The notes below the pieces were generated by a model. The model was not told where the DNA came from. It was given only the letters and a program-made list of their open reading frames with translations, and searched no databases. This document shows, in pieces, positions 1-60,902 of a DNA stretch of 60,902 nucleotides (positions within the stretch are counted from its first letter, which is position 1; each line of letters begins with the position of its first letter). Origin of the DNA: Seison nebaliae (taxonomy: Eukaryota > Rotifera > Pararotatoria > Seisonacea > Seisonidae). The stretch is taken from positions 1-60,902 of the forward strand of contig JALJEE010001842.1 in assembly GCA_023231475.1 (NCBI GenBank), written 5' to 3'. The translations under genes and the position numbers were made by a program.

Positions 1-2
1 CT

Positions 3-346
3 CTTTCCTTCATTCCTACTGATAAAGTTGAACCCGAGTTAAAAAAAATTTATCATAACGCTCCGTTAACTTGGGATCCGATTTTTAATTATTTCCACCA
101 ACAATTCATTGGTTATCGGGATATTCGGAATAATTTGATAAACAATCATTTTCCCATTCATGTTTGGAACAATTTCGAAGCAATGCGGAAAAACAATTCC
201 GATTCTTGGACAACATCGAAGAAGTTGAAAAGAATAAAAATCCAAAAATGAAGAAAAAACTTACTGCTCGTTTGAAAAACTTAATTGACTCATTTGATAC
301 GATGGACTTTTCATCGTATTTCGAAGAAATAAAGAAAATTGTATGA
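3..346 (+). mobile_element. Degraded 3' end of a MULE/FLYWCH-like transposase
   Basis: The window opens inside an open frame (positions 3-268) containing LTWDPIFNYFHQQFIGYRD and then FPIHVWNNFE. This resembles the spacing seen near the C-terminus of MULE-type transposases with FLYWCH fingers: a Phe/Tyr-rich block, then FP-x(3)-W-N. A second frame on the same strand, ending at the stop at 344-346, carries a basic tail (KKKLTARLKNLIDSF) like the end of these proteins. The usual Asn-Asn-x-x-Glu-x-Trp block between the two is not recognisable, and the frame changes around 165-240. I read this as a frameshifted remnant whose 5' part lies outside the window. The family call is from recalled motif layout only. 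A small host gene cut by the window edge is the alternative. Confidence 0.33.
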
Positions 347-390
347 TCTATCTATAATATAGTAAATATCGCATTTTTAGAAGTCTGTCT

Positions 391-468
391 GGCTCCTTTG
401 TCCGTGGCTCTTTTGTCCATGGCTCTTTTGTGCCGTGGCTCTTTTGTCTCGTGGCTCTTATGTCCTTC
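391..468. repeat. Minisatellite, five 15-16 bp units
   Basis: Five tandem copies of a unit close to GGCTCTTTTGTCCGT run from 391 to 468. Two units have gained one base. On the opposite strand the array reads as a Thr-Lys-Glu-Pro repeat, which is an accidental open frame. The flank holds a second short direct repeat, GGCGAATTC with following T-rich sequence, twice between about 494 and 535. A diverged array of the same family lies at 3291-3350. Confidence 0.8.
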
Positions 469-1882
469 ATCGATTTCCTGCTAATCCACCGAGGCGAATT
501 CACTTTATTTTCTAAGGCGAATTCGCTCAACTTTATTATACTCCAAAAAGAAATTTTCCTTAACGTTTCATTACAGAATTCATCGTTTTGATAAATAGTT
601 GAGAAGAATACACCCAAGAATTTTAGGAAATGAATTTATTTCAAAATGAAATTTTTCAGAATGAATATCGATGTTCTTCACTCAAATATAATCACCAATG
701 GTCATGTGAGATGATGATACGTATATGTAGGAAAGTGGCGAACTTATTGAAGTGAATCAGACGAAATTGGGTTTAGAGACATATTTTCGTAGAAACAACT
801 GGAAATTAGAATGTGTGAATTTCTATAAAAAATTTCAGAAGAATTTTAATTGAAAGTGGATGGTGTTATGATATTTCTATTAAGGACCGAGAGTTGAAGT
901 TTAAATAAATAAATAAATTTTCGATTCATATTTATTCTTATCGGTCTCTGTCTTCGAGTGAAAACTCCTCATGGCAATTCCACCATCATCGAAAAATAGT
1001 GAATCACATATAAATGAAAGAAACTTCAAATTATTCAGTTGAGCGAAGCATTGATCGATTATAAAAATAAAAAAAATGTTAGTGAAGACAAATGGCGTAG
1101 AGAGAAAGAAGTCTCATAGAGAAGTATATTTTTGAAAACGTAAAAAATTTTGGTACATGTGACATGAAAGTCAAAGGTGACATAGAAGTTCAAACAACGA
1201 CGCGAACAAACGTTTCTTTTTAGTTTTCATTATAAGAATAATAGGAAGAATGGTGGAAGACTAACAGAATATAGAACAAATACTTTCTTCTTTTGAGAAG
1301 TCGAATGTCCTTCGGACATTCAATCAAAATCAAATTTATGTAGAAGTGTAAGGTAGTTAAAAAAGAAGGAAAGTTTGGATGAAATGACGAATTTAGGTTG
1401 AAAAGAAAGGGAAACATTTATTTCATTTTCTTCTTTAGCTTCTCCTTTACTCTCACACCCTTCACTAACTCACACACTCACAACACCATTACATTAAGTG
1501 TGGGAATTGATCGAATTATTTCTTTCCTTCTCCCCCTTAATGATTGGGAAAGGAATTGAAAGATTAGAAATTGAAATGATTTTCCATCTCTAATTCCATA
1601 AATCGTACAATAACAACAATAAGTTGTCGACTTAAAGAAATTAGTTGATAATATTCTGATGTTTCCAATTAAATATTAAGGAACGAATTCAACTTCTCCT
1701 GGTTATTGTTTTTCGTCACTGAATGAAAGAGATATACAATATTTGAGAAATGATTTATTCTTCAACTGAAAACGGAAGTTCTAAGACGACGAGATCTAGA
1801 AGGGGAACCTGAATACATTACTATCCTCCAACATCTACAGAGATGTTGTTGTACGACGCCGATTGTCTCTTCTCCTCCAACT

Positions 1883-1903
1883 AATATATATATATATATA
1901 TAT
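1883..1903. repeat. (TA)n microsatellite
   Basis: About ten uninterrupted TA dinucleotides in non-coding DNA. Confidence 0.85.
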
Positions 1904-2477
1904 GGAAAGGAAATAGGAACAATATTTTCTTTTGAATGGCGATTGGAATATCCTCATGTTTCATCAATCAGATACGAAAAGAAAAAGAGTAACATTGTTA
2001 GAAATTTATTGAGACTTTTAACGAGAAACGGCATCCTAATAATCGAATCGAGTTTGAATTCAAAACAATGCCAATCAATTCTGGCGTGAATCATATCATA
2101 CCTCACTTCCGACTTCTTTCCATTATGATGATGAGTTAATAAAAACTACCTTCTTTACGATCAACTGATTGTTTTATGTTCTCCAAATAAAATTGTCGAT
2201 CATCATCGACCGTTTTTATTATTGATAAGATTTTTCCCATTTTTTTCTTCTTCAATAAAAATTTAGAGGACTAGTCTTTTATTCATTGAAGACATTTCTC
2301 TCATCATAGAATCTATTTCTATACTATAGATGTATGGCAGAAACTTCCAATAACCACACAGTTTTTTGGGAAATTTACAAATTTTGCGGTTTTCCAAAGT
2401 TAAAAGATTTTTTGAAGTAGTTTTGATTACTTTCTCCATAGGAGAAGATCTAATCTAAATAGAACTTCCATCAACCT

Positions 2478-2501
2478 AATAACAATAATAATAATAATAA
2501 T
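2478..2501. repeat. (TAA)n microsatellite
   Basis: A run of TAA trinucleotides with one interruption near its start, in non-coding DNA. Confidence 0.8.
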
Positions 2502-3290
2502 TCCACAAAACTTATTTCTGAGAAAATTATGTAATAACTGGTAAACACAGCAGATATTATGTTCAAAGAAGAAAAATGACGGTTTTATTTTCGTCTTTTT
2601 CGCTAAATGACTGTATGGAGAAGAAATAAGAAAATGACGAGATGAATGTCGTGGAGCGAAATGTCTTTCATATCAAAAGACATTTCCACAAAAAATTAAG
2701 TTGTTTCTCTTGATATTCAAAATAATGATGTTGATGATAATGAGAAAATGAAAAAAGATATATCATTGTAGAAGAGGATATGAGGGAAACTGAGATTCTT
2801 CCTCGTAAAACGAAACTGATGATGATGACGACGACGACGACGTCTCAATATGAGAAAGAACATCAGTTTTTTTTAATGTTGACAATCGTCTTCTATTTGT
2901 ATCACGGACATCTTCTTCTAACGAATTCCTTTTCATTAGTTTTATTGAATTTCCATCTACTTGATGAATCAATGACGAAAAAATATTTCTTTTGTGGAAG
3001 GAAGGAAACTACTTTTCAATCCTTTAAACTTTTTTTTCCCACCAATTTCTTTCCTCTCATTCTAGGGACGAAAGGGAAATTGGACAAATGAACCAACATG
3101 CTAAAGAATCATATTGTGGTATGATGTTTTTAAGCATTCTAACAAAAATTTCTTTAATGTAATTTCTTATCTGTAAACTTTAGATATAAATATTTTAGTT
3201 TATTTCTATTTCTATCTTTTTTTTCGTTATCTGATCTCAGTTAACACGAATAATATTAATTACGTTATTGATTTATATTTCAAGTCGATT

Positions 3291-3350
3291 TTTACTTTTG
3301 TCTATGGCTTTTATGTTCGTGTCTCTCTTGTCTGTTAGTTCTTTTGTCCT
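3291..3350. repeat. Diverged copy of the 15-bp minisatellite family
   Basis: Four in-phase 15-bp units (3291-3305, 3306-3320, 3321-3335, 3336-3350) are mutated versions of the GGCTCTTTTGTCCGT unit at 391-468. Both arrays end in the same TGTCCTTC sequence. That suggests two copies of one dispersed element rather than independent expansions. Confidence 0.55.
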
Positions 3351-6300
3351 TCCTCCAATAAATAACCTAGCCACCTCCAACTAATTTAATGGTAAAAAGA
3401 AAGAACTTTCATAATACATAATTCGCTTATTATAAGAATTTCTTGAGTAATAACTCGTGTTCTTCGTAATAGTAGAACGAAAGTAAAATTTGTTTCGATC
3501 AAATCGATCATATCAAAATAGGAAATTTTTCTTTTTCTTACGGACACATCCGCCTATTGAGCTGCAGGTGAAGGAATTATTATTGTATTTCCGGTTCCAT
3601 TCGTACCACATTCTATTCCGGCTTTTCCGCTTATCAACTTTTCAAAGTGCGACAATGCAAAATTATTAAGACTGTTATTCCTCCCAGTTAATTGAGAGTA
3701 TAAAATTTATTGTTCTCCTCAATAAATTTGTCATTTTATAATTTTCTTTTAAGACATATGCAAATTTTTTACTAAAGTCACTTTTTCTCCTTTCTACTCA
3801 TATCAAAATTATGATTGAATGAAAATTCAGATGTTTCCTAATACAGAATTATCGTTTATTTTTGATTTCTTCAATAAATGTAAACAGTTTAATTATTGTA
3901 GTTAATATATTTTGGTTCGTAAATTTTTGTTGTTAAGAAGGTAATTAATATCCACGAGAAAAGTTGAGTAATAAAAATGGTTGTGAGAATAGGAACATGT
4001 CGACTGTTGTTGTTATTCGAATATTATTGCATTCGCATTCGAGACGGAATGCTCGTACAATAAAAAGAATTTTGTTGAAATGTGAGTTGGAATAAAAGGA
4101 AAATTTTATTGACATGTTATTCTTACTCGTTTTATTTCCTTTCTCTTCTTCCAAGAATTGAATTCATTCACTGAATGATTATCATATGTTCTGTCATCAA
4201 ATAAAATGGTTCGTGCTCATCTGTATCATTTGACTTCGAACTATCATCAGTCAGGAAACAGTTAATTTCCTTTCTTCACATTTGTCCTAACAATTCCTTT
4301 ACATCGTTTATTTTTATATTTATTCTTTTTGTCCAACATTCGATTTATCATTAGATGATATAAGAGTAATTATTATTAGCTCGGAGGGAGTGAATGACAT
4401 ACCAAAGAAAATATCCGATTAAACGGTGAAAGAAAATGGAAATTTTTGTCAAAAGAATCATGTCCATTTCACTTGACCTCTTGAATACATTTGTTGTCAT
4501 AGTAACGGAATTTTTCTTTACTGCATCTCCAAATTGGCAGTGACAGTAGCTGAAGAAGTTTATTAGAATCGTTTTGGAAGGAATATTATTTTTTCATTGT
4601 AATGAATAACTATTTATCGCATGTCATGAATAATTTTAATGATAAGATTGTTCGATGATAATTCAATTTGAGATATATCGTAATTATAAATTATCAATGT
4701 AAACTTAACAAGTTGTTAGAACTTGAAATTATTTTTCTTATGACGAATTATGATGATTAATTTCTCATTTTTCATATAAATAAATTTTCTCAACAGCCAG
4801 CAATTGTACAGATGTTTCTAACCAACCATCCACTTATTTTCACGCTCACTAACAATATTAATGTACAATTTTTATATACTCTCATCTGATAATTGCAAAT
4901 TAATAAAGGATTATTTCTCTCATTATTAACATATTTCAGTCACATATTTGAGTGGATGAAAATGTGGACAGGACAATTCTGGGAAGAAACTTCAAGATTT
5001 TATGTTAAAAAAGATACCAAGGAAATTATTGTGAAAAGTAACTCAAAATCAGTTTAAAAATATTCAAGTTAACGTCGAATTTCATATGATTTTATGATGA
5101 AGTTGATGAATATTCCAGGAAATAGAAAATTCTCGATTTTATAAGTTCTTTTATAATGGAATATTGTTTGTAATGGAATTAGTGGGTAGAGTGAGTGTCC
5201 TCAATCTATCAATCTTTTGCCCAGTTGACTAAATGTCTTTGGTGTTTACCGATAGTATAAATTAGTCTATATAAATCACAATCTGTCTTCAAGTACCACA
5301 TACATATGGTGAATGGAAGACGTCGCCCTTAGCACCACAAGGTGTTCTCCCACTTATAACTTTAGTCAGCTGAATGTTCATTTCGAAGAAAATATTCGAA
5401 CAATGTTAGCTCGTGAAAGTTTTATGGAAGACCTGTGAACGTTTATGCCTTCTTTTTACTTCTATTATTTCTTATTCTGTTTAACGATAAGAAGAAACTA
5501 TTGCATTTGTGTTGAGAAAATTGAATTATTTTTTTCAATATTCCATTCATATCATCCATCATTATTCTACTTTTTCTTATTTATTATATAATAAAATTAG
5601 GTAATTCAATTTAATAGTAATTAATTTATCTTTTCTAACCTTTATCAAAACTTATGTATCGATAGAAGACTGAGTTATTTTCTCGATTTGAATTATTGGT
5701 AATTGCAGGAATTCTTCTCTCATTTTTTATTTGTCATTCTCTTCAGAAACCTCATAGTTCGTTGAATGGTAGTTTTCCATTTCAACTGTTCATACACCAT
5801 ATTCATGTGGTCGAACACTTTTTAATTGTTTTCATTTGACGTATCATTCAATTGGGAAAATATCAGGAATTATATGGATTCATTCTCATATTATTACCTT
5901 TTTATCTACTTCAATTTCTCAGCATTGAATTTCTAGTGAATTTTACGTTTATTCTAGTTATCAATGAGAAGCATAAAGTCAAGTATTATGTAAACGTAAA
6001 TTTTTGGTAAGCAAATATTGTCGTCAGGACAAAACACTATTTTCTTCTTAAAACAATCGATAAAATAGCATATTAGAATTTTCATTCTGCTCCGGTATAA
6101 TTGTTAATTGTAGAAATAACATTTTCTTTTAGTCTAACCTGCTTCTCTCACCTGTATTTTATGCCGAAAAAGAAGATGTTTATCTGATTCTCTCGGCACG
6201 AAACCACATTTTTCTACAATGTTAATTTAATCCCTAAAAATTGCCTTTCTTTCCATTTTATCGATTTTAGGTGGAAAAAAGGACATTTTCTCCTAGATTC

Positions 6301-7715
6301 GAAACCACTATACACTAATTAATGTATCGATGTGATAGTAGACATCATAGAGAGAGGTATGTATAAGATACATATAATACGGCCATAACTGCTTATGTAT
6401 TGGTTAATGATAAATTCTTGTATCGTCTGTCACCACTCGTCTATTAGCTATGTTATCATTTTGTTGAGAATGTGTTATTATTATGGTTTCTATTCTTACA
6501 TTTCTATTCTCCCTCAGTCAACATTCATCACCATCGTCGTTATCACTATAGTTCGTTGTTATGTTTCAATATTCTCTTAATCTTTTCCTAATATGCCAGA
6601 CGAATTCTCTTGTTTATTCGAGTAAAATCAAATATTTATTATTCAAAACATTCATCTAGAAAATATGGTGAGGAGTTTCTCAATATCTATATCATCCATC
6701 CACCTATCTACCACTATCTGTAATATACTCATTCAATTATTAGTCGACTGAATTACGATGACAACGCCACACTTATATTTAGTCACTCTGATTTTTCTTA
6801 TTCGGACAATTCGTCACTGTCCAAACGGATTCAAACTCGATCTGCTTCACTTTTTTATCTAATCCTATGTTTGACTGTTCTGTGGTAAATCGGTTTATGA
6901 TAACAAAGAGTCTATCTCAATATTAAATGTTAAATGAAATAAATATTGCATTATCTGATGTGAATCTAAAAGAAATCTAACAGTGAACATAATTTACGTT
7001 TGAGTTGATAATATATTCTGATAAGATTCACCATCACATTCGCAAACGTTGATTATAGTGAATTGAGGAGTTGGTTAATTCTCAACAATGGACGTCTGAT
7101 GTGTATTCATGTGGTCCAATTCGTTAGTATTTCAAGTTGCTTACCATGAGAATGATATCATGAAAACTATAGAACTCAAACTCTTCCACTGTTTCTATTA
7201 TTGAAATATTGAATTCTACTAAAATATCTGATTGTCTCTGTGTCGATTCTGGACTCTACATTCTACTCGATATTCATTTCCTAATTTTAAATTTAAATAA
7301 TTAACCGGTTGTAATTATTATGGTTTGGAAGTTACAATCTCCAATAATAAAAAGTTATTACGTTAGCTCCCAGATTAGTATTAAGCATTACAAAATCGCC
7401 CAATTGATAATATAAAATTTTGGAGAATTCCTCCATTTACTAGTGTTAAATTCGTTAAATTGTTTGGGTGAGTTTATTTCATTGAATTTATTAATATAGA
7501 GATTCGAACTGTCCTTTCGAAAGGCGATGAACTGTCTGAATTAGTAAAACAAGTAAACTAAATAGAAGTGAGTGGCGAACTTCCCTCGTAACCAGTCGGT
7601 TCTCAATTTATTTTCCAATTCATAATCATCAAATTTTCAAAGAATCGCAATAATTCCTTTTGACAACAACAATTTTTTGTTATCGATGATGATCATGTGT
7701 CAAAGTTTCTTATTC

Positions 7716-7943
7716 TCATTCATTTTCATCAATTTCCTTTTTATCAAAACCTTCCTCCATATATTGTTTATTTGTCTGTTTGTAAATCATATAGTTTCTT
7801 CTCATCGTCAAACTGATATGTTCTAATCGATTTTTTATTTCTTCGAATTTCTCATTTGTTTCTCCTCCTAACAAAAGAAAGAGTGGTGTTCTTTCTATGT
7901 TACTTTTATTATATCCTTCTCCTTTTTCCTTCCTGTGTGACAT
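7716..7943 (-). CDS. Possible 75-residue protein, unrecognised
   Basis: This single open frame starts with a true ATG at 7943 and encodes a hydrophilic, Glu/Lys-rich, probably helical peptide (for example KFEEIKNRLEHISL). Its composition is more protein-like than the other short frames of this desert. No homology, promoter or partner exon was recognised, so chance remains quite possible. Confidence 0.2.
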   Translation of the reverse strand: MSHRKEKGEGYNKSNIERTPLFLLLGGETNEKFEEIKNRLEHISLTMRRNYMIYKQTNKQYMEEGFDKKEIDENE

Positions 7944-10900
7944 TGTAGTATGTTAACAATAAAGTATTTATTACAAATCCTCTAAACAGATAAAAATTAT
8001 TTGTCGACTCAATAACGTTTGTGCTTTTCTTTTCTCATAAAAAATTTTCTAATAACATATTTCTCGATCAATATTTATCACAAAGTATTTTTCAATCGAT
8101 CAACTTCTAAATTTTCTCACCATCATTTTTTGGAATTCTTTTTCGACGAACAATTCGACGAATTGATTTGGCAAACGAAAATTTTGGAGAGTTCCTTCGT
8201 TTGGTTTGTGTTCTTGAGTAAGGGAAACATCATTTCGTTGATATTTCATGAAAATGAGTATAATACACATGTTAAGGTCAAATGTTAATAGAGATGTATA
8301 TTATGTCATAATTTCTATGATTGAATAATTTCATAAATTATTGATTAACCGAAAATATCAAGAGAAAATGGGAATGGTGAGAAGTAGAAATGAAATGTGT
8401 TAGATGAAATTTTTTAGTTTTATCCTAAATGATGACGATGAACTTATTGATTTGACATTTAATATTTATGAAAATTCCTTTTGTTTCATTTGGCCAATAA
8501 AAGTCAAATTTTTCTCTTTGCTCCATTTATGCACACGTATTAGGCATAACTCATTCAAAATCTTCTCTACTTCATAGAGAGGAGGACATGAGAATAATCT
8601 GACAAAAGAATGTTAAAAAAAGTCAGGAAAGAAAAGAATTTGATAAAAAATGGATGATCGATAAATTGTTTATGAAAATATCAATTTTATTTTTGGACTC
8701 GTTCTTTGAGGACTTTGAGCATTTTTCTGATCAGTCAGTTATTTATTCTTTTAAATAATTTAAATGAAATTTCTTTTTAATATAATTCCTTTCCAATTGA
8801 TAACAAAAATTTTTCACATCTCAATACAAACAGTCCGATAGTTTTTCTGTCCCAAATTCTCATATATTGTAGCCTAACCCTCCACTGTCTAGGACGTAAA
8901 ATATCTTATAAATTGGTTATTGATGGGAATAATACGTATATTAATGACTAGTAATCGAAGTTGATTCAATGTATCGATGATATTAAACGGAATGATTTAT
9001 GCTTTATATTTCATCATTTCCTGAGAGAAATGAAGTCGGTGACACGATCCTCAAACGGGACGACGATGGATATCGAATCTTTTTTTCGATAGAATCTCTT
9101 TGAGATTCTTCCTTTTTCTCTGTAGTGGCAAACGACAGAAAACTGAACTTAAGAACGTTAGAATAAACGATTAATGAAATAATTGAGTTTTACCTCACAC
9201 TACATTCGAAAGCGAAAATAATATTGTCTCTTATTATTCGTTATTACGTAAGGTAACATATCCATCCATATCCATAAGAGAAGATGATGATAATGTCCAA
9301 AATGATGATGACCAACAGACCACCGAATAAAGTTTATTTAAGGAAAGACAAAAAAATGAAAGAATGTGAGAATTGATGAGGAGATTAAGAGATATAATAT
9401 CCACAATTTAACAAATCATTCCTTTCTCTCACAGTTTCTTCTTCTATTTTATTCCGTCGATTTTTAAATGGATAAAAATGTTTTTTTCCTATTTAATTAG
9501 AGAATATTATCTAAATTTTGTCCGTCTTTATTTTCTTCCTAATATTCTAACTAAACAATTAAATTGTGTTAACATAATATTTTGTTTAAGACACGAAATG
9601 AAATATGTCGATGACTCGCTGATGACGATGAGAAGAACGATATGGAAAACAATTAATAAAAATAAATTAATTTTCGATGTGATATATTGTTAAATAAGTC
9701 GTTTTTTTTACGAGAAATATAATAATAAATATTTATCTCAATAATTTACATCGTGTCGATCAAACCTAATTTTAACGATTATTCAGTCAATTTCCCTATT
9801 CTAGTTCCATTCTAAATGAGAATTGGAGTCAGTTATTTCTTCGTTTCTATAATTATCTTCATTCTATTTATTGTTAAGTTCACATTAATTTTAACTTTAA
9901 TTCAGATTGGCAAGAGATGTGATCTCCACATCAATCACATTAACCTTTTTCTTATTGCCAATTTTTCCTGCAAATTTTTCAGGAGAACTTATTTCTTGAT
10001 AATTGTAAATGAACCGTTGTTTTTTCTTCGAGAGAGATATAAGAAATTAAAAGAAGAACAATTCATCATGATATGATGGATGGATGGATGCGACGATGAA
10101 AGAAATTCAATCACTTTTCTCAAGAGGAGAACTCATTCATATTTTACTCACATTTCTGTTTGGTGGAGTCGGCAGAATATATTGTCGTTGACCTGAAATC
10201 GTTTCTTGTCTTGTAATTCATGAAAAGTTTCCGACGAATAACTTTTTCTTCATTTGTCTTCAAATGTAATTGTATAAATTCAAATAAGTTGTGTTTGTGA
10301 TAATAATAATTATTTCTCGTTTTTCCATCTTCGGAAAAGTGATTTAATTTAAATTCAATTCTTCTCTCCGAATCATTTTTGTGAAGAATTCATTTTTCTT
10401 TAACGAAATTAAGAAGGTGATCGGTCGCTGTTCATCGGCCGCTCGTTAATATTGAAGTTTGTTGACCTTCAGTCAATATGTAAGTTGAGAGAGATAAGAT
10501 ATCGTTAAAGTTTGTTTATCTTTTCAAATTCTCCCTCCTCCCATCAATTTCAGACGACGGACGACTTATAATATTTTTCATAATTGAAAACTATTCATTC
10601 AATTCTTTTTTATGTCTCTAAATCTTCTTTAAATTTCTTTTTGCGTATTCCACTTCATAATGTCTTTCCCACAATTAATTTGTCATAATTTTAGAAAGTT
10701 TGTTGATATTCATGAAATTAAAAAATTTTCCAAATTATTATTATTTCACTAATTTTTATAATTTAATTTAATTGAATCTTTCAAATTTAGACACGATGTG
10801 AATAGAATGTATAAAGTATTTCCAACATATTAGTACATGAAAATAACGTGCGGAATATATAATGGAAAGTAAAATTGAAATATAAAAAGATAAAACTATT

Positions 10901-10974
10901 TTGAAAAGAATTTTAGTGAATATCTGCTGCCAATCGTTCAGTGCAGCAATATCAATGAATGTTAAATAAATATT

Positions 10975-13900
10975 ATGACGTCAGATGTTCAAACGAATTT
11001 GCAATTACAATATCTGCAACCGATAAAAGAAGATCTTATCGAATGGTTGGGAAATTTGTATCAAATTGAAATTTCACCGAAACATTTCTGTGATTCGTTC
11101 AGAAATGGAGTGTTGTTGTGCGAACATGCGAATAACATGATAATGGCTGGGAAGACGGCTTGTCAGCTCGAGATTATTGATCAAGAAGAATTGAAGAAAA
11201 TACCAACCAAACAACTTTATTATTATAAGATTGCTAAAGTTAATTCACCAGCCGCTGTACATAATCTCAAACAATTTTTCGAATTTATCAAACAACTCGA
11301 CATCAAATCCGGTTTAGATTTCCTTCAAACTGATAATTATAAATCATGCTTGGAAGAGAAGAATATTATTATGTGTCTTTTGGAATTAGCAAGAATTGGT
11401 GCTCGTTTTGGCGTACAAGTTCCCACTATTATCAAATTGGAAGAAGAAATTGAAAATGAATTGAGTAATGAGGTTGAAGAGAGAAATAAAGACATTCCTC
11501 CAAAAAATGATGACAATGCATTTTATTCATCAAATGAACAAAAACTTCTTCATTCAAATAATAAGAATTATAATTCTGATGATAATTCAAATGATAATAA
11601 TAATGATAATAATAATGATGATGATGATGATGATGATGTAACTTGTATTACAGGAATAACAACACCAACTTATGTGACAAATAATAAATATAATAATTTG
11701 ACACAACCACCAACTGGTAATCCATCGAGGAATGAACAACGAGTGAAATTGAGACATTCAAATAAATCGAACAATGAATTCTCATCGAGGAATAGTGTAA
11801 TGAGTTATGCATCTTCTGCATTTACATCTGTTACAAATGCTGATAAGATTAGTCGAAGGAATTCTAATATGATTTCCGACGATTGTTCCAACTACTCTCG
11901 TCAGAGTTCCAATCGATTGAAAGAAAAGTTTAACTATCAGTTATTTGAGCCGATCGATTACGATATCAAAAGTGAACCGTCCACATTGTCATCTTCATCT
12001 TCCTCTTGTTCATCAACGGAGACTTCTTCGTTCGTTTCATCACATCAAAATTCAACGAACGACGAAGGAAATGGTGAAGGAAATTCGAGAAGTAGTTCAA
12101 TCGATCCAACTCGAAGAAAAACGATGACTTATGAAATTAGCGGAAAACGATTGAGTTCTGGTTCATCTCTTAGCACGACACAGCGAACAGTATCAAAACG
12201 ATCAACGAAACGAAAGAGATTGGTGAAAGATGTGACGGAATTAGAAATGATTAGTCAGAACAATGATGTAATGGATAATAATGGAATTGATCAGAAATCG
12301 GCATATTATCAATTTATTACTGAAGATTCTGTAAATAATTCTTATCTTCACAATAAAGTTCCATCTTTTTCTCTTCCATTCTAACTGTTCTTTCTCTCTC
12401 TCTCTCTCTTACAGGTAATTAAACAACTGTCAGATTGTAAATGTAGTGAACCATTCATTCTTAAACGGATTAGCGAAGGACAATACAGTTTGAATGAACA
12501 AAAACGAATTTTCCATTTGCGTGTTAATATCATTTTCTGGTCATTAGATTTAAGGGTTGAATTTCATTTCAAAAAATGATTTTCCGATATTTCTCACTAA
12601 TTATAAATCGTTATCGATCATCAATTAATGTAATAATCGATGTGAATAATTATTTTATTAAACGGTTGTAAATGTAGATTTTAATCGTAGTAGTTTGTTA
12701 GGGGAATGAATAAGAATATTTAGAATTTGATGATTATGAATACTTCGATGAATATTTTACTTCCCTTCCAGACGTCAGTATTGTCAATAGTATAGAATTT
12801 GATCTTAATATTTCGAAGGAACGGTAGAAGTGAATAGTGAGAAGATAATAACATTTCTTTTATTGGGAAGTGTCAAATTCGGTCCGTGATTGTGTAGCCG
12901 ATGACGTATCGGCGAACATAAAAAATGACTCTGATTATTAAGAAGTGAATATTGAATGTCTGGAATCGGATGGAATTGTTATGGGTATGAGAAAGGAAAT
13001 TATTTGAGAAGTTCCAATAGGCGAATTGTTCGATTTCCATTATTGAGTACTTGCTATTCAACAGGAGTATGTTTTGTAACGTACGAACGTTAGATGAATT
13101 ATTATGGAGGGAAGAGAAAGAGAGAAAGAAGAAAATCGAAAAGTTATTTTAAACGAATTTTTATCTGTCAAAGAAGATTATTCTTTTGTCGTTCTTTTAC
13201 CATTCTTACCTTTTATTGGGAATATTCAAAAATACTTAACCAACAATAACAATAAAATGATGAAGATGATGATGATGATGTAGTATGAGAGAAATTGTTT
13301 AGTGTTTATATTTCAATTGAACTGAATTGTATTTATTTCATTCATGATGTGGAATGAGAATAATTAATTCATGTTGAAAGATTTCCTTATATATTATTAT
13401 TATTATTATTATTATTTCCTACTGATTCGTTCTGTTGGGATGACCACGTGAATTTGAATAAGTTTAAATGTCAGATTAGATGATTGAAGAGATTATATAT
13501 CATGAGTTCGATAAGTTAAATGAGAAAATAGTCTGTGTAATCGACTTGACGATTTGTCGACATGTTTCCGATGGAATAATTCCTGACATCATCATGTCAA
13601 TGAAATAATGTAAACTATTTGTGAACAGTAACATTGTCAGTCGTCATAACGTCAATATATTTCAATGAATGAAAATGACCATTTGATGATTTGGTTTGAT
13701 TAGAATTAGAGAGAAAGGAGAAGTTGAATGATGGAATAGGATTCGATTAGAAAAAAGGTGTGACTGAAATGGTGGTGATGTGGATGAATTGTAAATAGAA
13801 TGAAATGATAAATAAAAGAATTTCATTTCTGATTTTTCTCTTTTGTTTATAAATAGATCCTGAGACAACATGTCATGATTCGTGATGGCGTTCTCTGGGA

Positions 13901-16130
13901 TACACTAGAACATTACCTCCAAACAAACGATCCATGTCGAGAGAAGTTCGTTGAATTGATACGAATGAATCAGAAAGAAGAGAAGAAACCGACAAGAACA
14001 AATATGATGAATGGAGATGAAGATATTAGAATGACAATCGATGATAATAATAAGAAGAATAAGAATATTGAAATGATTATTGACATTGATTCTAATCGAA
14101 TGGAAAAGAATGGATTGAAAAATATTGAACATTTGAATAAGGATTGGAATGATTCAATATCAAAAAGAAGTGAAGCGGCATCTCGATCAGCATCCGTTCA
14201 GAAATGGTTGAATGAAAATCATCAAATGCCAATAGAACATGAAACTCTTCAAATATCGACGACGAAGAAGAAACAGAGACATCTCTCACAATCACATATC
14301 AAACAAAAAGAAGGAAAATTGAATAAATTTCAAGAACAACAAGATCCTGATGACGCATTAGATGATTTTGATGAGAATTGTGATGGAATTGGAGAAGAAT
14401 CGACAAATAAACAAAACAATGTCAAAATTATGGAGAATCATGATATTGTCGATGTGTTGAGTTGTGATAATGTGAAGATCGATATTGATGATGAGCAGAA
14501 TCACAACGGGATATTGAAGAAGAAATCATTCGATACTCGACATCGATTAGAAGAGGAAGTGAATAAATTGTGCGTTGAGGAAGAAATTGATGAAGCGTAT
14601 GGAACCGCTCACAGATCACGAGACAAACGACGAATTATAAAAGGTAATGAAGCACTATTACATCATCAAGAACAACAACAACAACATATATTCCATGAAT
14701 CAAAATTAAAGAATAATGAATCGATTCGATTTAATGGAACTAGAGAAAAGTTAGTGGAAGAGAAAAAAGAAGAAGAAGAAGAAGAAGAAGAAGAAGAAGA
14801 AGAAGAAGAAGAAGAAGAAGAAGAAGAAGAAGAAGAAGAAGAAGAAGAAGAGAAACTGAGAAGAATTAATGACAAATTAACAGGCGAAATAAATGGTAAA
14901 GGAGTTGGTGAGAAGAAAATGAAGAAATTGTCGAAGCCTAATAATGATTATGATAATCGATCATTAGTTGACGAGAATTTATTCGAACATCTCCGTACCA
15001 CAAGTTGTTTCCCTTCGTCACCCAAAGTGGATACGATTAGTATGAGAGATTTCCAGATGAAAGGTAAACAGCGTTCGAAATTTACTTCTCCCTTCGAAAT
15101 TCATCGGAATGAAAGTTTGAGTACATTATGTGGACGATCGAGAAGTAATACGCCATTCCTCCAACAAAATCTTGGAACGACAATTAATCGAATGAATCGT
15201 TTAAATGAAATCAATTCATCAAATAAAACTGCCAATCGTAGTTTGTTAAGATCTAAACCGATTTCCGTTCAACGGACAATGAACAAGCAATATCCTTCAT
15301 CCAATATTGATCAATCGAAATGTGTAGATGGAAAGAATAATTTATTTATAAAGAAGAAGAATTATCCATTCTTCTCCGCCAAACGACAAACGAATTTCCA
15401 TTCACCAATAAATCAACCATTGACGACTCATATTGAAAAGAAGAAAAAATTTAATCAATCTCCAATTAATAATGACCAGTTTCTCTCACCACACACTTAT
15501 CTCAATTACAACATCAACAACAACACCAATGGTCAATCGAAGAGAAGTATCTCATGTTTTAACGAAATTGAATTAAATCAAGAGAAATCGGATGACAATC
15601 TCAAATCATTAGAGAGTACGAATTCGGGACAACTTCAATCTCCAAAATTACAAGATCTCCTCTATAGTAGTTCATCATTCACTCCATCGAGGATTAGTCT
15701 CAGTTCTCATCTTCGTCAACTAAAAATTGGGAAGAGTGACTCCGATAGTGGACATATCAGTGATTCAACCAGTCTTTGTAGTAGTGGTGGTGCTGGTGGT
15801 GGTGCTGCTGGTGTTACCGGTCTATTACCTACAAATGGATCAAGTATCTTAAATAATAACGAACGATATTCTCGTCGTCTTCAACGTCATTTTAATCAAT
15901 CGACATTAGAAGAAGAAGAAGAAGAAGAGGAGGAAGATGATGATGATGATGAAATAGGAGATGATGGAGGTTTGAGTGAAGAATGTATCAGATATTATAC
16001 ATCACCATCAATTATTGATGAATCGATGAGTAACATACCAAATCGAACTTTAAAGAATGTTAAACAAAACTATCTATCAAATGTAGCACATCAGAAGAAT
16101 CGGAATTATGATGTAAAGAAATCATTGATT

Positions 16131-16173
<43 letters not shown>

Positions 16174-16718
16174 TAATTAATTCAAATGTCCATCCCATTA
16201 GAAATGATCCTCATGGAATTTTACCATCAAAACATCGAGGACATTCTGTCACTCCTTCAACATATAATTATCATCATTCACATTCATCATCATCATCATC
16301 GATCGGTCATCAGAATAAACCGTTTCAATTGGCAGCACAATTATCTTCAATTCTCCAACAACAACAAGAGAAGATGAATGAATTTATGAAACAAGAGAAT
16401 TTGAAATATAATCGTCGAACATCATCAGGAATTGATACACAATCTGTTCTCTCCTCACCATTCTCTCATAAATATCGTTTACCTCAAGATTCTTATAGTC
16501 ATCTCTCATCAACTCCCACTACATCCATCTCGGCGTCAACTATGATGACTCCTTCACTCGTCATGAAGAAGACAAGTCGAATGACTCCTTCCAAATCATC
16601 ATATTACTCTCAAACTAAACGAAGAGATTCTTCTATGTCTTCCTCCATCGTTAATGGCCGTTCATCGTCTGTGCCAAGTTTCCTGAAGAATCCTATGAAA
16701 TTATCCACAAACAATTAA
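10975..16718 (+). CDS. GAS2-like actin-microtubule linker (Pigs/GAS2L family)
   Basis: Three exons: 10975-12330, 12415-12522 and 13857-16718, giving about 1441 residues. A calponin-homology domain (about residues 15-147) ends in CLLELARIGARFGV, the GAS2-family signature. A GAR (GAS2-related) domain (about 453-516) is split by the second intron: CKC-x-EPF in exon 2 and RQHVMIRDGVLWDTLEHY in exon 3. CH domains of this family bind F-actin and GAR domains bind microtubules. The long tail is disordered, with poly-Asp, about 28 Glu, poly-Asn and poly-Ser runs. It contains SNIP (residues 1213-1216), a fit to the SxIP motif that recruits EB1 to microtubule plus ends, as in vertebrate GAS2L proteins. 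An in-frame stop lies just upstream of the ATG. The single open frame ends at 12384, but only splicing restores the GAR domain. Convergent with CAPS. Confidence 0.92.
13391..13416. repeat. (ATT)n microsatellite in GAS2-like intron 2
   Basis: ATT trinucleotide run inside the 1334-bp second intron, which is by far the longest intron rebuilt in this window. Confidence 0.8.
14768..14850. repeat. (GAA)n tract coding about 28 glutamates
   Basis: Almost pure GAA repeat inside exon 3 of the GAS2-like gene, in frame as poly-Glu. Codon purity suggests recent expansion and likely length variation between individuals. Confidence 0.9.
16134..16172. repeat. (AAT)n tract coding poly-Asn
   Basis: AAT repeat in frame as about 13 asparagines in the disordered tail of the GAS2-like protein. 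Confidence 0.85.
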
Positions 16719-17460
16719 CTTGTTCAAATTTATTAACTGTCCGTCATTATATCGATAATAATTTCATTTTCTTTATCTGATACGCATTCCACATTTATCT
16801 TCTACTTTATTTTTACTTCTTTATTGATTGTTAGAATAATATTTTCACATAACTTATCTGAACGTTTTCAATTTCTATCTACTAGTTTCTTTCATCCAAT
16901 TCATTTGTAAATCACAAAAATACAAAAATAAATTTACGTTTAAAACATTGATTGAAACTATCGAATAACGAATGAATTTTAAATTGTTTCCAATATTATT
17001 TAAAAATAGTTGTGGCTTTACTGACTGTTGTGAACAATTCGATGAGAAAATCGTGATATGGACGATGTGAGAAAGATGTGACATAAAAATGACCTCATAG
17101 TGAAATGTTCTACATTCCAATCCTTACGGAACTATCCGAATTCACTTAATTGATTTATTAGTAAAGAAAATTTTCTTCTACGATATGTGACATGGAATAT
17201 AATATAACAATTATGGAACCATTAAATATAAGGAATATAACTAAAAGGAAGTAGTTTATTTACCGTAAAAATTGTTTTATTTATGAATAATTGAAAACTA
17301 GTATAGTTAATAAACAAATATTTATATAACTTGGAGAGATACAAATTGTGATGAGACAATAAATAGAAATAAATAAAATTGTATAGATTCGATTTGATTC
17401 AGATAATAAATTCTCTTTTTTGTACATTTAATTGGAGATGTGTTTCCTCCATAATTATAA
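16719..17460. other. Intergenic DNA between convergent GAS2-like and CAPS genes
   Basis: Holds the 3' untranslated regions of both neighbours. AATAAA is present on the plus strand near 16,926, and its complement near 17,247 and 17,278 could serve CAPS. No gene seen. Confidence 0.6.
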
Positions 17461-20400
17461 TTATTCTAATGAAATGTTCAATGTTGTATCTTCCACTTTT
17501 AATCGATTTGAAACGATCTGGTATTCTTTAGAATTCAAATTCTCTTCTGCCACTCCTTGCAATTCGAAACTAGAATGAATTTTCTGGTTTTCAAAATGAT
17601 AAGTTAATTTTTTTTGTTGACGTAAGAAGAATTATTGAATTAAATTAAACTTTTACCATGAGTGAAATGCACGTCAACTGATATGCATGTAATTGATGAT
17701 CTTTCCTTTCATCTAACCATTCATATACCGTCATGATTTGGGCGCGATACCAATCCTGTCATCAAATAAAATTTATATATTATTTTATTATAAATTTATT
17801 TGTAACCTGAAATAGAATGAGAACGAATAATTCATCCATTATCTTTTGACGTAATTGTTCGAGATTGGAATAAATAAATGTCACATACGATTGTCCCAAT
17901 TCGTTTACAGGTTTCTATTAATATATCCGAATTTATCAAATATAAGAATGAATAATAAAACGGTTAAAGAGAGAATTGGAGCAAATAATGATCCTTCATC
18001 ATAACGAGAAAACTTCTTCAAAGCTGATGATAACACACAAGTGAGTTTCATGAGAATTTGAGATTGGAAGTCTTTCAATGTCGTTTCTAAATAATCATCA
18101 ATTTTCGTATGATATCGATGCATCTCACCGTTCTCCATTGAACATAATTTTACTGCCTAAAAAAAATAAATTAGGAAGTATCGAATTATTCGTTTAACTC
18201 TACTCTTACAATCATTTATCACATTTACCATGACGCAACATTCGCTGGGAAGAAGATAATCACAACCAGCTGCTCCTAATAAACTTCCTTTCTTCATCCA
18301 TTGTTCAAAATATTTGGCAACTCTAAATTGTTCAAATTCATTGATTAATCCTTCAAATTTTAAAGAAAAAATAACCGAGCACAACAAGCTTCGATCATAT
18401 CGGCTGTCATTTGTTTCAAACGATTTTGAAGATGTTCATTGAACATTGCATCAGGCCAATGAAGATTTCGGATGAATGATTGGAGTGCTTCCAATTTCCA
18501 TAGAACCATATCAGAAGCTGCACAAGAATTACTAGAATTTCATAATGAATGAAAGTTAATAATGATTAATAAGAGGGGAGAAATGAGAACTCTTTCGGTT
18601 TCCAAGTTTCCTTCTCAAAATCATTGTTGATTGATTGGGCAATTGATGATTCCATCAAATCCACATATCTGATCAAGAGTGGCATATAAAGATCTTGTAG
18701 TTGCTGATGGAAGATTCCACCGTTCAATGTTTCATTTCCAATGAGGTAGTCATTCAGCATTTGGAATAATGGAAATGATTCCCATGAATCAGGTGATTGA
18801 CTTTCAATCGCTTGTTCTAAATCGACAAGAAACAACGACCAAAATACTTCTTCATGTTCCCGCATCAAATTCGGATATGTTTCAAATGCCTTTCAATTCA
18901 TTTCCATTATTTAAGAAAGATAAAGAATAATAAGAGGAAAACATGAAGATAAAATTCTTGATTCTGATTCAACACATCGATACATAACTCTGCCATAAAT
19001 AATACCGTTTCCAAATATTTCTTAGAACTATTCCCCGAATTATCTACATTCTGCTGTCTCTGATTCATCAACTGTTGTTGCTGTTGTTGTTGCATATCTG
19101 AAATTTAATCAATAAGTTCCAAGATGATATTCAATTCAAATTATAATTTTCATTAAAATGGTAATTAATCACACCAGGAAAGAATTGTGGTTAAGAAAAA
19201 TCAAATGAAGATTAGTCGAAATGAAAAACACCAAAATTCAAAAAGAACTTACACAAAATTCTTCACATTTTATTTCTTCGCCACAACAACAATATCATCT
19301 ACATGGAACTGATGCATAAAATAAAGAGCAATAACAAGAACAAAAATTAGAAAGAAGGAAATTAATGGAAATTCATCAATATTACCGTTGTTATAATTAT
19401 TCATTTCATTCGGATACATCGAATTAGCATTAATAAATCCGTTGCCTAATTTTCCGTTTTTTCAATCCAATTAAAAAATTTAACGATATCATTTATGATC
19501 ATTTAACAATTAAAATTCCATTAAAAGTTTAAAGAAAATTAATTATTAAAGAATATTATAGGAAGTTTTTATAACGATAAATTTTTCTTAAATCTCAAAA
19601 AAACCACCAGCTCAAAAATAAAATGATTACTCGCAAGAGTTTCATATGATTTGAATTGAAACAACATGAAAAATGTTTAAATAAAATCTCATCTAACCTT
19701 CCACTTTGACACTTTCTGATATTTTCTGATAATTGACTAATGCTGCATTCTTTAGACATCTTGTCAATACTTGATTCAAATCTTCTACCTGTTGATGTTG
19801 TTGTCGTTGTTGTTGACCAAGTACGGTCAATGTTGCGTCAGTGGTTAATATCTATTGATGATGATAATTTGATTAGTGAAATGTAGAAAGAAAACTTTTC
19901 CTAATAAGAGAATGGAATTCCTTAATCCGTTTTCTGGTCGACCAAACGGAAAACTGTAACGAAAATGAGTAATTTGATATTCGAGTAGAGTTCTCAATCG
20001 ATCACGTATTTGATAGAAATCGTCGAGTTCCTGTTGGAGAATTGAATGTAAACGTTTCGATGGTATTTCATTCGATTGTAATTGATTATTCACATTCGAT
20101 TGATCATTCATATTTGGATTGATATTATTATTATTCGAATTCATATTCTGATTATTATTCATGATATTATTATTATTATTATTATTTAAGATATTCTGAT
20201 TATTCATATCGTTATTAGATAACATCATGGATTGTTGAGATGGTTGAGTTGAATTGGTCGTATCAGAGACATGATTGGCACAAATAACGAAAGAGTCATA
20301 GAAACAATTTGGATCGACAGCAATACCTTCTTCAGCTTTCGACAACAAATTCTTTATATGACTCAAATGACGGATACATAATCGTACACTATACCTAGCA

Positions 20401-22643
20401 CAATATTCGTCTAATACAAATTGTTGATTGAGACTGAACCAGCCCAATGAATAATAATTCTCTTTCAAACGATAATCTAATAAATTCGTTTGTAATTGAC
20501 AGAACAGTTCATTATGGTTGAATGTACACGGTTCAGCATGAATAAAACCTTCCATCGTACTTTTACTGCTCTTCTCTTGTTCTTTTCTTTGATTATTTAA
20601 TTTGGATGGAGGGACAGGCTTATGTGTTTGTCCAGTAGCACGACATAATGCTTGTATCCAATTATTCCGATCATTTTCTTCATCCGTCGCAAACTGATAC
20701 ATATCGCCTTCTTTAACAATATTGAAGAAATGCTTTCCACCTTCCAATGCCAACGCTTTATCTATTTCACAATAATCAACTGTATAACCGTCAACGGCGA
20801 GAATGTCGGTAGGATCCGATTTCCTTTCCATAAAACAACAAATGGCAAAACGATATTGACTGACTTGTACTAAAATTAAATAACGTTTTTTCCATTTCTT
20901 CCAAATATTCTTTCCCTGACAATAACAGTAACCACACATTTTTAAATTTTGTGGTTTATTAATACGCACTACCAATTTCATCTTCAATTCTTCCGTAGCA
21001 TTTTTTGGTAATTGTAATTTCGCCCACATCGGTTGGCGATTATAAGTAGGAGTTGGTTTGATAACAATTCGTCCCAATTCTTTATCGTCCAAACTGAGTA
21101 CTCGAGAAGATTCAGTAAATAATTTCACTTTCACGATTGGTAACGGTTGATTGGTAGTGAAATCGCCTTGAGTATCCCAAATTGGTTTGGAGGCTTCGGC
21201 TTGACCAGTTCTCAATCGGGAACCGCCTTCAACTTCCATTGTACAATAAACGATTTTATTGGGTGCAAGGAATGATAAGCCTTTCACTTCCATGACGACG
21301 ATTTCTAAGGCGAATGTTAGAACGACATCTAATTTAGAGATGTATGTCTCATTATCATCCGTTTCTGATGTATGATAAAGACGATGACGACGTTTCTTCG
21401 TTGTATTTTGACCATTGATTAATGAAGAGCCTTTACTCACAGGCTGTCTCTCCAAATTCAACATTAATTCATTAATTTGATTCTTCATCTCTTCAAAATA
21501 TAAAGACTCCATTTCATGAATGACAAATTTTGGTGCTATTCTCTTCCTCAACATCATATCGACTTGTCGCTTCTTTTCACCTAACTCTCTCCGAATAGCT
21601 GCTGCTTGTTCATCCAAATTCCCTAATTGCGCCTCATTATAAATGAGTTGATGTTCGAATTTCTTGATATGGAGTAACTGTTGGAAAATGTCAAAAAGAT
21701 TTTCTTTATTGAAAACGATCTCTGTCGATGACAATGAAGTGAATGCAGTTTGATTTGCTGCATTTATATGTGTTTTCGATTTCTTTGCACCACTATCATC
21801 ATCACCACGACAAATGGCATCGAATTTTGCCATCCAAGCACTAATGACAGTCTCTTTACTCAAACCATCGATATCTGGTATTCCTCGAATACGTTTCTCA
21901 ATGTTCGCTTTAAATATTTCACGAAAATCATTAGCTGCTGCAGCTCCGTTATCGATCAATGATCGACATCGATCAGTTAACAAGAAAACATCAACGAAAG
22001 ATTGGATGGCATTATGGAAGGCTTCATCTGATGCTATTTGTGTCTCGCCAGAAAGAAATGATTCGAATCGTTTCTTTATCATTTGGAATTCATTTTTACT
22101 TATTTTTATAGCTCTTCTAATTCGATCAGTCGCCTGTTTCGAATTGAACGGATAAGCAACACATCGACATATAAATACATAAAGTTGAAGATTCTTCTGA
22201 TGAACAACTTCATCATCTTCTTCGAAATTCATTTGAACATTCGTATTCTTTGTAGTTAATGGTGTCGCTATCGTTGTTGTTGTGGATGTCAAATTGATTT
22301 TTCCTTCATTGAAGAATGAATCACTTGGAGATAAACCGTCGTCCATTCCACGATTATTTGTCAATGGATTAATGGTAAGAGAATTCATATTCTTCGTTAA
22401 ATTTCCATCATTCGATGAACGATTTGTTGGATGGTCGAAATCGGTCGTATCATTCAAATTCTTCATTTTATTTTGAACATTTGCATTATGCATTGAATTC
22501 ACTTTCCCATAAGATTGATCAGCAATCGATGAAGCATTCGCTATCGACAACTTATTCCCTCCACCATTCCTCTCACCAAAATTGTTCGATGATGGTGCAG
22601 TTCCTGTATCTGAATCATCATCACTACTTGATGGAGCTATCAT
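17461..22643 (-). CDS. Cadps: Calcium-dependent secretion activator (CAPS/CADPS, UNC-31)
   Basis: Eleven exons on the minus strand: 22643-19896, 19851-19698, 19445-19386, 19097-18943, 18889-18591, 18531-18376, 18322-18199, 18156-17962, 17914-17807, 17755-17657 and 17583-17461. All phases agree and give about 1406 residues, close to vertebrate CAPS. Visible parts are a disordered N-terminus, a C2-like domain (about 438-555), and a PH domain (about 571-675, with WKKWKKRYLILVQVSQYRFA and NNWIQALCRATGQ). The MUN/MHD region follows, with DLMESSIAQSI and FSRYDEGSLF nearly identical to known CAPS. CAPS binds PIP2 and SNAREs to prime dense-core vesicles for peptide and monoamine release. The 60-nt third exon keeps the frame whether in or out, so it may be a cassette. 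The conserved CAPS segment normally found just after exon 2 was not located. Confidence 0.95.
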
Positions 22644-24858
22644 TATTTAATATTGATTTTTTCTCTTCTACACACGTCTCACCTCGTCCACTGTCTAGAT
22701 GGAGAAAAGTGAAATTTTTAATTTCTTATCTTCTTTTCTATAAATTTATATTGAACTATAACAAAATTTCCTAAGTTTGAATCAATTCATTAAAATTCTC
22801 GTTTTTCTTTAAAAAAAATATTATTATAAATTATAATTATTATAATTCTTCCTTAATAAGAAAGACACCTCGAAGTGTTCTTTGAAATTGTCCAACCCCT
22901 TTTTCCGTTTTGGAAACTAGAGATGATTTGTAGAGATGAAAAGAAGAAATTGGAAGGAAAAAAGTTTAATAAGAAAAGAATTCAACGCAACAATTTGCCC
23001 ATTCTCATTTTTATGGTAGAAGAGGAAACAGGTGCAAATATGAGAGAAAAAGAGATTGAAAGACAAAAGCACTCGAATGGAAGAAGAGAGACCGGGAATA
23101 ATAGAAGATAACTGGTAATGCATAATGGAACTAAATAAAGATGACATTGAATTTAATAAGTAAACATAAAATTATTTCTGTATAATTCTATTTTCACCAA
23201 ATATTTGACGAAGAGAAGAAGATCTTCCACAAAACAACATCATAATCATATTCTATCAACACTTCAAACACTTATTCTATTTTCTCGTACACGAGTAGTT
23301 AATTTTAGACATAAAAACTATCCATTTCTATCCCAGAGGTAAGACGACAAAAGTGAGAACTAAATATTTCTTCAAAGGAGCCACTTCATCTTCATTCCAA
23401 GAGAATGAGATTCAAATTCACACACGAATGGAGAGAACACATTCATCCAGTTAAGTTACCAAGTAATTAAAATGAAAGAAAAGTTCTCATTCGAATGAAA
23501 TGATGAATTAGATTAAAATGATCTTCGTGCGACCAATCCACAAAAGCAATTCTCAGAAAAAGTCAATTAAAATGACAATTTCCTCCAAAACTTTTTTTAC
23601 ATGATAATAACACCAATATTTATCTCGTTTATGTGTTGGAGAGAACTCATCAAAATGACTCAATACAAAATAAAGACAAATGTTCATAACATCAATAAGT
23701 CATTCCATAATAATAATAATAATAATAATAATGATGATGATGATGCACATCATAGGAAGTATTGGTCTTAATAAAAATAATTGGAAAAGATAACGACAAC
23801 TCTTTTTATTATCTTCCATTCATTTCTGAGAACAACACGGAATATGTGGAAACATAAATGTAACTAATTATTCGTTGATCGTAAAAAAGATTGAATAAAT
23901 TCTCTTCCAACATTAACGATGGGGATGTTTCAATTGAAAACATTTTGAGAATAATTCAGTTGAAAACTTTCAATGAGAAATGATAATCCCACTTCATATT
24001 TCTCGCAAGGTCAACATTCTTACTTATTTCTATTGATGCTCCTATTGATTTAACTTGGCTTCCTCATCATCTGATATTGGGAGTGCACCACATCTTTCCT
24101 GTCTACAAGTACCAACAAACCTTAACAATATAAGTAAACACTTTCAATTTGTGCTAACACTAACAAGGAGAATGAGAATAATTTGATAATTCCCATTTAA
24201 AAGAAACAGATTCTAAAGAAACTTCCCGACTTTCTCTCGGTTACGAAATAAAAAAGTATTTAAGAGAAATTTAAGGAATAGAAAGAATTATTCATTTTAT
24301 TTCATTTGACATTAAGTAACATTAGTCGTCTATATGGAAGCGAGTGCAATTTCTTTGATTAAGAAAAAAATAAGAATATATGAAAGAAAACATTTTTTAA
24401 TTTCGTGCACAACACCAAACAACAAAAATAATATTATTATTATTGGTGATTTTTAGACGGTATTTTTTTTCAAAATTAATGAAGCACAGAATTATTCGAA
24501 TAAACATAATTAGAGATAATTCTTCATGCTTTCCAACAGTTTATTGGTTCACGAAAAAGATGAATAAATTATCAGCTTTATGCTCATCAATTTCGAATAG
24601 TCAGTAAATTATTATGAATCGACAACGAAATATTTTCAGGAAATAAAAGAAAATCGACGACTATCGACGTCTCACAAAACTATCCAAACGAATATCTGTT
24701 TTTTTGACTCTTCTTCCTTTTTCACCATTTAATTTATGAGCTTTCATCACATCCGATTTATATTAAAGAAAAAAAATTTCGTTCATCTTATGCAAATCAT
24801 CATAGTTGACGTTATTGAAGAAAAAAAATAATAAAAAAAAATTTTCTAATCGATTAAT
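22644..24858. other. Intergenic region, 2.2 kb, divergent CAPS/YIPF6 promoters
   Basis: Lies upstream of both CAPS (minus) and YIPF6 (plus), so it should hold both promoters and perhaps CAPS leader exons. I saw no reliable coding exon. A (TAA)n/(TGA)n microsatellite sits at about 23,708-23,744. A/T runs lie just before the YIPF6 start. Confidence 0.5.
23708..23744. repeat. (TAA)n then (TGA)n compound microsatellite
   Basis: About eight TAA units followed by about four TGA units in non-coding DNA. Confidence 0.85.
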
Positions 24859-25842
24859 ATGACGACGGTGGCCGCTAGCGCTCCCGACATAGCTCAATTC
24901 GAAACATATTCATTGAACGATGATCAGGTGAGTTTGAAATTAGTTTGAAATATATGAAAATTTTCATGGAAACGGTTTATAAGGATGATAGAACGGAATT
25001 GATAGCGGGACAAGATTTTGATACGATTGACGAACCGATAAAAGCGACAATCGTTTCCATTAGAATTATTCGATAAGAATTATTTCAATTTCAGATGCGA
25101 GATATACGAGCAATTGGACAGAAGATAACTCATGTCATCTTTCCTCGATCGAACAGTACATTATTACGAGATTGTTTATTCTCTTCCTCTTTCTCTTGTC
25201 TTTCATCTTTTCTTCTTTTAAATTTAGGGGATTTGTGGGGTCCATTATTCATTTGTATCATTTTATCATTGTTAAAATTTAAAAATTTTAAATAATGAGA
25301 ATTAAATGTTTATTTCAATAGATTACTGAAAGGATATTCTGATAGTCATGTGGATGGAAATGGAAATCGATTAAAAACGATTGGAACAGCTCCAGAATTC
25401 GCTCAAATATTTCTCTTGATTATTATCGGTTCATTTACTGTCACATTAAACACATCATTATTAGGCGGATCGATGTTATTTGAATTATTTATAATTATTT
25501 GATAAATTATTTCTTTTTCAGATCTTTCTTCCAATCTGTTTGTGCTCTCGGTTATTGTCTCATTCCATTGACGATAACATCATTAGTCGTCGTTCTTTTA
25601 AATTTATTGAAAAGTTCAACTTTTCTCTTCTTCTTTAAAATCGTTATTATTGTCATCTCACTCGTTTGGTCCATTTACGGTTACTTATTAATTTTTATTT
25701 CTTTTCATCATTTCCATTCGTATTTTTAGCCAGTACAATCTTCCTCTCCAATTCCATCAAAAAAGAACGACGATTACTCATCGTTTATCCCATTTGGCTC
25801 TTCTACTTCATTATCAGTTGGCTCGTTTTATCCAAATCATAA
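24859..25842 (+). CDS. YIPF6: YIPF6, Yip1-family Golgi membrane protein
   Basis: Seven small exons: 24859-24927, 24984-25052, 25095-25173, 25228-25270, 25322-25474, 25522-25679 and 25730-25842. They encode 227 residues; human YIPF6 is about 236. The cytosolic N-terminus carries the family block ATIMRDIRAIGQKITHVIFP, followed by LLRDWDLWGPL, whose Trp is created exactly at a splice junction. Five hydrophobic segments follow, with LGYCLIPLT and VYPIWLFYFIISWLV matching Yip1-domain transmembrane helices. Yip1 proteins act in Rab-linked ER-Golgi traffic and Golgi structure. All introns are 42-56 bp; only the first has a canonical GTGAGT donor. Confidence 0.94.
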
Positions 25843-26006
25843 ATTATGTGAAAACATCTGAAAAGAGAGAATTTGATAATTAAAAAGGTTTTAATGATGG
25901 ATTATATCATTCTTCTTTCGAAATAATTTCATCTCGTCACATATTATTAGACGTTCATTTCTTCATTTATAATTTATATGAAATAAAACAATATTTCTGA
26001 TATATG

Positions 26007-26642
26007 TCATTCTTTTTTAAAATCCGAATATTCTTTCCATAATTTTTCCAACTTCTCATTTTGAAATTGGGAATTTGAAGGAGATCCATCTGATAATTTC
26101 GAGAGAAATGACATGTCATCGTCGAAAAGTTTGATGGCTAATTTGGAATCGATTAAAGAGATTGGTGGCAAATTCCATAATTTGGAGAAACGTCGAAAGA
26201 AGATGGATTGTTCATGAGAATGATAAAGTCTTCCATTAATCGAATTCATAAATAAATCACACAAATGGAATGGAATAGCTGAATGATAAAATTGATTCAT
26301 TGTCAACCAATGAGAATAATTAGATAATTTAATTTTATATTTCTCTTCATTCCATTTCCATTTACATCGATCACTTTCCCATTTCAATCGATCATATAAT
26401 TGAGATGAATTGAGAATGTGATTTCCAACAAACGGTAAATCGTCACATTTAATATAATTCAATTCATTTCCACATTTAGAAAGATAATTAAAATTATTCT
26501 CTTTTGAATTTACCGATTGGAATTGTCGATAGAAAAACTCGAGAAATACAACGTCTTTGAACGATGTTGTGAAGTTTTTGTGTTTGGTCTCATTGAGAAA
26601 TAATCGACCGAAATGATCAATATAATAATAATATTTCCTCAT
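26007..26642 (-). CDS. UPF0598 family protein (C8orf82 homologue)
   Basis: A single exon encodes about 211 residues from the ATG at 26642; the frame stays open a little upstream but only with a TTG. The N-terminal YYYYIDHFGRLFLNETKHKN, the FKDVVFLEFFYRQ block and LSKCGNELNYIKCDDLPFV match the conserved half of the UPF0598 family, as does NGRLYH further on. Biochemical function is unknown in the family. The vertebrate protein carries an N-terminal extension that I do not see, so a 5' exon above 26,650 may be missing. It lies 164 bp from the YIPF6 stop (convergent) and is divergent from the reductase gene. Confidence 0.87.
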   Translation of the reverse strand: MRKYYYYIDHFGRLFLNETKHKNFTTSFKDVVFLEFFYRQFQSVNSKENNFNYLSKCGNELNYIKCDDLPFVGNHILNSSQLYDRLKWESDRCKWKWNEEKYKIKLSNYSHWLTMNQFYHSAIPFHLCDLFMNSINGRLYHSHEQSIFFRRFSKLWNLPPISLIDSKLAIKLFDDDMSFLSKLSDGSPSNSQFQNEKLEKLWKEYSDFKKE

Positions 26643-26950
26643 AATTCTTTTCAAATCTTTCTAGCGGAACACTTCTGACAATCACTTGTGAGATTTATTC
26701 TAATATTTATCGAAAGCTGATAATTTGAATATTTTCCCTAGTCATTTTAATTTCTTTATGAAAAATTTTTATTTAATCTCTTGATAGATGATTCAATTCT
26801 CTGCCTTTATTTCATTTGTTTCATTTTGACTATAACCAATCATTTATAGATATTTTAAGATAATAATCTATAATAATTATATCATATTATATTCTTTTTC
26901 CTAATTTTAAATTCTTTTATTATTTCTATTCAGTCAAATCAAAGCAAAAT
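26643..26950. promoter_or_regulatory. Short divergent promoter region, UPF0598 / b5 reductase
   Basis: Only 308 bp separate the start codons of two divergent genes, so both promoters must overlap here. The sequence is strongly AT-rich, with several TATA-like stretches near 26,870-26,900. No specific element could be assigned. Confidence 0.5.
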
Positions 26951-28114
26951 ATGTCACTATCTAGAGTATTGGGATTAAGTTCTGTTTTTGCCGCCGGTGC
27001 TGCCGGTATAATGCTGGCGAAGAATAATGAGAAGAATCTGTTGAATCGAGGAGAGACAGATATGGGAGAAATGAAGGCACAGAATGTTCGTCTGTTGAAC
27101 AAACGTCGTGTTTCACCCGATTCTTATATCTTCCAATTTGATACATCTCCAAAATCATCAATTGGTTTTCGCACTGGTGATTGTCTCGTCGTTCATGCAC
27201 CAAATGATGTGAAAGATAATAAAGGCAAACGATTATCTCGTCCATATACTCCAATCAATCAATTGAATGATGAATCAGGACATGTTGATTTATTAATTAA
27301 AGTTTATAGTCCAACAAAAACTGATGAATATGGTGGTCAAATGTCTCAATATTTAGAGAAGTTAAATATCGGTTAACATCAAATTTATTCATTTAAATAA
27401 TTCTCATTTAAATAATTTTCAGGTGATAAAGTTTCAGTGAGTGGTCCATATGGTTCTCTGACTTATGAGAAAGAAGGTAAATTTCTTAAACGAAATAAAA
27501 ATAGGGAAGAAAAAATGAATATAAAGGAAGATAATCTTGCCAATTATGATACCATTCAAACGGAAAATGTTGTGATGATTTGTGGTGGCAGTGGCATTAC
27601 ACCAATGTTACAGATGATTAAGCAAATTTTAAAAGACGAAAAGAAACCACCAAAAATTCATTTGGCTTATTCCAACAAGAAAGAGAATGACATTTTAGTT
27701 CGAAGTGAATTGGAATGTCTTTCGATGAAGTTTCCCGAGAAATTTTTCTGCGATTTCTTCTTGACAAGAGAACAAATTAAGAATGGAAAGAGTAAGGCAC
27801 CGTTATGTGGAGGGTGTGTGAAAGATGGTTCGGCAACAAAAATGATAAGTGAATGTGAAAATCGATGTACTTATAATGAGCCATCAATTATGTGTAGTCA
27901 ATGGAATAAAATCTCATCTATGTTCAAACAGTCGAATCAATTGGAGAATGTTCAATTAATGAACGGACGAATTGGGAAGAAAGATGTCCAACGTCTTGTC
28001 AAGAAGTCTAAAGAAACGATTTATTTGATTTGTGGACCTAAATCATTTACGAACGATATGAAAGATGAATTGAAGAATTTGAATGTGAAGGAATCGAATA
28101 TTCATTGTTATTGA
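26951..28114 (+). CDS. NADH-cytochrome b5 reductase
   Basis: Two exons (26951-27371, 27423-28114) encode 370 residues, versus about 300 for typical CYB5R. A hydrophobic segment near residues 7-24 would anchor the enzyme to a membrane. The flavin motif RPYTP (near residue 97), the NADH-binding GGSGITPM (about 194-201) and CGPKSF (about 344), and the C-terminal Cys-aromatic ending are all present, so the catalytic core looks intact. The enzyme transfers electrons from NADH through FAD to cytochrome b5, supporting fatty-acid desaturation and sterol synthesis. The extra length is mostly two insertions: a charged stretch before GGSGITPM, and a Cys-rich stretch of about 45 residues inside the NADH domain before NGRIGKKD. 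Confidence 0.93.
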
Positions 28115-29546
28115 ATTAGTTAATAACTAATAATTATTGATTTAATTGGAAGAATGGAAGAATATTATAGGACAGAAATAGATTAATAATATTTTATAAA
28201 TTTTAAATATGAAATAAAATCAAATAATTAATTATTTTTTATATAATCTTTTTTCTTTCCATACAAATATTGGAAGAAATTAAAATGTAGAAATTAAATG
28301 AATAAAAATAGTTTGAATTGCCTCGAGTGCATTCTAAACAATAAATGAAAAATGAGTGAATGATGAGAATTAAAAAGAAGAAATTATCGATGAGTAAAAT
28401 GAACAATAATTATTGATAAATTGTCATGATGATGATAATATGTTCCATTAATTCTTTGGAGCTTCTTCCCAAATCGGATTGGCGTGATACGACTGGTAAG
28501 AGAGACGAAAGATATGATAATGGAGAAATAAAGAATAAATAAGAAAGAAGAGGAATGTCGATTGAATTAGATGAAAGACGATGATATAATAATTGATTCG
28601 GTTCATGTTAATCTTATTTTGGATGGAATGAGTAAAAGTTCATGATTATCTAACATCATCACATTAATAATAGAGAAGATAGAGGAAGATAAGAAGAATT
28701 TGGGGAATAAGATGAAAAGAGTTATCATATTCATATCAATAATTTGTGAAGCATATTTCTTTCCTATAATATATGTGAGAGATGATTGTGAGATGAGAAT
28801 ATGTAGACGAAAATAGAAAAATAATTAAATCATTTCATTCATTTCAAAGGGAAATGGATGATAATGTTTGATATGAAATCTACAGAGAAATAATCGTTTC
28901 AAAATAAAATTAGACCTGCACAATCTCTTCATATGACACTCTTCGTGAGAGATATATGGACGTTTTCATTCTTATATAATGCATTCTATCATATATGTGA
29001 ACAATCTAATATATCATTTCATATACATTCCCTCATATTTGCATATGAATTCATACAAATTATTTATGTAGTCTCGCTCGTTCCTACTGAAAAACATATG
29101 GAAACAACTTATAAAAGAAAGTAGGAAATTTATTTATTTTCAGTGAGAATTTAATCTTTATTAATTTTCTAATATCATCCACCACTATACAATAGAGAAG
29201 AAGATTACTTATGGAACTGTAGATGTATAACACGACCGATTTCCTACATAACACAAACCGGTTATGTTCATATTATTATTATTTTGTTGGAAGAAATAAA
29301 TGAAATCGAATCAAAAGAAACATGAGAGAAATTAATGAGAGTGCACATGTATAAGAAAATCTTCCGCTTTTACAATTGCTGTCGTTCAATGCGACATAAT
29401 ATCGACAGTGGGAAGACTAGAAAGAAAAAAAACGAAGTAAGAAATGGAGAAGAAAGCTTCTTCTTTTTAATAGTATGCACCAAAACATAGAAACCAATCG
29501 ACAAAAAAGATTATATCACAATTATTCTAAAAAAGGACAATAATAA
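28115..29546. other. Intergenic region, 1.4 kb, upstream of GABA-B receptor
   Basis: Contains the 3' end of the reductase gene and presumably the GABA-B receptor promoter. It is AT-rich, with polyadenylation-like AATAAA near 28,214 and 28,301. A very small two-exon reading frame on the minus strand (28448-28969) is listed separately. No other gene seen. Confidence 0.5.
28448..28969 (-). CDS. Candidate tiny two-exon peptide gene, unrecognised
   Basis: A pyrimidine-rich acceptor (ending TTACCAG) precedes a 45-nt open stretch, 28492-28448, reading SYHANPIWEEAPKN then stop, which looks like a real C-terminus. A phase-compatible 54-nt frame with an ATG, 28969-28916, ends at a GTCTAA donor 423 bp upstream. 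Joined, they give about 32 residues; another in-frame ATG lies a little further upstream. It may be a small mitochondrial-type or neuropeptide-like protein, or chance. No family recognised. Confidence 0.2.
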
Positions 29547-32500
29547 ATGAATGAAGATAAAATGAGAATAATGATAATGGTTTTATTGATATTGGTGGTT
29601 CATTGTCAAAAGGAGATCACCATCCAATCTGATTTAGCATTTTTCGATAAAGTCAAACGTTCCTCCACCAACGATCACACGTTAGATAACTGGATTCGAT
29701 ATAAACATCCGTCGAAAAAGAAGAAATTACATATTGGTGGAATATTCCCAATGTCCGGTTAGTTATCGATTGATTTGTTCTTAATAAATATTTAATGATA
29801 TTGGTAGGTGGATGGGCTGGTGGAAGAAGTTGTTATCCCGCTGCTCGAATGGCACTTGCCGATGTCAATAGACAACCAGATATATTACCCGGATATTATC
29901 TCCATATGACAATGTATGATAGCGAATGTGTACCAGGTATTGGAGCGAGGAAATTTTACGATTTATTATACAATGAAGAGAGAATGGTGATGCTTCTCGG
30001 TCCTGGTTGTAGTCATGTTGTGACGATGGTAGCTGAAGCTGCACGTATGTGGAATTTAATTGTTCTATCTTATGGATCGTCATCTCCTGCTCTTACTAAT
30101 CGAAACAGATTCAAGACATTCTTTCGTACACATCCTTCAGCTGCTTTGAATAATCCGACACGAATCAAATTATTTCAAACATTCGAATGGACACAAATCG
30201 CCACTTTACATGAGACACAAGAAGTTTTCAGTACAGTTTGACTAACAAATATTTTATTCTTTCTTCAACATTCATTCATTCATTCATTCATTCATTCACT
30301 TATAGACAATCGAAGATTTAGAACGATTAACAAAGGAAGCGAATATTACAATTAAAGTGAGACAATCATTCCTCAATGATCCAACTGATGCAATTCGGAA
30401 TTTAAAGAAACAGAATGCGAGAATTATTGTCGGTGTTTTCTACGAAGATAAAGCACGACGCGTCTTCTGCAGAGTTAGACATTCATTTCAATACATTTCC
30501 ATCAATTCTTTCAAAGATTTTCAAAGAGAAAATGTATGGAAGGAAATATGTATGGTTCATTATCGGTTGGTATCCAGATGACTGGTATTTGAAGGAAGTG
30601 AAGGACGACGAATATTTTACTTGTACAAAAGAAGAAATGAGAATTGCCGTTGAAGGACATTTTACAACGGAAACATTGATGCATAATATGGAAAAAAATC
30701 GTATAACTGACACAGGTGATCGAATGGTTCTTTCTTTTTTTTCTTATCATTCTACTAATCTTTTATTTATCTCATATTATTTAGTCATATAATAAATTTC
30801 GTGTTCGACTTATATCCGAATTGGAACATGATTATAAAATCAATTTGACAACTGATCCAAATGCTCCTATGAAAATTGCTGGATTTCCTGAAGCGCCATT
30901 AGCCTACGATGCGGTTTGGGCAATGGCTTTCGCACTCAATCAAACATTAGCTCGGTTCCATAATTATTATTGGAGATTCCAATAACATTAATAAATTTCT
31001 CTTATGGTCTGATATAGTTTGAAGGAAGAAGGAAACACAAAATTGGAAAATTTCAATTATAAAAGTGGACGACATGTGATGAATATATCGTACTTCTATT
31101 TCAATAAAACGGATTTCGAAGGTGTGTCTGGTCGAGTGAGATTTACTGAATCGGGAGATCGTATTGCTCAGACACAAATCGAACAAATGCAGAATGGACG
31201 ATATGTCATTCTGGGAACACACGAATCAAAAGAAGATATTTATTGGGTATCGGGCAGTGTCGTACAATGGGTAGGTTCGTCTTATCATTTTGAAAGTTTT
31301 TAGAATTTTCATTTGAAATTCATTTGAAACATCAATTTCTCTTTCCACAAAATTATTTTCGAGATAATATTCTTTTCAAATTGAAAATTTTCATTTCAAT
31401 TCAGATGGAAGAAAACCGAATGATCGAACATTAATTGAACCAAAATTAATGAAATTACATTTGGGACAATTAATCGTTATGAACATTCTCGCTTCAATTG
31501 GTATTGTGGCTGGAATTACTTGTCTATTTGTCAATACGATTCATAAGGATAAACGGTTTCTTTCTCATCATTTCTTCAACTCTCGTCTAAACAACTTTCT
31601 CTCGTATTTTAGAGTGATAAAAAATTCCTTGCCAACTATCAATAATATGGTGACTTGTGGATTCTTAGCATCCTTATTATGTATCCCATTATTCTCTTTA
31701 GATACAAATGTTATTTCAGAGAAGACTTATGGTTTCCTTTGTTTATTGAAAGCATTGTTGTTGTCCATCGGATTTCTTTTGGCTTATGGTGCACTTTTCA
31801 CAAAAATCTTAATTGTACGAAATTATTCAGTGCAACAAAAGAGGAAAGAGAATCAAAATCGACAACCAATTCAACATAATTATTTATTAAAAAATAAATC
31901 GATCCTTCGAGTCTCTTCTTCCATTAAACGACAAGGAAGTGAATGGTCTCGTCGTTTACATAATAATCAATTAATCAAACGATTTATCAAAGATGAAAAT
32001 AATGATTCCGATGTTTTAACTGAATCTTCTGGAACGGCCGCTACCACTTCTGCAGGTAAACGAAGAATAAATCATTCATGGACAGACAATACTGATTTAT
32101 CAAAGAAGAATGATTCAACTTCCAGATTCTCATTCAATCCTTTAAGTTCTACGTCTAGTTCAAAAACGAAAAAACCTCATCATCACCACCATCATCATCA
32201 CCATCATCATCATCATAATGGATTTACCGACGATTTTCAAATAACTCGATTACAATTATATGGACCTGTCATTACATTTATTTTGATTGATATCATTTTT
32301 TTCGCCATATGGATCTGGACTGATCCACTCATTCGTAATATCACCAAATTAAAATTGGAACATCCTTTGAAGGATGTGGATGAATCATCACCTTTGGCAT
32401 ATGCTGACGTCATGTACGAATTACGAATGGAAGCATGTCGATCAATGAAATATCATACCGTTTGGATCGGTATCAGTTATGGATTTAAAGGAATGTTACT

Positions 32501-33172
32501 TTTATTGGGAACGTTTCTCGCATATGAAATCAGAAATGTGAAATGTCCTCTAGTGAATGATATTCGATTGGTGGCAATGTCTGTATACAATGTGGTTGTT
32601 CTATGTATTGTCACATCGACTGTCACACAAATTATTCAATCGACACAAGATGGAGTATTTGCTTTCGTTTCATTAACCATCATTGCATGTTCATTGTTAT
32701 CATTAGGATTAATCTTCGTTCCGAAAGTTCTTTTTAAATTTTTTTTTTAATTTTTTAATTTTATTAATTATTTTAGATCACCAATATTTATAAGTCGAAG
32801 GACTTGGTTGGTTTGGATGCATCGAAAACATTCGAAAGTTCGACAGATATCACTTTTGAAGAAGGTGAAAAATATCGGAAGTTACTCGTTGAAAATGAAA
32901 AATTGAGAACTGATATTATCGAAGTTTCATCTTTTAATATCATTCCATTTTATTTCCCTCGATTTAAGGCGGAAGAGAAATTAAAGGAGTTGACGGTTGA
33001 AATAGAAAATAGAATTCAACATGTTCAGGACCAAAATCAAGAGGAGAAATTGAGAAGACGAAAAGTGAGATTGATGAGAGAATCGAATATCAACTCAAAA
33101 GAAATTCCAACAATCAAAAATTTGGATGTGAATATGCCGCTCGTAAAAATCACGAATACTGATGAAGAATAG
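29547..33172 (+). CDS. GABBR1: GABA-B receptor subunit 1 (class C GPCR)
   Basis: Ten exons: 29547-29757, 29808-30235, 30306-30473, 30517-30726, 30785-30954, 31018-31274, 31405-31555, 31613-32726, 32777-32923 and 32969-33172, giving about 1019 residues. A signal peptide is followed by the Venus-flytrap domain, with [32 protein letters not shown] and [14 protein letters not shown]. These match GB1, and the retained Ser-rich ligand loop argues for subunit 1 rather than 2. Seven hydrophobic helices start near residue 502, and a coiled-coil tail follows ([19 protein letters not shown]), used in GB1/GB2 pairing. There is no sushi domain. Intracellular loop 2 is expanded by about 125 residues, including 13 His. 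The protein mediates slow inhibitory GABA signalling through Gi/o. The last exon may instead splice to sequence up to 33,479. Confidence 0.93.
30268..30298. repeat. (ATTC)n tetranucleotide repeat in GABBR1 intron 2
   Basis: Seven or so ATTC units make up most of the 70-bp intron, immediately before its TATAG acceptor. Confidence 0.85.
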
Positions 33173-33218
33173 GAAAAAGTCGAGTAAATTCTTTCCACAA
33201 ATAAATTTTCAATACCAG

Positions 33219-33479
33219 ACACACGCCTCATATGAAGAATCGTTTTTGGAATGATATTGGAGTGAATGAACGAAATAAAGTTATTGATTGGAATAATAAT
33301 AATAATAAATTTCTTGGAAAAAAATTTCATTTAGTTTACGAAGAGTACTGGAAGAATTATATACAAGAGAAAAAAGTGAACAATTAGTAAATGTTTTGGT
33401 AGAAAAGGAAGCAAAAGAAACGTACAAAACGAAGTTATTGGCTGAGAAGAATATTGATCGATTTAATGATGAAAATTGA
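33219..33479 (+). other. Candidate extra 3' exons of the GABA-B receptor gene
   Basis: Beyond the first stop at 33172 lies a coding-like frame, 33335-33479, beginning LRRVLEELYTREKSEQL and ending in TGA. It can be joined to exon 10 by splicing after 33142 (GTAAAA donor) to a 23-nt exon at 33219-33241, then by a GTTTTT donor to 33335. Every phase fits. The result would replace the last ten residues of the receptor with a longer helical, leucine- and glutamate-rich tail. A separate small gene, or a chance open frame, is possible. The stop sits 15 bp from the convergent BAF-like gene. Confidence 0.4.
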
Positions 33480-33494
33480 AAGAATAGATATTGT

Positions 33495-33849
33495 TCAAAG
33501 ATTCCGTCGACACCATTCGTCTAATGCATGACCTACTCTTTCAGCTGTAGATGTATCTGCTTTCATATCGCAGACTAACCAACGTTTAAAATTTAGTAAT
33601 GAACGATCAATTGCAAGAAATTTTCCTAATAATTGATACGCTTTGCAACAACATATCCTCTCTAAACATTCAGCAAGACATTCATCCATTCCCGGTATTT
33701 CGCGCACAGATTTGTGAGAAACAGTTGAACAACCAAAGTCTCGAACTTGTTCGTCGAACGACGCATCCTTAAGAGGGAAGAAATGTTGATAAAAAAACGA
33801 AGAAAAAATGAACTGGTGTTTCGAAGATCCAATCGAATATGATGCTCAT
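33495..33849 (-). CDS. Divergent BAF-like (barrier-to-autointegration factor) protein
   Basis: Exon 2 (33767-33495) encodes 90 residues matching the whole BAF fold: HKSVREIPGMDECL, then KAYQLLGKFLAI, FKRWL and a terminal DEWCRRNL. BAF is an 89-residue dimer that bridges double-stranded DNA and tethers it to LEM-domain nuclear-envelope proteins. A 12-residue first exon (33849-33814, ATG start) fits in phase across a 46-bp intron with a GTTCAT donor. Its sequence is not BAF-like, so the start is less certain. The helix-hairpin-helix that grips DNA in BAF (GIG) is altered here to GMD, and the conserved N-terminal MGEKPV block is changed. This looks like a divergent paralogue, comparable in spirit to vertebrate BANF2, not the main BAF gene. 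Confidence 0.72.
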
Positions 33850-35175
33850 CGTGTAAGAAGTAGAATGAAGAAATATATTAATTTTTTGCAAAATAACAAT
33901 TGGAAATAGAAAAAAAAAGAAAAAATTAAAATTTCTTTGTACTTTCTACAAATTCGTAATATAACCTCATTTAATCATATTAACAAGAAAGCGAACTTTC
34001 CAATTTCTCTTTCCGATTTTTTCTTCATTCTCTAATATCCTTCCTCCTCAATATCTTTTCCTGATCCCAAATATACGACATCTTTCAACGATTATCAATT
34101 CGTTTCCAATATGAAGACGTGGAACATTTATAAACATCTACATAATCGATATTTTCAAATATTTTCTATTTTCTCTTATAAGATGAGATCACATATTGAC
34201 AAATATATCTAAACTGACTAGGAAAAAAGACGAGATGAAACTCTAATAATTTCGATATCACTGAAAGACTAAAAGAAAACGAATTAGATATTTGATTTGT
34301 TAGACGTTGAACGTTGATCAATAATTTTGAGCACTCTTCAAACAGATACTAAACCATTTAGAATGCAGAAGATAATTATTAAAAAGAGATACGAAACGGA
34401 ATTATATTAAAGCAATTCACATATCATTCGACGATGAGAGAACTAATATTGTTGAATGTACTGACGATAAATTAATCGTTATTTTCTTACAATTATACGT
34501 CGAAAACATTTCATTATTTAGTCACCAAATATTACCAACATAAGTTTGGTGGTTATATAAAATAATGTTAAGATTATGGTGGTTTGGATGATACTTCAAT
34601 CATTAGTTGAATAAGTTCGAATATTGTACGAAGAAATTGATAAATGTCGATGAGAGTAATAAATACTGATTGTAGAATACTATATTATTATACCAATATT
34701 GAATTTCTTGGATGTCAAATTAGAAAGAAATATTCCGGATTTGTCGACAGAACGCGTGATTCATGATGTTGTTAAATTTTGTTAAATGGATTCTTCCCTC
34801 GAATTCTTTGTATTATTCGTTTGCTTCTTTCGTTCTCCCATGTACTAAAGAAGAGAAAGATATATGAAAATTTGAAGAAAAAATGTATTCGTCATTGAAG
34901 AAATGTTAAAGTTTAAATTTCGGAATAGTTGAATATTGCATATGGAATATCTCATAAGAATAATGGAATTAAGATCTCCTTGGATTGATAGTTGTATTAA
35001 TTGTTTAAAATAGAAATATGCAATCGTCAGATGAAGATGATGGAAGTATGATGGAAATGATTTTAAAAAATTGTTGATTGTGTCAGAAAATAAATGTGTG
35101 ATAAATGATTGGTCTCAATCATCTGGAAATGGCAATAGTATAAAATATGAGAGATTAAAGAAAGATATTAGAACT
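33850..35175. other. Intergenic region, 1.3 kb
   Basis: AT-rich DNA between the BAF-like gene and the chitin-binding gene, holding the promoters of both (they are divergent). I see no additional gene or structured repeat. Confidence 0.5.
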
Positions 35176-36375
35176 ATGAAGATCATCATTGTTTCTCTCA
35201 CTCTCATTTCGATGAGTTATGCTTATTCTCATTCGAGAATGATGAATAATGTTCCAATAATGAATTCGAAATGCATAAATGTTCAACCAGTACGATTATT
35301 GGAGGGATATGATGGAAATCAGACACCGTTCATAAACGATTTTCAGAAGAAATCGAACATTTGTGCAGGAAAACAAATCAATGAAAGATTTGCTCATCCG
35401 ACAAATGAAGGAATGTATATCGAATGTGGATTTGATGGAGAGAAATTCGAACGAATTTGTCCTCCTAAAACAAAATATGTCGTCGAATATGGACAATGTA
35501 CTTTAGGCTTCCCATTAACTAAACCGTGAATCAATTGAATCAAGTTTGTATAAAAGATCCGATTGCTCGTTGTGAATGTAAAGAAGGATATAATGGACAA
35601 TATTGTGAAATGAAGATCGATTATTGTAGAAAGAATCCATGTAAGAATGGTGGTATTTGTACTTCATATAGTACAGGATATACTTGTTTATGTCCAAATA
35701 ATTTTTATGATGATGATTGTTTGAATGTTCAAATAGATAATCCTTGTCGTGTTAATGAGATGGCTAATGGAATTCATATTTATTCCCATCCAAATGATAA
35801 TACAAAATTAATTTAATGTTTCGCTTATGAAGCCGCTTCCGTTTTATCTTGTCCACCTGGATTGACATTCGATAAAGAAATTCGAACTTGTCTCTCTAAC
35901 CAATATCAACAAGCGATTACTAATGTTTTGGAACAACAGAAATGTTATTATTTTATCTTTTATCTCAACTCCCAATTTCTTCTCATTTACAGATCAAGCA
36001 ACATTTCCAAAATCATGGAAACCATCTAGTGATCCATTACGTATGCCATCAATTGTCAGCGGATCTGCTAAGCTCATTCCTTTCGATCATAACCAGAAAC
36101 AATTTTAAGAACAATCACAACAAATCTTCATTCAACCATCAATGCCAATCAAACAAATACAACCATCAATACCACCTCAACAATCATGGTCATTGAAGAA
36201 AATGATGAACTTCCAAAATCCCATCATTCTCCAACAACCATATCAACAGAAACAACAACTTCCTACCATCCAACAATCATCATGGTCATCATCTTATCAA
36301 TCACCAAAATTTCTCGAACAGAAATCGCAACTTTTGAATAATACTCCCGTCAAATTGAATAATGGAGGATATTGA
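35176..36375 (+). CDS. Secreted CBM14/EGF protein with an in-frame stop
   Basis: Exons 35176-35497, 35545-35943 and 35993-36040, plus probably 36110-36375, would encode 344 residues. The ATG at 35176 starts a signal peptide (IIIVSLTLISMSYA). Next come a peritrophin-A-like Cys pattern (ICAGKQINERFAHP to YGQ), a partial EGF-like unit, and a full EGF domain (CRKNPCKNGGICTSYSTGYT). A second CBM14 domain follows (CRVNEMANGIHIYSHP and CFAYEAASVLSCPPGLTF), then a Pro/Gln-rich tail. CBM14 domains bind chitin in cuticle or peritrophic matrix. TAA at 35814-35816 interrupts the second CBM14 domain exactly where families usually have Gln before Cys; coding character continues unbroken after it. A second TAA (36106-36108) disappears if 36041-36109 is an intron (GTATGC donor). 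The locus may be a young pseudogene, a null allele or a base error. Confidence 0.7.
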
Positions 36376-37369
36376 ATAAATTAATCTTAATAATTTATAA
36401 TAATTCATAATATTAATCACTTTATTCAATTCCTCTTCAATTAACATATGTTCTAATATTATTATTATTATACCTTATGTTACTTTTCATTATTTCATTT
36501 GAGAATTGAATCGATTATTTTTTAAAAAATAAAATTTTTCGAAAATTCAATAAATTCTTTTAAACATTTTGATTACTTATTTGTAATTGATGTAACCTTC
36601 GATCGTTACACATTCATCTTCATTATATATTTTCAGTTGATAAAAGAAATTTAAAAAAGATGTCAATAAGTTAAAGTTTTATTAGAAGAATTATCGCATC
36701 AAAAGTTCAAAAAATAAATATTATTCGGTAAGGATATGTGGAGAATTGATGCAAAAGAAATTGAAAGATAAGAAATTGATCAATATAAGTGAATATTCAT
36801 CTGATCAACCAATGATCCAAAAAACGTATATTGATTGGATTTTTTAACATACTGTTTTAGTTATGAAAATAACTATTTCTTTTTACTTGCTAGTAAGAAA
36901 TACTCATAAAATAGATAAGTTTGATCGACAACAATTGTAAAAGATAGAATTGTTGGATTCGGGATGTGACAACTGGATTTGGAGAAAAGGAAAGTGAAAG
37001 AGTTGAATATTGCAAATAATGCACAATGAATGTTATAGAAGAAATTTCTTCTATTCCATTTTAAACTTATAAGATAGAATTCAAAATATTTCACGACATA
37101 AAGTTCTTTGAAATGATGGTTTTAAACGAGTCATTATATCAGAAAGAATTGATATTTTAACAGATAAAAGATTTAGTGAATAAAATCTGTTTTCTGTATA
37201 TTGTCAAATATTCTATACTGATAGAGTTGATGGAGATGAGATAGAAAGAGAGAGAAGGACGAAAGAGGAAAAATTGGAAAACTATTAAAAATTTTCTGCT
37301 GTAAATTTAGAGAAGAATAAATTAAGAGACTTCTCCACAAATGGAGAATATTTGGAATTTGAGATTATC
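36376..37369. other. Intergenic region between convergent genes, 1 kb
   Basis: Contains 3' untranslated sequence of the CBM14/EGF gene and of the SERBP1-like gene. Strongly AT-rich. No gene seen. Confidence 0.55.
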
Positions 37370-38421
37370 TCATGCATTTCCTGAATTTTGCGAATAACGA
37401 TTTTTTGGTGTATTGAAATTGTTCTTATGTTGAATTTGATGGTATTTTTTTTTTGTTTTCGATGGAACATCAACACCCAAATTAGGAAAATCGGAATCGC
37501 CCAAACTCCCCACATCGAATTCACTTGGAACTTTTGTTTGACGGTTGTATGGTTTCTGATTTTTTTGTCCATTTCTCTTCAAGTAGTTATCTTTGTAACT
37601 TTTAAATTCTTTTTTAGAATTGAATATGAATCTGGAAGAAAAAGTGAAACTTAAGAAATCAGACGGATCGCTGTAGTTTGTCGTTTTCTTCTTTTTTGGA
37701 ACATTTGCCATTTCGCTTAAAGACAACCATTCGGCTCGTCCAGTTGCCATGAATTCAGTCAATGTCATTCGTTCAGTCAATGTTTCTCCTTTCTGTTCTA
37801 ATGTTCCATCTTCTAATTGACCAGTCTTCTTTTCTGTTTCATTTTCCTCTTTATCATGTTGGAGAGCATGCTCCAAATCATTCAATCCATCAATCTGACT
37901 CTTTTGGGGATCACCAAAATTATATGGTCCATCACCGCCACGTTTATTTGGAGGTTTGATGGTGGTATGTGAACCTGAATGACGATCAGTTTTCGCAGAT
38001 CGTTTATTTGAAACTATAATGAGGAATGATGAAAATTAATGAATAAAATAAAATGAGGGAACTCTTCTGATCATTAATTGGAAATGGTTTTTGAGAATGT
38101 TGCTGATTCTTCTTATCTTTTTTCTTGTCTACTATAGAAATGAGTATATATTAATATTTATATCTATATATACATCAATTAAAGAAATTTAAAGAAACCT
38201 TCATTAATATCTTTTAGTGCATTCAATTTCTTTAATAAATCGAATCGATTCGTCGTCGAACAACTATACTCACCATTTTCCGTATCCGAATCATCGCTAT
38301 CATTCAATTCGACACAAACATAATCGATCTTGTCACACTCGTCGGTGACTGGTACGAAGTGCTTCTTCTTGTACATCTTCCCCGGAACTAATACTGATAC
38401 TGATGTGTTTTCACTTGTCAT
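37370..38421 (-). CDS. SERBP1/HABP4 (vig) family ribosome- and mRNA-binding protein
   Basis: Three exons (38421-38199, 38131-38063, 38013-37370) encode 311 residues. The N-terminal STTNRFDLL matches the conserved TNRFD block of SERBP1/HABP4. The core has RSAKTDRHSGS, then KRGGDGPYNFG, which corresponds to the family RSDRHSG...GGSGSHNWG region. Further on MTLTEFMA corresponds to the MTLDEW block, and DSDFPNLG to the C-terminal FPALG. Family members (Drosophila vig, human SERBP1, yeast Stm1) bind mRNA and inactive ribosomes, where they help keep 80S particles dormant. The Arg-Gly-Gly boxes common near the C-terminus are absent; the tail is Lys/Asn-rich instead. Confidence 0.86.
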
Positions 38422-39657
38422 TGTCGTTGTGAAAGTGGAAAATGAGTGATTAGGTATTAGGTATTATAAGTCAGTTGATTTTTCAATTCTAATTTGTTCC
38501 TTTATTAGACGAATGTTCGATCCAACGTCATAATCGAAAGATATGTGGATGGCGAGATATAGGAAGAACTAAAAAGTGGAAAGAAAATGAAAAAGATTGA
38601 AAATGTCAAAATTCTTTTTGATTTTCCTTTAGGAGAAGAAATGTCAGTAAATAAATAAAATAAGGCTATGAAGAAACTTTAAAAGAAAAAGATGAAATTT
38701 CAACAAGATACGTGCAATAGGAGAAGAAATGAAATATTGAAGGCTTATTTCTACTACATGGATGATTAGAACTTCGAAGAATGAACAAACAGGAACACGA
38801 GCAGTTCCTCTTGCAAATTGTGTAAAAACTTTTTTTCAACTCTGTTCTCAACGTACGTGAATAATAAAAAGTTAGCTGAAATACAAATAATTCAAGTATA
38901 AATGAATTATTTGACATATGAATGGAAATAATTCATTAATTAAATTTACAACCTGTATTTATAATCATCTTAACATTCTCATACAAACATAGAAATTACA
39001 TAAATCTGTTTCATATATTCATACGGTTAATTTGATATTTATGCGTGATATCTTATCAATATATATTGAGATAATGATTGACAATCTCGTTTTGATGAAA
39101 GAGTCGAAGGTAAATACAATTTCTTCCTATTCATTGGTAGAATTGTTAGAAAAAAAAATTATGTGTAAAGATGTTTATCTGCTCGTCCTTGAGATGTTTG
39201 TTGGACATGGATGAAAATTGCTTCATCCATCTATATATTTGCATCTATCTACTTTGGTTGGTTGAAAAAGGAGAAGAAGATTAGGAGGGAATGTGTGATC
39301 ATCATACAATTTATCTTTTTCATATTCATAGTATTTTCATATCATTCATATTTTCATTAATTAGAAATGGATAAATAAAGAATAATGAATGTCAAGAAAT
39401 ATTGTCATAAACTGTTAAAGTTTTAGTTAAGAAAAATTTGAATTTAAAATAATTGAGAGAAATATATATTTGATGAAATTGAGTTTCGTTTGAAAGTTAA
39501 GTTCAATAGAAGAATTAAATGTTTAGATTAAAAATAGATTTTATTTAGATCGTGAAATAAATTCGTATGATGATAACTAGAAAAGTGAGATTGAGAGAAG
39601 TTGAGATAATAAAAATGAATAAATTAAATTGAATGGATGTTTGAAAGATGAGTGAAG
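38422..39657. other. Intergenic region, 1.2 kb
   Basis: Upstream DNA of the SERBP1-like gene and 3' flank of the SOCS-box gene, both on the minus strand. AT-rich, only short composition-driven open frames. No gene seen. Confidence 0.55.
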
Positions 39658-42600
39658 TTATTCGTCAACGAATTGTTTGTAAAGTAGAAATGAGACAAGT
39701 GATGCTGGTAAGGGCAGATAAGGTATGAAATGTGGGGAGATATACCGAAGAATTGAACGTCGACAACATTCCTTCAATGTTGATGTGGCGACTAGAGGGA
39801 GAGAATAAAGGACAATTTCTCTTTCTCTTGGATCGGCATTAATGTGACGAATTAATGCGATCGTATCACTATAGATGGAGATGGATGGATACATTGAGAA
39901 GAGGAGTGTGTAAGTATTAGAGAAAATGAAAGCACCATTAGCTGGTGCAGTAAAATCAATAATTTGCATCATATGAAGAAGAGTGGATGAGTTGAGGATA
40001 TAAATGAAGAAATCTCTTGATTTCTTCCGATGGAATATTGGCAATGTACAAACCACACAAATTAATGAACCATCTCGAGTATATTGGACACGGAATACTT
40101 TCGTTTTCAAAGTGTGATTCGCTTGGAGAATGGGTCGAATGTATCGTAAATCAACTATCTGTCCACCAACCGTATCAAATTCGGCGAGACGATTATGAGC
40201 AAATCGTGGATCGAAAGCGAATCTTTGATCACAACGAGCTGATGTAGCTCGAATGACGTTACATGATTCAATGGAAAAGATGAGTGTCGCTTCAACATTC
40301 GATGCTTGTGCGAATGAATGACTATCATCATAATCTGGTGTAACAAGTAATAATGTTTCATCTGGTGAGATGATGGCAGCATAAGTGCGTGCATTAAACA
40401 CACGATATAAACGTCTTGCTATTGGTTGTCGTTGACGAAGATCATAAATGAAAATGTCACTTTCATCGTTACCTTTCCACGTTTGAAAGACGACGAGATG
40501 AGGCGAATAACCAATGACTCGATTAAGTCGTGCTAAAACTTCACGTACATGAGGGAATAAATGTTGAACTGGATAACGATCAAGTGCTATCGGTAATGTT
40601 ATGATCATTTCATCTTCAATAATCGTTTTTTGATCAGATGAAATTAATTCACGAATGACAAATTGTGAATCGCCACGACGTTCTAATGATTTGAAAATTC
40701 TTCCATTGACATGATTTAAGAAACAAATGTCATTCTCGTCCATTCGATTTGTACGACGATTATTTCCTGTTGTCGTCGTTGTGGTTTGTGTAGTTGATGA
40801 TGATGATGATGATGATGATGAATTGATAGTTGAATTGATTGTTGTAGCAGTGGGAGAATTAGTGATTGTTGGCATAGTAACATTATTGTCATCATTCTCC
40901 AATTCTAAATAATCGTCTTCGTCTTTTTGTGATTCATCATCGAATGTCTCATCATTAATTCGATTAGTTTTCTTCGATTTCTTTGAAAAATGATTTCGGA
41001 ATGATGTATTATTATTATTATCATCAATCAAATGACTATCATCAGGCATGGAACAAAATAATAATTTCTTATAAATAATCGATGGAGGAATATTGACTTG
41101 TTTCTGATTCGTTATCGGATAAAATGATGATTGATTAAATTGGGATGGAGAGAGTAATAAGTTCGAGTGAGAGATTGGATGGATATTTGATGTTGTTGTC
41201 GAATTGAAAACATGAAATTTTGATGAATATTTTTTGAAATTATTTCCCATACCAATTGATGAAGCAATTCCATTATCGAATGGATTAGTCATCGAGAAAT
41301 TGGATCCACATGAAGAAATTGAAGAAATAATTGAAATAGCTGATGGTGTTGTAATGGTGGTTGTTGTTGTTGTTGATAATAATGCAGATGATAATGAAGA
41401 AATTGAAGTGGTTGATGAAGAATTATTAAAAGTTTTTAAAGTATTCTTAAATTGAAACATTGAACATGTGAGAGAAATATTGGAATTAATTGTCGTCGTA
41501 TTCGACATATTTGATAGAGTCGAATGGGATGATAATATTAATGTTGATGTTGTTGATGGTGAAGAGATGGTTGATTGAGTAGATAATGAATGTATTGATG
41601 TTTGCATAGAATTATCTTCTAAAAGACGACAAACGTCAAAATTCGAATAATGACCATACACTAAATTCTCACCACAAATCCATTCATTATAATCGATACA
41701 AAATGGACCATAATTCTTTCGTTTCCATTCATTTAAATTATTACGAATATTCAACTCATTCTTCACATCACCAAGATAATAATGATGTTTCACTCTATCA
41801 TTCCTCCAATCGAAAGTAGTTGTTTGTCCACGATTAACGAACATTTGTTCTTTCGAATTATCGAATTGAATCGATTCTGTTTGTTCACCATATTTCATTG
41901 TTGGTGAAATAGTTTCATGTTCACATCGTTTATTATTCACATCCATTGAAGTTCTTCCTTTCATTCTCGTTATTGTTTTCTTCAAAAATATTTGAGAGAC
42001 ATCTTTCATTTTATTCTCTTCTACTTTTTTCAATGATAATGATGATGATGGTACTTTGTTTGAGGATGAGAACAATAAATTTTGTTCGACTATTTCATTT
42101 CGATTAAATGAAACTCGTTCAGAAATCGAATGAAGCGAATAAGATCGATTTAGAGAAATTATTCGTTCTTCATTTGACATCATTTTCTGGTTTAGAGGAG
42201 AGATGGTGGCCGAATTTGGAAAAATTTTATTTCCTTGTAAAAAATTGGAGTAAAATGAGATCTCTCCTTCCAAATCATCATCTCTCACTTTCATTAATGA
42301 AGAACATGATGAATGATGTCGTTTCATCTGATGGAATCGATCATCATTCTTCTTATTATTCTCATCGATCCTCAATCGACTGTTATCATTGGTTAGAGAT
42401 GAAGGTGATTTCGATATGGACTTTTGAAATCTTTTCAATGAAATTGATGAATTGTTGATTCTCTTCAAAAATTTTTCATTTATTTTCAAAAAATTCCGAT
42501 TTTTATTCTCTTCCTTCATTTTCCTATTTTTTTCATTCTTCTTTGATGTGGAGGACGAGGAGGATGAAGACGATGACGGTGATGATGATGAGAAGAATTG

Positions 42601-42885
42601 ATGGAATAATTGATGATTAATTGTCGATTGATGATGATGGTGATGATGATGATGATGTTTAGTTCTCTGAAAGGATTGAGTGGACAAAAATCGAAGAAAT
42701 GCTAATGACAAATGAGTCGTTGACAAATATGATGAATAGAATTGATGTCTCTTATCCGTTCCAATATAAATCCGTCGACATTCTAATAAACGATTGACAC
42801 ATTCATTCTCATTAATCGATGAGTGAAATGGTCTTTTCGTAACAATACGTCTCATACATCCGGTCGTATTCTTTCGCCGAACCAT
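39658..42885 (-). CDS. Large SOCS-box protein, predicted CUL5 ligase substrate receptor
   Basis: One uninterrupted frame of 1075 residues starts at the ATG at 42885. The last 40 residues form a clear SOCS box: the elongin-C-binding BC box TLKECCRRSI (xLxxxCxxxI) followed by the cullin-5 box LPLPASLVSFLLY (LPLP fits the LPxP consensus). Such boxes connect a substrate-binding domain to elongin B/C and CUL5-RBX2. The 350 residues before it are compact and beta-rich, with repeated blocks such as FIYDLRQRQPIA, AAIISPDETLLLVTPD and VFRVQYTRDGSLICVVCTL, suggesting a WD40-like propeller as in WSB proteins. The N-terminal 700 residues are disordered, with nine His and long Ser/Thr/Asp/Asn runs. I do not recognise the specific orthologue, and introns hidden in the low-complexity part cannot be excluded. 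Confidence 0.72.
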   Translation of the reverse strand: MVRRKNTTGCMRRIVTKRPFHSSINENECVNRLLECRRIYIGTDKRHQFYSSYLSTTHLSLAFLRFLSTQSFQRTKHHHHHHHHHQSTINHQLFHQFFSSSSPSSSSSSSSSTSKKNEKNRKMKEENKNRNFLKINEKFLKRINNSSISLKRFQKSISKSPSSLTNDNSRLRIDENNKKNDDRFHQMKRHHSSCSSLMKVRDDDLEGEISFYSNFLQGNKIFPNSATISPLNQKMMSNEERIISLNRSYSLHSISERVSFNRNEIVEQNLLFSSSNKVPSSSLSLKKVEENKMKDVSQIFLKKTITRMKGRTSMDVNNKRCEHETISPTMKYGEQTESIQFDNSKEQMFVNRGQTTTFDWRNDRVKHHYYLGDVKNELNIRNNLNEWKRKNYGPFCIDYNEWICGENLVYGHYSNFDVCRLLEDNSMQTSIHSLSTQSTISSPSTTSTLILSSHSTLSNMSNTTTINSNISLTCSMFQFKNTLKTFNNSSSTTSISSLSSALLSTTTTTTITTPSAISIISSISSCGSNFSMTNPFDNGIASSIGMGNNFKKYSSKFHVFNSTTTSNIHPISHSNLLLSPSQFNQSSFYPITNQKQVNIPPSIIYKKLLFCSMPDDSHLIDDNNNNTSFRNHFSKKSKKTNRINDETFDDESQKDEDDYLELENDDNNVTMPTITNSPTATTINSTINSSSSSSSSSTTQTTTTTTGNNRRTNRMDENDICFLNHVNGRIFKSLERRGDSQFVIRELISSDQKTIIEDEMIITLPIALDRYPVQHLFPHVREVLARLNRVIGYSPHLVVFQTWKGNDESDIFIYDLRQRQPIARRLYRVFNARTYAAIISPDETLLLVTPDYDDSHSFAQASNVEATLIFSIESCNVIRATSARCDQRFAFDPRFAHNRLAEFDTVGGQIVDLRYIRPILQANHTLKTKVFRVQYTRDGSLICVVCTLPIFHRKKSRDFFIYILNSSTLLHMMQIIDFTAPANGAFIFSNTYTLLFSMYPSISIYSDTIALIRHINADPREREIVLYSLPLVATSTLKECCRRSILRYISPHFIPYLPLPASLVSFLLYKQFVDE

Positions 42886-44260
42886 AATTTCCTTTGCTCA
42901 TAATCATGTGTGGATGATGATGGTGATGATGGAAATAATCGAAGAAATTATTTCATTCAATTATTTTATAGTCAGAATGGCATTTCTTTTTCAGAGATTT
43001 CACATAAAATTATTGAATAAAAACAGAAGAAAAAACAAATTAAATTACTTTCTACCTTTTCCCCACACATTATTTAACACAAAATTATTTTTACCAATAA
43101 TTCCCTCAATGATTTGTGGATGATAAGACTTATCATTCGAAATTGAGAACATTCCAAAAATTTCCTCTAACAACCATCAACATATTCGATCTATCATTAT
43201 TATCTTCATATCTATCAATCTCTATAATAATCTCCATTTTTATTATCGATTTTTTTAAAGAAATTTTTCAGTCATTAAAAACCTCGAATCTAATCTTTTC
43301 CATAATTGTTAATTGATCACATGATTATAAAATATTCATTTCGTTATTAAAATATCTAATGTCATCTAAATTCACCGATCAAATTAATAATCCAATTTTA
43401 AGTTCCAAAGACATTCCCTCAGATGTCCAACCTATCACAATTAGCTAATCGACTTATTCAATTTCCATTATGATCAATAACTGTCGTGAAATATTTAAAA
43501 AAAGATAAAGAAATAAATTTATTGAAAAGAAAATATAAAGAAATGTTGAAAGATTCTTTAAAAATTTATCTCTCAAGTAGCTGATAAAAGTAGAATAGAG
43601 TAACAAATAATTTTCTGAAAAGTCATCTTTGAAAATTAAAAAAATTTTTGGGCTTATCAAACCATAATAACGACCATGTAATCTGGTACCATTATAAGGT
43701 TTGGTTTATTCGAGAAACTATTTTTTAATATTTTTTTATTTGAACTTCAAATTTCCCCTCGAACTTTTGAAAAATAATTTTAGAAAAAACTCATCGAATT
43801 TGTAGAGGTGTTGAGGCTCTTTTGACTTATCTCTATTTCTTAGTTTTATTTAATTTTCCTCTATATTTCTTTAAAAGATTTATATCAATCTCTAAGATAT
43901 TAAAACTTTTTTTAAAAAAAAATGATTGAAATAGTTCACACATCTAATGCTTCTAAATTTACATTTACCTCTTCTGCAAATTGTCTACAGTCAGGTTCTT
44001 AACAAATAATCAAAGATTTCATGTGAAAAAGATGCAGTTTTTGTTTTCTTCATATATGATGAGCGAGGAGTGGAATGGAAATAGAGTTTCTTGGAAGAAC
44101 TTTTAACAGCTCGTTTAGAAACTGTACCACATCGAAACGTGGTACATGTGAGAGAATGTTAAGGGATGAGGTAGTGTACCGATGGGTGTGGATGGTATAA
44201 ATATAGATGGAAATGTGCAGATATCGTTATTAGTAGATTAGATTTAGATTAGTCTTAAAC
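42886..44260. other. Divergent upstream region of SOCS-box and Gln-rich genes
   Basis: 1.4 kb of AT-rich DNA between divergent starts. The right end carries a TATA promoter (separate entry). An inverted repeat, GTACCACATCGAAACGTGGTAC near 44,126-44,147 (10-bp arms, imperfect loop), lies about 50 bp upstream of the TATA box and could be an operator-like or hormone-response-like site. No other gene seen. Confidence 0.5.
44196..44203 (+). promoter_or_regulatory. TATA box of the Gln-rich secreted protein gene
   Basis: TATAAATA lies 58-65 bp upstream of the ATG at 44261. A start site about 30 bp downstream would fall near 44,228, giving a leader of roughly 30 nt. This is the clearest core promoter in the window and fits a strongly expressed, tissue-specific secreted protein. 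Confidence 0.65.
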
Positions 44261-45874
44261 ATGATTCGTACGATCATCATCTTTTTAATTTTGGGGAATG
44301 GAATATTGTGTTCTAGCGAACTGGAGAAGGTTAACAATGCCATGGCCGATTTGATAAAGAATGTTGGAGAATGTGACGAGGAATGTTATGAACCGAAAAT
44401 GATGCAATTCAGATTGACGAACAATGCTAGTACAAAATTTGAATGCTCTACGGGAAATATCAAAATGCATTACTTCCTCGTACAATGGGTGGACAACAAT
44501 GAATTAGTGAAGGAGTGTAAGAGTTCTATGTGGTATGATGTCATTTTGGGGAACTGCGACAGAAAAATGTCTTGTGATGTCTCGATGGAGAATATTGATG
44601 AAAGGTGTCGAATTGCTTTGAAATGGATTGATATCGATTATTATTGTATGGAACGAGAACCTCAAACCGTTCTTCAATGGATTTACTTCGATATACCTTT
44701 CATTTTTCCAAAGAAGATGATAACTCATCTTCGAGAACGACGACAATTCATCACTCATCATGGCTCTGCTCAAGCACAAGGTCAAGCACAACGACAAGGA
44801 CAACGACATCAATCGATTGGTTCTGGATTTGGTAGTTCATTCGGCACTCAACAACAAATGCAACAACAGCAACAACAACAACAACAAGGATCTCATGGTT
44901 CTGGATTTGGTGGTTCATTCGGTGGTCAACAACAAATGCAACAACAAATGCAGCAACAACAACAAGGTTCACATGGTTCTGCGTTTGGTGGTCAACAACA
45001 AATGCAACAACAGCAACAACAGCAACAACAAGGATCTCATGGTTCTGGATTTGGTGGTTCATTCGGTGGTCAACAACAAATGCAACAACAACAACAAGGT
45101 TCACATAGTGCCGGTGTAGGTCATCGTCGACCGATTTCACAATTTGGAACTACTGCTCAACATCAATCACAACGACAACGTCAATTACAAGCTCAAAGAC
45201 AAGCACAAAGACAAGCACAACGACAAGCTCAAAGACAAGCTCAAAGACAAGCACAATTACAAGCACAACGACAAGCACAATTACAAGCACAACAACAAGC
45301 GCAAAGACAAGCACAAAGACAAAGTAATAGACATCAAAGTGGTGGATTTGGAGGACATCGAACACAAATTGGAGTTCAACAACAACAACAACACCAACAG
45401 CAAACTCAACAACAAAGTGGTAGCAGTTTGAACAATATTTGGGAGAATTTTTATACGAATTTCTTCCAATCACCAACTGTTGCCGTTCGTAATAGTAATA
45501 TTCAACAACAAAGACAACAACAACGACATAAAAGTGCAATTATACATTCCAAACGTGTAATTTCCACTAGTCAATATTATGAATTAATGAATCAATTGGT
45601 TCAACAACAAAAACAACAACAAGAACAATTGCAAAGTCAACAACAATTGCAAAAACAACTTCAACAACAACTTCAACAACAGTTGCAATCTCAACAGCAA
45701 AACCAGAATCAACAAACTAATGTACAAGTTGTTATTCAAGAGGATGAACGACGAAAGCAAAGAAAAGCCAGAAGAAGGAAGAATCGACGAAACCGAAATC
45801 GTAATAATTTCAATAATTCCTTCAATGATAATTGGCAATGGAATGGTTTATCTCGAATGACACATTGGCACTAA
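44261..45874 (+). CDS. Secreted Gln-rich repeat protein with Cys-rich head
   Basis: Intronless frame of 537 residues beginning with a signal peptide (TIIIFLILGNGILC). The head (about 18-135) has regularly spaced cysteines; FECSTGN and ECKSSMWYDVILGNC resemble a divergent CBM14 chitin-binding pattern. After a short basic stretch, the rest is repetitive: three or so modules of poly-Gln/Met plus GSHGSGFGGSFGG, then a 6-bp-based QAQRQAQR array, then more poly-Gln and a basic C-terminus rich in Arg/Lys/Asn. Such proteins form cuticle, silk-like, glue or egg-covering materials. The function here is inferred from composition only. ATG context, TATA box and AATAAA (about 45,887) all support a real gene. 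Repeat units are nearly identical at DNA level, so length is probably polymorphic. Confidence 0.82.
   Translation: MIRTIIIFLILGNGILCSSELEKVNNAMADLIKNVGECDEECYEPKMMQFRLTNNASTKFECSTGNIKMHYFLVQWVDNNELVKECKSSMWYDVILGNCDRKMSCDVSMENIDERCRIALKWIDIDYYCMEREPQTVLQWIYFDIPFIFPKKMITHLRERRQFITHHGSAQAQGQAQRQGQRHQSIGSGFGSSFGTQQQMQQQQQQQQQGSHGSGFGGSFGGQQQMQQQMQQQQQGSHGSAFGGQQQMQQQQQQQQQGSHGSGFGGSFGGQQQMQQQQQGSHSAGVGHRRPISQFGTTAQHQSQRQRQLQAQRQAQRQAQRQAQRQAQRQAQLQAQRQAQLQAQQQAQRQAQRQSNRHQSGGFGGHRTQIGVQQQQQHQQQTQQQSGSSLNNIWENFYTNFFQSPTVAVRNSNIQQQRQQQRHKSAIIHSKRVISTSQYYELMNQLVQQQKQQQEQLQSQQQLQKQLQQQLQQQLQSQQQNQNQQTNVQVVIQEDERRKQRKARRRKNRRNRNRNNFNNSFNDNWQWNGLSRMTHWH
44848..45105. repeat. In-frame CAA-rich / Gly-Ser module repeats
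   Basis: About three copies of a module made of CAA runs with ATG, followed by codons for GSHGSGFGGSFGG. Copies differ mainly in CAA number; the middle one lacks part of the Gly-Ser segment. Confidence 0.8.
45178..45324. repeat. In-frame 12-bp-type repeat (Gln-Ala-Gln-Arg)
   Basis: Twelve or so tandem units such as CAAGCTCAAAGA encode QAQR/QAQL. Synonymous variation (GCT/GCA, AGA/CGA/TTA) shows the array is older than a pure slippage tract. Confidence 0.8.
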
Positions 45875-46159
45875 AAATGAACGTTCAATAAATCTTTATA
45901 AGTATTGTGATTGTTGTATGAAACAAGAAATAATAATGAAAGAAATAAAATCATGAAAAGAAGATCATTTTCTGAATCTCATCGCAACATTATTGAACGA
46001 ATAATTTCATTAAAATAAATTATTAACATCTCTCCCATCATATTAGTTAGATGAACTAATCCATTTTTCCTATTTATCCTTTTCATCCACGTTCTTTGAT
46101 TCATTTCAAATGACACTTTCACAAATGACTATTTATCATCGATTAACTTATTATAATTA

Positions 46160-46423
46160 TTATTCCATTAATAAATTATGAATATCATTCTTCTTAATAA
46201 TATTCACATCTTTTCCCATATCTTCTTCTCTATGAACATCATCATCTTCATCATTATCATCATCGTCATTATTATTATGACTCATTTGATTATTTATTTT
46301 CACAAGAGTTTCATCTTCTTTCAACGAAATCATATTTACTCTCGTCGGATGAATTAGTTCGTCATGATTTCTAAATTCATTCGATTTAAATTCCACCTCA
46401 ACTTTATCCAAAGATGACGATGG

Positions 46424-46455
<32 letters not shown>

Positions 46456-48122
46456 GCTGTTGTTGTTGTTGCTTGATTATAGCAACTAATAATGATGAAT
46501 ATATACCTTGCATTAATGATGTATTATTATTGATATTGTTGTTATTGTTATTAATATTATTGTTGTCGTAATTATTAACGTTGTTATTGTTCTTATTAAT
46601 ATATCTATCGGATGATCTCAGATTCTCCAAAAGTTTTTTAACAGCAATATTATCTGATTCGAACATTTGTCTCTTCTCTTCGTCATGAGTTGCTTCATAT
46701 AATTTAGTTGTCGACGACTTATCCTCATATAGACAAGAGTCATCTTTTTTCATATTTTTTAGGACTGATATCATCAAATTTTCATGAATCAATTTCGATT
46801 GTGATGGTATTGTTTGAGTGGATGGTATTTGTGCTGAAGGGTCAATTGGTGCAGGTTTAGAGAAAATTGATGGAAATGGTTTGGTTGTAACTTCTTTAGT
46901 TGTTCGACATAATTTCTTACTAATCACATCTTCAGGTGCCAATTGTCGTTTACGACTCGGTTTCTCAATAGAATCCACTCTCTCTTTACATTCATATGAG
47001 TCGTCTAATATCTGATTGAATTCCTTCGTTTTATTCGAATCATTTAATTCCCCAGTATTTATAGCTGACGGTTGACTGAAAGATGAAGTTGACGAATTTT
47101 CGGATGATATTGATTTATTCACATCTATTAAAGATTTGGATGTGTCCAATGTTGACATTTCACCAATTTGTCGTCCCCTTTTTTGTTTCCGCCATTTAGC
47201 TCGACGGTTCTTAAACCATACCTTTTTGTTTTCAAATGAATTTTAAAATATAAAGATATATTGTTATAAGGAAATAAATTTTTGTAACTTCTACTCTTTC
47301 TTCTTTCAAATTAATTTTTAATGCTAATTCATCACGTAACATAACGTCGGGATAATGAGTTTGGGCGAATGTGCTCTCCAATTTCTCTAATTGATCTTCA
47401 CTAAATATTGTTCGATGTCTTCGCTTCCTTCGCAATGGTTGACCATTATTTGTGAATCTTTGTTCATCGATATGATTCTCATCTTGTCGTCCTGTCTGTT
47501 GATATTGTTGTTGTTGTTGTTGTTGAATATTCTGATCGACAATTTTAGTTCTTTGTGCTAAATGTGCATCAATTGGAAGACATTGAAATTTATTTTTATT
47601 AAAATCAATTGATGAATTTCCTGTCGGTTTAACATGATCAGAGATCGTCTCAGTTAATTGAGAATCGAAAGAAGATAATAATTTCGATGAGGTTGAAGAG
47701 AATGGTGATATTGTATAAAATGATTCATTATTCATTGAATTTCCTTCTTTTTTCATATTCGAATAATAATTTAGAGATCTTTGTTGATCATTGAATGATA
47801 ATGGAATTTGTATCGGTTGTTGTTCCGCTTGTTGTTGTGAATTCCAAATAATTTGTTGTAAATTCTTCTCCGCCGTATCGTTAAATGATTCATCAACTAT
47901 TCCAATTTTAGATATCGGCTTCTGTTGTAGTTGTTGTTGAGAATAAGAGTTTCGAGTTTGATGGTCCAAACGTTGGAAAAGATTCATAAAGAAATTCATA
48001 TAATTCGCATTCGAACCGTTGTGAACAGAATTGACGATATTCGTTGACCGAATTGTTCGATTTTCGGGATATCTCGACAAAACTGAATTATCATTCTTTC
48101 CAATCAATTTCTCACTCATCAT
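46160..48122 (-). CDS. Gsc: Goosecoid homeodomain transcription factor
   Basis: Two exons (48122-47289, 47221-46160) encode 631 residues from the ATG at 48122. The homeodomain begins [20 protein letters not shown] and ends [15 protein letters not shown]. It matches goosecoid closely, including Lys at homeodomain position 50 (bicoid-class DNA preference) and the family intron before VWFKNRR. Goosecoid proteins repress transcription in foregut, head and neural patterning. Outside the homeodomain the protein is disordered, with 16 Gln, poly-Asn and an acidic stretch. I could not find the eh1/GEH repressor motif normally near the N-terminus. Open frame continues a little upstream to an AG acceptor-like site at about 48,149, so a 5' exon carrying it may exist above 48,150. 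The 6 kb upstream is gene-free, as is common for developmental regulators. Confidence 0.93.
46423..46470. repeat. (CAA)n tract coding poly-Gln in goosecoid
   Basis: Sixteen or so consecutive Gln codons on the minus strand, almost all CAA with one CAG. Confidence 0.88.
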
Positions 48123-50764
48123 ATTGGAATTGGAAAAGTTTCTAATGGCTAGACATGAGAAAATGAATTTACTTTCATAAAATTAAAATAAACGATCTGA
48201 TTGTTGAATTTGTTCATTGATCAATGTATTTATGGAGAACAAATTTAATTGTCGTTTCTCGTTCCGATCAACAATCGATTGTGTCTTCTCATCACCACAA
48301 TGAATTTTCCTTTGGCTTCTTGACAATACGTCACTAGATAACATAATTATCTGACAAGGAGAATTTGATAACGAAATGAAAAGTTATCGATAAAAACAAT
48401 TAAAGAAAATCTTATTCCAAAATATAATAAAACTAAAGAATAATTCGCTTCGTTTCTATCCCTGTCATATCCGTTCAATATATTCTTAGTTTCTCTTACA
48501 TTACAAGAAATAATATGAATTCGAGAAATCTCATTGCTAGCGAGAAATACCGGAAATCTTTTTACAATATCAAACGATTACATTCTCCCGATTACTTTCG
48601 ATAAGAAAACATTATTACAAATAATTACATCGTTTCGTCCTATTTTATTAAGTTCCATAATTTTAATATAGTCCAATAATTTCGATAAACGAATAGAAAA
48701 ATAAAATGGAAAAAAATTTTCAATCGTTAGAAATATAAACTTTTTAAAACTTAATAAACAACAAAGGCACAAACTAAAAGTTCTGTTACTCTAAATAAAA
48801 AGTGGTAAGGAAAATATTAATGAAAATAGAACGATTGAACTGTATTGTGAAGCGCATTTGAACGACGCTTCTCTGATAAGAAACAGTTTCTTTTTTGATT
48901 CTAATTGTGTTTATTTATTTGAAATGAGAAGAATGTGGAATTTAACAATAAATCGTAACGGTATTATATCTGATTTTGAAAAGAAGAAGCACCGTTAAGA
49001 TGTGTTTTGAAGAATTCAGATAATGATTCAAAAACGGAGTGTTTTTTTTATATGTCTGTCATTAGTGAATGGAAGGAGTAATTTAGAGACATTCCTATTT
49101 AGCAGACTGTTTTTCTTTTTTCAAAAGATAGATCAGAAGAATTTCCTTCCGATCAAATGTCGTTCAATCGAATGTGAATTGGAGGATAGTAAGATGATTT
49201 TCAAAAGAACTTATTTCAAAAGAAATTAAAACAATGAAGAAAAATGGAGTGACGAAATGTTCGATCGATGAAAGTTAATGAAATGAAATCGATCGAATTC
49301 AATGTTACTCTATACAATTGATGAATGGATCTTGAAAATATTATTAATTCGCTTGATATCTTTACAATTGGAAAATATTTAACTCTTTCCTTTCTTTACT
49401 TTATTTCTTTCTTCGATGATTCTCGAATAAAACTAAAGAAAAGAACGAAACAATTAAGAGATACGCTAACTAGAAAATATTTCATATGAAAAATTAATGA
49501 AGATGAACGATAGAAGTTCAATTACAATAGAACAAAAGTCGTATCAGTATTAAGAATAGTTACTGTAAATAATAATATAGGTGAAAAACTACTAAAAAGA
49601 TTTCAATTCGACAATGATAATTTGAATTCGATCAAAATTTCCCCCTTATTCTTCTTCTTTCGGGAAAGTCGATGGAGGAGATAGAACAAAGATTCATGAT
49701 CGGATTGAGAGAATAGTTTCTCTGAAATTAAATTAAATTATCTATTCTCCTCTATTCTTCTATCTAATTCATCATCATTGTTGTGACGAGTGAATTATTA
49801 TCATTTTGACCAATCATTATCGATTAATGAACGATATCGTTTAATCAAAAAACAACGAATATGAAATCTGTTAATAAAATAAGAAGAATCAATTTGTTTG
49901 CTCATTGGATTTGATGACGTAATTGGATGGTGGAGGGGAAACCGGTTTAGATATTTATTCTGAGTTGAGAAATGTTGATGAGTCGATAATCGATAAAGGA
50001 TTTTTTTTGGTGTAATTCTTTTCAATTGAATTTGAGTAAGAAATGAGTTTTGTCGTCAAATGAAATTTGTTAATTTGACTAGTTGTTTGGAAGTAAGTCG
50101 ATTGACGATTGGTTTATTAATCGACATAATTCGTCGTCGATTGTATTAGAAGACGGAATGATGAAGGAGAGATGGATGGAGGATAAATGAAGATTGATAA
50201 AGGTTTTTGGAGGAAGAAGAAATTGATTCGATCTTCTTTTCGATATGATTCTCGTTGATGATATCTCGATTGTTATTTTTGATTAAACTTCAACTCCAAT
50301 TGGAAAGTTGACATACAATAATGATGTTAATCAATGAAAAACATATACGTCGATTTGATTGAATAAAATAAAATGTTGAATATCACCACATAACGGCGAT
50401 ATGTTTCTTATGATCATCGATATTTCTGACAATCACCAACAAGAGAATAAACATCCCATATTCTCTCGTCGTTTAACTAAACATCATTTTCTTCGAATGT
50501 GTATTCGTGTAAATTTATGACACTATAAAATAAGTAAACGCGTCATATAGCGGTTGTTGTTAGGGAGGGCAGAGCGAAAATGAATGATCAAACAGTATCG
50601 GAAGATTTCCACTGAAAAAAGAAAAGGTAAAGTAAATTAAAAAGAAATTTCTTTTCTTTTATATTTGTCAATATCGATAATAGAATCAAAAGAATTTACA
50701 TTTAATGTTACTGGCCAACTCAGTCATACTATAACTAGTAACTTGTCGAAGATGATTGTAGGTA

Positions 50765-50783
50765 ACCGTAGTCAGACTACGGT
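50765..50783. repeat. Perfect inverted repeat, 9-bp arms
   Basis: ACCGTAGTC, one base, then GACTACGGT. This is a near-palindrome in GC-richer sequence and may be a dimeric protein-binding site. Only the symmetry is observed. Confidence 0.6.
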
Positions 50784-53714
50784 AGTCTTGAGAGAAGTTG
50801 AAAGAAAGTTTGTCGCGCAATCAGTTCGCTCTCGGGTTATGAAAGGCAAAAAAATTTAAGTGAAATTTTTTGTGGGAACGATTGTTTATTGGCACACTTC
50901 ATTGAACGAGATATATAGCCCGCCAAAATGAAAGGACTAAATAAAAGGAACTAACTATACTATCAATCCATGCACCATTAGTATAACCATTACCACAAAC
51001 AATTGGTAATACATTCCATTCGCGTCATCATAAATGGAATCTCTACTGAAACTATTAGAATTACTCTTCAATTCAATCCATTTCCTTCTATTCTAACTAA
51101 ATATGTTTCGGCTCAATCTACATACACATGTTTGGAGTCATATCAATCAATAATTCGTCGATTTCACTTCTATTGTCGAAATGAGAGTATGTTGAGTGGC
51201 ATCGCTAAAATGTCTAAATAGCCGAATAATTCGTCTTATAAAAATTCTTAATCGATCATATATCTCATGAAGACACTTCTTGTTCATTAATCTATCCAAA
51301 TCTTCAAGTTGAAGAGAATCAGATTTTAACTATTAACTACTTACATAACATTTCATACTTGATCAAACATTTATAGAATTCTAATAATAGAATATACAGA
51401 ATGAAAATTAATTTGTCAATGGAATGAATTTTGTTTAAGTGTATTGAACATAATTCTTAGATTTTTGGAATTGATTAATTATTGACAATATTGTGAGTAG
51501 AGAATGAGAAGAATACTTGAAAGGATCATAATAATATTAAGATTTCTCAGTTTGATTTAAGGATAACATTGAAAGGATCTTATGTAAATATTGAACATAA
51601 ATCGATAAGAGAGATTTGAAGTGAACGAAAATATGAACGGGATTTTCTTATGTCGATCCATTTCAATCTATTAGCTACAATGTTACCCGTTCATTAAGAG
51701 GGGGACAATTCCCAAATAATAAGAGGATATACTTCTGATATATATTACTCTTTAACTTATCAACTTACTTCTATTCTTTTTTCTGTTTGTTTTCTCGAAG
51801 TCTAATAATTTAAGCTTCTCCCCAAAAAAATTCTTTCGTATATTAGCGGCTTCAGACGACGCTTATTTGTAAGTTCAAGATTTGTTAAAACACTTGAAAG
51901 AATGGAAAAGTGACGAAACTCATAGGAATGAATGAAGTTTTCTTGAGGAAATGAAGCGATTGTTCGTTCAGTTTGACTCGAATGTTCGGTCACACTATGT
52001 TTTTGCATGTAGATATGGTATATGATTAATGTGTGTGATTTGTGGGGAAAATAATATGATGAAATTCTTTCCCTTATTCTTTCGCCAAGATAATTTGAGG
52101 ACGATCTTTTTTAGTTCTTGCAACTTATTCCAACGAGAATTTCAATAAATTAATGATATCGTTTATCTGATAATAGAATAGCAAGCACTCAACATTTTCT
52201 TAAATATTTGCTCGATTAATGGCGACCAAACTAGAAAAAATTTCGAATGAAGTGTCAAATTGATCAGTTCATCATATTTGTTTTCACATTTAATGATTCA
52301 ATCGCTCCTAATGTCTCTATCTATAATTGTTTTTTTGTTAGAACTCAAATCGATTCACGTTTTTCCTTTTTGAGAAAAACAAGATATTCCTCTACTTTAA
52401 ACTTTACTTAAGAAATTTACACTAGAAAAACTGGTTAAATGTCATTCATTGTTGATCATCTCAACGGAACTGTTAAGGCTTCCTCTGAAACCAAAGTCAC
52501 CTGAATAAGTAACTTTATTCTTGCATTCTTCTGTCATCATTTCATTATTAAGAAGACTTTTAACCTTAAATTCTTCACATCATAACATTCTACCATCGGA
52601 TATATTCTGTCAAAGTTTTCCGATTTTTGAAAGTTTATTTGAATATAAGTTTAATTGGTTCATTTCTGCTAATTTCAATCTTCCAACATCTCTTAATCAT
52701 CAGCAATTATGATATTAAACAATTGACATCCTGTTAAAATAATAACTTCCAATCCTTTTCATACTAGAAATAATATATTTTCATATAATTTTACATTCAA
52801 TCAACACTTTCAATTGAATATATTAAGTTTCAAATAATTTTAAGCAAATAAAATAATTATTTATAATAAAGAGTAAAAAAACTGTCAAAAATTTATTCAA
52901 AAATAAAAGAACAAAACCTTGATAGGGACTCCGTAATCTAAATCGGTGACAGAATAATAGAAATAACAAAAAATATTGGAAAGTCGTATTAATTGTTTGG
53001 TTCAAATTTTACAGCGTAAGGATTTTCAAGAATTTGATAATGTAGATTCTTCGTCGAAATCTTTCTTTTAATTACTTACTAACAAATGTAAATCTAGTTG
53101 TTGAAATTGTAAAATGATTTTAAACGAACGCATAATTTGTCTAAAATTTTAATGATTTGATGTGTTGCTTTCAGTTGACTTTTCTAATTAAATTTAAAGC
53201 TTCTATTTAATAATATTTAAAGCTTAAAACTATTCTATGTTTATATTATACATATGTATATGTATGAATGCTCTTCCTACGTAAAGGGTTTACTAAAATT
53301 GACAATTTCTTGAAAGAATTATAGAAATACTCTGATGTTTTCTATAATATTGTTTGTCTGTTCACTAACCGAGATGTTAGTAAGGATTCATTGTTTCCTG
53401 TCAATTTTGACTTCGGCGATTTCATCTGTCCACTTCTATTCTTTAGAGTCCTTCTCGAAAAGAAATATCACAGTTCCATCATTCCAATCGTTCACAGACT
53501 TCCACACTACTGGAATAAATATCAGATGCACATAACAACTAAGCGACGTCTCTCATTTGGTAATATGAGAAAATTTCTTTAGACATTTGTGAAAATATTA
53601 TTTTTTATTTGTAAATAAGAAAATATATTAAATATTAAGAAAGATAGATAGATATGAATTATTTTCTTTTTTTTAATGAAATTCCCGACGGGATAAATCG
53701 AAATATTATTGACC

Positions 53715-53774
53715 GATCTCCTTCTTTACGATCAGTGGTAGGAGATCTCTATGTTGCGTGAGACGTGCGTCTCA
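53715..53774. ncRNA. Pair of adjacent hairpins in a GC-richer island
   Basis: GATCTCCT (53715-53722) pairs with AGGAGATC (53740-53747), and TGAGAC (53759-53764) pairs with GTCTCA (53769-53774) around a GTGC loop. The surrounding 200 bp has higher GC than the flanks and no long open frame. It could be a structured RNA or an old transposon end. No known family recognised. Confidence 0.2.
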
Positions 53775-54332
53775 TCGTTGTGGCGTTTGGAACGTGTATA
53801 GATCACTGCGCTAAGTACGACCCAATATAACTTTCGATATTCATAATACGTTGTTTCGGGATTATGCGTGGAACATGTGTAGACTCATTCAAATGCAACC
53901 AATATTCGACAACTGCACTACACACGACCATAATGAGAAAATTTTATTGACTAAGGAATGTAGTGTGGAAAGCAAAGGAAGATAAATAAAGTTCATTTCT
54001 TTAAAATGTTAATAATTGTAGGTTTACAGTTCACCAATTGGTTGATTATATATACAAATTATATGGATGTATTGATGATGGATAAATTGTGTCGCAAATG
54101 AGAAAAGTACTAACAATGAATAAGATGATTCAAAAAAAAAGGTAAAAAATAGATTCGTTCCAATGAATGTAGAAAGAGAGAGAGAGACAGAGAGATTATT
54201 AAAGGATGAAATGGTTGGAAGCAGATAAATTGCTATTATTTGTAATCTTTTGGAATAATTGTATATTTTTATGAAACTAATTTTACACAATTTTAATGAA
54301 ATATAAAGAGGTGAAAAGAAATTTTTTTTTCT

Positions 54333-56138
54333 TTACCAAATAATGTTTAATCGCTCAATATTTTGGTAGTCACATAGAGAATCGATATCCTTCTTGAATT
54401 GATGGAAGGAGGGGAGGAATGATGATGTTGATTTAATTTCAATCAATTCCAAATGAGAGATTGGCCAGTCGTTAATGTTGGCAGATGAGGAAGTATCGTT
54501 CAATTCTGTTTCTTCATCAATCGGTAATGCGTTCAAACAGGACGAGATAGCAGATAAAGAGAAAACATATTGATGTTGATCATAATTAATCGTATTCCTC
54601 TCTCGACATAAGAAACAACTTTGATCGATCGATCCACTCAATTGTTGTTTCATTTGAATAAATCGTTTAATTTGGTCTATGGATGAGAAGACACATCGAT
54701 TGACACGGAATGAATCCTCAATACTATCCGCCATCATCGTACATAAATTATTATCATAATCCAATGGTAGACGATAATAAACGTCTCTAAAATATTTCAA
54801 CCAATTATTCATATTTCGATTAGTATCCTCTGTTTGACATTCAACAATTTCACCTCGTTCTAATAAAGCATAAATGAATGCATCACCAATAAATTCTTTC
54901 ATATTATTCGCTTTCAATCGTTTTAATCGTTTCAAATATTTGTTTCTTAAAACGAATGCAGCTAAATCAAAACTCGATTTCTTTATAGAATTACAAGCGA
55001 ATTTTGAATCATCTGTATCGTCCCATCCCGAAATATTTAATTCGACGATATTTTTACACAAATGAATGAATTTGATAAGATCTTGTGTCGTTATACAGAT
55101 ACTACCACTCACATCCAGAACTTGAACGAATCCTCCTAAAATTTTATTGTTTATTCTCGTTGGTAACATTTGAGTAAGAAGCCAGTTGGTGCATCGAATT
55201 TCTTTCTTTTTCTTTCGAATTTCTTCTCGTCTTTTCTTTTTCTTCTCTCGTTTTTCATCTCCTTCATTCCAATCGATTAATTGTCTATATGAGATGATTT
55301 TCCATATATTTGGATGTTTTAATAAATTATAGAAAGTGTGATTAGTTCGACTTAATCTACACATATCTCCCAAACTCAAATATTTCATCACTTCTATTTG
55401 AATACTCAAAGGCAATCCAATGAAGGATCGTCGTGTTCGATTTAATTCTTCTCTTATTTCCTTTAAATTAATTCCTTTCAATTCCATCGACATTAATGAT
55501 GATTCTGTTTCGTTATCGATTTCTTCGATTTTTGTTGACGTTTCATTTAAAACAGAAAGAATTGACGTTTCAATAAGAACTTGATCGGCATAACCATAAA
55601 TCTCATCTCGATGTAATTTGATGACGGAATTCCTCATTGTAAGTAATTCACCGGTTGAGAAATAACCGCAGAGCATTGGTTGAAAAATATCCTCCTCCAA
55701 TTTCATATGTGGCAAAAAGAAATTTTTGAATTTTAACATTTTCTTCTGCAATTCCGCACACATTAATCGAAATTCGAATGTATTATTATGTGAGAGAACG
55801 ATATCTCCATTCAAATCAATTCCGATACGAATAGCTGGTTCCAATATGTTGAAAATAGGAGTAATATAATCATGTGAATGACATTCACAAACTAATTTCA
55901 TTTCCACTTCATTCTGTTTCTCAATCTTCTCTTTCAATCGTTCTAAAATTATCGTATTTTCAATTCGTTCATGAAAAAGAAATTCATTGAATGTTCTCTC
56001 AATATTCTTCAACGAATTCAACGTCTTCTCCAAATTACATTTGTGTTCGATCTCGTAACATGCATTCCTTATTAATTGTCGCATGCGTAAATGTGGAGTG
56101 AAGAAGACGTCAATTTTTCCTTCTTTGAGAACTTCCAT
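54333..56138 (-). CDS. FBXL5: FBXL5-like hemerythrin F-box protein (iron sensor)
   Basis: One frame of 601 residues; the true ATG is at 56138, as the codon before it is GTG. The N-terminal hemerythrin-like domain keeps the di-iron ligand pattern of FBXL5: TPHLRMRQ (His16), LFHERIEN (His56, Glu57, Glu60), CECHSHD (His87/89) and LPHMKLEEDIFQPML (His144, Glu148). An F-box follows (about 240-285, PLSIQIEVMKYLSL), then leucine-rich repeats. In mammals FBXL5 is the SCF receptor that degrades IRP2 when iron is plentiful; the hemerythrin domain senses iron. This protein ends about 90 residues earlier than human FBXL5 and lacks the final LRR segment with the 2Fe-2S cysteines. A GTAAAG sequence at the stop could be a donor, but I found no downstream exon. 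Confidence 0.9.
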   Translation of the reverse strand: MEVLKEGKIDVFFTPHLRMRQLIRNACYEIEHKCNLEKTLNSLKNIERTFNEFLFHERIENTIILERLKEKIEKQNEVEMKLVCECHSHDYITPIFNILEPAIRIGIDLNGDIVLSHNNTFEFRLMCAELQKKMLKFKNFFLPHMKLEEDIFQPMLCGYFSTGELLTMRNSVIKLHRDEIYGYADQVLIETSILSVLNETSTKIEEIDNETESSLMSMELKGINLKEIREELNRTRRSFIGLPLSIQIEVMKYLSLGDMCRLSRTNHTFYNLLKHPNIWKIISYRQLIDWNEGDEKREKKKKRREEIRKKKKEIRCTNWLLTQMLPTRINNKILGGFVQVLDVSGSICITTQDLIKFIHLCKNIVELNISGWDDTDDSKFACNSIKKSSFDLAAFVLRNKYLKRLKRLKANNMKEFIGDAFIYALLERGEIVECQTEDTNRNMNNWLKYFRDVYYRLPLDYDNNLCTMMADSIEDSFRVNRCVFSSIDQIKRFIQMKQQLSGSIDQSCFLCRERNTINYDQHQYVFSLSAISSCLNALPIDEETELNDTSSSANINDWPISHLELIEIKSTSSFLPSFHQFKKDIDSLCDYQNIERLNIIW

Positions 56139-57028
56139 CACTCACTAGATCGTTTTTATTCCCGAAAGGAAATTCATTAGGCAATTTATCTTTCTCTATT
56201 CTCCTCCATTCATAAAGAAAAAGAAATGAGAAATTAATTGTTATTTGAGATGATGTCATAAAATATTAATATGTTTCTTCTTTAATAAGAAATCATTCAA
56301 GCGATATATCACCACAATCATCCACCTCTATTCCACTATTGATCCAGGAAGTGATCGCTTTCGATAAATAGAAAGAACAGATAACTATTATTAACGAAAA
56401 ATGATAATTGAAGAATAAATTGAAATTAAATTTTATAATTTAAGCTTAAACTTTAAATATCAAAAAATTTAAAGTAATAATTTCTCATGAATTTCCATCA
56501 CAATCTTTCTCCACTCTTCCATTTACCACCAATAAACGTATTTCCTCTATACACATTATTTTGTGTAGACGATATTCCTTTTTTTGGAAATCCAATTTTT
56601 TATTATACATCTTATGAATGAAAATTCTCAATCCATTTCTAAATTTTCCACTTTCGTCTATTTATATATACACATAATCGATTAACATATCAATCGTTCG
56701 TTGCCCACATGTACAAATTGATATGTGTTTGAATACAAACGAGTTTTAACTGAACTATAAAGAAGTTAATCTCGTCTCTCACCCCTCCCCACACCCTCCA
56801 TCGATATTGACCATCAATTAATAATGTATTTCAATTCCCCCCACACTAATTGATGGATGTACAAGTGTAAAAGAATTATCTTCTTCTCTCCATTCGCACT
56901 TAATAATCTAGTTCGATAGAAGAAATATGAAGAAGTGACGAGAGAGAAGAGGAAGCGGTTGTATGTCCTTCTCGTTCCTGTTGAGGAGAGTGAACAACAA
57001 ATTCTTTTAAACCGGAAGACGTCCAATA
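56139..57028. other. Intergenic region, 0.9 kb, FBXL5 upstream
   Basis: Holds the FBXL5 promoter and the 3' flank of the orphan gene at 57,029. A pyrimidine-rich stretch lies near 56,775-56,800. No gene seen. Confidence 0.5.
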
Positions 57029-57347
57029 TCAATAACAAAACATCTCATAATCAATCGGAATGAATCCAATTGCATCATGTCTCGAGAGGTGATGTTGTCG
57101 AAAGAATATTCCTGTCCATTCTCTGTCTTCTAATTTCTCATAAACAATCATTCTTCCCTTCTCATTTCTGGCTGTTGTTGCCACAGAGATGAATTTGATA
57201 TATAGAGAAAGAGTAATGATCATTCGGTAAACAGGATTTGAGATGACCTTCCTCCTCCAATTTTCTTTTTTTATCCGTTTCCAATCGAACAGCTTCTTGA
57301 TTCTCTTCCGTTGTCCAACTAGACGAATAAAAACAATTCTCTTTCAT
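57029..57347 (-). CDS. Two-exon orphan gene, about 85 residues
   Basis: Two overlapping short frames become one protein when a 61-bp intron (57232-57172, GTTTAC donor, CAACAG acceptor) is removed. Exon 1 is 57347-57233 and exon 2 is 57171-57029. The product starts at an ATG, has a hydrophilic helical half (EAVRLETDKKRKLEEEGHLK), and ends in a compact half with WTGIFFRQHH, DAIGFIPIDYEMF and a final Cys-Tyr. Its codon use and residue mix look protein-like, and intron size and donor type match neighbouring genes. A good acceptor lies just before the ATG, so there may be a 5' exon. I recognise no family. It sits between FBXL5 and IBA57, divergent from the latter. Confidence 0.45.
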
Positions 57348-57884
57348 CTCGTTTCTAAAAAGGAATAATTGAAATTCTCTTTCATCATTTATCTTTTTTC
57401 GTTCGTCTCAATTCTATTATATCACATTCACAATACTCGAAACTCAACAATAATTAATTGGGTCGATAAATAATAATAATAATAATCATCAAATAAATAA
57501 ATAAGAAAATAATTTTCTTTAATATTCTTTAAGAGAAATCGGTTAATGTTGTTGTTTTTTCCGAATATGAAAATTATTTTTCTCCTTTCGACATTTCCAA
57601 CTCTTTTGACTTTTTCTTCAAAAAGAAACAACATTTCTGTTTATTTCCTCTATTAATTTTTTTCTTTTTAACAACTAAATGACTAATTAATTCGAATTAA
57701 TATTGAACATAAAAAAACAAAATTAAAAAAATATTTTTTTTTTTTAAATTAAATTTCAAATTAGAAACTGTTTGCATCACGGTGAAAAAAATAAAGATTG
57801 GAAGAAGATTCATAGACACATTCGAATTATTAAAGAGAGAATCAATTTTGGAAGTGGAAAAATACGCATATAGAATGAGACAAT
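57348..57884. other. Divergent upstream region, orphan gene / IBA57
   Basis: 537 bp of very AT-rich DNA with long A and T runs near 57,650-57,750. It should contain the IBA57 promoter and perhaps a first exon of the orphan gene. A small (TAA)n run lies near 57,467-57,485. Confidence 0.5.
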
Positions 57885-59718
57885 ATGATGTCGTGTTTCA
57901 ATCAAATCAATCGTTTTTATATCAATACAATTTCATATTGTTTAAGACCGACATGTCTTTCATCAATCATTCATCTCAACGCATCAGTTAATGATCAATT
58001 GAATTATTCGACCAATTCGTCGACGTCAAATGTGTCATCGACGGATGTGACATCGAAAGACACCGGACAAAACTTAATAAGTTTATTGGAATTGAAGAAA
58101 CGTGAAGAGGAGACACTTCAGAAAAGAATGAATGGAATTCTTTCTCGTTCATCTAAAAAGAATGATGAGATCGTCTCTCCAACTACTTCTCCTACAATGG
58201 AATCGTTGAGAAATGATATTCAATCACGAAAAATCCGTTTCCATCATGAACCGCCCGAATATTATCCCGATAAGAAATCGGTGAATGATAATTGTTCGAA
58301 AGTTCAGACGGAAAAGAAAACTTTTTCACTTCATCGATTATCTGGGAATACTCGATCTCTCGTTTTGATTAAAGGAGATGAAGCTGCTACATTCCTTCAA
58401 GGTATTTTAACTAATGATATTCTTCATCTCAAAAAACGAGATTGTTGTTATTCATTTTTATTAAATGCTCGAGTTAATTTTTTTCTTATTTCTCTATCTA
58501 AAACTATTATTAACAATCTCTCATGTTTATAGGGACGAATATTATATGATGCTATTGTTTATCGATGTGGCGAGTATGATCATTTATTCCCATCATATAA
58601 AGGAAATCAATCATTTCTATTAGAAGTTGATCGAAAGGCAGTAAATGATGTGATGAAACTTCTTCAACTATATCGTTTAAGAAGACAAGTTCATTCATTC
58701 TTTTTTTATTCGATTTCTTGAAATTAATGAAATCTTTTTAATAAAAATATCTTTAATAGATCTCAATCGATGTAATATCACGTGATATTATTAGTATTTG
58801 GACAGCTGTTCCCATTATTAATTCGATGGAAGATCATTCTTTAGAATTGTTGAAATTTTTTTTTGAAACAAATTTCTCGATCATTAAATAATTTTAAATA
58901 AAATAGATATGGCGATTCAGCAGAAGAGATTGTCATTTCAATGAATCAAGATCCCAGACATTCGAGTATGGGATATCGATTATTGATTGATGAACAATCG
59001 ATGATTGTTAATTTACGTCAACCTTCACCCATTAATTGTTCGTTATATAAAATCTCTTTTTTTTTTATTTATAATTATTTTCTAGTAAATAATCATTTGA
59101 CTGATTGTCGTTCACAGGAATTAGACGCATTACATTATCGTCGATGGTTATATTCGATTGGTGTTTGTGAAGGATATGAAGATATTCCTCTCAACAAGGC
59201 TATTCCATTTGAGTATAATGGAGATTTGTTGAAAGCCATATCTTTTGATAAAGGATGTTATATTGGACAAGAATTAGTAAGTAAAACTTATCATACAGGT
59301 GTCATTCGAAAACGAATCGTTCCCATCAAATTAATAAAGTTTTTCTTTCAAAAATTTATTCTCCCAAACATTTTCTCTCAAAACATCAGTGTTCCATTAT
59401 GTGAATCACAACGCGATTCTATGATTTATATTGGAGACAATAACAAACCGATCGGAAGAATTCGAGGAAATGTTGGAGAATATGGTGTGGCTCTATTGAA
59501 GATGGAAGATGTAAAAACCATCATCCAAAAACAAAATGATTCGTCACCAAATTCTTCATTTCTCACTTGTCGAGGAGAACCTGATGGACATGAAGTTTCG
59601 ATCAAATCCATTTTAATCTTTTTCATTTTCTCTCTTTCACCAGATTAAAATTAGAATATCAATTCCACAATGGTGGCCAAAAGATTCGAATCATTTATCG
59701 AAAAAATTATTTTCTTAA
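57885..59718 (+). CDS. IBA57: IBA57, mitochondrial iron-sulfur assembly factor
   Basis: Six exons (57885-58472, 58533-58688, 58760-58848, 58907-59037, 59086-59594, 59644-59718) encode 515 residues, longer than human IBA57 (about 356) because of an extended N-terminus. The first ~20 residues lack acidic residues and could be a mitochondrial presequence. Folate-binding-protein-like blocks follow: LSGNTRSLVLIKGDEAATFL, FLLNAR-GRILYDAIVY, MGYRLL, the hallmark KGCYIGQE (about 377-384), HTGVIRKRIVPI, and the family ending IPQWWPKD. IBA57 works with ISCA1/ISCA2 in maturation of mitochondrial 4Fe-4S proteins. The terminal WWP is recovered only by splicing the last 49-bp intron. Two methionines open the frame; either could be used. 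Confidence 0.93.
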
Positions 59719-60902
59719 TATTTTTTCTCAGTTTTCTCCATTGATATATCATGAAGGAAAAAAAAACTTATAATTTTTTCTAGCAATTTGCTCGATCCCT
59801 TTTTTTTTATCATTTCTCATCTGCCCATCAATTTCTATTGAAAATGGATCATCAGCACTCAATTCTTATCAGCACAATCAATTTTTCACTTTTTTATATT
59901 CTTTTCCATATATTTCGTTGAGGGAAATTTTCTCATTAATATGATTACGAGAATAGTGGATTTATTCAGATATTTTTAATTGCAACCGAATCATCTCTAA
60001 ATGTAATTAATTCGATTTTTCTTTCTCATTAGAGTATCATCCATTCTTCTTCTTTTTCATTTAAGGCATTCATTCAATTTTCACAAATATCGTTCATGGG
60101 AAAGATACAAACAAACCAATATTTGTTCATCATTTTCTTTGTTTTCTTGTGAAGTCAGGGTATGATCCTTATCTATTATGATATTTATCTATACCTCAAG
60201 TTGTACGAATCTTCATTCATTTCATTTTCAACTTCATTTCATTTGAATAATAAAAAATATCATCTCCACCACACTTTCTTCCATTTGCATTTAAATTTTA
60301 CGTTGTTATTTTCTATTTTCTTATTATTGAATTCACTGTATGAAATACATAGGAGATGTTAAATGAAATTTATTTTTTATTTATTTATTATAAAATCAAA
60401 TGCCCTCGGGGTAAATTAAAAAGAAAATAAGATAACTGGCTGTACACGTTTATAGTATCGATAATTTTAATATTAGATCTTTTTAAATATCAGATAAATT
60501 TTATATTAATAATATAATACTTTACGTTATTCTAAAGTAAATTTGACTTATTTTATTTATTAATCAAATCTAATTGAGTAAAATTGAAAAGAAACTAACA
60601 ATAGTAATGTGAAGTAGTGATGGGGATACGAAGGGCGAAGGGAAATTAATTTCTTCGTCTCCCTTTTAATAAATGAAAAATTCCAGACATTTTCCCTTCG
60701 CGAGCTATACATACTCCTACTTCGCGAAGGGAAACGAAGGAAAGGAAAGAAAAGGAGAAAAAAAGGGACGGCGAAGCAACATTTTTTTGAAAGTCCTTTT
60801 CCTACTTTAACGGACAGAATAGTACTGGGACAATATATTCGTTGAAAAATTATGATAGGGGGAAAAATATATTTTATTAGGAATAAAAATTTTTATCCAA
60901 AT
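59719..60902. other. Right-hand flank, no gene recognised
   Basis: 3' flank of IBA57, then AT-rich DNA. From about 60,602 the composition changes: repeated CGAAGGG motifs and a strong inverted repeat (separate entry) suggest the edge of a repetitive element that continues outside the window. Confidence 0.5.
60612..60780. mobile_element. CGAAGGG-rich element with inverted repeat, possible DNA-transposon end
   Basis: TTTCCCTTCGCGA (60691-60703) and TCGCGAAGGGAAA (60722-60734) are perfect 13-bp inverted arms with an 18-bp spacer. Further CGAAGGG copies lie at about 60,630 and 60,637, with a CTTCGTCTCCCTT counterpart near 60,652-60,665. The left edge TAGTGATGGGGA resembles termini of hAT-type non-autonomous elements, which often start C/TAGTGATGGG. 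No opposite terminus or target duplication is visible, so the class is a guess. Confidence 0.3.

Follow-up and report, generated by a model that had tools for sequence, protein, structure and literature searches.

Introns of the rotifer Seison nebaliae begin mostly with GTT, and the U1 snRNA that reads them appears to have changed as well

The 5' arm of U1 snRNA is extremely conserved, and its position 6 pairs with the third base (+3) of the 5' splice site. In Seison nebaliae, a tiny rotifer that lives on crustaceans, the splice signal and its U1 reader appear from their sequences to have changed together. In the accessible part of the work on Saccharomycotina yeasts (PMC10581693), switches at +4 are tied to METTL16 and SNRNP27K, and a search for U1 compensation found none, the U1 arm (ACUUACC) and the U6 box being unchanged. 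As in these yeasts, a single intronic position of the donor has changed its preferred base across the lineage, but in Seison this position is +3, the genome has a METTL16-family match and U1 itself is changed. A massive, genome-wide departure from the standard 5' splice site is also seen in another animal, the larvacean Fritillaria borealis; according to the available text (PMC13326754), it has lost GT/AG in most introns, its two U1 versions have identical 5' ends and the departure did not come about through an altered U1, whereas Seison keeps GT-AG introns and has a changed U1. Another animal with unusual donors is the copepod Eurytemora affinis, in which GA and GG donors, changed at +2, make up about 12% of introns and the sole intact U1 has the usual 5' end (PMC5714493, in part). 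Like Seison, the diplonemid S. specki encodes a canonical U1 5' end beside an altered one; its alternative arm is a run of C that is about as complementary to the canonical donor as the normal form is (PMC12621601, in part), whereas in Seison a single base fits a donor change across the genome. Finally, two donor classes have been described, read by U5 loop 1 or by the U6 ACAGA box. With its A-rich exon ends upstream of the donors and its unconstrained +4 to +6, Seison resembles the exon-anchored class, but the scheme, in the accessible part of the review (PMC11732430), has neither a fixed T at +3 nor a changed U1.

The DNA analyzed here, a contig of 60,902 nucleotides referred to as the window, is from S. 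nebaliae (Rotifera), as a deposited protein of the same species, SNEBB_009005 (YIPF6-like), maps to it exactly across the introns from 24928 to 25729. A sequence-only reading of the window had rebuilt 40 introns, 35 of which began with GTT. All ten donors that it named by coordinate carry the letters it gave, namely the exceptions at 12331 (GTAAAT), 19385 (GTAATA, minus strand), 17656 (GTAAAA, minus strand), 24928 (GTGAGT) and 35498 (GTACTT), and the GTT starts at 25174, 31556, 32727, 58849 and 59595. Checked as introns were 24928 and 25174 (deposited protein), 31556 (homology), and 32727 and 35498 (HMM), while at 12331, 17656, 19385, 58849 and 59595 the bases alone were checked. An unsupervised gene/intron HMM placed 27 introns in the window, 25 with GTT and two with GTA, and the predominance of GTT was borne out by these and the independent counts below rather than by rederiving the 40 introns singly. 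Individually examined introns are given in Table 1, where the genes marked as presumed are ones that we take, from reading the sequence, to be CADPS-like (introns 17756 to 18942, minus strand), cytochrome b5 reductase-like, chitin-binding/EGF-like and IBA57-like.

Table 1. Introns examined in the window and the evidence that places them.
Intron	Host gene	Position	Strand	Evidence
GTT	CADPS-like (presumed)	17756..17806	-	HMM, donor-hidden too
GTT	CADPS-like (presumed)	17915..17961	-	HMM, donor-hidden too
GTT	CADPS-like (presumed)	18157..18198	-	HMM with trained donor only; donor-hidden decoding favored 18203 GTA
GTT	CADPS-like (presumed)	18532..18590	-	HMM, donor-hidden too
GTT	CADPS-like (presumed)	18890..18942	-	HMM, donor-hidden too
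GTT	CADPS-like gene region (presumed)	19852..19895	-	HMM, donor-hidden too
CAG/GTGAGT (exceptional)	YIPF6-like	24928..24983	+	exact map of SNEBB_009005
GTT	YIPF6-like	25053..25094	+	HMM and deposited protein
GTT, joins LLRDW/DLWGP	YIPF6-like	25174..25227	+	exact map of deposited protein and reading frame; HMM parse read through
GTT	YIPF6-like	25271..25321	+	HMM and deposited protein
GTT	YIPF6-like	25475..25521	+	HMM and deposited protein
GTT	YIPF6-like	25680..25729	+	HMM and deposited protein; acceptor 25729 (protein) vs 25733 (HMM)
GTT	cytochrome b5 reductase-like (presumed)	27372..27422	+	HMM, donor-hidden too
GTT	GABA-B receptor 1	29758..29807	+	homology junction test
GTT	GABA-B receptor 1	30236..30305	+	HMM and homology junction test
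GTT	GABA-B receptor 1	30474..30516	+	homology; HMM with trained donor; donor-hidden decoding favored 30433 GTG
GTT	GABA-B receptor 1	30727..30784	+	HMM and homology junction test
GTT	GABA-B receptor 1	30955..31017	+	HMM and homology junction test
GTT	GABA-B receptor 1	31556..31612	+	homology junction test
GTT	GABA-B receptor 1, 3' part	32727..32776	+	HMM, donor-hidden too
GTA (exceptional)	chitin-binding/EGF-like (presumed)	35498..35556	+	HMM, donor-hidden too
GTT		38014..38062	-	HMM, donor-hidden too
GTT		38129..38198	-	HMM, donor-hidden too
GTT	IBA57-like (presumed)	59038..59085	+	HMM, donor-hidden too

GTT was confirmed as the prevailing donor across many genes. A de novo gene model converged on 94% T at +3 from all three starts (flat, GTRAGT and GTTAGT), and +3 was still 85% T when the model was trained with +1 and +2 free. 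Soft GT/AG training returned a donor with G 0.73 and T 0.94 and an acceptor with A 0.77 and G 0.81; most later models took GT..AG as given. The Viterbi parse of 261 kb contained 118 introns (111 GTT, 4 GTA, 1 GTG, 1 GGT and 1 TTT), and 116 of them have the GT start of major-class GT..AG introns. When +3 to +6 were hidden and coding flanks required, GTT was found in 62 of 71 introns at a posterior above 0.5 and, in 301 kb, in 68 of 73 at a posterior above 0.8; hiding the acceptor context as well gave 62 of 73. T follows 41% of all GTs, and the 68 of 73 differ from this background with P = 4e-21 and from 61% T, the highest value among columns +7 to +12, with P = 4e-10. The non-GTT share was thus 5/73 and 11/73 in the hidden decodings, beside 3/107 in the HMM set and 5/40 in the sequence-only reading. 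In the 107 introns, T at +3 is 0.97, +4 is 40% A and 40% T, and G at +5 is 0.21, so that the donors lack the GTRAGT-like form of U2-type introns; the scarcity of G at +5 (about 6 of the 35 GTT donors) and the short introns (42-75 bp) of the sequence-only reading recur here, the median length being 47 nt. A branch-point search in the same introns gave CTAAT 17 times against 11.6 in shuffled sequence and TTGAT 17 times against 9.0, and established no motif.

Letter-reversed sequence passed only 3 and 5 introns, compared with 107 and 73 for the real sequence. Before the coding-flank filter the reversed sequence yielded 95 and 130 calls and the real one 126 and 85, showing that the filter matters. 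When T at +3 was replaced by A at 123 decoded introns, identical training returned 98% A, and the training therefore has no built-in preference for T. When +1 and +2 were hidden from the decoder as well, no introns reached a posterior of 0.8. By homology, 23 introns were placed in five conserved genes (21 GTT, 1 GTA and 1 GTG); at 12 of the 23, a junction lacking GT..AG and shifted by a few bases outscored the chosen one by 1 to 17 points, so homology by itself settles the donor only if GT..AG ends are assumed.

Four U1 snRNA genes (L001 to L004) were found in the genome by an Rfam search (RF00003) that scored 41 of 293 candidates and so leaves further U1 copies possible. Their covariance-model scores range from 97.4 to 112.9 bits, above the cut-off of 69.5, and like the canonical animal U1 of the GTRAGT system they keep the 5' arm, a U1-70K-type loop and an Sm-like site, in a genome with GT-AG introns. 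They differ from it in that position 6 is A instead of U in L001, L003 and L004, and the donors are GTT with little beyond; the U1 5' end, to which the sequence-only reading had pointed, thus carries in these three genes a change that would compensate for T at +3. The canonical arm AUACUUACCUG is kept in L002, A6 is the sole departure from it within the first eleven bases of L001 and L003, and L004 also has U9. The four genes are 67-74% identical, 162 of 182 helix cells are paired, and 23 of 46 pairs are changed on both sides in a compensatory manner, suggesting that A6 has outlasted much divergence. Downstream, the 3'-box-like AATTAAACT, which was spotted in these very sequences before scoring, matches at nine of nine positions in the three A6 genes, one U2 gene and the U5 gene, and at eight of nine in L002; upstream, a promoter element common to the snRNA genes showed weak similarity only. 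Two further matches to the U1 start pattern (C448 and C629) were rejected, having no Rfam U1 match.

At the donors, the A6 arm pairs at a mean of 4.92 of nine positions and the canonical arm at 4.01 (decoys 3.83 and 3.64), while the arm with A6 and U9 reaches 5.11. The gain of A6 comes largely from +3 itself, since +4 to +6 pair weakly. Raw duplex energies do not favor A6, an invented G6 arm giving -3.11 compared with -2.66 kcal/mol, but the energy excess of G6 over decoys (0.26) is below that of A6 (0.74).

Matches to the major snRNAs over cut-off numbered four for U1, three for U2, two for U4, and one each for U5 and U6. The U5 loop is canonical and U-rich, the GUAGUA of U2 is canonical, and the single U6 reads ACAGAG. 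Of the causes that the sequence-only reading had proposed, a changed U1 is supported; a change in the U6 box was rejected. A search for U11 gave no match in Seison and equally none in its control genomes.

We consider it probable that these are major-class GT-AG introns whose consensus moved from GTRAGT to GTT and little else, and that they are selected by A6 U1 snRNPs. A6 would pair with U at +3, the A6 U1s would be expressed and account for most of the U1 present, and the shifts in U1 and in the introns would have reinforced each other. Intron definition in short introns may offset the weak +4 to +6, for which the data leave room as an additional factor. The switch falls short of a full replacement, as L002, one of the four U1 genes found, still has a canonical 5' end.

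It is possible, though we hold this only tentatively, that U1 snRNPs of differing specificity share the labor: a dominant A6 form, with C9 and U9 versions favoring G and A at -1, would read GTT, and a relict canonical form would serve the few GTR introns or tasks outside splicing, such as shielding transcripts from early 3' ends. L002 has a perfect 5' arm, 42 of 46 standard pairs, the Sm-like site and the near-complete box, and GTR introns exist, including a textbook CAG/GTGAGT. However, its stem-loop II has AGAGCAC where the other three genes have AUUGCAC, which may weaken U1A binding, and the GTR introns are too few to show a class preference. That A6 is incidental, with U5, U6, Prp8 and intron definition choosing GTT and U1 tolerating a mismatch at +3, seems unlikely. 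In the available texts, donors of yeast (PMC10581693) and a copepod (PMC5714493) changed with U1 unchanged, and a review argues that donor choice lies largely at U6 and U5 (PMC11732430); in Seison, the A-rich exon ends are well suited to pair with the U5 loop, which is rich in U. This account gives no reason for the presence of exactly the base complementary to +3 in three diverged U1 genes while the U6 and U5 motifs stay unchanged. Variant U1 genes are known in human, and standard pairs are fewer in two A6 genes (37/45 and 40/45), but we regard it as very improbable that the A6 genes are degenerate copies and L002 the true U1, a reading rejected because L001 has the highest Rfam score of the four, all three keep AUUGCAC, the Sm-like site and the full box, and half of the U1 pairs vary by two-sided changes. 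An artifact of AT-rich composition or misplaced junctions is scarcely credible even with introns so rich in T, compositional drift being rejected by the donor-hidden counts, the P values and the contrast between +3 and +4, and misplaced junctions by model convergence, homology placement, and the swap and reversal controls.

Among the literature matches listed (titles and the start of abstracts, with subscription papers and bioRxiv outside the scope), nothing concerned Seison splice sites or a position-6 U1 change in step with introns, and the accessible parts of PMC8351084, PMC12256650 and PMC10125929 do not mention which bases stand at Seison splice sites. On the tentative reading with U1 forms of differing specificity, Seison would be, within the reach of these searches, the first animal with a 5' splice-site code rewritten by co-evolution of the U1-intron base pair. 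The occurrence of a consensus switch beside the complementary U1 base, in three genes that have diverged, bears on whether U1 and its splice sites can evolve jointly. Because only U1 has changed among the donor-contacting snRNA motifs that were read, its share in 5' splice-site choice is directly testable, and the U1 and donor of Seison would form a naturally orthogonal pair. Annotation of the Seison lineage is probably affected too, as the usual animal splice models would penalize GTT.

Most introns in the window begin GTT when the donor (5' splice site) is called without use of its third base (+3). Our custom gene HMM modelled exons by reading frame and introns in three phases, left the donor columns free, and took its coding statistics from 53 long ORFs in 261 kb. 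With soft GT and AG, training gave +3 T = 0.85, and with GT and AG fixed, flat, GTRAGT and GTTAGT starts reached one common optimum at +3 T = 0.94. When +3 to +6 were hidden at decoding and coding flanks were required, GTT was found in 62/71 introns in 261 kb and 68/73 in 301 kb, and in 62/73 when the acceptor context was hidden as well; in a genome sample, T follows 41% of GTs. Reversed sequence yielded 3 (full model) and 5 (donor hidden) introns with the flank filter on, versus 107 and 73 on real sequence. Intron calls made without the filter are untrustworthy, since reversed sequence then gave 95 and 130 calls (real, 126 and 85). When 123 decoded introns were given A at +3, training returned 98% A at that position. 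The homeodomain gene at window 47210-47288 (-) is interrupted, and the HMM junction there, which loses residues, is probably off by a few codons.

Protein homology agreed with these models, confirming the claim of the sequence-only reading that GTT predominates in the window. All donor/acceptor pairs around each junction of OSGEP, DRC4, Xaa-Pro aminopeptidase and pescadillo were scored against homologs; 17 of 21 introns lay within alignments, with 15 GTT, 1 GTG and 1 GTA donors. For 13 of the 15 GTT introns no GTR..AG pair fitted in the tested range, and for the other two the GTR..AG alternative scored 5 versus 52 and 16 versus 66. In the GABA-B receptor 1 gene of the window, six of the seven introns tried could be anchored by the homolog and all six were GTT (top GTR..AG rival, 38 versus 70). 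Homology settles the donor position only if GT..AG is assumed, because at 12 of the 23 placed introns (8/17 in the four-gene set, 4/6 in GABA-B receptor 1) a non-GT..AG junction a few bases off scores 1 to 17 points higher. Aminopeptidase intron 3 and pescadillo intron 2 lie within weakly aligned stretches. The homolog alignment breaks at window 31613-32726 of GABA-B receptor 1, where a long insert of low complexity, including a poly-histidine run, separates transmembrane parts.

Deposited Seison nebaliae proteins were also compared. SNEBB_006835 and the OSGEP-like protein spliced from contig C629 are identical at 357/357 residues. The YIPF6-like SNEBB_009005, for which GT, GC or AT donors were permitted, mapped exactly onto the window with one GTG and six GTT introns; both the exceptional GTG read earlier at 24928 and the GTT at 25174 are intron starts in this map. 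By reading, the intron at 25551-25614 disrupts YIPF6 homology and is likely a gene-model error.

An Rfam search of the genome (36.0 Mb, 846 contigs) gave at least four U1 matches with 41 of 293 candidates scored, so further copies are possible. The haploid genome size published for the species is about 46 Mb (PMC8351084), so the searched assembly may be incomplete. A start-pattern scan returned the four U1 genes plus two sites with no U1 match, and a scan for more canonical-arm copies, those with the usual 5' end, returned L002 only.

U1 genes with their first eleven bases, and intron starts of SNEBB_009005 from the exact map of the deposited protein onto the window
Feature	Location	Strand	Donor or first eleven bases
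U1 gene L001	C208	-	AUACUAACCUG
U1 gene L002	C208, L002:1501-1664	+	AUACUUACCUG
U1 gene L003	C647	-	AUACUAACCUG
U1 gene L004	C762, L004:1501-1659	-	AUACUAACUUG
SNEBB_009005 intron	24928		GTG
SNEBB_009005 intron	25053		GTT
SNEBB_009005 intron	25174		GTT
SNEBB_009005 intron	25271		GTT
SNEBB_009005 intron	25475		GTT
SNEBB_009005 intron	25551		GTT
SNEBB_009005 intron	25680		GTT

In the textbook pairing, U1 position 6 lies opposite +3 and position 9 opposite -1. Because position 6 faces +3, three of the four U1 genes, with A instead of U there (A6), have a base able to pair with +3 U, and an A at this position would pair with the U of a GTT donor. A changed U1 had been named as one possible cause of the GTT donors, alongside dependence on U6/Prp8 or strong intron definition, and the genome holds candidate compensating copies. 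L004 carries, besides A6, U for C at position 9 (U9); this base would form a pair with a -1 A, and the position is possibly a second co-evolved one.

The U1 copies are diverged (67-74% pairwise identity) and retain the Rfam structure, with standard pairs in 162/182 cells (L001 43/46, L002 42/46, L003 40/45, L004 37/45) and both sides changed in 23/46 pairs. L002 has AGAGCAC at the U1A site in stem-loop II, while the other three keep AUUGCAC. The sequence AATTAAACT occurs at 9/9 downstream of the three A6 genes (+10), one U2 (+20) and U5 (+13), and at 8/9 downstream of L002 and a second U2; it is absent downstream of a degenerate third U2 (L034:1501-1702, +; 78.7 bits versus 139.1 and 135.4). 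The box had already been spotted by eye when it was scored, which means that the shuffle values for it are not independent. It lies just downstream of L001, L003, L004, L032 and L042 (U1, U2 and U5 genes) and may be a Seison snRNA 3' box.

In the 107 introns decoded with the full model (median length 47 nt), T made up 0.97 of +3, A and T 0.40 each of +4, and T 0.44 of +6. Position +5 was close to even across bases, but G is still somewhat favoured there, at 21% versus about 3-8% in nearby intron columns. At the exon end, A stood at -3, -2 and -1 in 50, 58 and 53 introns (expected 39.5, 40.3 and 38.5), being the commonest -1 base, and G at -1 in 28 (expected 17.9); -1 G and +5 G were weakly associated (P = 0.048).

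Pairing over nine positions was compared between 73 donors and 834 decoy GTs. The A6 arm formed a mean of 4.92/9 Watson-Crick pairs per donor versus 4.01 for the canonical arm, a gain of about one, and A6 + U9 formed 5.11/9; the decoy values were 3.83, 3.64 and 3.96, respectively. Duplex energies at donors were -2.12 (canonical), -2.66 (A6), -2.98 (A6 + U9) and -3.11 kcal/mol (an invented G6 arm), with excesses over decoys of 0.32, 0.74, 1.04 and 0.26. Energy therefore favours A6 only as excess over decoys, the invented arm having the lower raw energy. The case for A6 rests instead on position, base identity and retention through divergence of the U1 genes, and from these sequence features we infer that the A6 genes are probably used in splicing.

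Known systems differ. According to PMC10581693, which places U1 position 5 opposite +4, yeasts switched at +4 without U1 or U6 change, and ACUUACC is invariant in every yeast species with U1 found. Fritillaria has unchanged U1 5' ends (PMC13326754), U1 is normal in a copepod whose donors include GA and GG (PMC5714493), and one U1 of a diplonemid carries a run of C (PMC12621601). In the open-access literature searched, we found no report of a donor consensus switch matched by U1, nor any on Seison donors.

The sequence-only reading had proposed looking for compensating changes in both U1 and U6; the U1 5' end is changed in three of four genes, whereas the U6 box reads ACAGAG, unaltered. U5 carries CGCCUUUUACUAA and U2 carries GUAGUA, and U4 gave two matches. 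A U1-C zinc finger was found (75.8 bits), which we take to resemble the human one, and the genome contains a METTL16-family match (44.8 bits).
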